Made by a program: the position numbers and the translations under genes
Assembly: GCA_022775005.1 (NCBI GenBank)
Contig: JALFJR010000091.1
Coordinates: 1-52,183 of the forward strand
DNA length: 52,183 bases
Reading direction: 5' to 3'
DNA from: Parabacteroides sp.
GTDB lineage: Bacteria; Bacteroidota; Bacteroidia; Bacteroidales; Tannerellaceae
Shown: positions 1 to 52,183 of the stretch, one piece after another
Layout: every line of letters starts with the position of its first letter
Position numbering within the stretch: position 1 is the stretch's first letter
The notes under the pieces: model-generated
Seen by the model: only the letters and a program-made list of their open reading frames with translations
Databases searched by the model: none
Told to the model about the DNA's origin: nothing

Positions 1-137
1 AGATAGGCTTTAAGGAATGGCCTTACTTTAGCGTTTAATGCTTCGGGATGGTCACTCACCTTAAGTTCTATACTTGACGGACAAGGTATAGAATCTTCCT
101 TTCGGTCATATCTGTACTGAATTGTGTAATTAAACAT
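1..137 (-). CDS. possible truncated CDS, N-terminal 45 codons
   Basis: An ATG at 137 opens a frame that runs leftward without a stop for 45 codons to the window edge, so the C-terminal part would lie outside. The translation begins MFNYTIQYRYDRKEDSIPCP and ends near VRPFLKAY, which has a normal amino-acid mix. I do not recognise a family. There is no clear Shine-Dalgarno; the upstream stretch is A/T rich, as in many Bacteroidales genes. The frame stays open further upstream to about 222, so an earlier start is possible. An open frame of this length can arise by chance, so this is a tentative call that depends on the sequence to the left. Confidence 0.33.
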   Translation of the reverse strand, partial: MFNYTIQYRYDRKEDSIPCPSSIELKVSDHPEALNAKVRPFLKAY

Positions 138-216
138 AAAAAACAAATTTTTTCCTCGCCTCCCCCAGCTCCCCAGACAGTTGGCATTCAACGATAATAA
201 AAAAGGTGCGGGAAGC

Positions 217-435
217 TTATTGCTCTATCCCATATTCAGGCTCTCGCATTGCCTTTGGAGTGGATAAAGCATAACAACCCTCACCTCTAATGGATATAAT
301 CATCCCGTTACAGGCGTAACAGGACTGCATACCAAAGAAGTAGGGTGTTATTGCTATCATCTTCACTCCGGACCAAATTTGCGAGATTTGAATATGGAAG
401 ATAATGTCAATAACACCTTTCGAAATAAGAAGCAT
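217..435 (-). CDS. possible small protein, 72 aa, function unknown
   Basis: The frame starts at ATG 435, directly after a purine-rich run (GGGGAGGGG) that could serve as ribosome binding site, and stops at 217. It lies about 45 bases downstream of the transcription start predicted from the promoter at 486-516, which favours real expression. The protein is hydrophobic near the N terminus and contains three cysteines (CYAC and a later GC). No family is recognised. The same frame is open back to 516, but that upper part overlaps the promoter and is unlikely to be translated. It could also be an untranslated leader for the truncated gene at 1-137. Confidence 0.3.
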   Translation of the reverse strand: MLLISKGVIDIIFHIQISQIWSGVKMIAITPYFFGMQSCYACNGMIISIRGEGCYALSTPKAMREPEYGIEQ

Positions 436-485
436 CCCCTCCCCTCTCTCAACGCTTTGAGTACCTTTACGGGGAGCGAACAGCG

Positions 486-516
486 CAAAGGTAAGGGACA
501 TATTTGACATTATCAA
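486..516 (-). promoter_or_regulatory. Bacteroidetes-type promoter, reading leftward
   Basis: On the minus strand TTG (516-514) is followed by 20 bases and TACCTTTG (493-486), an exact match to the Bacteroidetes -7 element TAnnTTTG with the usual spacing to the -33 element. Transcription would start near 479 and run into the small frame at 435 and the possible gene at 137. Confidence 0.6.
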
Positions 517-547
517 CTTTATGCACTGATTTTTTAGGAATCGACGG

Positions 548-797
548 TTTGCGCGCTCCTTTCTACACCATGTAGTAAACCCGTCGCGGACTTGCGCGCA
601 CCTTTCTACACCGTGTAGTAAACCCGTCGCAGGCTTGCGCGCACCTTTCTACACCGTGTAGTAAACCTGTCGCGGGCTTGCGCGCACCTTTCTACACCGT
701 GTAGTAAACCCGTCGCGGACTTGCGCGGACCTTTCTACACCGTGTAGTAAAGCCGTTGCGGCTTGCGTGGACCTTTCTACACCGTGTAGTAAAGCCA
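548..797. repeat. tandem array A: six units, period 43 (last 42)
   Basis: Units begin at 548, 591, 634, 677, 720 and 762. Each has the form CTTGCGCGCACC, TTTCTACACCGTGTAGTAAA, then about CCCGTCGCGGA. The centre, CTACAC-C-GTGTAG, is a near-perfect dyad with a single central base, conserved in all copies except a C-to-A centre change in the first. The flanking GC-rich part varies more. The period of 43 is not a multiple of three, so the array is not a protein repeat even though short frames cross it. There are no unrelated spacers, so it is not CRISPR. Confidence 0.9.
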
Positions 798-828
798 TCA
801 ACGAATGGCGCAAGCCGATCTTTGAAAC

Positions 829-950
829 GTTGCCCATCGTTTCAAAAAACATTGCCCATCATTTTGGAAAACATTGCCCATCGTTTCAAAAAACGTTGCC
901 CGTAATTTTTCCAGCGGTTGCCCATCGTTTTGAAAAAACATGGGCAACGA
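829..950. repeat. tandem array B: five 22-base units plus an inverted copy
   Basis: Units start exactly every 22 bases at 829, 851, 873, 895 and 917. The consensus is RTTGCCCATCGTTTT followed by about seven bases ending in AAAAC. The next position, 939, carries the motif inverted (ATGGGCAAC at 940-948), so the last direct unit and the inverted copy could fold into a hairpin with a 9-base stem and a 14-base loop. The same unit and period recur in array C at 21925. The array lies downstream of the dcp terminator. Confidence 0.9.
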
Positions 951-956
951 AAATGC

Positions 957-993
957 AAAAAAAGGGCAAACACCGCTCAAACGGCATTTGCCC
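957..993 (-). terminator. rho-independent terminator of the dcp pair
   Basis: Read on the minus strand, GGGCAAATGCCG (993-982), loop TTTGAG (981-976) and CGGTGTTTGCCC (975-964) make a 12-base stem with two adjacent G-U pairs. A run of seven T follows (963-957). It lies about 35 bases after the stop codon of the downstream peptidase gene, as expected for a strong intrinsic terminator. Confidence 0.85.
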
Positions 994-1004
994 CTCTTAT
1001 TTAA

Positions 1005-1024
1005 TAACGCAACAGGTTGCGTTA
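1005..1024. other. perfect 20-base palindrome
   Basis: TAACGCAAC, AG, GTTGCGTTA: two perfect 9-base arms with a two-base centre, 4 bases past the stop codon of the peptidase gene and just before its terminator. It could be a protein-binding site or an extra hairpin in the 3' end of the mRNA. Confidence 0.6.
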
Positions 1025-1028
1025 GGGT

Positions 1029-3188
1029 TTATTTCAAACCACGGTTCTTCAACAACGGATCTGTACCCGGCTCTTTGCCACGGAAGTTTTTGTACATCAC
1101 CATCGCATCGTCGATGCCACCCGGTGTCAAGACATACTGACGGAACTTCTGCGCTACCTCCTGGTTGAAGATGTCGCCAGTCTCCGTATAAGCCTCGTAA
1201 GCGTCGCAATCCAATACCTCAGACCAGATGTAGCTGTAGTAGCCAGCTGTGTAACCACCACCCATCGTGTGGTTGAAGTAGGTCGTACGGTAACGAGAAG
1301 GAATCTGCTTCAACAAACCACGACGACCTAACGTCTCCTGCTCAAAGGCCATCACGTCGAGATTAGCCGGCACTTGGTTGTTCTGATCCACGAACTTGAT
1401 CACCTTCTGATCGCTCGGCTCGCCACTCAAGGCATGGAAGTCCATATCCAAGTAAGAAGCGGCCAAATACTCTACCGTAGCGAAGCCCTGGCCATACTTA
1501 CCGCTCTTATCCAACTTTTCGATCAACTCAGCAGGGATCACCTCACCTGTCTGATAGTGTTTTGCATAGACCTTCAGCACCTCCGGCTCGAACGCCCAGT
1601 GCTCGTTGATCTGTGAAGGCAACTCCACGAAGTCGCGGGGAACGCCAGAAACACCAGAGTAGTGTACATCCTTGAACAGGTTGTGCAAACCATGACCAAA
1701 CTCATGGAACAACGTATTCGCCTCATCTGCGCTCAACAAAGCGGGCTGACCCGGAGAGGGCTGCGTGAAGTTGGTTACGATCGTTACTACCGGTGGCACA
1801 CGCTTTCCATCCTTGTAAGACTGCGGACGGTAAGTGCCACACCATGCACCACCACGCTTGCTGGCACGGGGGAAGAAGTCGAAATAAACCACGCCCAGCA
1901 ACGTGCCATCCTTGTCAGTCACCTCGAAGCACTGTGCCTCCTCGTAGGGCAACGGCATGTCGTTCAACTGCTTGAAGTTGATGCCATAGAGCTTGTTAGC
2001 TACATAGAAGACACCGTCACGCACATTCTCTAACTTCAAGTAGGGACGTACCTCGTTCTCATCCAAGTTGAACTTCGCCTTCTTGGCTTTCTCGAAGTAG
2101 TAGCGCCAATCCCAGCCTTCAGCCTCGAAATTGCCACCCTCTTTCTTGATCTCAGCGTTGATGTCAGCCAACTCCTCCTTTGCCTTGGCCAAAGCCGGCT
2201 TCCAAACCTCATCCAACAGCTTATAGACATTCTCGGAGTTCTTCGCCATGCGATCCTCTAACACGAAAGAGGCATAGTCCTTATAACCCATTAAGTTAGC
2301 CTTCGCCAAACGAGCGGCCACCAAGTCACGAACAACGGCCTTGTTGTCGTTCTCGTTGTCGTGGTTACCGCGGTTGATATAGGCCTCGAAGATCTGCTTA
2401 CGCAACTCACGGTTGTCCGCATACTGCAAGAAAGGCATTACGCTCGGGTTCTGCAACGTGAAGACCCACTTGCCCTCCATGCCTAACTTCTTCGCCGTCT
2501 CAGCCGCCGTAGCGATCAGGTTGTCGGGCAGACCTGACAAATCCTTCTCGTTGTCGATCACCAATTTATAGGCGTTTGTTTCTTTCAACATGTTCTGACC
2601 AAACGTCAACTGAAGCATAGAGATCTTGCTGTTCAGCTCACGCAACTTCGCCTGATCCTCCTCAGAGAGGTTCGCACCACCCCGTACAAAATCCTTGTAA
2701 GTCTCCTCCAAGAGCTTCATCTGCTCCTTGTCGAGACCCAAAGACTCGCGCTTCTCATAAACGGCCTTCACACGAGCGAAGAGCTGCGGGTTCAGGTTGA
2801 TATCATCGCTATACTTAGACAACAGCGGAGACATCTCGCGGCTCAAAGCCTGCATCTCGTCGTTAGAGTTCACACCGTTCTGTCCACCAAACACGATCTG
2901 CACCTTGCGCAGCAAAGCGCCCTGCTTGTCCAACGCAGCGATGGTGTTCTCGAAGTTCGGCTCCTCGGGGTTATTGACAATCGCATCGATCTCCTTGCGA
3001 CCCTCCTCGATACCAGCCAAGATGGCCGGTTTGTAGTGCTCGAACTTGATCTGATCGAAGGGAGGCACACCATACGGAGTGTTATACTCCGTGAAGAAGG
3101 GATTCTCTCCCTCTGCGGCTTTCTTCTCCTGAGAGCCGCAAGCGGTCAGCATCACTGCCAAGCCCGCTGCCATGATTAACTTTTTCAT
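1029..3188 (-). CDS. dcp: M3-family peptidyl-dipeptidase (Dcp-like) lipoprotein, second copy
   Basis: This is a zinc metallopeptidase of the thimet oligopeptidase/Dcp family (M3), which removes C-terminal dipeptides from peptides. The zinc motif HEFGH is at residues 495-499, and the downstream helix carries the third zinc ligand region (FVELPSQINEHW). The length, 719 residues, is normal for Dcp. I start at ATG 3188, because MKKLIMAAGLAVMLTAC is a clean lipoprotein signal with Cys17 as the modified residue; the frame is open 13 codons further upstream but this adds no signal. The protein is probably anchored in the periplasm or outer membrane. It follows its close paralogue by 35 bases and ends at a strong terminator, so the two form one transcription unit, probably the result of a tandem duplication. 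Confidence 0.93.
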   Translation of the reverse strand: MKKLIMAAGLAVMLTACGSQEKKAAEGENPFFTEYNTPYGVPPFDQIKFEHYKPAILAGIEEGRKEIDAIVNNPEEPNFENTIAALDKQGALLRKVQIVFGGQNGVNSNDEMQALSREMSPLLSKYSDDINLNPQLFARVKAVYEKRESLGLDKEQMKLLEETYKDFVRGGANLSEEDQAKLRELNSKISMLQLTFGQNMLKETNAYKLVIDNEKDLSGLPDNLIATAAETAKKLGMEGKWVFTLQNPSVMPFLQYADNRELRKQIFEAYINRGNHDNENDNKAVVRDLVAARLAKANLMGYKDYASFVLEDRMAKNSENVYKLLDEVWKPALAKAKEELADINAEIKKEGGNFEAEGWDWRYYFEKAKKAKFNLDENEVRPYLKLENVRDGVFYVANKLYGINFKQLNDMPLPYEEAQCFEVTDKDGTLLGVVYFDFFPRASKRGGAWCGTYRPQSYKDGKRVPPVVTIVTNFTQPSPGQPALLSADEANTLFHEFGHGLHNLFKDVHYSGVSGVPRDFVELPSQINEHWAFEPEVLKVYAKHYQTGEVIPAELIEKLDKSGKYGQGFATVEYLAASYLDMDFHALSGEPSDQKVIKFVDQNNQVPANLDVMAFEQETLGRRGLLKQIPSRYRTTYFNHTMGGGYTAGYYSYIWSEVLDCDAYEAYTETGDIFNQEVAQKFRQYVLTPGGIDDAMVMYKNFRGKEPGTDPLLKNRGLK

Positions 3189-3223
3189 TCTTTCTTTTTT
3201 AATTATTGATTTACACTCAAGTA

Positions 3224-5341
3224 TCATTTCAAGCCTCTGTTTTTCAACAGCGGGTCAATGCTCGGCTTCTTGCCACGGAAGTTGACATACATATCCATCG
3301 CATCATCGATACCGCCCGGTGTCAAGACATACTGACGGAACTTCTGAGCCACCTCCTGGTTGAAGATGTCGCCCGTCTCTTTGTAGGCCTCAAACGCATC
3401 AGCATCCAGCACCTCTGCCCACATATAACTATAATAACCTGCGGTATAGCCACCCTCCATCGTATGACCGAAGTAGGTCGTGCGGTAGCGCGGCGGAATC
3501 TGGCTGATCAAACCACGGTCGCCCATCATCTTAGCCTCGAACTTCTCGATGTCGAAATCTTGCGGAATCTCTTTCAATACGTGATAGTCCATATCCAACA
3601 AGGAAGCGGCTACATACTCTGTCGTAGCGAAACCTTGGCCATACTTACCTGCCTTGATCATCTTATCTACCAACGCCTGCGGGATCACCTCGCCTGTCTG
3701 GTAATGCTTCGCATACACCTTCAGCACCTCCGGCTCGAACGCCCAGTGCTCATCCACCTGTGAAGGCAACTCTACGAAATCCCGAGGCACATCGGCTACC
3801 CCATAATAATGTACATCCCCAAAGAGGCTGTGCAACGCATGGCCAAACTCATGGAAGACGGTTTCTGTCTCATCAGCTGTCAAGAGCGCCGGTTGTCCCT
3901 CAGCCGGCTTGCTGAAGTTGAAGACAGTCGTCACGATCGGCGGCACACGTTTGCCATCCTTATAGGTCTGTGAGCGATAGCCACCACACCAAGCGCCACC
4001 ACCCTTGCCCGGACGGGTGAAGAAGTCCATATAGAGCACACCCAACGTCGTGCCATCCTTATCCTTGCACTCAAATGCGAACGCATCGGGATCAGGCTTC
4101 GGAATATCCTTGATCTCCGTGAAGGTGATGCCATACAGCTTATTGGCCGTGTAGAAGATGCCCTCACGCACATGGCCCAACTCGAAATAGGGACGCATCT
4201 CATTCTCATCGACGTTATACTTCGCCTTCTTCGCTTTCTCGAAATAGTAGCGCCAGTCCCAACCAGCTGCCTCGAAGTCGCCACCTTCCTTCTTGATCTC
4301 AGCATTGATGTCGGCCAACTCCTCTTTCGCCTTCGCTAAGGCCGGAGTCCACACCTGATCCAACAGGTCATAGACGTTCTTCTCATCTTTCGCCATGTTC
4401 TCCTCCAGCACGAAAGCGGCATAGTCTTTATAGCCCATCAGTTTGGCCTTCTCCAAACGAGCGGCCACCAACTGCTTCACGATCTCTTTGTTGTCGTTGG
4501 CATTGTTGTTATTGCCTCGATGTGTATAAGCCTCGAAGATCTGACGACGCAACTCACGGTTGTCGGCATATTGCAAGAAAGGCATCACGCTCGGGTTGTG
4601 CAAGGTGAAGACCCACTTGCCCTCTAAACCTTTCTCCTTGGCTGTCTCAGCGGCCTTCACCTTCACGTCATCCGACAAGCCGGAAAGATCTGCCTCATTA
4701 TCAATCACCAACTGATAAGCGTTGGTCTCTTTCAGCACGTTCTGGCTGAAGGTCAGCTGCAGCGTAGAGATCTTCGTATTCAGCTCACGCAACTTCGCTT
4801 GATCTGCCTCTGACAGGTTCGCACCACCTCTGGCAAACCCTTTGTAGGTCTCCTCCAGCAACTTCATCTGCTCCTTGTCAAGACCTAATTGCTCTTTCTT
4901 CTCATAGACCGCCTTCACACGGGCAAACAACTTCGGATTCATGCGAATGTCATCCGAGTGCTTGGACAACATGGGATAAAACTCCTGCTCCAACGCCTGA
5001 ATCTCATCGTTGGTGTTCACACTCGACTGACCGCCGAACGCATACATTACTTTCTCCAACAATTGGCCACATTGATCGAGCGCCACAATCGTGTTCTCGA
5101 AAGTTGGCTCTTCGGGATTAGAAACAATCGCCTCAACCTCCTTGACATGCTCTTCCATGCCCTTCAATAACGCAGGTTTATAGTGCGCTACCTCGATCTG
5201 ATCAAAAGGTGGAACGCCAAAAGGTGTGGTGTACTCCGTGAAAAACGGATTGGGTGTAGTCTTGGCTACATCACTTTGCTGTTGAGAGGAACAAGCTCCC
5301 AAAATAACTGCTAAACCGGCAGCCATTAGCATTTTGTTCAT
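3224..5341 (-). CDS. dcp: M3-family peptidyl-dipeptidase (Dcp-like) lipoprotein, first copy
   Basis: This is a paralogue of the next gene with colinear similarity over the whole length, including the zinc motif HEFGH (here 497-501), the FVELPSQVDEHWAFEPEVLK segment and the C-terminal DPLLKNRGLK. The N terminus MNKMLMAAGLAVILGAC is a lipoprotein signal with Cys17. At 705 residues it is full length. The copies differ mainly around residues 590-630, where the downstream gene has an insertion, and in the signal-proximal linker. The role is probably degradation of peptides in the periplasm, feeding amino-acid uptake. A weak -7 element (TATCTTCG on the minus strand at 5383-5376) lies about 35 bases upstream of the start. 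Confidence 0.93.
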   Translation of the reverse strand: MNKMLMAAGLAVILGACSSQQQSDVAKTTPNPFFTEYTTPFGVPPFDQIEVAHYKPALLKGMEEHVKEVEAIVSNPEEPTFENTIVALDQCGQLLEKVMYAFGGQSSVNTNDEIQALEQEFYPMLSKHSDDIRMNPKLFARVKAVYEKKEQLGLDKEQMKLLEETYKGFARGGANLSEADQAKLRELNTKISTLQLTFSQNVLKETNAYQLVIDNEADLSGLSDDVKVKAAETAKEKGLEGKWVFTLHNPSVMPFLQYADNRELRRQIFEAYTHRGNNNNANDNKEIVKQLVAARLEKAKLMGYKDYAAFVLEENMAKDEKNVYDLLDQVWTPALAKAKEELADINAEIKKEGGDFEAAGWDWRYYFEKAKKAKYNVDENEMRPYFELGHVREGIFYTANKLYGITFTEIKDIPKPDPDAFAFECKDKDGTTLGVLYMDFFTRPGKGGGAWCGGYRSQTYKDGKRVPPIVTTVFNFSKPAEGQPALLTADETETVFHEFGHALHSLFGDVHYYGVADVPRDFVELPSQVDEHWAFEPEVLKVYAKHYQTGEVIPQALVDKMIKAGKYGQGFATTEYVAASLLDMDYHVLKEIPQDFDIEKFEAKMMGDRGLISQIPPRYRTTYFGHTMEGGYTAGYYSYMWAEVLDADAFEAYKETGDIFNQEVAQKFRQYVLTPGGIDDAMDMYVNFRGKKPSIDPLLKNRGLK

Positions 5342-5375
5342 AACCTAAATATAAATGTATTTAAAATTCACGGCG

Positions 5376-5456
5376 CGAAGATAAGAAAGTTTTAGGGAAT
5401 CTTTCCTTTCAAATTGTTATTCGCACGCGTTAAAATAAAAATTATCGCTATCTTAG
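5376..5456. promoter_or_regulatory. divergent promoter region, dcp pair and FabK-like gene
   Basis: Two imperfect -7 elements face apart: TATCTTCG on the minus strand (5383-5376) for the peptidases and TATCTTAG on the plus strand (5449-5456) for the flavoprotein gene. Each has one mismatch to TAnnTTTG and neither has a good TTTG at the -33 distance, so this is a weak call. Confidence 0.35.
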
Positions 5457-5486
5457 CGCACCAATTTATCATAAAGAGTTGAAATC

Positions 5487-6425
5487 ATGAACAGAGTATG
5501 TGAGCTTTTCAATATACAATATCCTATTATTCAAGGAGGTATGGTATGGTGTAGCGGTTGGAGATTAGCTGCAGCGGTCAGTAACGCTGGTGGATTAGGT
5601 TTGCTTGGAGCTGGATCTATGCACCCCGAGGTTTTACGTGAGCATATCCGTAAATGTCAGGCAGCTACGCAGAAACCCTTTGGCGTGAACGTGCCGTTGA
5701 TGTATCCAGAGATTGAGACGATCATGCAGATTATCATGGAGGAAGGTGTCAAGATCGTCTTTACCTCAGCGGGTAATCCCAAGACCTGGACCGCCCGTCT
5801 GCAAGCCGCAGGCATCAAGGTGGCTCATGTGGTAAGCAGTGCCAAATTCGCGGCCAAATGCGAGGAGGCAGGTGTGGACGCCATCGTAGCGGAGGGATTT
5901 GAGGCCGGCGGGCATAACGGCCGTGAGGAGACGACCACGCTCTGCCTGATTCCGGCAGTTCGGAAAGCCACCTCGCTTCCTTTGTTGGCTGCAGGTGGTA
6001 TCGCTACGGGCGAAGGACTTTTAGCAGTCATGGCTTTAGGTGCGGAGGGCGCACAGATCGGTACTCGCTTCGCATTAACCCAAGAGAGCTCCGCCCACGA
6101 CAATTTCAAACAGCTTTGTCTTAACCTCAAAGAGGGCGACACCAAACTGCTGTTGAAAAAGCTCTCCCCTACCCGTTTGGTGAAGGGCGATTTCACGACA
6201 GCGGTTGAAGAGGCCGAGGCACGTGGTGCCTCCGCGGAGGAGCTGCGTGAGCTGTTAGGCAAGGGCCGTGCGAAAAAGGGTATTTTCGAAGGTGACCTGC
6301 AAAACGGAGAGTTGGAGATCGGGCAAATCGCCTCCCTCTTCCATGAAGAGCAAAGCGTAACGGAAGTGATGGAAGAGATTGTCCACGCTTTCGAGGCCGC
6401 CAAACAGCGTATGTACACGATTTAA
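5487..6425 (+). CDS. NAD(P)H-dependent flavin protein, FabK / nitronate monooxygenase family
   Basis: This is a 312-residue FMN-binding TIM-barrel protein of the 2-nitropropane dioxygenase family. Visible marks are the N-terminal YPIIQGGM, the SNAGGLGLLGAGS loop, the EGFEAGGHNG motif, LLAAGGIATGEG and GAEGAQIGTRFA, which together form the flavin phosphate site. The EAGGHNG histidine segment occurs in both FabK-type enoyl-ACP reductases and nitronate monooxygenases, so the substrate cannot be set from sequence. Because Bacteroidales often use FabK-like proteins in fatty-acid synthesis I slightly prefer enoyl-ACP reductase, but this is inference. It is the first gene of a run of three on the plus strand, followed after 27 bases by the NUDIX-AlaX gene. 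Confidence 0.88.
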   Translation: MNRVCELFNIQYPIIQGGMVWCSGWRLAAAVSNAGGLGLLGAGSMHPEVLREHIRKCQAATQKPFGVNVPLMYPEIETIMQIIMEEGVKIVFTSAGNPKTWTARLQAAGIKVAHVVSSAKFAAKCEEAGVDAIVAEGFEAGGHNGREETTTLCLIPAVRKATSLPLLAAGGIATGEGLLAVMALGAEGAQIGTRFALTQESSAHDNFKQLCLNLKEGDTKLLLKKLSPTRLVKGDFTTAVEEAEARGASAEELRELLGKGRAKKGIFEGDLQNGELEIGQIASLFHEEQSVTEVMEEIVHAFEAAKQRMYTI

Positions 6426-6449
6426 TTCAAAATTCATAATTCAAAATTC
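6424..6449. repeat. 12-base direct repeat between two genes
   Basis: AATTCAAAATTC occurs at 6424-6435 and again at 6438-6449, overlapping the stop codon of the upstream gene and ending three bases before the next ATG. It replaces any recognisable Shine-Dalgarno for the NUDIX-AlaX gene. Confidence 0.6.
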
Positions 6450-6452
6450 TCA

Positions 6453-7400
6453 ATGGAAGTATTTCCTTTGGTCAACGAGGCGGGTGAGGTCATCGGCAAA
6501 GCCACCCGCCAAGAATGCCATAGTGGCAGCAAACTGCTGCACCCGGTGGTCCACCTCCACATTTTCAATCAGAAGGGCGATCTCTTCCTGCAAAAACGCT
6601 CCATGAGTAAAGACATTCAACCCGGCAAATGGGACACCGCTGTCGGAGGGCATGTCGATTACGGAGAGACCATCGAGGAGGCCCTCCGCAGGGAAGTACG
6701 CGAGGAGCTGGGTGTGACCGATTTCACCCCACAGTTCGTGCAACGCTACGTGTTTGAGTCGGCTATAGAGAAGGAGCTGGTAAACACCTACCGTACATGC
6801 TATGAGGGTCCCTTCTCGCCCGATCCCGCAGAGTTGGACGATGCCCGTTTCTGGACCATCGAAGAGATTAAGGCCAATCTTGGCAAACAATGTTTTACCC
6901 CTAATTTCGAACAAGAGTTCAAACGCTGTTTTGACATGGAATCAGAAGTACAATTAAATGCACATAACAAGGCGGAATATCCGCCTATGCACACCGCAGA
7001 GCATATCTTGAATCAAACAATGGTACGCCTTTTCGGCTGCCCCCGTTCACGCAATGCGCACATTGAGCGTAAGAAATCGAAGTGCGATTATGAATTAAGC
7101 GAGGCTCCTATGCCTGAACAAATGGCAGAGATCGAGCGGAAAGTTAATGAGGTAATCGACCAACACCTGCCCATCACTATTGAATTTATGCGTCGGGAGG
7201 AGGCAGCGGCCATTGTGGATCTCAGCAAACTCCCTGAAGAGGCCAGCGATACGTTGCGCATCGTGCGAGTCGGTGATTATGACGCTTGTGCCTGCATTGG
7301 GGCGCATGTGAATAACACTGCAGAGATTGGTCACTTCAAGTTGTTGACCTACGACTATGCCGACGGACGTTTGCGGTTACGCTTCAAACTGACCGAGTGA
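6453..7400 (+). CDS. fusion of a NUDIX hydrolase and an AlaX-type alanyl-tRNA editing domain
   Basis: The 315-residue protein has two domains in one uninterrupted frame. Residues 1-155 are a NUDIX domain of the isopentenyl-diphosphate isomerase-like group (KATRQECH at 17-24), with a perfect NUDIX box at 66-88 (GHVDYGE...REVREELGV). Residues 170-315 match the C-terminal editing domain shared by AlaRS and free AlaX proteins: the zinc motifs HTAEH (180-184) and CIGAH (281-285), with the family segments KKSKCDYEL and GDYDACACIGAHV. AlaX removes serine or glycine from mischarged tRNA-Ala. The NUDIX substrate is not known. An internal ATG at residue 162 (MESEVQL) could give a free editing domain, but no ribosome site precedes it. 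The next gene overlaps by one base (TGATG), so translation is probably coupled. Confidence 0.88.
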   Translation: MEVFPLVNEAGEVIGKATRQECHSGSKLLHPVVHLHIFNQKGDLFLQKRSMSKDIQPGKWDTAVGGHVDYGETIEEALRREVREELGVTDFTPQFVQRYVFESAIEKELVNTYRTCYEGPFSPDPAELDDARFWTIEEIKANLGKQCFTPNFEQEFKRCFDMESEVQLNAHNKAEYPPMHTAEHILNQTMVRLFGCPRSRNAHIERKKSKCDYELSEAPMPEQMAEIERKVNEVIDQHLPITIEFMRREEAAAIVDLSKLPEEASDTLRIVRVGDYDACACIGAHVNNTAEIGHFKLLTYDYADGRLRLRFKLTE

Positions 7401-8197
7401 TGCCGATCATCGAGATTCACTCGTTAGCACATCCAGGGGTGGAGTTGTTCAGTCGCCTCACGGAGGCTCAACTACGCCAGCAAAAAGAGGAAGGAGAGGG
7501 CATTTTTATAGCCGAAAGTCCCAAAGTGATTCGAGTAGCCTTGGAGGCAGGTTATGAGCCTATTGCCCTCCTATGCGAACGTAAGCATATCGAGGGCGAT
7601 GCTCAACCTATTTTGGCACGCTGTGGCGACATTCCCATCTATACCGGCGAGCGGGAACTGTTGGCTACCTTGACAGGCTATACGCTCACACGAGGTGTGC
7701 TATGTGCTATGCGCCGTCCGCACCTACCCACGGTAGCGCAGATCTGCCAAAAGGCCAAACGTATTGCCCTGATTGAAGGCGTGGTAGATACCACCAATAT
7801 CGGTGCGATATTTCGTTCGGCAGCCGCTTTAGGGATAGATGCGGTATTACTGACACCTAATTCCTGCGATCCGCTGAATCGACGGGCAATTCGTGTTTCG
7901 ATGGGAAGTGTATTCTTGGTGCCCTGGACTTGGTTTGACCAACCACTCTCAACCCTTCCTGCGCTGGGCTTCCAAACCGTGGCTATGGCCTTGACTCCTG
8001 ATGCGCTTCCGATTGATGATCCGCGCTTCAAACGGATGGAGAAGCTGGTAATTATTTTAGGCACAGAGGGAGATGGCCTTCCGCAAACGACGATTACCGA
8101 AGCGGATTATGTGGCTCGCATCCCGATGGCCCACGGCGTGGACTCGCTCAATGTGGCGGCAGCTTCCGCAGTCGCCTTCTGGGAGATGAGACGCTGA
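7400..8197 (+). CDS. SpoU/TrmH-family RNA 2'-O-methyltransferase
   Basis: A SPOUT methyltransferase of 265 residues with an N-terminal substrate-binding domain (residues 1-95) and a catalytic domain. All three SpoU motifs are seen: NIGAIFRSA (motif 1), LGTEGDGL (motif 2) and IPMAHGVDSLNVAAA (motif 3), which form the knotted S-adenosylmethionine site. The target is probably a ribose in rRNA or tRNA, but the exact nucleotide cannot be set. The ATG at 7400 overlaps the stop of the previous gene by one base; a GTG one codon earlier is possible. Grouping with a tRNA-editing protein suggests a translation-quality unit, which is inference. Confidence 0.9.
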   Translation: MPIIEIHSLAHPGVELFSRLTEAQLRQQKEEGEGIFIAESPKVIRVALEAGYEPIALLCERKHIEGDAQPILARCGDIPIYTGERELLATLTGYTLTRGVLCAMRRPHLPTVAQICQKAKRIALIEGVVDTTNIGAIFRSAAALGIDAVLLTPNSCDPLNRRAIRVSMGSVFLVPWTWFDQPLSTLPALGFQTVAMALTPDALPIDDPRFKRMEKLVIILGTEGDGLPQTTITEADYVARIPMAHGVDSLNVAAASAVAFWEMRR

Positions 8198-8214
8198 ACA
8201 ACCAAGCACAAAAA

Positions 8215-8264
8215 AAATGATTTATGGTTTGCGGTAATTGATACCAACAAGCCATAAATCATTT
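8215..8264 (-). terminator. terminator between convergent genes, mainly for dnaJ
   Basis: AAATGATTTATGGTTTG (8215-8231) pairs with CAAGCCATAAATCATTT (8248-8264): 17 bases with one G-U pair and a 16-base loop. On the minus strand the stem is followed by a T run (from the A run at 8210-8217), so it ends dnaJ transcripts; it may also slow transcription from the plus side. Confidence 0.8.
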
Positions 8265-8287
8265 CCTAACTATCCAACAATATCTGC

Positions 8288-9445
8288 TCAGTCGAAGAAA
8301 TGCTTGAACTTACTGAAAAGTTTTTCCTTGACCGTCTTATTCGGCTGGAAGTTTTCCGAGTCAGCCAAGTTGTTCAAGGCCTTACGCTCCGAGGCCGTTA
8401 AGTTCTCCGGGATATAGACACTCACATTGACCAAGAGGTCACCCGTACCATAGCTATTGACAGAGGGCAGACCCTTGTTACGCAGACGCAAGACCTTACC
8501 TGGCTGTGTACCCGGCTCGATCTTCAGTTTCGCCTTACCATCTACGGTCGGCACCTCTACGGTCGCACCCAATGCCGCCTGCGGAACCGTCAGCAACAGG
8601 TTATAGAGCAAATCGTTCTCATCACGAATCAACTCGGGATGTGGCTCCTCCTCGATCAAGATCAGCAGATCACCGTTGATGCCACCATGACGAGCGGCAT
8701 TTCCTTTTCCTGACATGGAGAGCTGCATTCCTTCAGCCACGCCAGCTGGGATATTCAACGTGATGATCTCATCATCACGCACGATACCCTCGCCGTTGCA
8801 ATGCGGACATTTCTTGACCACAATCTTTCCTTCGCCACCACAAGTCGGGCAGGTGCTCTGTGTCTGCATCTGGCCCAAAATGGTATTGGCAATGCGGGTA
8901 ACTACGCCCGAACCTTTACAGGTGTCGCAGGTCTTGAAACCATCACTACCCTCAGCTCCCGTTCCGTTACAATGCGAACAGGGCACATATTTCTTCACTT
9001 TGATCTTCTTCTCTACGCCTGTGGCAATCTCTTTGAGAGACAGTTTCACCTTCACGCGCAGATCGGAGCCTCGGTTCACATGGCGGCCTCCACTACGGCC
9101 TCCGCCGAAGCCACCAAAGCCACCGAAACCAAAGTGACCACCGAAAATATCGCCAAACTGAGAGAAAATATCATCCATAGACATACCGCCGCCAAAGCCG
9201 CCGCCAGCTTGCGAAGCACCACCAACACCGGCATGACCAAACTGATCATAACGTTGCCGTTTTTGCGGATCACTTAAAACATCATAAGCCTCTGCTGCCT
9301 CCTTGAATTTCTCTTCTGCCTCCTTATCTCCCGGGTTCTTATCGGGATGATACTGAATCGCCTTCTTTCGATAGGCCTTCTTTATCTCGTCTGCCGTAGC
9401 GTTTTTCTCGACGCCAAGCACCTCATAATAGTCTCTTTTAGCCAT
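8288..9445 (-). CDS. dnaJ: chaperone DnaJ
   Basis: Type I Hsp40 co-chaperone of DnaK, 385 residues. The J domain (1-70) has the HPD motif at 33-35, which triggers DnaK ATP hydrolysis. A Gly/Phe-rich linker (about 75-130, many GGFGG repeats) follows, then four CxxCxGxG zinc repeats ([32 protein letters not shown]) and the two beta-sandwich substrate domains. I start at ATG 9445 ([11 protein letters not shown]), 8 bases after AAAGGAGAG, rather than 17 codons upstream. It lies 40 bases downstream of grpE and is probably cotranscribed. It ends at a strong terminator. dnaK is not in the window. Confidence 0.98.
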
Positions 9446-9485
9446 CCTATTCTCTCCTTTACCTATTCGTTCTTTGCTTTCCGAA

Positions 9486-10070
9486 TTACTCACCAACCAC
9501 TACTCTCGCATGGCGAAGCACTTTGTCATACAAAACATATCCTGTCTGTACGCAATCGATCACCTTACCTTTCAGTTCTGGCTGCGGAGCAGGAATCGTA
9601 GCGATCGCTTCAAACTCCTCCGTATCGAACGGCTTACCTACTGCCTCGATTGCCTTTACACCTTGCTGCCCCAAGTAGTTGATAAACTTCGTATAAATCA
9701 ATTCTACGCCTTCACGAAGCGCATTCATCTCCTCCGTCGCAGGGATATTCTGCAAAGCCCTTTCAAAATCATCAATCACAGGTAGCAAATTCTTCAACGC
9801 ACTCTCGCCTCCCATCTTGATTAAGTCGGCCTTCTCACGCATGGTCCGTTTACGATAATTGTCAAACTCCGCACGCAAACGCAAATGCATATCATTTAGC
9901 TCGTCATATTTCTGTTGCAAGGCTGTCAAATCGTCCGTCACATTGTCTTGTCCGGCCGTTTCTTCTGCCTTTTCTGTCTGATTATCCTGCAAATTTGTCA
10001 CCTGTTGCTGCTCCATCTCTTCTTGATTGGCAGTTTTCTTTTCTGTTTCATTCGGATTCTTTGTATCCAT
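9486..10070 (-). CDS. grpE: nucleotide exchange factor GrpE
   Basis: GrpE releases ADP from DnaK. The protein has 194 residues: a charged low-complexity N terminus rich in Glu, Gln and Asn (1-55), a long coiled-coil helix (about 55-115, containing [15 protein letters not shown]), and a C-terminal beta domain with the family signature region ([25 protein letters not shown] split around the IEAVG core). The C-terminal [10 protein letters not shown] is typical. It starts the grpE-dnaJ unit. Nothing resembling the CIRCE element is present upstream; a Bacteroidetes-type promoter lies about 40 bases ahead of the start. Confidence 0.97.
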
Positions 10071-10108
10071 AGCTATCTATTTATTTTTATATTTCTACTT
10101 CATTGTTA

Positions 10109-10137
10109 GCGAAATAGGTGAATAAACACATCCACAA
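10109..10137 (-). promoter_or_regulatory. probable promoter of grpE-dnaJ
   Basis: On the minus strand TTG (10137-10135) is followed by 18 bases and TATTTCG, one mismatch from TAnnTTTG, at about 10116-10110. A small dyad TGTGT-ATGC-ACACA lies just upstream at 10156-10169 and could be a regulator site. The remainder of the 251-base divergent region shows no other clear structure. Confidence 0.45.
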
Positions 10138-10228
10138 GCCTATTACAGGCAGGACTGTGTATGCACACACGCTCACTGTTATCTATGCAAATATGTTGCC
10201 AAGCGCACGCCGCATCGAAAAATATCTT

Positions 10229-10236
10229 TACCTTTG
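10229..10236 (+). promoter_or_regulatory. -7 element of the PDZ-mutS2-corA run
   Basis: TACCTTTG matches TAnnTTTG exactly and lies 86 bases ahead of the PDZ gene. No TTTG is found at the -33 distance, so strength is uncertain. Confidence 0.45.
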
Positions 10237-10321
10237 CTTCAAAATATGAGGCGTGAATGAGCGTGAAACACGCTATTGCGACCCATTTCAGATAATAAAA
10301 ATGTAAGTATTTGAACAGATT

Positions 10322-11767
10322 ATGATGAAATTAAACGATAAGACAAAATGTTTGCTTCTCTCTTCCATTTTATGTTTAACGGCCACTTTGTGCGCCACAG
10401 CTCAGAATAGCTCTTCGGTTTGCCGATTAGGGTTTGCCTATGAACTTAGCCAAAGGAGCCAATGGGGTTTCGAGAAACCGGTGGTACGCAGCTTGATACC
10501 CAACTCATCAGCTGAGCAATCCGGATTGAGAATAGATGATGTGATTGAGCAGATTGATGGCGTAAACGTTACAGAAGTGGCACCGGAAGAGGTCAAGGAA
10601 TTATTCAATGCCACCGGAAATAGCTCCGTGACGCTGACAGTAAGCAATCTATCTGGAATTCCTCGTCAAATTGAAATCAAAAAAGAATGTAAGAAGAGCA
10701 ACGCTATCACGGAGGATCAGTTAGCTTCCGCATTCGCCATGTATAGTTTAGAAACAACCGCAGAACAACAGTTTATCTGCCCGTTCAAGACAAGTATCAC
10801 AGCAGAGGAGGTTGATTTTGCGCACTTCCATACCTTTACATTTGCCCGCATTGATGAGAACAATCGCAAATTAGAGACAAACATCAATGAATGTATAGAA
10901 CGAGAGTTAATCAAAAAAGGAATGCAAGTCAACAATACACAGCCCGATTTGCTTGTCCAGACTTTTTATTTCTTTGATAAGAATCCTAATTATAAGGGTA
11001 CGAATAAAATTATCGTAGAAAAAGAACCGACTTACCGTTATGATTCTGCGGAGGGAAAGATGGTCAAACTGCCCTTCTTGAATTATGCCGCAGCGGAATC
11101 AGAAGCAGAGTACCTACTTCAATTAGGCATCCGATTAGTAGATCAGAAAGAAATCCCTGGGCGTGTGCTTTGGGAGTGTGAGGCAAACGAGTTAATGGAG
11201 AGTTCATTCCGTTTAGACGAGTACGCACGCATTCACGTTCCACTGATGCTCATGCAGTTCCCCTATTTAAAATACATGCGTAATCCACAATACACCGTCA
11301 ATCGCCGTAGCTACAACTACACAGGTATCCAATACGACATTGATCGTTTGGAACTGGTGCTGGATGTGGATCGGAAATCACCTGCCTATGCAGCGGGCAT
11401 TCGTGCACGCGACGTTATCCAGAAGATTGGCAAACATAAAATGAACCATTCAGCAGAGGAGTTCTCTGCCGCCTATAAACGATTTATTAGTCGCACAATG
11501 GATCTACGTGATCCGAAAACCCGGTTCACCGATGCAAATGGTTTCCGTTATTGCATGAATTGGGATTTGTTCAAATATACACAAGTAGCCGATGCGGCGG
11601 CAGACACAGACTATCTTTCCGCCTTTACCTATCTCTATTATTTTGCGCCCTACATCAACCCCTCAGGTAATAACGCTTGTGTATTCCAAGTAAAACGGGG
11701 CAGACAGGTCTTAGACATCACAGTTCGCCCTATTGTGCGCACAGAAGTCATTGTTGAAATTCAATAA
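10322..11767 (+). CDS. secreted protein with PDZ, DUF4136-like and PDZ-like parts
   Basis: This is a 481-residue exported protein. Residues 1-28 form a signal peptide (LLLSSILCLTATLCATAQ). Residues 33-125 are a PDZ domain (VVRSLIPNSSAEQSGLRIDD, then DVIEQIDGVNV). Residues about 150-320 resemble DUF4136, a periplasmic/lipoprotein domain, with the DFAHFHTFTFARIDENNR start and ELIKKGMQVNNTQPDLLVQ. Residues 335-481 contain a second PDZ-like fold (VLDVDRKSPAYAAGIRARD and VIQKIGKHKM). There is no protease triad, so it is a binding rather than a cleaving protein. ATG codons at 10322 and 10325 are both possible. mutS2 follows after 15 bases, an unexpected partner, and the pair may only share transcription. 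Confidence 0.75.
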   Translation: MMKLNDKTKCLLLSSILCLTATLCATAQNSSSVCRLGFAYELSQRSQWGFEKPVVRSLIPNSSAEQSGLRIDDVIEQIDGVNVTEVAPEEVKELFNATGNSSVTLTVSNLSGIPRQIEIKKECKKSNAITEDQLASAFAMYSLETTAEQQFICPFKTSITAEEVDFAHFHTFTFARIDENNRKLETNINECIERELIKKGMQVNNTQPDLLVQTFYFFDKNPNYKGTNKIIVEKEPTYRYDSAEGKMVKLPFLNYAAAESEAEYLLQLGIRLVDQKEIPGRVLWECEANELMESSFRLDEYARIHVPLMLMQFPYLKYMRNPQYTVNRRSYNYTGIQYDIDRLELVLDVDRKSPAYAAGIRARDVIQKIGKHKMNHSAEEFSAAYKRFISRTMDLRDPKTRFTDANGFRYCMNWDLFKYTQVADAAADTDYLSAFTYLYYFAPYINPSGNNACVFQVKRGRQVLDITVRPIVRTEVIVEIQ

Positions 11768-11782
11768 ATAAAACAGGAGAGC

Positions 11783-14251
11783 GTGGTATATCCTACTAAT
11801 TTCGAGCAAAAAACGGGTTTTGATAAAATCCGCCGATTGGTGTCGGAACGTTGTTTAAGTCCTTTGGGCGAGGAGCGAGTAGCCGACATGCAGTTCTGCA
11901 CTCAATTTGAGGACGTTTGCCGCCGATTGGAAGAAACAGACGAGTTCGTGCGCATCCTACATGGAGATCGAGAGTTTCCGGGTAACTTCTTTTTTGATGT
12001 GCGTTATTCCTTAAAACGGATTCGTCCTGAGGGTACTTGGTTGGATGAGCGAGAACTATTTGATCTCAAACGTTCCTTGCAGACCATCAATGACATTGTT
12101 AATTTCCTCAAGCTCGACGAAGAGGGAGAGATTCCCTTCCCTGCCCTGACCGCCTTAGCAGGCAATGTTTTCGTCTTTCCACAGGTTATTAGGCAAATTG
12201 ATGCTATTATTGACAAGTTTGGCAAAGTAAAAGACAGTGCCTCTCCCACCTTGTCACAAATCCGCAGAGAGATCACAATCACGATGAGTGGTATCTCTCG
12301 CAGCCTGCAATCCATCTTGCGAGCGGCGCAAACAGAGGGTGTAGTTGATAAAGACGTAACTCCTACCATGCGCGACGGCCGATTGATGATCCCTGTCGCT
12401 CCCGCTTTCAAGCGAAAAATCAAAGGTATTGTACACGATGAGTCTGCCAGCGGAAAGACGGTATTTATTGAGCCTGAGGTAGTGGTAGAGGCCAATAACC
12501 GCATTCGGGAGCTGGAGGGGGAAGAGCGCAGGGAAATCGTAAAGATATTGACGGAGTTTACTAACGTAATCCGACCGCTTACCCCTGAGATGTTGCTCGC
12601 CTATGAGTTCTTAGCTGATATTGACTTCATCCAGGCGAAAGCTCAGTTTGCGGAACAGATCAAGGCTATCAAACCTATCGTTGAGGATAAACAGCAGGTC
12701 GATTGGGCGGGAGCCGTACATCCGCTACTCTACCTCTCCCTGCAAAAACAGGGTAAATCTGTCGTCCCATTAGACATTGAGCTGACTAAGGAGAAACGGA
12801 TCTTAATCATCTCTGGGCCTAATGCCGGTGGTAAATCGGTTTGTCTAAAAACTGTAGGTTTACTACAATATATGTTGCAGTGTGGCTTGCTGATTCCCTT
12901 ACACGAGCGATCGAGAATGGGTATTTTCGAGCGGCTTTTCATCGACATTGGTGATGAACAAAGCATTGAGAATGATCTCAGTACATATAGTTCCCACCTC
13001 ACACACATGAAGTATTTCGTCAAAAATTGTGACGAACAAACTCTATTGCTTATTGACGAGTTCGGCAGTGGCACGGAGCCACAGATTGGCGGCGCTATCG
13101 CAGAGGCTCTACTCGATCGGTTCAACCGCAACGGTAGTTTTGGCGTAATCACAACGCACTATCAGAACCTCAAGCATTTTGCGGAAGACACACCAGGAAT
13201 TGTGAATGGAGCTATGCTCTACGACCGTCATTTGATGCAGCCTCTTTTTAAACTATCCATTGGTAATCCGGGTAGCTCCTTCGCAGTGGAGATCGCCCGC
13301 AAGATCGGCTTGCCAGAGGAGGTGATCGCTGAGGCTTCTACAAAGGTTGGCACAGACTACATCAATATGGATAAATACCTGCAAGATATTGTGCGCGACA
13401 AACGGTATTGGGAGAGTAAACGGCAGAATATTCGTCAGCGAGAAAAGAAACTGGAAGAAATCGTCGGACGTTATGAGCAGGATCTGACGGATGTGAATAA
13501 ACAGCGGAAAGAAATTATTCGTGAGGCAAAAGCTGAGGCTCAACGAATCCTGCAGGAGGCTAACGCACGTATCGAGAACACAGTGCGTGAAATCAAAGAG
13601 GCCCAAGCAGAGAAAGAGCAAACCAAGTTAGCACGAAAAGCCTTGGAGGATTTTAAGACCTCCGTACAAGAGACCGAGGAAGAAGACAATCGCATCGCAC
13701 GCAAGATGGCAAAGTTGAAAGAGCGTAGCCAGCGGAAGCAACAAAAACAGAAAACAGCTGTTCAACCCATCTTCGATCGCAATACCATCGAAGTGGGTGA
13801 CTCTGTTCGTCTCAAAGGGCAGACCTCCGCTGGAACGGTCATAGAGCTGCAAGGCAAACAAGCCGTCGTGGCTTTCGGTATGCTGAAGAGCACAGTTAAA
13901 GTAGAACAGTTAGAGAAAGTCAGCAAAGGGCAAATCAAAAAGGAGATCCAGAAAAGCACCTTCATTAGTACACAAACGGCTGATGAAATGCACGAGAAGA
14001 GGCTCCATTTCAAGCAGGAGATTGACGTACGAGGTATGCGAGGCGATGAGGCGTTGCAAGCTGTAACCTACTTCATTGACGATGCCATTCAAGTAGGTGC
14101 CAATCAAGTGCGCATCCTGCATGGAACAGGCACTGGCATCCTTCGCCAACTTACCCGGGAGTATTTAGCCAGCGTCCCCGGCGTTCGCCGTTTCCACGAC
14201 GAGCACGTCCAATTCGGAGGCGCAGGCATTACCGTTGTCGAATTAGCCTAA
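11783..14251 (+). CDS. mutS2: endonuclease MutS2
   Basis: A 822-residue MutS2: MutS core and clamp helices, ATPase domain with Walker A SGPNAGGKS (about 344-352) and Walker B LLLIDEFGSG, a long coiled coil (about 520-640, rich in Lys, Glu and Gln), and a C-terminal Smr nuclease domain with DVRGMRGDEA and HGTGTG. It lacks the N-terminal mismatch-recognition domain of MutS. In other bacteria MutS2 suppresses recombination or splits collided ribosomes; which role applies here is open. The start is GTG at 11783, 5 bases after AGGAG, with the usual family N terminus (VYPTNFEQKTGFDKIR). corA follows after 9 bases. Confidence 0.95.
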   Translation: MVYPTNFEQKTGFDKIRRLVSERCLSPLGEERVADMQFCTQFEDVCRRLEETDEFVRILHGDREFPGNFFFDVRYSLKRIRPEGTWLDERELFDLKRSLQTINDIVNFLKLDEEGEIPFPALTALAGNVFVFPQVIRQIDAIIDKFGKVKDSASPTLSQIRREITITMSGISRSLQSILRAAQTEGVVDKDVTPTMRDGRLMIPVAPAFKRKIKGIVHDESASGKTVFIEPEVVVEANNRIRELEGEERREIVKILTEFTNVIRPLTPEMLLAYEFLADIDFIQAKAQFAEQIKAIKPIVEDKQQVDWAGAVHPLLYLSLQKQGKSVVPLDIELTKEKRILIISGPNAGGKSVCLKTVGLLQYMLQCGLLIPLHERSRMGIFERLFIDIGDEQSIENDLSTYSSHLTHMKYFVKNCDEQTLLLIDEFGSGTEPQIGGAIAEALLDRFNRNGSFGVITTHYQNLKHFAEDTPGIVNGAMLYDRHLMQPLFKLSIGNPGSSFAVEIARKIGLPEEVIAEASTKVGTDYINMDKYLQDIVRDKRYWESKRQNIRQREKKLEEIVGRYEQDLTDVNKQRKEIIREAKAEAQRILQEANARIENTVREIKEAQAEKEQTKLARKALEDFKTSVQETEEEDNRIARKMAKLKERSQRKQQKQKTAVQPIFDRNTIEVGDSVRLKGQTSAGTVIELQGKQAVVAFGMLKSTVKVEQLEKVSKGQIKKEIQKSTFISTQTADEMHEKRLHFKQEIDVRGMRGDEALQAVTYFIDDAIQVGANQVRILHGTGTGILRQLTREYLASVPGVRRFHDEHVQFGGAGITVVELA

Positions 14252-14260
14252 TAGAATCTT

Positions 14261-15337
14261 ATGAAGCGGAAGGATAACGTACATCACAAACGACACCTAT
14301 CCAATCGTCATTTGGCTGAGCAGTATATCTATGCCGGAGAGTTGCCTACCTCTACCGGTATCCGCCTCACACAATACAACGCACAAGGTTTGCAGCGAAA
14401 AGCAGTGAGTCCATCGGAATGCTCTTTCAAGCCATTAATCGATCCAGAGAAAATCAATTGGTTAGAGGTTTGCGGATTGAATGATGCGGAAACCGTGATG
14501 CGCATCGTCAAAGAGTTTGGTCTGCATGACGTAGATGCCAAAGATGTATTGACACCTCAACATGTATCAAAAATTGAAAGCGATCGCACACATACCTTTA
14601 TTATTCTCAAAGACTGTTCTATAGAGACAGGTCATACCCTGCAGACAGAGCACGTAGGTATCTTGGTTTGTGGCAAAACGATCATCACCTTTACTGAGAG
14701 TGATGATCCCGTTTTTGACATTGTACACAAAGCCATTGAACACAACAGACTGAACATCCGCCAAAAGGGATCAGGCCTATTATTAGCCTTTTTGCTCAAT
14801 ACACTCTTTGCAGGCATGATTGAGGCAGTATCAAAGATAGAAGATGTTCTGATGGAAATCGAGGAACAACTAATTACTCCCTCAAGCACGAACAGTCGTA
14901 CGATTGGAGCACTCATCCAGCAACATCGCAAGGAATACATGGCAATGAAGCGAATTGCACAACCACTCAAAGAGCAATTCAATAAGCTGATTCTCAATCA
15001 AAACTTGATAAATCAGGAACTCGCACCTATATACAATGATCTACAAGACCAACTTCTGTTTATAATTCAGACTACGGAAAATTGCAGAGAAATCACCTCC
15101 TCATTGGTTGATCTCTACATTTCTAACAATGATCTGCGCATGAATACCATCATGAAACGTTTAACCGTAGTTTCCACACTCTTCATACCACTTACTTTTT
15201 TAGTCGGAGTATGGGGTATGAACTTCCACTACATGCCTGAGTTGGAATGGGAATATGGCTATTTGTTTGCTTGGGGAGCCTTACTTCTCATTGGCTGCCT
15301 TACTTGGTTCTATATGAAACACAAAGACTGGTATTAA
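14261..15337 (+). CDS. corA: CorA-family magnesium/cobalt transporter
   Basis: A 358-residue inner-membrane Mg2+ channel of the 2-TM-GxN family. The large N-terminal cytoplasmic funnel is followed by a long stalk helix and two C-terminal membrane segments (about 298-318 and 330-350). The selectivity motif GMN is at 319-321 (GVWGMNFHYMPELEW). The short C-terminal tail is basic (YMKHKDWY). It is the last gene of the PDZ-mutS2-corA run; no M-box riboswitch is seen because only 9 bases separate it from mutS2. It ends 28 bases from the convergent response-regulator gene, with no obvious terminator between. Confidence 0.95.
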   Translation: MKRKDNVHHKRHLSNRHLAEQYIYAGELPTSTGIRLTQYNAQGLQRKAVSPSECSFKPLIDPEKINWLEVCGLNDAETVMRIVKEFGLHDVDAKDVLTPQHVSKIESDRTHTFIILKDCSIETGHTLQTEHVGILVCGKTIITFTESDDPVFDIVHKAIEHNRLNIRQKGSGLLLAFLLNTLFAGMIEAVSKIEDVLMEIEEQLITPSSTNSRTIGALIQQHRKEYMAMKRIAQPLKEQFNKLILNQNLINQELAPIYNDLQDQLLFIIQTTENCREITSSLVDLYISNNDLRMNTIMKRLTVVSTLFIPLTFLVGVWGMNFHYMPELEWEYGYLFAWGALLLIGCLTWFYMKHKDWY

Positions 15338-15365
15338 ATCAGTCATTCCTCTCTTTGTACTTTGA

Positions 15366-16700
15366 TTAGTTCAATTGATAGTTTTTCAACTTATTGTAAA
15401 GTGTCTTTCGATCAATACCCAAAAGCATAGCCGCCCGAGTCTTATTATTTCCACTCTCGGCTAATGCCTTTAAAATAAGTGCGCGTTCATGGGTCTCATC
15501 ATGCAACGATAAATCAGTTGTTGACGGTTTACTAATCGATTCTAACAGTTCCTCCGGCAGCTCCTGGCGAGTGATGTAACGGCCGGAAGCCAAGAGCGTA
15601 GCATATTTCACCACATTTTTCATCTGGCGCAAATTACCCGGCCAAGCATAGGATTGGAACAATTGAATGGTCTCCCGGTCAAAGCCTACGACCTCCTTAC
15701 GCAACTCACTGTTAGCCAAATCAAGGAAATGGTTAGCAAAGAGCAATAGATCCTCTGGCCGCTCCTTCAATCCAGGAATACGGATCGAAAACTCATTGAT
15801 GCGGTGATACAGATCTTCTCGAAACTCTCCTTTGTCAATCGCTGTACGAAGATTCTCATTTGTCGCCGAGATTAAACGCACATTGATCGGAATCTCCTGA
15901 TTACTGCCTATCGGACGCACCTTACGCTCTTGCAACGCACGCAATAACTGCACCTGCACCTCATACGAGAGATTACCGATCTCATCCAAGAAAATCGTAC
16001 CGCCATCAGCCGCCACAAAAGCACCCGCCTTATGATCAATCGCCCCCGTGAAAGAGCCCTTCACATGGCCAAAAAACTCTGAAGCCGCTAAATCTTTGGG
16101 AATTGCACCACAATCCACCGCTACAAAAGGCGCCTTAGAACGACTACTCTCCGCATGAATCCGTCGTGCGACATACTCTTTTCCCGTGCCACTGGCCCCT
16201 GTCACCAGTACCGACATATCTGTTGGTGCCACCAATCGCACATGCTCATAAAGCACACGAGCCGCCGCACTCTGCCCCTCGATATAGAGATTAGGCTCAG
16301 GAAGCGAAGAAGAGGGAATCTGCTTGGCCGCTGACTCCACATTCGACACTAACGACTCGTTGATTTTATTCAACAGCTCCTCCGGGTTCAAAGGCTTAGC
16401 GATATAATCTGCCGCCCCCGATTTCATGGCTAACACCGCACTCTGGATCTCCGCATAGCCTGTCATCAGAATAACCGGAACGGTAATGCTTTGCTTTTTC
16501 ATCCAATGCAACAATGCGATACCGTCACTGTCAGGCAAACGCAAATCAGACAAAACCAAGTCATAGAACGCTCCCTCCATACGCTGTTTCGCCTCCCTGA
16601 CTGAAGAGACGGACTGCACACGGAAACCTTTCTTGCCCAACCAAGTGGTCAGCATCAACGAAAAGGTAATATCATCCTCAACTATCAATATCGACCGCAT
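15366..16700 (-). CDS. sigma-54-dependent response regulator, NtrC family
   Basis: The protein has three parts. Residues 1-120 are a receiver domain with the acidic pocket (VEDD) and phospho-acceptor Asp in LVLSDLRLPDSDG. Residues about 140-375 are an AAA+ domain with Walker A GASGTGKE, the sigma-54 contact loop GSFTGA (Ser in place of Ala of GAFTGA, a common variant) and GTIFLDEIG. The C-terminal Fis-type helix-turn-helix (NNKTRAAMLLGIDRKTLYNK) binds DNA. It activates sigma-54 promoters on phosphorylation. I start at ATG 16700; a GTG two codons upstream (16706) is equally placed. No histidine kinase is adjacent, so the partner is unknown. It follows the DUF418 gene by about a dozen bases and is probably cotranscribed. 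Confidence 0.92.
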   Translation of the reverse strand: MRSILIVEDDITFSLMLTTWLGKKGFRVQSVSSVREAKQRMEGAFYDLVLSDLRLPDSDGIALLHWMKKQSITVPVILMTGYAEIQSAVLAMKSGAADYIAKPLNPEELLNKINESLVSNVESAAKQIPSSSLPEPNLYIEGQSAAARVLYEHVRLVAPTDMSVLVTGASGTGKEYVARRIHAESSRSKAPFVAVDCGAIPKDLAASEFFGHVKGSFTGAIDHKAGAFVAADGGTIFLDEIGNLSYEVQVQLLRALQERKVRPIGSNQEIPINVRLISATNENLRTAIDKGEFREDLYHRINEFSIRIPGLKERPEDLLLFANHFLDLANSELRKEVVGFDRETIQLFQSYAWPGNLRQMKNVVKYATLLASGRYITRQELPEELLESISKPSTTDLSLHDETHERALILKALAESGNNKTRAAMLLGIDRKTLYNKLKNYQLN

Positions 16701-16718
16701 ATCCACATCGTTCTCTTT

Positions 16719-17897
16719 TTATGCACCTATCCAAGTCGCCTTGCGCCAGAGCGCCTCAAAGGGTCCATGTTGGTGATGACGTAACCACCAATGGCAGAAA
16801 CCCAATTGCAACAAGAATAGTCCTATGCCTATAGCAAAGCTACTTGTTGTTCCTAAATCATCATACAGGGCCAATCCATACCCAAAATAGAGAAACGAAC
16901 CGACCAACGACTGCGTCAGGTAGTTCGTCAAGCTCATCTTACCATAAGGCACCAACTGTTTCTGCCAACGACGAAGAACCTCCGTCTGCCAAAGCGACAA
17001 AAACAGGGATACCCAGATGCTCATAAAAGCGAAATTACGTAGAGAGGATACAATAGTGGAAAGGGGTGACACTACCTCTGCCCGATCTATCCAACCCGGC
17101 AACGCATCAGCCAAGAAATAAAGCGGCACAAAACAGAATACTGCTATCAAACCTACATAGCCCCAAAAATGACGATGCTGCTCCAGGTTCGTGAAAAGGC
17201 CTTTCCGTCCCAACCACATTCCTAACAAAAACAGCGAGGAGGTCTGGAAAAACCGACCATAATCCCATGCCCACAATAGGCTGAACAACTGCCCATGCCA
17301 CAAGTTCACCCGAATCATTTGCCAAAAATCATCCGCCATCAACGCCGGATAGAGGTCTTTCGCATGGAGCATCCAGCTCGCTACACCAGCCTCATACTCC
17401 GGATGAGCCAACGCATAAAGGCATTTGCCCCATTCCATTGGCTGCAACATCAGTAGAATAGCAAGCGCCAGCACCCATCGATTACTCAACCGACAACAAG
17501 GAATCAACACAAAGCCTAAAATGGAATACAGCACCAAAATCTCTCCCGGGAAAAAAGCGGCATTCAAATTTCCAATCAGGAACAACAACACCAAACGCCA
17601 AGCGAAACGAAAACGAAAATCTTTTCCTTTTCGCAACTGATTCTCATCCTGAATAAAAAAACTAAAACCGAAAAGCAAGGCAAAAATCGCATAAGCCTTA
17701 CCGGAAAACAGAAAGAATAAAGTTTTCCATACACCTTGATCTAAGGCTGCCATAAAATCACTTGAGGGCGCAGGGAAATTATAGAGGTTAAAATGCTCGA
17801 TGTTATGCAACAGAATGATTGCCATCACCGCAAAGCCTCTCAGTGCATCCACCACCTCGATACGAGGTCTGTTTTTTAGTAGTAGTTGTTGTTCCAT
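16719..17897 (-). CDS. DUF418-family membrane protein
   Basis: A 392-residue polytopic inner-membrane protein of the DUF418/YeiB type. The N-terminal signature RIEVVDALRGFAVMAIILLHN is typical of this family and of related acyltransferase-3 and heparan acetyltransferase-like proteins. About ten hydrophobic segments are seen, and the DUF418 C-terminal half contains YGKMSLTNYLTQSLVGSFLY. The reaction is not known; transfer of an acyl group across the membrane is possible by analogy. It shares a likely transcript with the response regulator that follows. A terminator at 17921-17945 separates it from the OmpA gene upstream, so it needs its own promoter, which I do not see clearly. Confidence 0.85.
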   Translation of the reverse strand: MEQQLLLKNRPRIEVVDALRGFAVMAIILLHNIEHFNLYNFPAPSSDFMAALDQGVWKTLFFLFSGKAYAIFALLFGFSFFIQDENQLRKGKDFRFRFAWRLVLLFLIGNLNAAFFPGEILVLYSILGFVLIPCCRLSNRWVLALAILLMLQPMEWGKCLYALAHPEYEAGVASWMLHAKDLYPALMADDFWQMIRVNLWHGQLFSLLWAWDYGRFFQTSSLFLLGMWLGRKGLFTNLEQHRHFWGYVGLIAVFCFVPLYFLADALPGWIDRAEVVSPLSTIVSSLRNFAFMSIWVSLFLSLWQTEVLRRWQKQLVPYGKMSLTNYLTQSLVGSFLYFGYGLALYDDLGTTSSFAIGIGLFLLQLGFCHWWLRHHQHGPFEALWRKATWIGA

Positions 17898-17920
17898 GAG
17901 AAGAGTAGATTAATATAAAT

Positions 17921-17945
17921 AGATCCACCGGCAAAGCCGATGGAT
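17921..17945 (-). terminator. terminator of the OmpA-family gene
   Basis: GATCCACCGGC (17921-17931) pairs with GCCGATGGATC (17935-17945) around a three-base loop: an 11-base stem with one G-U pair. On the minus strand it is followed by the A/T-rich TATTTATATT, so termination is likely though the T run is broken. Confidence 0.7.
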
Positions 17946-17970
17946 CAGAAAAGAAAAATAGCTTATTCGC

Positions 17971-18654
17971 TTATTTCAATGTGCCTGCCTGCGCCTGCTG
18001 GATCATGGTCTCGTTCGCAAGAATCATGATCTCCACACGCCGGTTCTTGGCACGTCCCTCTGGCGTTGAGTTATCCGCCACAGGCTCATGCACACCCTTG
18101 CCCTCGTAATTCATACGCTTGCTGGATATGCCCAGATCGCTCATCAAATAGTCATGCACACTCTTCGCACGTTTCTCAGATAACGTCTGATTATAATCCA
18201 CGTTACCCGTGCTATCCGTATGCCCCACGATCTTGATGTCCGTATCCGGATTCGCCTCTAAGCTGCGAGCCAAACTGCGCAAAGCGCTCTTCGAGGCATC
18301 GCTCAGCGTACTGGAATTGGTAGCAAACAAAATACCAGAATCAAATGTCACCTTCAACGCCTCGCCATCATTGATGGTCTCAACAACGGCCTCTTCCGGC
18401 AAGGTCTGTTCCAACTCCTTCTTCTGTTTGTCCATCTTCTTCCCGATCAATGCACCCGCTGTTCCTCCAACAGCTGCACCTATCACCGCACCTAAGGCGG
18501 TATTACCGGCAATCGCACCGATACCTGCACCAGCGGCAGCACCACCACCAACACCAATAGCCGTGCCTTTAGCCGTGTTATTCCATGTACCACAACTGCT
18601 GAACAACACAGCCATACACAGCATCATAACGGATAAAAATTTCCAATTCTTCAT
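17971..18654 (-). CDS. OmpA-family lipoprotein with glycine zipper
   Basis: The mature form is a 227-residue envelope protein. The start at ATG 18654 gives MKNWKFLSVMMLCMAVLFSSCG, a lipoprotein signal with Cys at 21; the open frame upstream is spurious. Residues 30-80 form a glycine-zipper segment (GGGAAAGAGIGAIAGNTALG), which usually lies in a membrane. Residues about 100-215 are an OmpA C-terminal domain with the peptidoglycan-binding residues in GHTDSTG and NRRVEIMI. It resembles YiaD/Lpp-OmpA proteins that tie the outer membrane to peptidoglycan. The 109-residue acidic gene lies 58 bases upstream; a terminator follows downstream. Confidence 0.9.
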   Translation of the reverse strand: MKNWKFLSVMMLCMAVLFSSCGTWNNTAKGTAIGVGGGAAAGAGIGAIAGNTALGAVIGAAVGGTAGALIGKKMDKQKKELEQTLPEEAVVETINDGEALKVTFDSGILFATNSSTLSDASKSALRSLARSLEANPDTDIKIVGHTDSTGNVDYNQTLSEKRAKSVHDYLMSDLGISSKRMNYEGKGVHEPVADNSTPEGRAKNRRVEIMILANETMIQQAQAGTLK

Positions 18655-18712
18655 GCTTTCTTTCTCCTTTTCAATTTGTTTATGAATAAATAGGAACAAC
18701 CTGCAAACGCTC

Positions 18713-19042
18713 TCAATCAAACATATTGAGAGTGTCGCAATACTCCATTTCTCCCTGCACAATGAAACGAATTTCTTCCGGCTCAAAACGGCCTACGTGG
18801 TCACGCTTGACATTCTTGATCACATACTCAATGACCTCATCCTCGTCTATTTCCACCTCCTTGTCATCATCGTCGTCGTCGCCAAGCAATCCATTCGTCT
18901 CATAATACTCATAGATCAAATCCAAAATATACAAGATATCATCGTCTTTGAACTTTCCTTTCAATTCCTGTGGCAAGTAATTCTGGATGAAGCGTACCGC
19001 CTCGTCGTCGTCATACTGCCAATCGTCTAACTCTTTACCCAT
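18713..19042 (-). CDS. conserved acidic protein, 109 aa, function unknown
   Basis: The start at ATG 19042 (MGKELDDWQYDDDEAV) is preceded by AAAAAAGGAG at a good distance and by a -7 element at 19081-19074. The protein is strongly acidic, with a run of six Asp (GDDDDDD) in a linker between two helical halves. The halves may be related: LPQELKGKFKDDDILYILDL and VKRDHVGRFEPEEIRFIVQG share the pattern GxFxxxxIxxI, suggesting an internal duplication. No signal peptide or membrane segment is seen, so it is cytoplasmic. I recall proteins like it as hypotheticals in Bacteroides genomes, but assign no function. Confidence 0.8.
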   Translation of the reverse strand: MGKELDDWQYDDDEAVRFIQNYLPQELKGKFKDDDILYILDLIYEYYETNGLLGDDDDDDKEVEIDEDEVIEYVIKNVKRDHVGRFEPEEIRFIVQGEMEYCDTLNMFD

Positions 19043-19073
19043 TTTTCTCCTTTTTTGCCTATTACACTGGCCA

Positions 19074-19081
19074 CAAATATA
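19074..19081 (-). promoter_or_regulatory. -7 element of the acidic-protein gene
   Basis: TATATTTG on the minus strand (19081-19074) fits TAnnTTTG and lies 32 bases ahead of the start. The -33 region is A/T rich without a clear TTTG. Confidence 0.5.
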
Positions 19082-19147
19082 CGATTAAATTTCGATTCTT
19101 CGCGCTAAAAACAACGAGAACCTAAGTTGCCATTACTCATTTAGCGA

Positions 19148-19846
19148 TTATTGATTCAGCACATGCAACGTATGGCAGGCCACCAAAGCGGCGGTTTCCG
19201 TACGCAGACGACTCTCACCCAAAGAGATCGCTTCAAAACCATTATCTTTCGCAAAAGCTATCTCTTCAGGGCTGAAGTCGCCCTCCGGCCCAATCAAGAT
19301 CAGCGCCCGCTCACCCGGATGGTAGAGCTGACGTAAAAGCGGCTTTTCGCCCTCCTCACAGTGGGCGATAAACTTCCGTCCTTCAAACGGACGTGACACA
19401 AACGCCTTGAAATCCACCATTCCCTCCAAGCGAGGCAGTGTCGCCTTCTGCGATTGCTTCATGGCACTGACAAGGATCTTTTCCAAGCGAGCCGGCTTGA
19501 TCTCTCGCCGTTCAGAAAAACGGCAATTCAGGCAACTGATCGCATCAACGCCTATCTCCGCCGCCTTTTCCACAAACCACTCCATCCGATCCATATTCTT
19601 CGTAGGAGCTACGGCTATATGCACATAAAAAGGCCACAACGGCGCCTGTTGCCAGCTCTCCAACAGCTCCACGCCGCAATGCTTGGGATGTGCTTGCGTG
19701 ATAGCCGCCTTATAAAACGCCCCCTTACCATCTGTCAGCAAGACATGATCTCCTTCACTGAGTCGCAGCACGCGCACGCAATGCCCCGACTCCTCTTCCG
19801 GCAAAACCGGATTGGCCACAATATTTGGTGTATAAAATATCTGCAC
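19148..19846 (-). CDS. rsmE: 16S rRNA (uracil-1498-N3)-methyltransferase RsmE
   Basis: RsmE methylates N3 of U1498 in the decoding centre of 16S rRNA. The 232-residue protein has an N-terminal PUA-like RNA-binding domain (MQIFYTPNI to about 70) and a C-terminal SPOUT knot with the signatures TKNMDRMEWFVEKAAEIGVD, LILIGPEGDFSPEEI and LGESRLRTETAALVACHTLH. The length is normal. It is the last gene of a run with the bifunctional nuclease and the nucleoside transporter; 24 bases separate it from nupC. Confidence 0.96.
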   Translation of the reverse strand: MQIFYTPNIVANPVLPEEESGHCVRVLRLSEGDHVLLTDGKGAFYKAAITQAHPKHCGVELLESWQQAPLWPFYVHIAVAPTKNMDRMEWFVEKAAEIGVDAISCLNCRFSERREIKPARLEKILVSAMKQSQKATLPRLEGMVDFKAFVSRPFEGRKFIAHCEEGEKPLLRQLYHPGERALILIGPEGDFSPEEIAFAKDNGFEAISLGESRLRTETAALVACHTLHVLNQ

Positions 19847-19870
19847 AGTCTTCTATATATTAATAATGTA

Positions 19871-21151
19871 TTAGTCGATAATCATACCTATCAATGTAGC
19901 GGAAAGGAGCGAAACTAATGCGCCACCAATCATGGCAGGCACACCCAATCGGGCGATCACCCCTTTTTTCTCCGGTGCCAACACGCCCAATCCCCCCAGC
20001 AAGATGCCAATCGAAGAGATATTGGCGAAGCCACACAAAATATAGGTGGACATGATAACAGATTTGTCAAACAGGAAAAGGCCTGCGTCTTTCCATTGTT
20101 GCAACTGGAAGTAGGCGACAAACTCATTGAGAATCGTCTTCTGTCCCAACAACGAACCCACCAACAGAATATCCGATGAGGGCACACCGAGTAACCACAT
20201 CAAGGGAGCGGTGATCACACCCAGCATAAACTGAAACGTCAAGCCGGTAGCCTTGCCATCCGTCACCTCCACAATCCAATCATTCAGCCCCGTGTAACGA
20301 CCTATCACCCCTTCTGTAAAATAGTTCGCCAATGCGACCAAAGAGATAAACACCAAGAGCAACGCCGCAATGTTTGTCATCAATTTCACACCCGTAGCCG
20401 TACCATTGGCAATCGCTTCCAACAGGTTCTTAGCTTGACGAGTATCCGTCTGTGCGCCTGTCGAGTCATGCACTGGCTCGGTTTGCGGGCAGATCATCTT
20501 AGCTATCACGATAGAGCCGGGCACAGCCATGATCGAGGCGGACAAGAGATGCGTGGCAAACAACACCTGCTGCTCTGGATCCGTTCCGCCCAACATGCTG
20601 ATATAGGTACCCATCACCGTTCCGGCAATCGTGCCCATACCTGCCACCATCACCAAGAAGAGCTCCGAGGTAGTCATAGTCGGCAGGTAATGCTTGATCA
20701 TCACTGGAGACTCCGTCATACCCATAAAAATATTCCCCGCCGAGACCAATCCCTCAGCACCTGAGATATTCATGAATTTACGCAAGCACCAAGCAATCGC
20801 ACCAACCACCCGCTGAATGATTCCCCAATAATAACAGATTGAGACCAACGCAGAGAAAAAGATCACTACAGGAAGCGAGTGAAGCAAGAAGCTGAATCCA
20901 TTCGCCTTAGAAGCATACGGACCCAACAAAAAGGAAAGACCCTCTCCAGTAAAATCCATCACTTTGACAAACACCTTACCACAGCCCTCCAAGAGATGAC
21001 TGATCAAAGGCAAATATAAAATGGCCAATGCCAACATCAGCTGCATCAACAGGCCTCCACCCACCAATTTCCAGTCAATCCGTTTGCGATCAACACTCAA
21101 GGCATATGCGATGGCCAACAACGTAGCCACCCCCAACAATCCTCTTAACAT
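19871..21151 (-). CDS. nupC: concentrative nucleoside transporter, NupC/CNT family
   Basis: An inner-membrane nucleoside uptake system driven by H+ or Na+, 426 residues with about ten membrane segments. Family marks are SAGNIFMGMTESPVMIKHYL (the GxxExP region that binds the nucleoside), the MVAGMGTIAGTVMGTY stretch, and the second QTxxxEFxAY-type repeat QKTILNEFVAYFQL followed by LCGFANISSIGILLGG. The N terminus is short and hydrophobic, which is usual. It sits between the bifunctional nuclease (15-base gap) and rsmE, so it probably belongs to the same transcript. Substrate preference cannot be read safely. Confidence 0.93.
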   Translation of the reverse strand: MLRGLLGVATLLAIAYALSVDRKRIDWKLVGGGLLMQLMLALAILYLPLISHLLEGCGKVFVKVMDFTGEGLSFLLGPYASKANGFSFLLHSLPVVIFFSALVSICYYWGIIQRVVGAIAWCLRKFMNISGAEGLVSAGNIFMGMTESPVMIKHYLPTMTTSELFLVMVAGMGTIAGTVMGTYISMLGGTDPEQQVLFATHLLSASIMAVPGSIVIAKMICPQTEPVHDSTGAQTDTRQAKNLLEAIANGTATGVKLMTNIAALLLVFISLVALANYFTEGVIGRYTGLNDWIVEVTDGKATGLTFQFMLGVITAPLMWLLGVPSSDILLVGSLLGQKTILNEFVAYFQLQQWKDAGLFLFDKSVIMSTYILCGFANISSIGILLGGLGVLAPEKKGVIARLGVPAMIGGALVSLLSATLIGMIID

Positions 21152-21166
21152 GTAGCTTCCTCTCCG

Positions 21167-21778
21167 TTACTTTTTTCGCCGCTGCAACTCATCTTGGCAG
21201 AGCTTGGCATATTCGTAATCCTCCTCCTCTATCGCCTTTTGCAAACGCTCAATGAGCACCTTCTCCGAGGCCTGCATAAGCCAACTGCGCACCTGCCGCT
21301 CGTTCTTCGTGCTATCCAGGTCAAGATGATCGTCGTCGGAATCAGCCGAATCCCCTCTTCGTTCTCCACCCGTCTCTACGCCACATTCATCGAGTATATC
21401 AGCCAAGATATAAATCTTACAATGTACACGCAAAGCGATAGCTATGGCATCAGAGGTACGCGCATCAATCGTAACGTCACGTTCACCGTTCGTAGTCGAT
21501 AGCTCCGCATAATAGATACCATCCTCAAACTTATAGATCAAAACACGATTGATTTGCACTTGATAAGCACTGAGCAATGAAGTAAGCAGGTCATGCGTCA
21601 GTGGACGAGGGGTGTGAATCTTCTCCAAAGCTATCGCAATAGCTTGTGCCTCTGGCATACCCACGACAATTGGTATCCGTCGAGTGCCCTCCTTCTCTGC
21701 CAATATCAACGCATAAGCACCCGATTGCACCTGGCTATTGGCCAGCCCTTGAACTTTCATTTCAATGTATTTACCCAC
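21167..21778 (-). CDS. bifunctional nuclease (DUF151) with C-terminal UVR motif
   Basis: A 203-residue protein. Residues 1-135 are a BFN/DUF151 domain (SQVQSGAYALILAEKEGTRR, GMPEAQAIAIALE, TIDARTSDAIAIALR), a family with reported nuclease activity. An acidic linker (about 135-165) leads to a UVR helix pair (LIERLQKAIEEEDYEYAKLC), the motif by which UvrB meets UvrC and which also occurs in McsA and Clp-related proteins. The start is GTG at 21778, giving the usual family N terminus; ATG at 21760 would remove the first strand. It leads a run with nupC and rsmE. A -7 element lies 32 bases upstream. Confidence 0.9.
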   Translation of the reverse strand: MGKYIEMKVQGLANSQVQSGAYALILAEKEGTRRIPIVVGMPEAQAIAIALEKIHTPRPLTHDLLTSLLSAYQVQINRVLIYKFEDGIYYAELSTTNGERDVTIDARTSDAIAIALRVHCKIYILADILDECGVETGGERRGDSADSDDDHLDLDSTKNERQVRSWLMQASEKVLIERLQKAIEEEDYEYAKLCQDELQRRKK

Positions 21779-21809
21779 GGTTCTTCGATTTTTAGAAAAC
21801 TAACAGAAG

Positions 21810-21817
21810 CAAATGTA
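21810..21817 (-). promoter_or_regulatory. -7 element of the nuclease-nupC-rsmE run
   Basis: TACATTTG on the minus strand (21817-21810) matches TAnnTTTG, at a suitable distance from GTG 21778. No TTTG at the -33 position. Confidence 0.5.
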
Positions 21818-21924
21818 CGTATTTATTCTGGATATATAATCGGCTATCCGATTAAAATGCATTCCCATCGTACAAATACAAAAACAGCTCCAAGATTCGC
21901 CAGCCAAACAATGGCAGACAAATC

Positions 21925-22056
21925 ATTGCCCATCGTTTTCTAAAACGTTGCCCGTCGTTTCAGAAAACATTGCCCATCGTTTTTCAAAACATTGCCCATG
22001 ATTTTTCAATGCGTTGCCCGTAATTTTTCAATGCGTTGCCCATCAAAACCGCTGCG
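21925..22056. repeat. tandem array C: six 22-base units, same family as array B
   Basis: Units start exactly every 22 bases at 21925, 21947, 21969, 21991, 22013 and 22035. The consensus is RTTGCCCRTCGTTTT followed by about seven bases ending in AAAAC or ATGC. The first three units make an inner dyad across the unit border (CGTTTT-CT-AAAACG). The last unit is degraded in its second half. All units have the same orientation as array B. The array fills the middle of the 471-base region between the divergent nuclease and clpB genes, about 110 bases upstream of the clpB promoter. Confidence 0.9.
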
Positions 22057-22144
22057 GCTATTCGCCAACCCATGCCGCAGCGCCGCATCAACGTGCTATC
22101 CTGTCTGTATTTCGGCCAAATCGATAGTCAAAAGAATAGCTAAG

Positions 22145-22159
22145 CTGTCAAAATGACAG
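22145..22159. promoter_or_regulatory. inverted repeat, possible clpB operator
   Basis: CTGTCA-AAA-TGACAG is a perfect 6+3+6 dyad that ends five bases before the -33 element of the clpB promoter, the place for a regulator or sigma-assisting site. It is not CIRCE and not a CtsR heptad repeat. Confidence 0.5.
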
Positions 22160-22163
22160 TTAT

Positions 22164-22195
22164 TTGAAGCAAAAACTCGTTTGGCATTTTCTTTG
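22164..22195 (+). promoter_or_regulatory. probable clpB promoter
   Basis: TTTG at 22163-22166 and TTTCTTTG at 22188-22195 are spaced by about 21 bases; the second differs from TAnnTTTG at one base. Transcription would start near 22202, leaving a leader of about 48 bases before ATG 22250. Confidence 0.5.
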
Positions 22196-22249
22196 TAGAG
22201 ATTGAAGTGTAATTCGATAAAAAAACAGAAAAGAAAGGAGAACAACTAT

Positions 22250-24838
22250 ATGAACCTGAATAATTTTACAATTAAATCGCAAGAAGCCGTACAACAAGCG
22301 GTGCAACTGGTTACACGCAATAACCAGCAGGCTATTGAGCCGGAGCACCTATTGAAGGCTGTCATTATGACGGGTGAGAGTGTAACCAATTTCCTCTTTC
22401 AGAAATTAGGTATCAATATCCCGAATTTGAACCGAGTGCTCGACAGACAAATCGAGTCGCTGCCGAAGGTATCGGGTGGAGAGCCCTACCTTTCCAACGA
22501 TGCCAACAAGGTGTTGCAAAAAGCCATTGATTACTCCTCCAAGATGGGCGATCAATATGTCTCTTTGGAGCCGATCATCTTGGCCCTCTTCACCGAGAAC
22601 AGCACCGCATCACGTATCCTGAAAGACGCGGGTGTGACGGAAAAAGAGCTGCGACAAGCGATCGAGGAGCTGCGTAAAGGCAACAAGGTGACCAGTCAAT
22701 CGGCGGAAGACACTTACGAGGCGTTGAGCAAATACGCCATCAACCTCAACGAGCGTGCACGTAGTGGCAAACTCGACCCCGTTATCGGTCGGGACGAGGA
22801 GATCCGTCGTGTGCTGCAGATCTTGAGCCGACGCACGAAGAACAACCCGATCCTAATCGGTGAGCCGGGTGTCGGTAAGACCGCTATCGCTGAGGGATTG
22901 GCTCATCGAATCGTAAGAGGGGATGTGCCTGAGAACCTGAAGTCGAAGCAGATTTACTCACTCGATATGGGTGCGTTGATCGCCGGAGCGAAATATAAAG
23001 GAGAGTTTGAGGAACGTTTGAAGGCGGTAGTGAACGAGGTGACCAAGTCGGAAGGCGAGATCATCCTTTTCATTGATGAGATTCACACCTTGGTAGGTGC
23101 AGGTAAGAGCGAAGGTGCCATGGATGCAGCCAACATCTTGAAGCCGGCATTGGCCAGAGGCGAGTTGAGAAGTATCGGCGCCACGACCCTCGACGAGTAT
23201 CAGAAATACTTCGAAAAGGATAAAGCCTTGGAACGTCGGTTCCAGACCGTCATGGTGGATGAGCCGAGCGAACTGGACACGATCTCTATCTTGCGTGGTT
23301 TGAAAGAGAAATATGAGAACCACCACAAGGTGCGTATCAAGGATGATGCATTGATCGCAGCCGTACAGCTCTCTTCTCGTTACATCACGGATCGTTTCTT
23401 ACCGGATAAGGCGATCGACCTGATGGATGAGGCAGCCGCTCGTCTGCGTATGCAGGTGGATAGCGTTCCAGAATCGTTGGATGAGGTCTCTCGCCGAATC
23501 AAGCAGTTGGAGATTGAGCGTGAGGCCATCAAGCGGGAGAATGACACGGAAAAATTGGCGCAACTGAACAAGGAAATCGCCGACTTGAAAGAGGAGGAGA
23601 CCAAGCAGAAGGCGAAATGGCAGAGCGAGAAAGAGCAGATCAACAAGATCCAGCAGAACAAGATCGACATTGAGAACCTGAAGTTTGAGGCCGACAAAGC
23701 GGAACGAGAGGGTGACTATGGAAAGGTAGCCGAGATCCGTTATGGTAAAATCAAGCAGAAGGAGCAGGAGATCGCCTCGTTGCAAGAGCGACTGAAGACC
23801 ATGCAGGGGGCAGCAGCCATGATCAAGGAGGAGGTCGATAGCGATGATATTGCAGATGTCGTATCTCGTTGGACGGGTATCCCTGTCAGCAAAATGATGC
23901 AGAGCGAGCGGGAGAAGTTGCTCCACTTGGAGGAGGAGTTGCACAAACGGGTGATCGGTCAAGACGAGGCCATCAATGCCATCTCAGATGCCGTACGTCG
24001 TAGTCGTGCCGGTCTGCAGGATCCGAAACGACCGATTGGTTCATTTATCTTCTTAGGAACGACCGGTGTCGGTAAGACCGAGTTGGCAAAGGCCTTAGCG
24101 GATTACCTCTTCGATGATGAGAACATGATGACCCGTATCGACATGAGTGAGTATCAGGAGAAATTCAGCGCGACTCGTCTGATCGGTGCACCTCCGGGAT
24201 ATGTTGGTTACGACGAGGGTGGTCAGCTGACGGAGGCGATCCGTAGGAAGCCCTATTCAGTGGTTCTGTTCGATGAGATCGAGAAGGCACATCCCGATGT
24301 GTTCAACATCCTCTTGCAGGTGCTCGATGATGGCCGATTGACCGACAACAAGGGACGTACGGTCAACTTCAAGAACACGATTATCATCATGACCAGCAAC
24401 TTAGGATCATCACTGATCCGTGAGCATTTCGAGAAAATGACGGCGGCTAATCACGACGAGGTGGTAGAGGAGACAAAGAACGAGGTTTTGGAGCTGTTGA
24501 AACAGACCATCCGTCCGGAGTTTCTCAACCGTATTGACGATATCATTATGTTCACCCCGTTGAGCAAACCGGAGATCCGTGCCATCGTCAACTTGCAATT
24601 GAATAGCGTAAAGAAGATGTTAGCGGCTAACGACTTGACACTCGACTTTACGGATGCAGCTTTGGAGTTGATTGCCGACAAGGGTTTTGATCCGCAATTC
24701 GGTGCACGTCCTGTTAAACGTGTCATCCAGAAGATGGTGCTCAATGAACTCTCGAAAGCTCTCTTGGGTGGACAAGTCAACCGTGAGCGTCCGATCGTCA
24801 TCGATCGTCAAGGCGAGAGCCTGATCTTCAAGAATTGA
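22250..24838 (+). CDS. clpB: disaggregating chaperone ClpB
   Basis: A 862-residue hexameric AAA+ disaggregase that works with DnaK, DnaJ and GrpE (dnaJ and grpE lie 12 kb away). The N domain has two Clp repeats (1-145). The first AAA+ domain has Walker A GEPGVGKT and Walker [14 protein letters not shown]; the coiled-coil middle domain spans about 400-525; the second AAA+ domain has [22 protein letters not shown] and the sensor-2 GARPVKR. No IGF/IGL loop for ClpP is present, as expected. The start is ATG 22250 ([15 protein letters not shown]), 9 bases after AAAGGAG; the frame is open 16 codons upstream. It is followed by a 243-base gap before nadE. Confidence 0.98.
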
Positions 24839-25046
24839 TGTACTCACATCAACGCGCTATAAAGGAAAGAACGAATATCAGTTTTGTGAACAGCCTCCGG
24901 AAAGTCAGACAAAAGACTTTTTGGGGGCTATTCATTTTGATATACCCAGGGTATGCATTTGAGTCTTTCTTTGTGAGGCAAACAACATTTCACGTATTAG
25001 AAAGCCAAGAACGTCATAGAAATGTAGTAAGTTGGCCAAAAAAGGC

Positions 25047-25054
25047 TATCTTTG
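25047..25054 (+). promoter_or_regulatory. -7 element of nadE
   Basis: TATCTTTG fits TAnnTTTG and lies 28 bases ahead of ATG 25082. A weak hairpin, AAAGTC/GACTTT at about 24899-24918, may end clpB transcripts. The rest of the 24839-25081 gap holds nothing recognisable. Confidence 0.5.
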
Positions 25055-25081
25055 GGGCCATATTACAAAAAAGACTACAAC

Positions 25082-27004
25082 ATGAACTACGGTTTTGTCA
25101 AAGTAGCAGCGGCGGTACCCAGCGTCAAGGTAGCCGACTGCTTTTATAATACACTTCAAATAGAGGGACTTATGCGCCAAGCTGCCAATCAGCATGTGCA
25201 GATTATCGCATTCCCAGAGCTTTCTATCACGGCCTACACCTGCTTAGACCTATTTCAACAGGAGACCTTACTTCGGCAGGCAGAAAAGGCCTTAACGGAG
25301 TTGGTGAGTAAAACAGCAGATTTAGACCTGATGGCTATCGTAGGTTGCCCATTGCGTAGTGGCAGCCAGTTGATCAACGCAGCGGTGGTTTTCCAACGGG
25401 GCGAGATCTTAGGCGTAGTACCGAAAAGCTACCTGCCGAGCTATAAAGAGTTTCAAGAGGAACGTTGGTTTACACCGGCCTATCAGCTGCAGGAAAGCGT
25501 AATCCAAATTGGCGGACGCACGGTTCCGATGGATAGCTACCTACTGTTTGAGTATGAACAGGTTAAGGTAGGTGTTGAGATCTGCGAGGATCTGTGGGTG
25601 CCCATCCCCCCCAGTTCAGAATTAGCGATGCAGGGGGCGAACCTGATCTTCAACCTATCGGCCAGCAACGAATTGATCGGTAAACATGCCTATCTGCGTT
25701 CACTGATCGCACAACAGTCTGCCCGTTGTATCGCCGGATATATTTATTCTTCAGCGGGCTTCGGCGAGTCGAGCACTGACTTAGTTTTCGCTGGCAATGG
25801 TATCATTGCTGAGAATGGTGTAGTCTTGAAAGAGTCTGAGCGTTTCTCCATGGAGGAGCAATTGATCATCAGCGAGATTGACATAGAGAACTTAATGAAC
25901 GATCGCCGCGTGAATACCAGTTTCATGCAGGGCTATCTGAATCATAACCTGACCAATGCCACGATCATTCCGTTCAGCCTACCTAACCATACGCTACGAC
26001 TAACACGACCGATTGACCCGCATCCTTTCACCCCTTCGGGCGAAGCCTTGAAAGAGCGATGCGAGGAGATTTTCCATATCCAGGTAGCCGGTTTGGCGAA
26101 ACGATTGGTGCATACCCATGCGCAGACCGCGGTGGTCGGTATCTCCGGTGGATTGGATTCAACCTTGGCTTTATTGGTGACAGTGATGACCTTCGATGCC
26201 CTCAAGCTGCCTCGTGAACGTATCATCGGCATCACGATGCCAGGTTTTGGCACGACGGATCGCACCTACACCAACGCTTGCAACCTCATCCGTTCTTTGG
26301 GTGTCACTTTGAAAGAGATCTCCATCAAGGCGGCCTGCCTGCAACATTTCCAAGACATTGAGCACGATCCCTCGGTGCACGACGTAACCTATGAGAATAG
26401 CCAAGCCCGTGAGCGTACACAGTTGTTGATGGACGTGGCAAACAAGGCGAACGGAATGGTGATTGGCACCGGCGACCTCTCGGAGTTGGCTTTGGGTTGG
26501 GCCACTTATAATGGCGACCACATGTCGATGTATGGTGTAAATGGTAGCATTCCTAAGACCTTGGTACGCTATTTGGTGGAATGGGTAGCCAACAACAAAG
26601 TGGATGATCAGTCGAAAGCTACCCTCTTAGACATTGTCGATACCCCGATCAGCCCGGAGTTAATCCCCGCTGACGAACAAGGTAATATCAAACAAAAGAC
26701 AGAGGACTTGGTGGGTCCCTATGAGCTGCACGATTTCTTCCTCTATCATTTCATCCGCTTCGGAGCTTGCCCGTCAAAGATCTACTTCTTGGCGCAAACT
26801 GCCTTTGCGGATGTATATGACGCAGCTACCATCAAGAAATGGCTTTACACCTTCTTCCGTCGCTTCTTCCAACAGCAGTTTAAACGTAGCTGTTTGCCAG
26901 ATGGCCCGAAAGTAGGCTCCATCACTCTCTCACCTCGTGGCGACTGGCGTATGCCAAGCGATGCGATGGCTACTCTTTGGCTGGACGAGATCGAGAAGCT
27001 GTAA
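25082..27004 (+). CDS. nadE: glutamine-dependent NAD+ synthetase
   Basis: The last step of NAD synthesis: amidation of nicotinic-acid adenine dinucleotide, using ammonia made from glutamine. The 640-residue protein has an N-terminal nitrilase-type amidase domain with the triad Glu46 (FPELSITAY), Lys115 (VPKSYLP) and Cys168 (VEICEDLWVP), and a C-terminal synthetase domain with the ATP pyrophosphatase loop SGGLDS and the GTGDLSELALGW segment. I start at ATG 25082 (MNYGFVKVAAAV), rather than 10 codons upstream. The stop lies two bases from the stop of the convergent esterase gene. Confidence 0.97.
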   Translation: MNYGFVKVAAAVPSVKVADCFYNTLQIEGLMRQAANQHVQIIAFPELSITAYTCLDLFQQETLLRQAEKALTELVSKTADLDLMAIVGCPLRSGSQLINAAVVFQRGEILGVVPKSYLPSYKEFQEERWFTPAYQLQESVIQIGGRTVPMDSYLLFEYEQVKVGVEICEDLWVPIPPSSELAMQGANLIFNLSASNELIGKHAYLRSLIAQQSARCIAGYIYSSAGFGESSTDLVFAGNGIIAENGVVLKESERFSMEEQLIISEIDIENLMNDRRVNTSFMQGYLNHNLTNATIIPFSLPNHTLRLTRPIDPHPFTPSGEALKERCEEIFHIQVAGLAKRLVHTHAQTAVVGISGGLDSTLALLVTVMTFDALKLPRERIIGITMPGFGTTDRTYTNACNLIRSLGVTLKEISIKAACLQHFQDIEHDPSVHDVTYENSQARERTQLLMDVANKANGMVIGTGDLSELALGWATYNGDHMSMYGVNGSIPKTLVRYLVEWVANNKVDDQSKATLLDIVDTPISPELIPADEQGNIKQKTEDLVGPYELHDFFLYHFIRFGACPSKIYFLAQTAFADVYDAATIKKWLYTFFRRFFQQQFKRSCLPDGPKVGSITLSPRGDWRMPSDAMATLWLDEIEKL

Positions 27005-27006
27005 GC

Positions 27007-28128
27007 TTAATTCCACCCCATCAGCTGACGCAGGAAAGGAATCAGCTCATCGGCCATGCGTTGTTGCTGGCCGATGCTGGGATGGAAATCAGCTCCATAG
27101 CCTAAATCGCCGTTCTGCGGAGAGAAACTAAAACGATAGACCTCCTTATCTCCCGCAACATTCGCTTCGGCAGTCACCTCATCCAAGGTGCGCTCCACCA
27201 ACTTCATAGGCTCACCATTCAACATACAGCCACTCAGCCATACAATCTTGGCCGCTGGATAAAGCGTACGCAAACGCTGCCCGAAACGGACATAAGCTGC
27301 TTTCAGACGTACCGGATCATAGCCTTTCGTACTGCAATCATTCGTACCCAAATTGACACAGACCAAATCGGGCTGGTAACGCTGGCAATCCCATACCTCT
27401 GTGCTATCACCAAAAAGAGTTTGTAGATAGAGAGCCGGCATACAATTGGGATTCCCCTCCTTAGGACCGTTATAGTTACGGTAAATACCGATGCCACTAC
27501 GAGCGGTAACATAGTGTTGTGCATTTAGCGCACGAGCGGCAATGGCTGCATAGGTATAATAATGATTCTCCGTATCCTCAGAGAAATGGATCTTGCCATC
27601 CAACGCCTCCACACCATAGCCACAAGTGATGGAGTTGCCGATAAACTCAATCTTACGGGTAGGCAATGCGGGAGGAGTGACTAACTTGCATCCCTCGTCT
27701 AACAAAAAACCCTTGAACTCCGGACGGCGTTCGTAAGCCTCCAAGACATTCATGACACACACCGTATGCGTGCCGTTTGGCAGAGCAGCCGCCAAAGAGA
27801 CAATGGAATCCTTGGGAGAGTTAAATGCCACCTTGAATGGTTTCGCCTCGTCGATCTGCACCATGAAATAACCACTGTTCGGCTTCGCCACCATACGGAG
27901 GGATGTGCCCTCAAAGGCCGCACGGATCTGCACACCCGGATAGGTAAAACAGGGGACTTCAGGATTTGTGAAGCAGACACGCCCTACATACTGAATCTGT
28001 GGATCGGTCGGTTTCACCCATGTCCCCGTAGGAGCTACTGTTGTCTGGGCAATCATCCCCTGCCCCACGAAACAACTCATGAAAAGGCCACATAGCCATG
28101 TCTTGAATCTAAACTTTTGTGTTTTCAT
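27007..28128 (-). CDS. secreted SGNH esterase, carbohydrate esterase family 2 type
   Basis: A 373-residue exported esterase. Residues 1-27 are a signal peptide. Residues 35-150 form the jelly-roll accessory domain typical of CE2 (YVGRVCF...FTYPGVQIRAAFEGTSLRM). Residues 158-373 form an SGNH hydrolase domain with the nucleophile Ser166 in EFIGNSITCGYG, the block LVCVNLGTNDCSTKG, and the C-terminal DFHPSIGQQQRMADEL (Asp and His near 347-349). CE2 enzymes remove acetyl groups, mainly from the 6-position, of plant or host polysaccharides. It follows metH by 37 bases on the same strand, perhaps only as read-through. No dedicated transporter is nearby, so its polysaccharide target is unknown. Confidence 0.88.
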   Translation of the reverse strand: MKTQKFRFKTWLCGLFMSCFVGQGMIAQTTVAPTGTWVKPTDPQIQYVGRVCFTNPEVPCFTYPGVQIRAAFEGTSLRMVAKPNSGYFMVQIDEAKPFKVAFNSPKDSIVSLAAALPNGTHTVCVMNVLEAYERRPEFKGFLLDEGCKLVTPPALPTRKIEFIGNSITCGYGVEALDGKIHFSEDTENHYYTYAAIAARALNAQHYVTARSGIGIYRNYNGPKEGNPNCMPALYLQTLFGDSTEVWDCQRYQPDLVCVNLGTNDCSTKGYDPVRLKAAYVRFGQRLRTLYPAAKIVWLSGCMLNGEPMKLVERTLDEVTAEANVAGDKEVYRFSFSPQNGDLGYGADFHPSIGQQQRMADELIPFLRQLMGWN

Positions 28129-28165
28129 CGCTATCTATTTATGTATTAACCATCGTCCGTTCCAT

Positions 28166-31100
28166 CTACTTGGCCACCACATTACGGCTTAATAACTTGC
28201 GAGCCTCTTCCTCGGTCAAGCCTCGACGAGCGGCATAATCTCGCAGCTGCTCCTCGTCAATGGTACCAATCATAAAATAGTGTGCTGCCGGATGCGCAAA
28301 GTATAGTCCGCTAACTGTGGCAGTCGGATACATCGCTCCGTTCTCCGTCAACCGCACACCGATACGCTGCATGTCCAACAGCTTGTCCAAGGTCTCATTG
28401 AGCCGCTGGTCAGGCAAAGAGGGATAGCCAATCGCAGGACGAATGCCTTGATATTTCACCTTATAGAGATCCGCTACGGAGAGTTGCTCCTGAGGCGCAT
28501 AGCCCCAGCACTCCTTGCGCACTCGCTCATGCAAATACTCTGCCAATGCCTCCGCCAAACGATCACTCAACGTCTGCAACAGCATCGCGTTATAGGTATC
28601 TCCTTCCGCTTGGTATTGCTCCATCCATTGTTCCAAACCGATACCTGCCGTCACGACAAAGGCTCCCAAATAGTCTGTCCGATGCTCCTCAGCCGGCATC
28701 ACAAAGTCTGCCAGACTCTTATAAACCGTCTCGGGACGTTTCACCTGCTGCCTTAACGTAGGCAAGAGGTAATCGCCGATATGGATCGTATCTCCCTCAC
28801 TATGGGCTGGGAAGAAACCATAGATTGCTTTGCAACAAGCCATCTTTTCTGCCACCAACCGCGCTAACAGGCGAGTCGCATCCTTGTAGAGCTGCATCGC
28901 CTCAGCCGCTTTCGCCCGTTCCTTCTCGGGGAATCCAGCTAACCACATCGCCCGACAGGAATCACAACCATGAATCTGCGCAATTTCCGCGTAACGTCCC
29001 GTCAGTTTCCAAGCACTAAAGAAGAAGGTCCAATGAATGTAAGGGATCAACTCCTCCACCGGCACAACAGGCAGCTCATGGACACCCAGCTGATTAGGCA
29101 CGACGGGCGTATAGGCATTCCAATCGATAGCTACCGGATGTTGACGAGCCTCTGTCAATGAAACTAACTCCTCTTGCTTCTGCCCCATCGACACACGCAA
29201 AGCCTCCTGCTCTTGCGTCAACTCTGCCACATAGGCATCGTGCGTAGCAGGATTCAACAGCTTGGCCGCGATCAATGGATTCTGAGAGGCATCCAGCACA
29301 TGAATTACCGGGAAATCGTAATGCGGAGCGATCTTCACCGCGGTGTGCAGTTTGGAAGTAGTTGCACCTCCTACCATCAAAGGTATGGTTAATCCCGCCT
29401 TTTGCATCTCCTCCGCTACGTGCGCCATCTCCTCCAACGAGGGGGTAATCAAACCAGAGAGACAAACCAAATCAGGTTTCTCCTCGATCGCCTTCTGCAC
29501 AATCACCTCCGCAGGAACCATCACGCCCAGATCGATCACCTCATAGTTATTGCAAGCCAACACAATAGAGACTATGTTCTTACCGATGTCGTGCACATCA
29601 CCTTTCACCGTGGCGAAGAGTACCTTTCCCGCCTTTGCCGAACCGGAAGCCTTTTTCTCCGCCTCGATAGCCGGCTGCAAGATAGCCACCGCTTTCTTCA
29701 TCGTGCGGGCAGTCTTCACCACCTGCGGCAAGAACATCTTCCCTGCACCGAACAGGTTGCCTACCTTATTCATACCGCTCATCAAGGGGCCGTCAATAAT
29801 CTCCACCGCATGGGCGTACTGTGTCAAAGCCTCCTGTAAGTCAGCCTCTAAATAATCTCCTATACCTTTAATCAAGGCATACTCCAAACGCTCGTTCAAC
29901 GAGCCTTCTCGCCACGCCTCTTGATGTTTCTCTGTCTGCTCGCCTGCCGCCTCAGCATGCAACTGCTGCGCATAAGCGATCAACTCTTCCGCTGCCTCTG
30001 GACGACGATAGAGAATCACATCCTCCAAGAGCGTGCGGAATGCCGGTTCTATCTCCTCATACAATACCGAAGTGGAGGGATTAACAATACCCATATCCAT
30101 TCCCTTGGCAATGGCGTGATAGAGGAAAACAGCGTGCATCGCCTCACGCACTCGATTATTACCCCGGAAAGAGAAGGAAAGGTTACTTACACCACCACTC
30201 ACCTTCGCACCGGGAAGGTTCCGCTTGATCCATTCCACCGCACGGATGAAGGCCAAGCCATAGCCATTATGCTCCTCCATACCGGTAGAGATCGCCAAGA
30301 TATTGGGATCGAAAATAATATCCTGCGGGTTGAAACCAACCTTTTGCGTCAGCAGGTCATACGCTCGTTTGCAGATCTCAATCTTCCGTTCAAAGGTATC
30401 TGCCTGCCCCTGCTCATCAAAAGCCATAACAACCGTAGCAGCACCCAATTGCTTGATGCGTGCCGCATGGCGCAAGAACAGCTCCTCACCCTCTTTCAGC
30501 GAGATGGAATTGACAATGCTCTTGCCCTGTACACACATTAGACCCTGCTCAATCACCTCCCATTTAGAGGAGTCGATCATGACCGGTACCCGAGCAATAT
30601 CCGGCTCAGCCGCAATCAAATTCAGGAAATGGGTCATCTCCTTCACCGCATCCAACATGCCATCATCCATATTGATGTCGAGCACCTGTGCTCCATCCTC
30701 CACCTGCTTCCGAGCGATGGTCAGTGCCTCTTCGTAGTTGCCCTCCTTGATCAAACGCAAGAACTTACGTGAACCTGCTACGTTGCAACGCTCACCCACA
30801 TTCACGAAGTTATTCTCTGGCTTCACCTCCAACAGTTCCAATCCAGAGAGCCAGAGGCAATCAGGCTTCGGTGCCGGTTGATGCGGCCGTTTGCCACGCA
30901 CTAAATCAGGGAACTTAGCGATATGTGCCGGAGTCGTACCACAACAGCCACCCAACACATTCACCAAACCCTCCTCCACGAAGGGGCGCACATGCTCCAA
31001 CATTGTCTCAGGGGTCTCGTCGTAATCGCCAAACGTATTAGGTAAACCCGCATTGGGATAGGCACTGATGAAACAGGGAGCCAAACGAGCCAACTCCGCT

Positions 31101-31864
31101 AAGTAAGGCTTCATGTCTGCCGCTCCGAACGAACAGTTCAAACCCACGCTCACGATGTGTGTATGCTGCACAGATGCCAAAAAGGCCGCCAACGTCTGTC
31201 CCGAGAAGGTACGTCCGCCCTGCGCCGAAAGCGTCAAGGAAAGCATGATCGGCAGATCTGCCTGATGTTCCTGCAAAACCACCTCCGCTGCCTCCAAGCC
31301 CGCCTTGACATTCAAGGTGTCGAAGGTTGTCTCAAACAGGATGATATCCACACCACCTTCTACCAATGCCGCAATCTGCTCCTTGTAGGCTGCATACAGA
31401 TCGGCGTAGGTCACAGCACGATAGGCTGGATCGCTCACGTCAGGACTCATGGAAGCGGTCTTATTGGTCGGGCCTATAGATCCTGCCACCCAAATCGGGC
31501 GACCCGTTCGTGCCGTATAGGTATTGGCTGCCTCACGCACCAAACGTGCTCCTGCCCGATTGATCTCGCCCACATAGGCTTGTGTACCATAATCAGCCAT
31601 AGAGATCACATTGGCATTAAACGTATTAGTCGTGACAATGTCTGCCCCTGCCTCCATATATTGCGTGTGAATCTCTTTCAGCACATCGGGCCGGGTGATG
31701 TTCAAGAGGTCATTATTGCCTTTCAATTGTCCGGGGAAATCAGAGAATCGTTCCCCTCGATAATCCTGTTCTGTCAGTTTAAACCGTTGGATCATGGTGC
31801 CCAACCCTCCGTCGAGCACTAAAATACGCTCCCGCAGAAGCCGTTCAAACGCTGATCTTGTCAT
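28166..31864 (-). CDS. metH: cobalamin-dependent methionine synthase
   Basis: A 1232-residue MetH with all four modules: homocysteine/zinc domain (1-325; zinc cysteines in [11 protein letters not shown] and [11 protein letters not shown]), methyltetrahydrofolate domain (about 345-610), cap and B12-binding domain (about 650-900; GDVHDIGKN, with the cobalt-ligating His) and the C-terminal AdoMet activation domain (about 930-1220; [23 protein letters not shown]). It transfers methyl from folate to homocysteine. No cobalamin riboswitch is possible in the 49-base gap to smpB. The length agrees with the family and no frame break is seen. Confidence 0.98.
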
Positions 31865-31913
31865 GTTTTTCTCTCCTGTTCTTTTTGCCTAACGAAAAAA
31901 TAACCGCTATTTG

Positions 31914-32375
31914 CTATCGCTTGAAAGCCCGATCCATCTCTCGCCGATCGTCACGCTCACGGATGGAATCGCGCTTGTCGTACTCCTTTTTACCCCGAGC
32001 GATGACTACCACAACCTTGGCCAATCCCTTCTCATTGATAAACAATTTCGTGGGAACAATCGTGAAGCCACTGGCTTTTACCGCTCCCTCAATCTTGCGT
32101 AGCTCCTTACGAGTCAGCAATAGCTTGCGATCTCGACGGGCTGTGTGGTTGTTATAAGTGCCGTAAAAATACTCGGCGATATACATGTTCTTCACCCATA
32201 GCTCACCCTTCTCCACAATGCAGAAGGTATCAACCAAACTGGCTTTGCCTAAACGGATAGATTTAATCTCCGTACCGGTCAATACGATGCCGGCCGTAAA
32301 AGTATCGAGCAACTCATAATCGAAAGTTGCCCGTTTATTCTTGATTAATATATTGTTACTTAACTTCTCTTTCAT
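31914..32375 (-). CDS. smpB: SsrA-binding protein SmpB
   Basis: SmpB binds tmRNA and brings it to stalled ribosomes in trans-translation. The 153-residue OB-fold protein carries the family segments [42 protein letters not shown] and [16 protein letters not shown]. The basic C-terminal tail ([20 protein letters not shown]) is the part that enters the mRNA channel and is complete. It lies between the YIP1-family gene (29-base gap) and metH (49-base gap). The partner tmRNA gene was not seen in this window. Confidence 0.97.
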
Positions 32376-32404
32376 GGCTTATCCCTCCCCATTCATTGGA
32401 TTTA

Positions 32405-32968
32405 TTAGCCTAATCCAGGCATAAACATGCCCATCAATTTCTCTATAACCACGGGTGTCAATAAGATAACCACTGTTGTCGTACAGGTAAACTTCATGCG
32501 CTCTTTCTCCTCTATCTTCATATAGGGAACAGCTCCTTCCCAAATCATATAGAACGTATAGAGTACAAAGACCTGCAAAAAGAAAAACTCCGGCAACAGC
32601 TGCAACACGATATTCAGCGCAAACATCAGCGAGGAGGAATAGCCCACGAAGCGCATCCATCGCTTCAGGTCTTTCTTCTGCTTAAACACACCCTGCCAAA
32701 TCTCGTTCATCAAGTAGGCACCCACATAAAAACCACCAAAAGAAGACACCAAAGCACGGATCGCCTCTTTCAGCGCATGCTCCAAATCAAATTGCTTCAT
32801 GGTGAACAATACACCTGCAAAAGCTGAAATGGTCACCAATCCGATTAACGGATAGATGAAACCTGAAAGAAACTCCTCATGATTCTCTTCTCTTTTCGAC
32901 AGCACATGCCAGGCTTTCGTTGGCTGCGAAATCAAGCCGATCACCCACTTCAATATCTCTTTATACAT
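32405..32968 (-). CDS. YIP1-family membrane protein
   Basis: A 187-residue protein with five hydrophobic segments. The N terminus has the pattern of bacterial Yip1-domain proteins: a short amphipathic start, VIGLISQPTKAWHVLS, then the membrane block beginning FIYPLIGLVTISAFAGVLF. Function in bacteria is not known. It opens the likely run with smpB and metH and has a strong promoter just upstream. The downstream gene starts 29 bases after its stop. Confidence 0.8.
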   Translation of the reverse strand: MYKEILKWVIGLISQPTKAWHVLSKREENHEEFLSGFIYPLIGLVTISAFAGVLFTMKQFDLEHALKEAIRALVSSFGGFYVGAYLMNEIWQGVFKQKKDLKRWMRFVGYSSSLMFALNIVLQLLPEFFFLQVFVLYTFYMIWEGAVPYMKIEEKERMKFTCTTTVVILLTPVVIEKLMGMFMPGLG

Positions 32969-32990
32969 CTTTTATCTACTATTTGAAAAA

Positions 32991-33020
32991 CAAAAGTACA
33001 CATTATTCTGAAAACCGCAA
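32991..33020 (-). promoter_or_regulatory. promoter of the YIP1-smpB-metH run
   Basis: On the minus strand TTG (33020-33018) is followed by 19 bases and TACTTTTG (32998-32991), matching TAnnTTTG with correct spacing. Transcription would start near 32984, about 16 bases ahead of the ATG. Confidence 0.65.
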
Positions 33021-33085
33021 CGTAAATGGATTAGTTTTGCCCCAAATGTAAACTGTCGTGTCAGCCTTGTAACACATAGATGCCA

Positions 33086-34828
33086 TCAATGAATAGCGAT
33101 TGGCTCGGTAACGCCCCACGTAAAGACCGTGCTATCCGACGGATTGATGCCATTCACATAATACAGTTTCACGTATCGCTCACCTGTCCCTCCCCACGCC
33201 TGACGCAACACCGAAATGTCAAATGCATAGAGGGAAGCGGCATAATCTGGTTCGCTCTCGGAGGACTCTCCCGTTGCCGTCACGCGCAAAAAAAGCGGAT
33301 AGATGCGCTTGCCTTCGCTCACCTCCGGCTGCTGCTCCGGAGAGAAACTCAATTGCCACTGCAAGTTATTCGGCTGATTCGTCCAAGATACAACAGGCAG
33401 GAACAGGCAATCATCCAATTGGACACAAAGCGTGGAATCCAACGGACTCACCGCATCTGCTACCGGCTGTTCACCCGTTAGCAGACGATCTATAGCGGGT
33501 ACTGAAGTGGAGACTGCCAACCGCTCTACATTCTGCTGTCCCGTCACCGATACAGCATAATACCCCAAAGCCTCCGATTGCTCATTCTCCGCCGGATCAT
33601 AGGTGAAATTGAGCAACAAGCATTCTCCCGGCAGGTGGCTGCTCAACCGACTGTCATACAACCACCCTAAACGGGTATTCGCCATCACGAAAGCACTGTC
33701 GCCATGCTCCTGAATCACTGCCGCTACCGGCCCCGGAGCGTAAGTAGTACTGATCTCATGCAGGCAAGAACTCAACAGGACGACCAACCCACAAAGCATT
33801 ATGGAGAGATAAGACCGTAGAGCAGAGAAGCGACGCTTGCCTCGCCCATAAAACGCCCAAATCAAGCTGCGTTGCATCAACTCTGGGATGGGTTTTCCGG
33901 TAGCCAATCGAAGGTTCTCCGCACGCACCGACGCATAGGTGGGCAACAACTCTGAAAAGGCTTTGCGTGCCTCATAAACCGCCTTGGCATTGGGATAGTG
34001 CCCCTTCAGCAGGAACTGCAACGCAGCCACATAATCTAACCAAAAACGTGTTCGCATCACGGGTTTCAAGTCCTTTTCCGGCAAGTTCTTATAGAGCATC
34101 AAGAGGTTGTTGCGGAAATTGAGGAAGGTCTTGTGCGGATGCTCCATCTCCAATGTCGCTCCACCCACATGATAGACCACCGAGGCTGGCGTGCAACAGA
34201 TGCGGTACCCCCTCGTCCGCAACCGCCAACAGAGATCCACCTCCTCCTGATGGGCAAAGAATTGGGCATCCAATCCACCCGCCTCCTTATAAATAGCGGT
34301 ACGCACGAAGAGGCAGGCACCCGTGGCCCAAAGTAAATCCGCCGGCTCATCATATTGCCCCTCATCTTTCTCCACGACATGCAGTACCCGACCGCGGCAG
34401 AAGGGATAGCCATAGCGATCCATGAAACCTCCTGCGGCTCCGGCATACTCAAACTTCTCTTTCTCCCGCCAAGCTCGGATCTTCGGCTGTACGCAAGCCA
34501 CATTCGGATCGGCATCCAAGGCTGCTATTGGCGCGTCTAACCAGTGAGGGGTCACCTCCACATCGCTATTCAGCAACACACAATATTCCTGATCCACCTT
34601 GGCGATCGCTCGGTTATACCCCTCCGCAAAACCATAGTTGCGCTCCAACACCAGCTGCTTGACCGTCGGGAAATGGGTGCGCAGCATCTCCAAGGAGTCA
34701 TCGGTTGAACCGTTATCCGCCACGATCACCTCCGCCCAATCGGGTGTGTTTTGCACCACCGAGGGGAGGAACTGTCGCATCAGCTTGCTGCCGTTCCAAT
34801 TCAATATGATAATCGCTACACGCTTCAT
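33086..34828 (-). CDS. family 2 glycosyltransferase fused to a lipoprotein-like C-terminal domain
   Basis: The 580-residue frame joins two unlike parts. Residues 1-335 are a GT-A family 2 transferase (AIIILNWNGSKLMRQFLPSV, VIVADNGSTDDSL, VLLNSDVEV with the metal-binding DxD-type site, HQEEVDLCWR); related Bacteroidales proteins stop at about this length, after a basic end (GRGKRRFSALR). Residues 340-355 are hydrophobic and end in LLSSC (Cys355), like a lipoprotein signal. The remainder, 355-580, is predicted beta-rich and resembles NigD-like exported proteins at low confidence. Either the stop of the transferase gene was lost, or a second product starts internally (Met318 gives a possible long signal peptide), or the fusion spans the membrane. 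Its ATG overlaps the acyltransferase stop by four bases. Confidence 0.75.
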   Translation of the reverse strand: MKRVAIIILNWNGSKLMRQFLPSVVQNTPDWAEVIVADNGSTDDSLEMLRTHFPTVKQLVLERNYGFAEGYNRAIAKVDQEYCVLLNSDVEVTPHWLDAPIAALDADPNVACVQPKIRAWREKEKFEYAGAAGGFMDRYGYPFCRGRVLHVVEKDEGQYDEPADLLWATGACLFVRTAIYKEAGGLDAQFFAHQEEVDLCWRLRTRGYRICCTPASVVYHVGGATLEMEHPHKTFLNFRNNLLMLYKNLPEKDLKPVMRTRFWLDYVAALQFLLKGHYPNAKAVYEARKAFSELLPTYASVRAENLRLATGKPIPELMQRSLIWAFYGRGKRRFSALRSYLSIMLCGLVVLLSSCLHEISTTYAPGPVAAVIQEHGDSAFVMANTRLGWLYDSRLSSHLPGECLLLNFTYDPAENEQSEALGYYAVSVTGQQNVERLAVSTSVPAIDRLLTGEQPVADAVSPLDSTLCVQLDDCLFLPVVSWTNQPNNLQWQLSFSPEQQPEVSEGKRIYPLFLRVTATGESSESEPDYAASLYAFDISVLRQAWGGTGERYVKLYYVNGINPSDSTVFTWGVTEPIAIH

Positions 34829-35718
34829 GCTTTTTCTTCACGTTTATGTTTCCATCGCCGATGCGTCCAAAGCCAGTTGGCAGGATCTCGCAAGATGGTC
34901 TCCTCCATCAAGCGGGCATACCGCTCGGTGATGTAAAACTCGGGGGTCTCTTTGGGCTTATCGGTAATTAGCTTCATCTCCACCGTGTAGAAGCCTCTGG
35001 CCTCCTGTCGCACGTCACAAAACACGACAGGCAAATTCAATTTGCAAGCCAATCGCTCCGCTCCGGTCAGGAAAGGCGTATCTTGCTTCAAAAAGTGGGT
35101 CCAATAATGCAAGTTGGCTTTGCTCGGTGTCTGGTCGGCAATGAAGATGCTAAGCGCACGCTCCTTGGTGCCACGCAGACGAATCATCTCCCGCACCACG
35201 TCGTTCTTGGCTATGCCGCTTGAGCCGAAACGAGTCCTTAGCTCCATGAACAGGCGGTCGAAAGCCAAACTGGTCAACGGACGATAAATCTGATAGAGAT
35301 GAGCCTGCCGAAAGAACGGAGTGGATCCACTGAACCACTCCCAGTTGCCGTAGTGTCCCATCATGAGGATCAGCAAGGGGTGTCCCTCGTCCTGCAACTG
35401 GTCGATCAATTCCGGGTTGAGGATCTTCGCCCGACGCAACAACTCCTCATGACTAATCGCTCCCAACTTGATGGTTTCCACGATGTAATCCGTGAAATGG
35501 TGATAGAAGCGACGTTCCAATGCTCGACGCTCCTGCTCCGTCAGCTCCGGGAAGGAGGCCGCCAAGTTACGCCTCGTCACCTTCACCCGGTAACGTACCA
35601 CCCGATACACCAATACATAGAGTAAATCCGAGAGGAAGTAGAGACAGCGCATGGGCAGATGCGCATGGAGCATCACCCACCCTCGCAACAACGCATACAT
35701 AATCTTTGCTCCCATCAT
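34825..35718 (-). CDS. LpxL/HtrB-like acyltransferase
   Basis: A 297-residue membrane-anchored acyltransferase of the lipid A late acyltransferase family. An N-terminal membrane segment (about 5-35) is followed by the catalytic motif HYGNWE (H-x4-E, the HX4D/E signature) in LILMMGHYGNWEW and by IADQTPSK, both typical. It would add a secondary acyl chain to lipid A or, in some Bacteroidetes, to other lipids; the acceptor is inferred. The start is taken at ATG 35718 or 35715 (ATGATG), which overlaps the mtaB stop, so translation is probably coupled. The annotated open frame runs 21 codons further upstream but only inside mtaB. Confidence 0.87.
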   Translation of the reverse strand: MMGAKIMYALLRGWVMLHAHLPMRCLYFLSDLLYVLVYRVVRYRVKVTRRNLAASFPELTEQERRALERRFYHHFTDYIVETIKLGAISHEELLRRAKILNPELIDQLQDEGHPLLILMMGHYGNWEWFSGSTPFFRQAHLYQIYRPLTSLAFDRLFMELRTRFGSSGIAKNDVVREMIRLRGTKERALSIFIADQTPSKANLHYWTHFLKQDTPFLTGAERLACKLNLPVVFCDVRQEARGFYTVEMKLITDKPKETPEFYITERYARLMEETILRDPANWLWTHRRWKHKREEKA

Positions 35719-37058
35719 TCGTTTCCTTTCGCTATCAATGGCTCCTCCACCACCGTTAAAGCGGTATGGTCGGCATTCCATACACCGAGACGCACCGTCC
35801 GTGTCTCATTCACCCATGCCTCCTCGTATGGACGCTCTACTTTAATATAATTCTCCGTGAAGCCCTGCATCATCTCTCCCTTGCGGGTATGCTCAAAGAG
35901 CACCTTCGCCTCCTGTCCAATGTGCGCCTCGTAAAAGGCTCGCCACTTCCGGTCGGAAAGGTCGAGTAACTGCTGGCTGCGGGCATGTTTCGTGGCCGGA
36001 TCCACCACATAGTCAATCTTCAAGGCCTGTGTGCCGGGACGTTCCGAATAACTGAAGACATGCAGCTGCGTCACATCCAAGCTCTCTATAAACTGACGGG
36101 CCTCCTCGAAATAGGCATCCGTCTCACCCCTTGTACCTACGATCACGTCCACACCAATAAAGGCATGGGGCATCGCCGCCTTCACCGTCTCGATTTTATG
36201 CCGGAAAAGCGCCGTGTCATACCGGCGGCGCATCAACTTCAACACCGCATCGCTACCGCTCTGCAAGGGAATATGGAAATGGGGCGCAAATCGGCGACTA
36301 TGAGCCACGAAGTCGATGGCCTCATCTGTCAGCAAGTTCGGCTCGATGGACGAGATACGATAACGGGAGATGCCCTTGACCTCATCCAAAGCCCGGATCA
36401 AGTCGAGAAAGCACTCTCCCGTTGTCTTCCCGAAATCGCCAATATTTACACCAGTTAATACAATTTCTTTGCCGCCCTGCCGAGCGACCTCCTCCGCTTG
36501 CGCCACCAAACTGGCAATCGAGCCATTACGACTCCGTCCGCGGGCAAACGGGATGGTGCAATAAGAGCAAAAATAGTCACAGCCATCCTGCACCTTCAAG
36601 AAATGGCGTGTGCGGTCGTCTGCCGAACAGGAGGGGGCAAACGTCCGAATATCTTTGGTAGCCGAGGCAACCACCGCCCCGCCTTCCGGTCGCTTCTCCA
36701 ACGAGTCGATATAGCTGAGCAGATCCAACTTATGCTCCGCCCCAATCACGAGATCCACCCCGTCGATATGGGCCACCTCCTCCGGTTTCAACTGGGCATA
36801 GCAACCCGTTACTACAATAAAGGCACCGGGATGCTCCTTCCCGATACGACGGATCGCCTGCCGACATTTCTTATCGGCCAACTCCGTCACCGAGCAGGTG
36901 TTAATCAAGCAAATGTCCGCCCGCTCACCGGGGCGAACCTTGCGCACACCCTGCTCCGCCAGCATCTTGCCCAACGTAGAGGTCTCCGCAAAATTCAATT
37001 TGCAACCTAACGTATAATAAACTGCCTTCTTATCTTTAAATACCTGTTGATCGATCAT
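35715..37058 (-). CDS. mtaB: tRNA t6A37 methylthiotransferase MtaB
   Basis: A radical SAM enzyme that converts t6A at position 37 of tRNA to ms2t6A. The 447-residue protein has the N-terminal UPF0004 domain with cluster-binding cysteines (YTLGCKLNFAET, INTCSVTE, VVTGCYAQLKPEE), the radical SAM motif CDYFCSYC (CxxxCxxC) with TIPFARGRSR, and a C-terminal TRAM-like domain. The LGCKLNFAET start and the CSVTELADKKCRQ block favour MtaB over MiaB or RimO. It lies 10 bases after dnaB and overlaps the acyltransferase gene. Confidence 0.93.
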   Translation of the reverse strand: MIDQQVFKDKKAVYYTLGCKLNFAETSTLGKMLAEQGVRKVRPGERADICLINTCSVTELADKKCRQAIRRIGKEHPGAFIVVTGCYAQLKPEEVAHIDGVDLVIGAEHKLDLLSYIDSLEKRPEGGAVVASATKDIRTFAPSCSADDRTRHFLKVQDGCDYFCSYCTIPFARGRSRNGSIASLVAQAEEVARQGGKEIVLTGVNIGDFGKTTGECFLDLIRALDEVKGISRYRISSIEPNLLTDEAIDFVAHSRRFAPHFHIPLQSGSDAVLKLMRRRYDTALFRHKIETVKAAMPHAFIGVDVIVGTRGETDAYFEEARQFIESLDVTQLHVFSYSERPGTQALKIDYVVDPATKHARSQQLLDLSDRKWRAFYEAHIGQEAKVLFEHTRKGEMMQGFTENYIKVERPYEEAWVNETRTVRLGVWNADHTALTVVEEPLIAKGNE

Positions 37059-37068
37059 CTTTATATAT

Positions 37069-38589
37069 TTAAAATGGCATCGGCTCCTCGTTGCTACCTG
37101 GTTTCAAGAAGTCGGGAGTAGCGGCCGGTATCGGCTGAGGCTCCTCCTGGTTCATCTTCGAGATCACCTCATGCAACTCCACATCATCCTCGATGTTCAT
37201 AAACTTCGCAAACTCGCTCTTGAAACGTAGCCGCACGTCGCCTACCGCACCATTACGATGCTTGGCAATGATGATCTCCGCCAACCCCACTAACGAGTTG
37301 CCCTTCTCATCCTCCAAGATCTTGTAATACTCCGGTCGGTGAATAAAACAAACCATGTCGGCATCCTGTTCAATGGCACCCGACTCACGCAAGTCGGCCA
37401 ACTGCGGGCGCTTTCCCTCCGCTCCTTGACGTGCCTCCACACCACGGTTCAACTGCGAGAGGGCAATGATCGGGATGTTAAGCTCCTTCGCCAATCCTTT
37501 GAGCGAGCGAGAGATCGTGCTGACCTCCTGCTCACGGCTGCCGAAGTTCATACCGCTGGCATTCATCAACTGCAAATAGTCGATGATAATACACTTAATG
37601 TCATGTTCACGCACCAACCGACGGGCTTTTGTACGCAACTCGAAGACGGAGAGGCTCGGCGTATCATCCACATAGATCGGGGCATCGTAAAGCTCCTTGA
37701 TCTTGAAGTCGAGCTGTTCCCACTCATATTTTTCCAAGCGGCCACTCTTGATCTTCTCGCCCGGTATCTCGCAGACATTCACGATCAGACGGTTCACCAA
37801 CTGCACGTTGCTCATCTCCAACGAGAAAAGCGCCACCGGGATTTTGAAGTTGACCGCCATGTTCTTCGCCATCGAGAGCACGAAAGCGGTCTTACCCATC
37901 GCAGGACGTGCCGCAATGATCACCAAATCGGAGTTCTGCCAGCCGGAAGTGATCTTATCCAACCCGTCGAAGCCACTGCGAAGGCCGCTCATACCGCCCT
38001 CCTGGTTCGCTGCCTTCTCCAACATCGTGAGCGCCTCCTTAATCACCGGGTTGATCTGCGTCACATCTTTCTTCACGTTGCGCTGCGAGATCTCGAAGAG
38101 CGAACCCTCCGCCTCCTGCATCAGGTCGTCCACATCCACCGTCTCGTCGAAAGCCTTGTCTTGGATGGTCGCCGTGAAGCGGATCAGCTCACGCGCCAAA
38201 TACTTCTGGGCGATGATGCGAGCGTGAAACTCCAAGTGTGCCGTGCTGGCCACTTTGCTGGTCAGCTCTGAGATATAGGGCGCACCGCCCACTTCATCCA
38301 AAGCCCCCATCCGCTTGAGTTGCTCCGTCACCGTGATCATATCCACCGGCTCCTGCCGCATGTAGAGATCACGCACAGCGGTGAAAATCAGCTCATGCGC
38401 TCGCTCATAGAAACACTCCGGCTTCAAGATATCGCTCACGATCGAATAGGCGTCCTTCTCCAACAGGAGCGCACCCAGCACCGCCTCCTCCAATTCCCTG
38501 GCTTGCGGCTGCAAACGCCCCATCTCAGGTACCACCTGCACCGTGGCCCGCTTTCGTCCCCTTCCGGAGTTTCTAACCTCTTCTGCCAT
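37069..38589 (-). CDS. dnaB: replicative DNA helicase DnaB
   Basis: The hexameric fork helicase, 506 residues from ATG 38589 (MAEEVRNSGRGRKR). The N-terminal DnaB domain (about 25-130, PQARELEEAVLGALLLEKDA) and the RecA-like motor with Walker A ARPAMGKTAF, Walker B IIIDYLQLM and the REQEVSTISRSLKGLAKEL block are complete, with no intein. The tail (about 470-506) is acidic and Pro-rich. It heads the run dnaB-mtaB-acyltransferase-glycosyltransferase. The long plus-strand frame over 37339-38271 is a shadow of this gene. Confidence 0.97.
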   Translation of the reverse strand: MAEEVRNSGRGRKRATVQVVPEMGRLQPQARELEEAVLGALLLEKDAYSIVSDILKPECFYERAHELIFTAVRDLYMRQEPVDMITVTEQLKRMGALDEVGGAPYISELTSKVASTAHLEFHARIIAQKYLARELIRFTATIQDKAFDETVDVDDLMQEAEGSLFEISQRNVKKDVTQINPVIKEALTMLEKAANQEGGMSGLRSGFDGLDKITSGWQNSDLVIIAARPAMGKTAFVLSMAKNMAVNFKIPVALFSLEMSNVQLVNRLIVNVCEIPGEKIKSGRLEKYEWEQLDFKIKELYDAPIYVDDTPSLSVFELRTKARRLVREHDIKCIIIDYLQLMNASGMNFGSREQEVSTISRSLKGLAKELNIPIIALSQLNRGVEARQGAEGKRPQLADLRESGAIEQDADMVCFIHRPEYYKILEDEKGNSLVGLAEIIIAKHRNGAVGDVRLRFKSEFAKFMNIEDDVELHEVISKMNQEEPQPIPAATPDFLKPGSNEEPMPF

Positions 38590-38609
38590 CTTCCTTGCTG
38601 TTTGAGCCG

Positions 38610-38617
38610 CAAAGATA
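38610..38617 (-). promoter_or_regulatory. -7 element of the dnaB run
   Basis: TATCTTTG on the minus strand (38617-38610), an exact TAnnTTTG, 20 bases ahead of ATG. Possible TTG elements lie at 14 and 23 bases, neither at the ideal spacing. Confidence 0.5.
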
Positions 38618-38873
38618 GTGCAAACTGAGCGCAAAAGCATCAAACGTGTTTGGATGTTTTGCCGAGGTGCAGCCTATCTTCGCCGTTTTTGTGGCAAAAA
38701 TACAAAAAGGTTTCACTTTCGCCAAGGATAGCCCACCTTTCTAAAGGAGGAGACGTCACAGACGATCACGATGCAATCAGCGGACGATACCGATGAAATT
38801 CCTTGCGCCATGCGGCTCCTTTCAGTGCGCCATGCGAGGAAAAAGCCTAAGAAGCCCGATAAATTTTCCGTTC

Positions 38874-38957
38874 GCCTCAGCCGAATGGACATTCAGCTCA
38901 GCGGAACGTACATCCGGCACAGTGGAACGGACATTCCACACTGCTGAACGAAGATTT
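38874..38957. repeat. tandem array E: four 21-base units
   Basis: Units at 38874, 38895, 38916 and 38937, each of the form GCNCAGYGGAACGGACATTC plus one base, with decay in the last. Downstream the phrase TTCCCATAGCAA occurs twice, 44 bases apart (near 38959 and 39003). The array lies in the 560-base region between divergent dnaB and the DUF4249 gene; the remainder of that region, 38618-38873 and 39020-39100, shows nothing else I can name. Confidence 0.75.
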
Positions 38958-39108
38958 CTTCCCATAGCAAAAGCTTCTTCAGCGGGATGCAGCGGCTTTC
39001 TCTTCCCATAGCAAGCACAAAAGGAGCGGCAACCTCCATCCCCTTGTTCGGCAAGTATTTTTGGTTTATGCTATGTAATATATATATAAGGAGTTAGCTC
39101 AAAAGCAT

Positions 39109-39116
39109 TACCTTTG
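39109..39116 (+). promoter_or_regulatory. -7 element of the DUF4249-TonB receptor operon
   Basis: TACCTTTG, an exact TAnnTTTG, 33 bases ahead of ATG 39150. The -33 position reads GTTAG rather than TTTG. A TATATATATA stretch lies just upstream at 39079-39088. Confidence 0.5.
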
Positions 39117-39149
39117 CGACATCAGTTAACGTCTTAATAAACGAGTGTC

Positions 39150-40259
39150 ATGAAAACAAGTGTGTGTTTAGCGGGGCTTTGCGCTTTGCTGGCCAGTTGC
39201 GTCAGCGACTTCACGCCAGAGGTGAAAGGCGTGAGTGGCATTCTCGTGGTAGATGGGGCAATCACAAATGGCGAATCGCTTTTCACGTTGAGCCGGAGCG
39301 TCTGCATCACAGATACCTTATGGGGCGATGAGGGAATCACCAACGCAGTCCTTGCCGTGGAGCGGAGCGACGGAACCATCCTGCCCGCCGAAAACGAGGG
39401 GAAGGGCACCTATCGGGTGCAAACGGGGGATCTTGATCCTGAGATGTCCTATCGACTCAGCTTCACGATTGGCGACAAAACCTATCAATCTTCTTTCTTG
39501 AAACCGATGCCGAGCGTAGCGATAGACAGTCTCTCTTATGCCAAGGCCGACCTGCATCAGCCGGTGACCATCCACGTCTCGACACACGACGATGCCAACC
39601 AATCCCCCTATTATCGCTGGAGCTTCGTGGAGAACTGGGAGCTGAAAGCCAAGTTCTTCGCCTCGCATGGCTATTGGGAGGGGCAGTTCATCCCCTTCAC
39701 GCCCTACAAGAACGCCTACTATTGCTGGGCAAAGGATGCCTCGAAAACCCTCTTGATCGCCTCCACCGAACGCCTGCGGGAGAACCGGATCGTCAACCAG
39801 ACGCTGACCGAGATTCCCTGCGACAACGAGAAGGTCTCCATTCTCTATCACATCGAGGTGACACAGATGCAACTGCGGGAGGAGGCCTACGACTATTTCC
39901 GCATCCTGCGAGACGAGATTGAGCGCACCGGTGGATTGTTCAGCCCGGTGATGTCAGCAGACGACAACGGCAACATCTTCTGCCTCAACAATCCAGAAGA
40001 GACAATCATAGGTTTTATCGAGGTGGCAAATATCTCGAAGCAGAGTATGTTCGTGCCTTGCGAGGAGCTCTTTGAGGACACTTGGCAATGCCGCACCGGT
40101 GGAACCATGAATCGCCAAGAGAGTCTTTATCATTGGATCAAATTCAGTTATAGCGGCGATGCGCTCAACACCTACTCCTCAGAGGAATGTGTGGATTGCC
40201 GCACGCACTATCATGCGACGAAGAACAAGCCCTCATGGTGGCCAACGGATCACTATTAA
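39150..40259 (+). CDS. DUF4249-family lipoprotein
   Basis: A 369-residue lipoprotein (signal MKTSVCLAGLCALLASC, Cys17). The segment from about 20 (GVSGILVVDGAITNGESLFTLSRS) and the repeated extended-strand pattern GTYRVQTGDLDPEMSYRLSF are typical of DUF4249, a Bacteroidetes family nearly always encoded beside a TonB-dependent receptor. By analogy with SusD-like partners it may sit on the outer membrane and serve the receptor, but no ligand is established. Two C-terminal cysteines (SSEECVDCRTHYHAT) may form a disulfide or bind a metal. It leads the four-gene run; the next gene is 11 bases downstream. Confidence 0.85.
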   Translation: MKTSVCLAGLCALLASCVSDFTPEVKGVSGILVVDGAITNGESLFTLSRSVCITDTLWGDEGITNAVLAVERSDGTILPAENEGKGTYRVQTGDLDPEMSYRLSFTIGDKTYQSSFLKPMPSVAIDSLSYAKADLHQPVTIHVSTHDDANQSPYYRWSFVENWELKAKFFASHGYWEGQFIPFTPYKNAYYCWAKDASKTLLIASTERLRENRIVNQTLTEIPCDNEKVSILYHIEVTQMQLREEAYDYFRILRDEIERTGGLFSPVMSADDNGNIFCLNNPEETIIGFIEVANISKQSMFVPCEELFEDTWQCRTGGTMNRQESLYHWIKFSYSGDALNTYSSEECVDCRTHYHATKNKPSWWPTDHY

Positions 40260-40270
40260 TTCTGTAAACA

Positions 40271-40984
40271 ATGAAAACCATCTATTCCTATCGCATTGGA
40301 CTTTGTGTCATGGGAATCGCCCTTAGCTGCGGCGTGGCAAAGGGACAAACAGACGCAACTCCGGCAACGGCCTACCTCCAGCAGGCAGAGAAGGAGGCAG
40401 CGCTCTACAACGGAAAGATCGAGCAACGTTATTTCACTACGGCAGAGGGGCACCCCTATGCAGACACGAAGGAGTTCACGGAAGGGGAACTGCGCTTTGA
40501 TGGTATCACCTATCCCGATGTACCCCTACGGCTGAACGTGCATCGAGACGAGCTGATCTTGCTTTCGCCTGACCGAAAGACCTGCTTAGTGCTGCCAGCT
40601 GAGGGAGTGGAATATGCCCGCTTCGGGGGCTATGAGACACGCTGGATGCGTCCGCAGGGCGAGAAGGGCTACTTGGCGGAGGGCTATTACCAACGGATAC
40701 GCACCCAAGGAAACCATCCCCTCTATCGCCGACTGAAGAAACGAATCAGCGAACGTAAACGAGGGATGGAGGTGACACAATATTTCGATGAGAAACAGGA
40801 GTATTACCTGCTGCAAGCGGGGCGTTTCCATCCCGTGGGAAGCCAAAAGGCACTACTGCGTTGCCTCTCCGACCGGCAAGCGGAACTAAAAACCTATATC
40901 AAGCGGCACGGCCTTCGCTTCAACCAAGAACGAGAGCGAACGCTGGTCACCCTCTTAGATTATTACGACACAATTAAGGAATGA
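40271..40984 (+). CDS. secreted protein of unknown function in the TonB receptor operon
   Basis: A 237-residue exported protein with a signal peptide (ends near VAKGQ, residue 25). The rest is charged and rich in Tyr and Arg, without membrane segments. Residues 95-125 (LNVHRDELILLSPDRKTCL) look like two beta hairpins; the C-terminal third is helical and basic (RLKKRISERKRG, RHGLRFNQERER). I do not recognise a named family. Its fixed place between the DUF4249 and receptor genes (11- and 13-base gaps) suggests it works with them in the periplasm. Confidence 0.75.
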   Translation: MKTIYSYRIGLCVMGIALSCGVAKGQTDATPATAYLQQAEKEAALYNGKIEQRYFTTAEGHPYADTKEFTEGELRFDGITYPDVPLRLNVHRDELILLSPDRKTCLVLPAEGVEYARFGGYETRWMRPQGEKGYLAEGYYQRIRTQGNHPLYRRLKKRISERKRGMEVTQYFDEKQEYYLLQAGRFHPVGSQKALLRCLSDRQAELKTYIKRHGLRFNQERERTLVTLLDYYDTIKE

Positions 40985-40997
40985 GGAGACTGAAAAG

Positions 40998-43748
40998 ATG
41001 AAACGAACGCTATTATTGGGATTGACACTGATCAGCTTAGGTGCGAGCGCACCGCTGAGCGGACAGGAAACGAACCGCATTGACGCACGGTTGCAAGATA
41101 GGCCGGTGATTGAATTGGTGCGCCTGATCGAACAGCAAACCCCATTCCGTGTGCTGGGTGATGCGGGCCTGATGGATTCCGTGCGAGTGAGCGTTGATGT
41201 CCAAGGGATGGAGGCGGAAAGCCTGCTGCGCACCGCCTTGCAAGCGGCGCAGATCGCTGTCTCTCGCTATGCCAACGACCTGATCCTGACAGCCGGCGAG
41301 GGATTGAGCACGGAGCTGTCCGAAGGGTTCTTCCTGCCCCAACAGACAGCCATCCCGACGGATAGTCTCTCCTATCTTGCCCTTAGAGGAAACGTGCGTG
41401 CCTCGTCGGAGAACAAGGTCTATACCGTGGGCAACGCCGGGCAGTCGGCTGACGAGTGGGTCACGATCGAAGGAACAGTCAGCCACTTCAAGACCGGTGA
41501 GCCGTTGCGAGGAGTCTCTCTCCAATCGGCCGATGGCACAGCCGCCACGGTCAGCGACGCATCCGGTCATTACGTCCTGCGCCTCCCGGCCGGAAGGCAC
41601 GACCTTCAAATCCGCTCCGTGGGCTTGAAAGAGACGAAACGACAGGTGATGCTCTACGCCTCCGGGCAGTTCGACATCGAGTTGGAGGAGGAGGTGTATG
41701 CCTTGGAGGAGGTTTCCGTTTCTGCCAACCGCATGGCCAACGTACGCAGTACCACAATCGGCGTGAACCGCTTGCAGGTGAAGGAGATCAAGAACATCCC
41801 GACCGCTTTTGGCGAGGTGGATATTCTGAAGGTAGTGATGGCCCTACCGGGTGTGAAGGCGGTCGGCGAGGTGTCAAGCGGCTTCAACGTGCGAGGTGGC
41901 GCAACCGACCAGAACCTCATTCTCTACAACAACGGAACGGTCTATAACCCCAACCACCTATTCGGCCTCTTCTCCATTTTCAATGCAGACGTGGTGGAGG
42001 GCATGGAGCTCTACAAGAGCAGCATCCCCGCCAAGTTTGGTGGACGCATCTCCTCCGTGCTCGACATCAACGGGCGAACAGGCAACAAAGAGAAATTCAA
42101 GGGATCAGCCAGCCTTGGCTTGCTGACCAGCAGCCTCACCATCGAGGGCCCCCTGCGCAACGGCAAGACCTCCTACTTGCTGAGCGGACGCACCACCTAT
42201 TCGGATTGGCTCTTAGGGATGTTGCCGGAGAAGAGCGGCTACAAGGATGGCAAGGCGGGCTTCTACGACCTCAACGCCACCATCGACCACCGCTTCAACG
42301 AGCGGGATCGCCTCACGGCAAGCGGTTACTTCAGCCACGACCGCTTCAGCTTCGACCATGCCGAGCGCTACGCCTACCAGAACGCCAGCGGCTCCCTCTC
42401 ATGGCTGCATAGCTTCAACGGAGATCTCATCGGCCGTTTCACTGCCGGTTATGACCATTACGATAACCGCACGGAGAACGAGGAGAATCCCGCTACCGCC
42501 TATCGCCTCACCTTTGGCGTGGATCAATTCCATGGCAAGGCCGACTTCAATTGGCAGGTGCACGATCAGCACACAATCAACTTCGGAGCAAGCAGCCTCT
42601 TCTATCACCTCCAGCCCGGTGAGTATGTGGGCAAAGGGGAGGCCTCATTGGTGCTCGACGATAAGCTGCAAACAGAGAAAGCCTTGGAGTCAGCTATCTA
42701 TATCGGCGAAAAGTGGGACATCACCCCAGCCTTCTCGATTGATGCCGGCATTCGATACAGCTTCTTCCAAGCGATGGGGCCTCGCAATTATCGCCTCTAC
42801 GACCCGTCGCAGACACCCTCACCCTCCACGGTAATCGAGGAGCGCAATGAGGGCAGTGGCCCCTTCAAGACCTATCAGGGGCCAGAGTTCCGCCTTTCCG
42901 CTCGCTATGAGTTGGCAGACGGGCTATCGGTCAAGGCCGGCTGGAACACGATGCGGCAATATATCCACAAGCTGTCGAACACCACGATCATGTCGCCCAC
43001 CGACACCTGGAAACTGAGTGACGCCAACATCCGTCCGCAAAGCGGGCAGCAGGTAGCGATTGGCCTCTATAAGAACTTCGCCCGATTGGGTTTGGAGACC
43101 TCCATCGAGGGCTACTTCAAGACGATGGACGACTATTTGGATTATCGCAACGGCGCCAACCTCGTGATGAACCATCACATCGAGACCGATGTGGTGAACA
43201 CCTCCGGACGTGCTTATGGCGTGGAGCTGATGCTGCGCAAGCCGCAAGGCAAGCTGAACGGCTGGCTGAGCTACACCTACTCCCGCACAGAGCTGCGACA
43301 GGAGGATCCCCGCATCTTGAAGCCGGTGAACCGGGGCGAATGGTACCCGGCCGACTATGACAAGCCGCATGACCTGAAGTTCGTGGGCAACTACAAGTTC
43401 ACGCAGCGATTCAGTATATCGGTGAATTGCGATTACAGCACCGGTCGCCCCGTCTCCATCCCGGTCAGCAAGTTCAACTTTGCCGGAGGCGAGTTTGTCT
43501 ATTTCTCTGATCGCAACCAATATCGCATTCCCGACTACTTCCGCATGGATCTCTCGATCAACATCGAGCCGAGCCATCACCTGACGCTGCTGACGCATAG
43601 CACCGTTTCCATTGGCCTCTACAACGTCACCGGGCGAGACAACGCCTATTCCGTCTATTACATCGCAGAGGAGGGGCAGCTGAAGGGCTACAAATTAGCC
43701 ATCTTCGGCGCACCGATCCCCTACATTTCCTACAACATTAAATTCTAA
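40998..43748 (+). CDS. TonB-dependent receptor with STN and carboxypeptidase-like domains
   Basis: A 916-residue outer-membrane receptor. The signal peptide ends near residue 23. Residues about 30-95 are an STN (secretin/TonB short N-terminal) domain, the part used in FecA-like signalling. Residues about 155-230 are a carboxypeptidase regulatory-like repeat (VSHFKTGEPLRGVSLQSADG). The plug spans about 240-370 (ILKVVMALPGVKAVGEVSSG, NVRGGATDQNLIL), then a 22-strand barrel ends in the aromatic C terminus ISYNIKF. It imports a substrate with TonB energy; which one is unknown. No sigma factor or anti-sigma gene lies nearby, so STN signalling, if any, is in trans. The gene ends one base into the next frame's upstream ATG. 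Confidence 0.92.
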   Translation: MKRTLLLGLTLISLGASAPLSGQETNRIDARLQDRPVIELVRLIEQQTPFRVLGDAGLMDSVRVSVDVQGMEAESLLRTALQAAQIAVSRYANDLILTAGEGLSTELSEGFFLPQQTAIPTDSLSYLALRGNVRASSENKVYTVGNAGQSADEWVTIEGTVSHFKTGEPLRGVSLQSADGTAATVSDASGHYVLRLPAGRHDLQIRSVGLKETKRQVMLYASGQFDIELEEEVYALEEVSVSANRMANVRSTTIGVNRLQVKEIKNIPTAFGEVDILKVVMALPGVKAVGEVSSGFNVRGGATDQNLILYNNGTVYNPNHLFGLFSIFNADVVEGMELYKSSIPAKFGGRISSVLDINGRTGNKEKFKGSASLGLLTSSLTIEGPLRNGKTSYLLSGRTTYSDWLLGMLPEKSGYKDGKAGFYDLNATIDHRFNERDRLTASGYFSHDRFSFDHAERYAYQNASGSLSWLHSFNGDLIGRFTAGYDHYDNRTENEENPATAYRLTFGVDQFHGKADFNWQVHDQHTINFGASSLFYHLQPGEYVGKGEASLVLDDKLQTEKALESAIYIGEKWDITPAFSIDAGIRYSFFQAMGPRNYRLYDPSQTPSPSTVIEERNEGSGPFKTYQGPEFRLSARYELADGLSVKAGWNTMRQYIHKLSNTTIMSPTDTWKLSDANIRPQSGQQVAIGLYKNFARLGLETSIEGYFKTMDDYLDYRNGANLVMNHHIETDVVNTSGRAYGVELMLRKPQGKLNGWLSYTYSRTELRQEDPRILKPVNRGEWYPADYDKPHDLKFVGNYKFTQRFSISVNCDYSTGRPVSIPVSKFNFAGGEFVYFSDRNQYRIPDYFRMDLSINIEPSHHLTLLTHSTVSIGLYNVTGRDNAYSVYYIAEEGQLKGYKLAIFGAPIPYISYNIKF

Positions 43749-43762
43749 TGGAGCTATTGATC

Positions 43763-45421
43763 ATGAAACGTTTATCACCCTATATCGCACTGCTACTCGC
43801 TTGGCTGACGCTCTCGACACAAGCGGCGAACCACCCCGTGGAGCGCCTCCACACCCTCACGGACAAACGGCTTTACCTATCAGGCGAATTGCTATGGCTG
43901 AAGCTCTGCCTCACCGACGAGGCAGGTCTCCCCCTTGATGACAGCCGGATAGGTTATGTGGAACTATTGGATGAGAGCGGTCCCGTGGCACAAGCCCAGA
44001 TCGCCTTGCAAGCGGGCGTGGGAGAGGGTTGGTTGGAACTGCCTGCTCCCCTACCCTCTGGCTATTATCGACTTGTGGCTTACACTCGCCAGATGCGCAA
44101 CCAAGGCGAGGCCGATCGCTGCGGCCAACTAATCGCAGTGGTCAACACATTGCGGGAAGCGGAACGTATCCCCAGCGACAGCACCCTGCAAGCTCCCTCC
44201 CAACCCACTGAGAGCAACCTCCGGCTAACGCTGGATCGCTCCACCCTTGCCCGGCGAGAGCAGGGCACCCTGCGGATCGAGGGATTGCCTGCCAACCTGC
44301 ATACGCTCGCCGTCTCTATCGCCGGGGAGGAGTTCATGCCCCTACCCGACCTGCCTACCGCCGCACCGATCCCTTCCACGGCCACACAGTCGCTGATCGA
44401 CTACGAAGGGGCAGTAATTGAGGGCACCTTGATTGACCTGCGCACAGGGGAAACAGCACAGCAAACTAACGGCGTGACCGCCTGGTTAGGGGGTATCGGC
44501 AATGAGATCCAGCTGTTCAGCGGACAGATTGACGCAACGGGAACGGTGCGTTTCTACACCAAGGGTTTAAATGGCGTGAAGGAGATGGCTACCACTACGC
44601 AAGCAACCAACGGCGGCTCTTATCGGGTAGATCTACAGTCACCCTTCGCCACCCATCCTGCCCTGCAACTCCCACCATTGAAGGTGAACCCGGCATGGCG
44701 TAGGGCATTGACGCAACGGCACGTCGGTTTGCAAGTGACTCGCCTCTTCACCGCCGACTCAATGAGTCGGGTAGAGCCCTCCTTGCCCCTTTTCCATTGG
44801 ACACCCACGAAAAGCTACCGGCTGGAGGAATACACCCGCTTCCCCACGATGGGCGAGACCATCTTCGAGTTTGTGGAGGCGGTTTCCTTCCGCACAGAGC
44901 AGGGACGGCATAACCTGTTCGTGCTCCTGAGCGATCTTTCCAACAATAGCGTCTCGCTCCATCCCCCTTTGGTGTTGCTCGACGGTATTCCTCTGCTTGA
45001 TCCGGAATGGATCTACCGCTACGATCCGGCCTTAGTGGAGCGCATAGATGTCTATCGGGATCGGTATGCCTTTGGAGGCCAGCAGTTCGAAGGCATCGTG
45101 GCCTTCTATACGCATCGGCATAATTACCCGACACTGAAGTTGGATAAGCGCACGCAGCTCTTTGACTTCGCGGGCACGCAGCCGCACCGCCGCTTCTACG
45201 CTCCGGATTATGCGGATACCTCCGCTCGTGAGAGTCGCCTGCCCGACTATCGCCACACCCTGCTCTGGTTGCCGGAGGTAGAGACAAACGGCTCAGCAGA
45301 GGTTACCCTCCCCTTCTCCACCTCTGACCTGCCCGGTCGTTACCGGGTGAGCGTGGAGGGCATTACCCGTGAAGGGCAACGTCTTTCGGGCTATATCTAT
45401 CTGCTTGTTGAAAGGAACTAA
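43763..45421 (+). CDS. MG2-like protein with a TonB plug-like segment and no barrel
   Basis: A 552-residue exported protein. After the signal peptide, residues 25-130 resemble the MG2 domain of alpha-2-macroglobulins (HTLTDKRLYLSGELLWLKL, GYYRLVAYTRQMRNQG). Near 400-455, PLVLLDGIPLLDPEWIYRYD then ALVERIDVYRDRYAFGGQQF closely copies the end of a TonB receptor plug (DGxP...IExIEVxxD...GxxGxI). The end (TLLWLPEVETNG, LPGRYRVSVEGIT) is again like an A2M domain. No barrel follows. I start at ATG 43763, 8 bases after GGAG, not at 43748, which overlaps the receptor stop. It probably works in the periplasm or on the membrane with the receptor. Its stop overlaps the convergent GH30 gene. Confidence 0.82.
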   Translation: MKRLSPYIALLLAWLTLSTQAANHPVERLHTLTDKRLYLSGELLWLKLCLTDEAGLPLDDSRIGYVELLDESGPVAQAQIALQAGVGEGWLELPAPLPSGYYRLVAYTRQMRNQGEADRCGQLIAVVNTLREAERIPSDSTLQAPSQPTESNLRLTLDRSTLARREQGTLRIEGLPANLHTLAVSIAGEEFMPLPDLPTAAPIPSTATQSLIDYEGAVIEGTLIDLRTGETAQQTNGVTAWLGGIGNEIQLFSGQIDATGTVRFYTKGLNGVKEMATTTQATNGGSYRVDLQSPFATHPALQLPPLKVNPAWRRALTQRHVGLQVTRLFTADSMSRVEPSLPLFHWTPTKSYRLEEYTRFPTMGETIFEFVEAVSFRTEQGRHNLFVLLSDLSNNSVSLHPPLVLLDGIPLLDPEWIYRYDPALVERIDVYRDRYAFGGQQFEGIVAFYTHRHNYPTLKLDKRTQLFDFAGTQPHRRFYAPDYADTSARESRLPDYRHTLLWLPEVETNGSAEVTLPFSTSDLPGRYRVSVEGITREGQRLSGYIYLLVERN

Positions 45422-47031
45422 AATCCTAACTCCACCACACAAGTAGTCAGTGAGCGGGGAGCGATGGAGAGCGAACGTGAAGCCCCATCGAGGATCTCCA
45501 CCAAGGAGAGATCGGTACGCTCGTCCGTGCGATAAAGGGAAATCTTTCGCACCTGTTTCTGCATAGCCTTGGGCAGGGATAGTTGCACCTCCTCCCGCTC
45601 AAAACCGGTATTGACAAAGACCATAACCAACTGCTTGCCATCGGGCGAGCGATAGGCGGAGCCACAGAGCGTAGCCAACTCCTCTGCTCCCTCCAACGCT
45701 ACTCGTTGATACCCTGGACGAATAAAACGACTATAATTACCCAAGGCCCAAAGCAATTTGTTAGGTGTGGCATGACCGCCCATCAACAGGTTGCCCTCCT
45801 TGGCTTGGAGCGAGATCAGGGCATGGTTGCCATTCAGCTCCATCGCTTTCCAATAGCCCCAAGCCTCCGCTCCTGAGCGCACAATGTCGACATAGATCAA
45901 TCGACCCATCAGCAGCGCCACCTGCATATCCGTATGCGTACCGGCCTGCCAATCCGACGTGAACCCATCGAACCGCCGAATTTGCTCCTGGCCATAGGGC
46001 AACAGGCACCATTCAGTTTGATAATAGCGCACATCGTAGTGCGCACAAGTATCTTTCACAGGCCGACGAGTCTCCTCAATCTCTTGATTTGTCGTATGAT
46101 TATGATAGGTATGCGCACCGATCAGCCGGGGGACATGCTTCAAGTCGCCCACGTAATGGGGCGATCGGGAATCAAAAAAGGCTTGAATCACTCGATGCGG
46201 GGTCTCCACATCCCCTTTGAACTGACGGCTCACCCCCTCATCTTCCCGATAGAGCACAGGGATCGAGGCCGCCTCTCCTACCAAGATTTGCACGCTATCT
46301 AACGAAGCACGCTGCTGCATCGCCGCATCCAAAGCGGCATACATCCGCTTCATCTCGCTCAGTCGCCAAGAGCTACCCTCTTGCGCTGGGCGTGCCCAAT
46401 CCACCTGCGGCTCATTGATGGGACTGATATAACGAATAGGAAAACCCTGCTGCAAATAGTGGGCAGCTACCTCAGCCAAATAGTCGCCATACAGCGCATA
46501 GCCCTCCGGACGGATATTAGCCCGATCCTTATGATCCGCATAGCCCTTTCCATTGGCGGTCCACTGCACCAACGGCGAGTTAGAGAAGAGCAGGAAGCCG
46601 TTGCAGCCCATCGCTTTCGCCTGCTCCATGAAATAACGTTGCCCGGCACATTTGCCCCAATCATAGTGCTGACCGTCGATTGTCTTGAACGATTCCACCC
46701 GTCGCTGAAGCGGGTAGATGTCGCAATCGGCCTGTTCCCAAGTGCCCGCTCCGGTATTCACTCGCCACAGTGAGAGGCCAATCCCTTTCGGGTGCCCTGC
46801 CGCATCCAACTCTTGACTAAACAGCCATTCCGCGATTTGTTTGCGCTCCGGTTCCGACCAATAGCGCCCAACCAACGCTCCACTCCACGCATCCGATGCC
46901 GTGAAATGATCCATCGTTTGAAACACCTGTGTGGGATCCACCTTCACCACACGATCAGCCGCCGACAGCATGCCCGCACTCAAGCAGGCGCACAGCATGA
47001 ATGCCACTCGTCTCATAGTCCTCATAAACAT
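45418..47031 (-). CDS. GH30-family glycoside hydrolase
   Basis: An exported 537-residue (beta/alpha)8 hydrolase with a side beta domain. The signal peptide ends near Ala24. The acid/base Glu207 is in YISPINEPQVDW and the nucleophile Glu340 in YYQTEWCLLPYG, both at the GH30 positions. The C-terminal 100 residues are beta-rich (RVALEGAEELATLCGSAYRS). The family includes beta-1,6-galactanases, beta-1,6-glucanases and xylanases; I lean to a galactanase-like type but cannot fix it. ATG codons at 47031 and 47025 are both possible. It starts two bases after the HxlR regulator and is surely cotranscribed with it. The last four bases overlap the convergent MG2 gene. Confidence 0.88.
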   Translation of the reverse strand: MFMRTMRRVAFMLCACLSAGMLSAADRVVKVDPTQVFQTMDHFTASDAWSGALVGRYWSEPERKQIAEWLFSQELDAAGHPKGIGLSLWRVNTGAGTWEQADCDIYPLQRRVESFKTIDGQHYDWGKCAGQRYFMEQAKAMGCNGFLLFSNSPLVQWTANGKGYADHKDRANIRPEGYALYGDYLAEVAAHYLQQGFPIRYISPINEPQVDWARPAQEGSSWRLSEMKRMYAALDAAMQQRASLDSVQILVGEAASIPVLYREDEGVSRQFKGDVETPHRVIQAFFDSRSPHYVGDLKHVPRLIGAHTYHNHTTNQEIEETRRPVKDTCAHYDVRYYQTEWCLLPYGQEQIRRFDGFTSDWQAGTHTDMQVALLMGRLIYVDIVRSGAEAWGYWKAMELNGNHALISLQAKEGNLLMGGHATPNKLLWALGNYSRFIRPGYQRVALEGAEELATLCGSAYRSPDGKQLVMVFVNTGFEREEVQLSLPKAMQKQVRKISLYRTDERTDLSLVEILDGASRSLSIAPRSLTTCVVELGF

Positions 47032-47033
47032 GA

Positions 47034-47405
47034 TTATACACTTTGTTCATATTGTTCCCGATGGCTGATGATCGTGGGCATGTGGCGCAGAGCCCAGTTG
47101 GTGAGCTCCTGGATAATAGGCATTAAGGAAAATCCCATCTCCGTCAGCTCATACTCGACACGAGGCGGCACCTCTGGATAAACAGTCCGCTTCACCAATC
47201 CGTCAGCCTCCAAAACCTGCAACGTGCTCGAAAGCACCTTCGACGAAATGTCGGGAATAAATTTCCGCAGCTGGTTGAAACGCAAACATCCCTCTTCCTT
47301 CAAAATCAATAGGATCAACAGTGCCCACTTGTTTCCAAAGCGGGCAATGACATTCCGAATCGGGCATAACTCTATATTCAAAAATTTATCTTCTATTCTT
47401 GCCAT
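47034..47405 (-). CDS. HxlR-family transcriptional regulator
   Basis: A 123-residue winged-helix regulator. The N-terminal ELCPIRNVIARFGNKWALLI carries the Cys14 conserved in this family, which in YodB, HypR and QorR senses quinones or electrophiles. The recognition part reads LRFNQLRKFIPDISSKVLSS and the wing VPPRVEYELTEMG. It binds as a dimer. A promoter at 47530-47560 drives it, with a leader of about 118 bases. Its own divergent neighbour and the GH30 gene are the obvious targets, by position. Confidence 0.92.
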   Translation of the reverse strand: MARIEDKFLNIELCPIRNVIARFGNKWALLILLILKEEGCLRFNQLRKFIPDISSKVLSSTLQVLEADGLVKRTVYPEVPPRVEYELTEMGFSLMPIIQELTNWALRHMPTIISHREQYEQSV

Positions 47406-47529
47406 AGTAAATGTCTTATTATGAATAAAAGTGAGTTTTAGGTAACCTACTTACCTTTCTGTAACTTCTTGTTTATTAACAATATTCTTCACATCTTCGC
47501 AGTGTCGGGAAAGAAAAGGTTATCCGACA

Positions 47530-47560
47530 CAAAGGTAATTCAACAAATTCATTAAACAAA
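47530..47560 (-). promoter_or_regulatory. promoter of the HxlR-GH30 unit
   Basis: On the minus strand TTTG (47560-47557) is followed by 19 bases and TACCTTTG (47537-47530), a full match to the Bacteroidetes consensus. The -33 element lies only nine bases from the ATG of the divergent gene at 47569, so the two leaders overlap. A weaker plus-strand pair (TTG 47469, CATCTTCG 47492) may serve the divergent gene. Confidence 0.65.
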
Positions 47561-47568
47561 CAGAACAG

Positions 47569-48789
47569 ATGAAAAAGCGTATGCAAGCACTCCGAATCTG
47601 GATACTCCTTTGGCTGACTCTTTCAGCCTTGCAAGCCCAAACCGCCTCCTACCAAGTGTATGGCGAAGGAAAAACAATCTTGTTGTTAACCGAAGATGAC
47701 TCGAAAACAGGTATCGAACTTATCAGCAAACTAACCGAGCATTCCTTTCAAGTCATTGTGCCCGACATCCATGCCTACAAAGAAGCTTTACCACAAAAAG
47801 ACTCGTTGAGCGACGACCAACTCGCTATGCAGCTGATGACCACAGCCACCCGCCTCTCCCGGAAGCCGATCGCCGTAGTGGGATGCGGAGCGCATACGGC
47901 TATGGCCTGTCGCATCGCACAACTCTATCCTGCACAGGTGGATAGAATCGTAACCTTTGGCGAGAAAATAAACACACCACTGCCCTGCCCCATCCGGCAA
48001 GTGTCGGAAGGAAAGCAAGCATGGAAAGCGATCAAGCCCTTCCTGGAAGCGGATTTGAAGACGCTGCTCGCTGAGGGAAAGCCGCAGGATATGAAGCGGA
48101 AACGTATCTTGTTCGACCTGTCGCATAGCCAATGCACGGATACTTATAAGGGATATGAGACCTATCCCTACCTCCTCCCCGCTTACGAGCGAATGCTGCA
48201 GGAATTAGATTATCCCGCTGAATTAGTCATCCATGAGCAGGGCGAACTCACAGAAGAACTGTTAGCTGAAGCGGATGTGGTTTTGATGCTCTCGCCACTT
48301 AACAAAGGACTGCAAAAGAACCTAACGGAGGAGGAACGTAAAAACTTGGTACGCTACGTAGCAGAAGGAGGCTCCCTACTCTTCTTTATCGATGACGCAC
48401 ACCGGGTGGATTGGCAAGCCTATGGAGCCGCCGATGTAGTCGGGCCTTACGGCATCTCGTTCGGGGCAGATGTTCCACTGCCGGGCAATGTAGGAGCAAT
48501 CGCCTTCCCGAATCGCATTTTCAAGGAGCGTTACGAGATTCCTTATAGTGGCGCCTGTCTGATGCGTGGCGGTGAGCCGGTCAGTGTCTGTATGGAAGGA
48601 GGCTATCTGCACGGAACCATCGTGGAATTGGCGAATGGCGGTAAACTATATGCCGGTGGAGACACGATGGTTGGCCTTCTCTTAGGCTATGTCGATGGCG
48701 AACGCCTCAACTTTGACAAAATGGCCACTCGCTGGTGGGGCAAGGATTCCTGGAACTACATGAAAACATTGCTGAACTGGGCACTCTAA
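47569..48789 (+). CDS. secreted two-domain protein, hydrolase-like and DUF4350/GATase-like parts
   Basis: A 406-residue exported protein; the signal peptide ends near ALQAQ (residue 24). Residues 28-160 have the order of an alpha/beta-hydrolase core, including a putative nucleophile turn AVVGCGAHTAMACRIAQLYP, where Cys stands in the place of the usual Ser, so activity is doubtful or cysteine-based. Residues 180-406 look like a class I glutamine-amidotransferase-like fold of the DUF4350/IFT52 kind (RILFDLSHSQC, ELLAEADVVLMLSPLN, LVRYVAEGGSLLFFIDDAH, ending YAGGDTMVG). No clear relatives by name. It is divergent from the HxlR-GH30 unit and may be under HxlR control. A long repeat array follows the stop. 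Confidence 0.72.
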   Translation: MKKRMQALRIWILLWLTLSALQAQTASYQVYGEGKTILLLTEDDSKTGIELISKLTEHSFQVIVPDIHAYKEALPQKDSLSDDQLAMQLMTTATRLSRKPIAVVGCGAHTAMACRIAQLYPAQVDRIVTFGEKINTPLPCPIRQVSEGKQAWKAIKPFLEADLKTLLAEGKPQDMKRKRILFDLSHSQCTDTYKGYETYPYLLPAYERMLQELDYPAELVIHEQGELTEELLAEADVVLMLSPLNKGLQKNLTEEERKNLVRYVAEGGSLLFFIDDAHRVDWQAYGAADVVGPYGISFGADVPLPGNVGAIAFPNRIFKERYEIPYSGACLMRGGEPVSVCMEGGYLHGTIVELANGGKLYAGGDTMVGLLLGYVDGERLNFDKMATRWWGKDSWNYMKTLLNWAL

Positions 48790-48836
48790 ATGTACGGGGC
48801 ATAAAAGCAGTCTGTTCCTACAAGCCGAAATCCACG

Positions 48837-49066
48837 CTTACTAAAAGCATGGATTGATCCTTACTAAGACTATGTGTGTACTCTTACTAAAACAGAGAGT
48901 GCACTCTTACTAAGACTGAGGGTCAGTCCTTACTAAGCGTGAGGGTCATCTCTTACTAAGACAGGGGGTGCACTCTTACTAAGACAGGGAGTCCGTCCTT
49001 ACTAAGACCGAGGGTGCACTCTTGCTAAGACAAAAGGTGCACCCTTACTAAGAACGTTTTCAAGGG
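48837..49066. repeat. tandem array D: ten 23-base units
   Basis: Units begin exactly every 23 bases from 48837 to 49044. The first half is nearly invariant, CTTACTAAGAC (one copy has CTTGCTAAGAC). The second half varies but mostly fits GRGGGTGCACT or GGGTCAGTC. There are no spacers, so it is not CRISPR, and 23 is not a multiple of three. It fills the whole gap between two convergent genes, and the last unit runs over the stop codon of the metallo-beta-lactamase-fold gene (49060-49062). No separate terminator is seen, so the array may do that work. Confidence 0.92.
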
Positions 49067-50340
49067 TTGGCCGTCAACTTCTCCGTCTGATAGATGATCG
49101 GGTAATCCAGACTGCGGTTATCCAATACAAAGAGTTGGAACTGATCGCCTCCAGGATAAACACGCACCACCACATGACCGGCTGGCTTGATCTGCTCACC
49201 GTCAGCACCTAAACGAGTTAAGTTGCTCGGCACCATCCCTGTAGCGAACACCATACGCTTACCAGGATAGAGCTCTTTAGAGAGCATGTTGCTAAGCGAG
49301 GTAGGCTGGGGATGATAGAAATCCCACACCGGAAGGATGAAGGCCTGCGGCTTCACGGCTGCCACATAGGGAGGAAACATCGCATCCGAATAGGCATGGT
49401 GGTTAGCCACAACCACATCTGTCTCGCCCAACAGTTGCCCGACAGATGTCTCTATGTCAAACCATTCCGGTTTATGCTTATCCTCCGCTTGAATATCTCC
49501 CCCTGAGAAATAATCAAAATCACCATACGTAATGCGTATGCCACAGCTGCAACGATTCTCGTTCAAAAACAGATCGGCCGGAGCATCAGCGGGGACAATC
49601 TCCCGGAAGGCATCCCCCTCACCTGTCCATAATTTTCCATTACCTACAATATTGCGAATCTCAAAATTGGGATAAGCCTCCGCATCCTTGAGCAATCGGA
49701 ATTGCTCGTTGCTACCCACCTGGAATCCTTCCGTATGAGCTCCTTCCGCATCCCGAGCTGCCACGAACCGCTGATAGTTCTTCACATGCTCCTTGGCGAA
49801 ATGCTGCTCATTCGGATAGGTATAGTTCGGATAATCTCGATCAATCAGTTTGTGGATAGGCAGCAAGTTCGCCACATGACTGATGCCTGTCAACTTATAA
49901 TCCAAGCCCTCCTTCTCCACAGCCAAAGGCCCGTTATCGCCGATATGATCATTGTCAAAATGGGTCATCAACGCATAGTCAATCTCCCCGCCATTCTTCA
50001 ACGGCGCAGCGAAATGGGTAATATAACGCACAATCCATTCAGCCGGACGCAGTGAATCGTTGGGCATTGGCTGCATGATCTCCTGTGGCCCTCGGCTTAC
50101 CCCTAAATCGCCCGCATCAATCAACATCGTAGTGCCATCCGGCAAAATCAGGAAAGCGGCGTTCCCCCTGCCGGTACTTATCTGATGAATATCCAAATAT
50201 CCCGCCTGCCAATCAGGCAAAACGTTGGTGGCAGTCTCATCCGTGGTTTCTTCTTGGGATTTCATGGATTGGCATCCCACATGAGAGATTAACAAAGCAG
50301 CCAAACACAATCCAATCCCACTAATCTTTTGCTTTTTCAT
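49060..50340 (-). CDS. exported metallo-beta-lactamase-fold protein, ComEC-like
   Basis: A 426-residue protein of the metallo-beta-lactamase fold. The signal region (GIGLCLAALLISHVGC) looks like a lipoprotein signal with Cys23, but His at -3 is unusual. The fold marks are TTMLIDAGD (strand before the active site), HFDNDH at 127-132 (the HxHxDH motif with Asp in place of the second His, seen in ComEC-like domains), SGGDIQAED and VVVANHHAYSD. Likely a hydrolase of phosphodiesters or a related ester, outside the cytoplasm. The substrate is unknown. It follows GH92 by 75 bases on the same strand. The stop lies inside repeat array D. Confidence 0.85.
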   Translation of the reverse strand: MKKQKISGIGLCLAALLISHVGCQSMKSQEETTDETATNVLPDWQAGYLDIHQISTGRGNAAFLILPDGTTMLIDAGDLGVSRGPQEIMQPMPNDSLRPAEWIVRYITHFAAPLKNGGEIDYALMTHFDNDHIGDNGPLAVEKEGLDYKLTGISHVANLLPIHKLIDRDYPNYTYPNEQHFAKEHVKNYQRFVAARDAEGAHTEGFQVGSNEQFRLLKDAEAYPNFEIRNIVGNGKLWTGEGDAFREIVPADAPADLFLNENRCSCGIRITYGDFDYFSGGDIQAEDKHKPEWFDIETSVGQLLGETDVVVANHHAYSDAMFPPYVAAVKPQAFILPVWDFYHPQPTSLSNMLSKELYPGKRMVFATGMVPSNLTRLGADGEQIKPAGHVVVRVYPGGDQFQLFVLDNRSLDYPIIYQTEKLTANP

Positions 50341-50358
50341 GTCATTATTTATAATTAT

Positions 50359-50393
50359 AGGGTATGCGCCAAATCCATGTTAGCACATACCCT
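50359..50393. other. inverted repeat between GH92 and the lactamase-fold gene
   Basis: AGGGTATG (50359-50366) and CATACCCT (50386-50393) form a perfect 8-base stem with a 19-base loop in the 75-base gap between the two genes. No T run follows on the minus strand, so it is a processing or attenuation hairpin rather than a clear terminator. Confidence 0.5.
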
Positions 50394-50415
50394 TTATCAT
50401 TCAATGAATGTTTAA

Positions 50416-52183
50416 TCAATGTTTATCCTTCAGACGGAAACGAAGCGTCCCGGCATTCACAAGGCGATCATGCGAGAGGGTGAAGCCCTTCAGCTTTCGA
50501 TCACCCACTGTAACCTCTTGCACATAAATCGATTCCGGGGTATCATGCTTCGATTCGATCACCAACTTACCCTTCGGATAGAAACGCTCGTCAAGATGAA
50601 TCGTCACCTTATCGAAGGCCGGCGAGGTCAGCACATAATTTACGTCGCCCGGACAAGCAGGATAGAAGCCCATCATGGAGAAAATCGCCCATGCGGACAT
50701 CGTACCCGTATCCTCATTACCCGGGACACCATTGGGCGCATTGTGATAGCCACTCTTCAGCAACTCATGAATCAATTTCTGCGTACGCCATTCCTCTCCC
50801 TTGAAATAACTGAAGAGGTAGGGATAAGCGATGTCCGGCTCGTTAGCAGGATCATAATAGCCTTTGTCAAACACACTTTGCAAATGATTGACGAATGCCT
50901 TATCACCACCCATCAACTTGGCCAAGCCTTTGATGTCGTGAGGTACATAGAAGGTGTAGTTCCAGGCGTTGCCCTCATGGAAACCTGGGCTCGGCTCAAA
51001 GTTCTCACCCTGCTTCGGATCGAACGGCGAGTAGAAAGAACCATCGGGCAGCAAGGGACGTAAAGTCTTGAACTCCTTGCTATAATAGTGCTTATAGCCC
51101 ATCGAACGTTCATAGAAGAGTTGCGCATCCGCCTTCTTACCCAATGCTTGGGCGAAGTTCGACAAGTTCCAGTCGGCTATATAATACTCCAACGCATGAG
51201 AGACGGAGTTATCATACTGCTCACGTAGAGGCACGTAACCCCGGGTGAAATAGTCATTCGCATCCGGACGCAGCAAATTGAACTCACCCGGTGTGGTCGC
51301 TCCTTTACGCATCGCCTCATACGCCAAGTTCACATCATAATCACGCAAACCGCGCATGTAGGCATCCACGATGTAAGGAATCGAAGGATCGCCCTCCATC
51401 GTGAAGGTCTCTCGTCCGTAGAGTTCCCACTTCGGTAACCAGCCATTCTCCTTATACATATCAATCATGGTACGAATAATATCCAACTGACGATCTGGAT
51501 AGAGCAATGTCATCAACGTGCTCACATTGCGATAGGTGTCCCACAAAGAGAAGACTGTGTAGCGATTTCCTTTCGTATGCCCCACCTGCAAGCTCTCCAT
51601 CTGCGGGTATTCTCCATTCACATCCTGCAAGATATTGGGATGGATCAAGAGGTGATAAAGGCCGGTATAGAAAATGGTACGCTCATCTTTCGAGCCGCCC
51701 TCGATCTCGACACGAGAAAGATCCTTGTTCCACATCTCACGTGCCGCCATACGCACCTTGTCAAAATCAAAGCCCGGTTGCTCCGCCTCCATGTTCTTGC
51801 GGGCATTCTCGATGCTGACGTACGAGATACCCATCTTCACGGAGATAGACTCATTCTCTTCTGTCTCATAGTCAAACCAGACACCCACATCGTCGCCACT
51901 CATCTCACGGGTATAACTGCCGTAAATCTTATATTTACCCGCATCGGCATCCCAAGCGGCCTCCGCCGTCATCGGACGCTGCTTCTTCCAATAACCTCGT
52001 TTCGTGGGTGCCTTGCTCAGCTTCATCACGAAATAAACCGGAAAGACCGCAGCCGGATTGTAACAGAAAGTACCCAGCAGCTTGCTGCCCTCTATCTCCG
52101 TATCGTTCACGAAGCGAACGGTAGCACCCGATTCGTTGGTCAAACCCTCCCCTAAATTCAGCAAGATATGGCTCTCTCCTTTC
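50416..52183 (-). CDS. GH92-family alpha-mannosidase, N-terminal part missing at window edge
   Basis: The open frame runs from the stop at 50416 to the window edge, so about the last 589 residues are present and the start lies outside; the TTG near 52164 is internal (the edge reads KGESHILLNLGEG). The sequence is that of GH92 calcium-dependent exo-alpha-mannosidases: GHTKGNRYTVFSLWDTYRNV, HEGNAWNYTFYVPHD (proposed acid Glu), and GNEDTGTMSAWAIFSMMGFY, the block with the general-base aspartates. Glu stands in the first place of the usual GNDD pair. It removes mannose from glycans, probably host N-glycans, in the periplasm or outside. The lactamase-fold gene follows it. Confidence 0.93.
   Translation of the reverse strand, partial: KGESHILLNLGEGLTNESGATVRFVNDTEIEGSKLLGTFCYNPAAVFPVYFVMKLSKAPTKRGYWKKQRPMTAEAAWDADAGKYKIYGSYTREMSGDDVGVWFDYETEENESISVKMGISYVSIENARKNMEAEQPGFDFDKVRMAAREMWNKDLSRVEIEGGSKDERTIFYTGLYHLLIHPNILQDVNGEYPQMESLQVGHTKGNRYTVFSLWDTYRNVSTLMTLLYPDRQLDIIRTMIDMYKENGWLPKWELYGRETFTMEGDPSIPYIVDAYMRGLRDYDVNLAYEAMRKGATTPGEFNLLRPDANDYFTRGYVPLREQYDNSVSHALEYYIADWNLSNFAQALGKKADAQLFYERSMGYKHYYSKEFKTLRPLLPDGSFYSPFDPKQGENFEPSPGFHEGNAWNYTFYVPHDIKGLAKLMGGDKAFVNHLQSVFDKGYYDPANEPDIAYPYLFSYFKGEEWRTQKLIHELLKSGYHNAPNGVPGNEDTGTMSAWAIFSMMGFYPACPGDVNYVLTSPAFDKVTIHLDERFYPKGKLVIESKHDTPESIYVQEVTVGDRKLKGFTLSHDRLVNAGTLRFRLKDKH

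Follow-up and report, generated by a model that had tools for sequence, protein, structure and literature searches.

Five tandem arrays with periods of 43, 22, 22, 21 and 23 bases lie between the genes of a single Parabacteroides contig, raising the question of whether the length of their units, rather than the sequence, has been kept. The first-pass annotation of this DNA proposed that spacing on the helix is what is selected, as in binding of a repeated protein, supercoil control or a transcription barrier. We addressed this question in the window (the whole stretch of DNA analysed, 52,183 nucleotides), which corresponds to contig C58 in a genome of 3.14 Mb (G000), as well as in related genomes.

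The five arrays of the window

TRF recovered all five arrays, at 549-793, 825-941, 21919-22044, 38876-38936 and 48860-49053, with periods of 43 (5.7 copies), 22/44, 22, 21 and 23 (8.4 copies), respectively. None of them overlaps a called gene, as judged by codon-model masking, bearing out their annotation as genuine intergenic arrays. Their full extents and unit structures are as follows:

549..793, + strand: 43-bp array of 5.7 copies, with a GC-rich half and a CTACACCGTGTAG dyad (TRF)
824..953, + strand: FAM22 element of six units in the orientation +++++- (unit listing)
21920..22049, + strand: FAM22 element of six units (++++++), between a divergent BFN-domain gene and clpB
38869..38952, + strand: FAM21 element, four copies of a 19-bp dyad, each followed by 2 bp (CGTTC...GAACG-NN), delimited by eye
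48837..49066, + strand: FAM23 element, ten CTTACTAAG motifs at a 23-bp period, separated by variable stretches of 14 bp

The unit listings are without repeat-spacer structure, which led us to reject a CRISPR reading, and no Rfam family matched the window at gathering thresholds. In the 23-bp array, the ten CTTACTAAG motifs (at most one mismatch each) are spaced exactly 23 bp apart, and in the first 22-bp array the cores lie at 830, 852, 874, 896 and 918, followed by an inverted core at 940. The periods had been described as strictly kept, which is slightly too strong for the 43-bp array, since one of its steps is 42 bp. Similarly, the proposed division of each unit into a conserved and a variable half applies to the 23-, 22- and 21-bp families, but not the 43-bp units, which are alike throughout their length (93% matches by TRF); a near-palindrome at 557-752 lies within this array. 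The two 22-base arrays, recognized earlier as related, both belong to one dispersed family, FAM22.

Period classes in Parabacteroides and its relatives

Intergenic arrays with periods of 18-60 were surveyed in samples of several genomes, the FAM22 rows of G000 (15 by our count) having been removed ahead of the period count. The 645 kb of G000 held 23 such arrays, 20 of which fell into two period classes (10 at 21-23 and 10 at 40-43), the remaining three having periods of 20, 20 and 24; outside the window, the two classes accounted for 17/20. The 674 kb taken from 17 other Parabacteroides yielded 36 arrays, 31 of them in the same classes (25 at 21-23, 6 at 40-43 and 5 other). The peaks anticipated for a period histogram of intergenic arrays thus appeared, at 21-23 and 40-43 (close to two and four helical turns), and the range between them was almost empty in the samples of G000 and other Parabacteroides. 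When the arrays of G000 and the genus were counted by TRF score limit, those in the two classes numbered 50/59 at 40, 49/52 at 60 and 34/36 at 80. Probabilities computed for the two classes presuppose a null that is flat over periods of 18-60. Further afield, 18 genomes (645 kb) belonging to other families of the order gave nine arrays (six at 21-23, none at 40-43 and three at 20), and 100 kb of E. coli K-12 gave none. Arrays in coding DNA were few, with 3/7 in the two classes in G000 and 6/9 in the genus. Dinucleotide-shuffled non-coding DNA (10 repeats) gave almost no TRF rows, the totals for periods ≥10 being 5 across 682 kb and 8 across 706 kb, and the arrays are therefore not a product of chance.

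For this survey, genes were masked with our own codon-model caller, arrays lying mostly within a called gene were excluded, and stretches consisting entirely of N were discarded (3/20 for the genus and 2/20 for the order). The densities of arrays are biased, since the stretches of G000 and of its relative G028 were partly picked for holding FAM22; the other-genus stretches lay at fixed positions preset beforehand.

Compared by eye, the unit sequences of the different array families look mostly unrelated. Sequence is the usual basis for classifying the intergenic repeats of bacteria; in the present case, length and not sequence is the common trait, as unrelated-looking Parabacteroides families share the same two step lengths. 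A common step length points to a shared physical constraint, and it also provides an easy signature for searching across Bacteroidales.

The first-pass annotation pointed to intergenic direct repeats of similar length in Porphyromonas gingivalis, and this parallel proved right in kind: according to PMC4596501, P. gingivalis carries 23-nt BrickBuilt, 41-nt PgRS and 22-nt arrays (22 for W83). BrickBuilt and MITE464/PgRS resemble the present arrays in being dispersed, spacer-free intergenic tandem arrays with periods of 23 and 41, a conserved and a variable half, and long predicted stem-loops (PMC4596501). This likeness concerns periods and layout, the unit sequences appearing in PMC4596501 only as figures. 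The 23-bp array is likewise spacer-free, intergenic and tandem, with a period near 23. BrickBuilt differs, however, in having a leader and a tail with IS5-like ends, and its repeat number ranges from 1 to 22.8, in contrast to the usual number found in FAM21 and FAM22. We rejected membership in BrickBuilt, whose terminal repeat GAGACCTTTGCA is absent near the window arrays; its single match in the window (two mismatches, at 30389) lies far from them, against a chance mean of 5.27. The presence of the same period classes in Parabacteroides makes the pattern look wider than PMC4596501 could show, and places the 22-, 23- and 41-nt arrays of P. gingivalis in a possibly wider setting that can be tested with spacing mutants. 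In the open-access literature, we found no account of palindromic intergenic tandem repeats in Parabacteroides, nor of intergenic tandem repeats with a helical-turn period in bacterial genomes; as far as that literature goes, the arrays have not been described before.

Motif, linker and unit length within the families

The FAM22 unit reads AAAAC-RTTGCC[C/G][A/G]T-N-GTTTT-NN. A 15-base FAM22 pattern, searched with one mismatch allowed, occurs 49 times in G000, 49 times in G028 and 26 times in a further relative, G034; in the other 56 relatives, its count ranges from 0 to 3 per genome, and a two-unit pattern had no match in 79 other genomes of the phylum. At the 31 loci examined in G000 (four more were seen), six units is the usual number (21 loci), with five at 4, seven at 2, and four or fewer at 4. 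Some units are inverted, their core being flipped in place with the 22-bp register kept. Of the 27 loci that have at least five units, 23 have inward-facing units at both ends. Within clusters of at least three cores, every one of the 249 intervals between cores is divisible by 22 (121 in G000, 93 in G028 and 35, from eight loci, in G034), although these intervals are not independent, since many are orthologous or copied and orthologs are counted in several genomes. Among the clusters of one or two cores, which this count excludes, two remnants of only two cores (L027 and L082) show a 21-bp step. A plasmid or phage source was set aside: the FAM22 array matched neither the plasmid nor the phage collection at the sensitivity used, and the 43-bp array had no match in the plasmid collection.

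Many FAM22 elements have counterparts at matching positions in G028 and G034, allowing the same arrays to be compared between genomes. The window element at 824..953 and its G028 ortholog are identical at 133/134 positions, without gaps. In 12 comparisons covering 75 units (10 with G028 and 2 with G034, the alignments being gapless by method), whole-array identity was 82-99% in 11 and 74% in the remaining pair, L083/L125. Substitutions were unevenly distributed along the unit, affecting 12/375 positions of the TTGCC core, 78/750 of the arms and 31/150 of the linker (core versus linker, 3% versus 21%, p 7e-10). Unit number and register were unchanged at 9/12 loci compared with G028 and at 2/3 compared with G034. 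The exceptions comprise two loci that lost units (L021/L115, 58 bp, and L083/L046), a 15-bp gap in L010/L206 and a differing first unit in L083/L125. MAFFT placed 1-bp gaps at the array edge, past the last core, in L017/L031, L026/L123, L028/L035 and L083/L125, and inside the array in L098/L130 (three) and L091/L127 (one), the array span for this placement having been set by us. Across the 12 G028 pairs, duplicates having been removed by hand, the arrays differed at 165/1519 positions and their flanks at 262/1694 (p 1.4e-4); the corresponding gaps, 6 in the arrays and 17 in the flanks, differ too little to be leaned on alone. As judged by these sequence comparisons, the pattern of FAM22 is that of a constrained motif within a drifting unit of fixed length. 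The proposal that spacing is under selection is thereby supported: at most of the orthologous loci compared there is no interior length change, while the linkers change freely.

The 21-bp and 23-bp arrays of the window also represent dispersed families. FAM21 is built of 19-bp dyads joined by 2-bp linkers; among 11 copies from three genomes, some of which are mutually orthologous, three linker dyads are present in 8 and four in 3, and 25/25 steps equal 21. Past dnaB, the homology between the window and G028 breaks off no more than a few bases from the first FAM21 dyad, with different DNA in G028. For FAM23, seven copies have at least three motifs, and 46/46 of their motif intervals are multiples of 23. 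Its ortholog in G028 aligns over 236 bp to 236 bp, with 2/90 motif positions changed as opposed to 19/140 in the rest (p 0.004), and in G034 the array is ~70 bp shorter.

Relatives of the 43-bp array were found on contigs C37 and C68, with weak matches on C47, C16 and C6, and a GC-rich half appears, by eye, to be common to several 41-43-bp arrays. The 43-bp array itself differs in motif number between G000 (six) and G028 (seven). At another locus (L098 in G000, L130 in G028), a 2.5-kb stretch that takes in the array is 96% identical and the repeat number is equal, yet 3/4 units of L098 carry a different second half, and the step is 41 as opposed to 42 in L130. Conversion between copies is the simplest account of this swap, since a unit like the swapped form of L098 is present at L111.

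Symmetry of the arrays and candidate explanations

A gapless scan of 205 kb of non-coding DNA, in which G000 and G028 were both counted, revealed 91 long near-palindromes, as compared with none after one shuffle of each spacer. At the level of single units, 7/23 consensus units of G000 and 12/33 of the genus are palindromic at p<0.05, and 16/23, 21/33 and, in the order, 8/9 are not. In other Parabacteroides, several arrays are made up of some four palindromic units and fold into a single long hairpin (z from about -6 to about -15 in the clearest cases), and in many FAM22 copies the last + and - units can pair as a hairpin followed by T's. These features, along with a mild excess of FAM22 between convergent genes (8/27, versus 18/106 of background spacers; tandem/divergent/convergent 12/7/8 versus 59/29/18), would suit RNA elements, i.e., bidirectional terminators or mRNA-protecting hairpins. 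We nevertheless consider RNA elements very improbable, and reject them as the main explanation on the basis of mismatch types, placement and the folding of the window arrays. In 72 palindromes, the balance of G-U and A-C mismatches does not clearly depend on the direction of the genes (tandem + 78/60, tandem - 88/84, convergent 79/80, divergent 49/64); their coherence within elements exceeds the binomial expectation (p 0.005), as is expected given that repeated units share mismatches. The 55 classified arrays (of 66) are placed as the background is, at 29/15/11 tandem/divergent/convergent versus 135/69/42, the predicted folds of the window arrays are weak (z -1.6 to -4.7), and Rfam matches in the window are lacking. 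We therefore take the symmetry to be a property of the DNA, as the mismatches do not favor RNA pairing along genes and placement equals background. Nor does this placement support the suggested transcription barrier, the arrays following the gene-orientation background.

Two further explanations draw on how repeats arise and spread. Ordinary minisatellites, arising from slippage during replication and biased by mutation toward sizes near 21 and 42 bp, would account for the seventh motif of the 43-bp array in G028, the conversion-like replacement within L098, the shorter FAM23 array of G034 and the units lost at two FAM22 loci. Slippage is nonetheless improbable in our estimation, being at odds with the usual unit numbers of FAM21 and FAM22, the constancy of FAM22 number and register at most orthologous loci, the in-register inverted units and the motif constraint at FAM22 orthologs. 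It is rather unlikely, in turn, that the arrays are plain MITE/REP-like mobile repeats with no host function, in which the period would reflect family history and the inverted ends would serve a transposase. The dispersal of FAM22, FAM21, FAM23 and the 43-bp family agrees with such a reading, as do the mostly inverted outermost FAM22 units, resembling terminal repeats, the palindromes that span whole arrays and the precedent of BrickBuilt (PMC4596501). It does not, however, predict the same two period classes across unrelated-looking families, nor the constraint on motif versus linker at orthologous sites. Moreover, a search of the G000 assembly (97.86% complete) for the Y1/RAYT transposase family (PF01797) gave no match, and in the G000 match list no two FAM22 clusters flank a transposase-sized gap, as an autonomous parent would. 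REP/BIME elements with RAYT, which PMC3733652 describes as short, dispersed extragenic palindromes, often mutually inverted, are similar in these respects; the present arrays differ from them in their rigid multi-unit pitch and in showing no overall bias to gene 3' ends, as reflected by the placement counts given above. With no Y1 transposase in the G000 assembly, a RAYT/REP assignment was rejected.

The constrained motifs, their rigid distance, the dyads and the lack of any dependence on the direction of transcription together fit rows of sites for a dimeric protein. We thus arrived at the proposal, to which we give about an even chance of being right, that the arrays are dispersed non-coding rows of putative protein-binding sites that have spread as non-autonomous repeats. 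Each unit would bear a short motif, often dyad-symmetric, adjacent motifs being separated by about two turns of the helix (21-23 bp). Adjacent sites would be bound cooperatively by a dimeric DNA-binding protein, probably different or fast-evolving for each family, and purifying selection would maintain both the motif and its spacing, leaving the remainder to drift or to be swapped via conversion among copies. The non-autonomous repeats would have spread with inverted ends, and the rows could act as a nucleoid or partition-like scaffold, or as sites for a mobile element's own protein. Strict phasing along the helix is not supported: 23 bp is no whole number of B-DNA turns, nine such steps shift by ~18 bp relative to 21, and the ten-unit 23-bp array consequently does not lie on one face of the helix. 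The trait that is kept is the distance between neighbors, not the phase along the array.

Rows of sites of this sort are a known way of working, as illustrated by plasmid iterons and sopC. The iteron repeat of R6K has a length of 22 bp. In plasmid iterons, cooperative binding was lost when two sites were moved by half a helical turn (PMC4980987), and the F plasmid sopC/parS consists of 12 tandem repeats of 43 bp, with ten inverted repeats of 16 bp (PMC6238139). The 43-bp array shares with sopC direct 43-bp repeats that each bear a dyad, and elsewhere only some units are significantly palindromic. Unlike sopC, the present arrays are chromosomal and dispersed, and unlike iterons, FAM22 occurs at dozens of chromosomal sites across contigs rather than at one origin. 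We do not claim membership in either system, since the arrays are dispersed and a binding protein is only putative.

A more tentative, and somewhat doubtful, generalization is that Parabacteroides harbors genus-wide 'ruler arrays', i.e., many sequence-unrelated families of dyad-site rows in which the distance (about two turns) and often the site number are conserved, the recognition sequences turn over between species, and the rows would serve as scaffolds for putative cooperative DNA-binding proteins. Under the binding-site proposal, the 41-43-bp class would follow the same spacing, as a palindromic unit of this length would hold two dyad centers half a period apart, again ~21 bp. The means of the two period classes are ~22 and ~41.5, a ratio that is not exactly 1:2.

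Array edges and the limits of homology

At several of the loci compared between relatives, the edge of an intergenic tandem array coincided with the end of homology (locus pairs L017/L130, L076/L120, L011/L033 and L026/L123), and the array borders look, from these alignments, as if they were rearrangement points. A further array, located in locus L113, has a period of 24 bp and narrowly misses the 21-23 class:

L113 13601-13704: roughly five units resembling palindromes (GCCGCATC...ACGCGGT), repeated every 24 bp

Surroundings of the first 22-bp array

Two features were noted next to the 22-bp array at 824..953:

Window 965-996: an inverted repeat that resembles a terminator, AGGGCAAA...TTTGCCCCT, found by eye
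Window 1029-5341, minus strand: two M3-family peptidases (Dcp-like), side by side

By eye, the inverted repeat is flanked by the array and the M3 peptidase stop. Since the first peptidase also matches the place of the second copy in the relative G028 (~72% DNA identity), the pair is apparently a tandem duplicate.

Other repeats in the window

A short AT-rich tandem with a 14-bp unit, TAATTCAAAATTCA, lies at window 6423-6449, and 14-bp arrays resembling it are repeatedly present in the contig's own genome and in G028. At the dnaB start and just upstream (window 38609-38713) lies a second dispersed element of ~100 bp, for which we counted 13 partial copies at other places (in G028 and another relative, G034).
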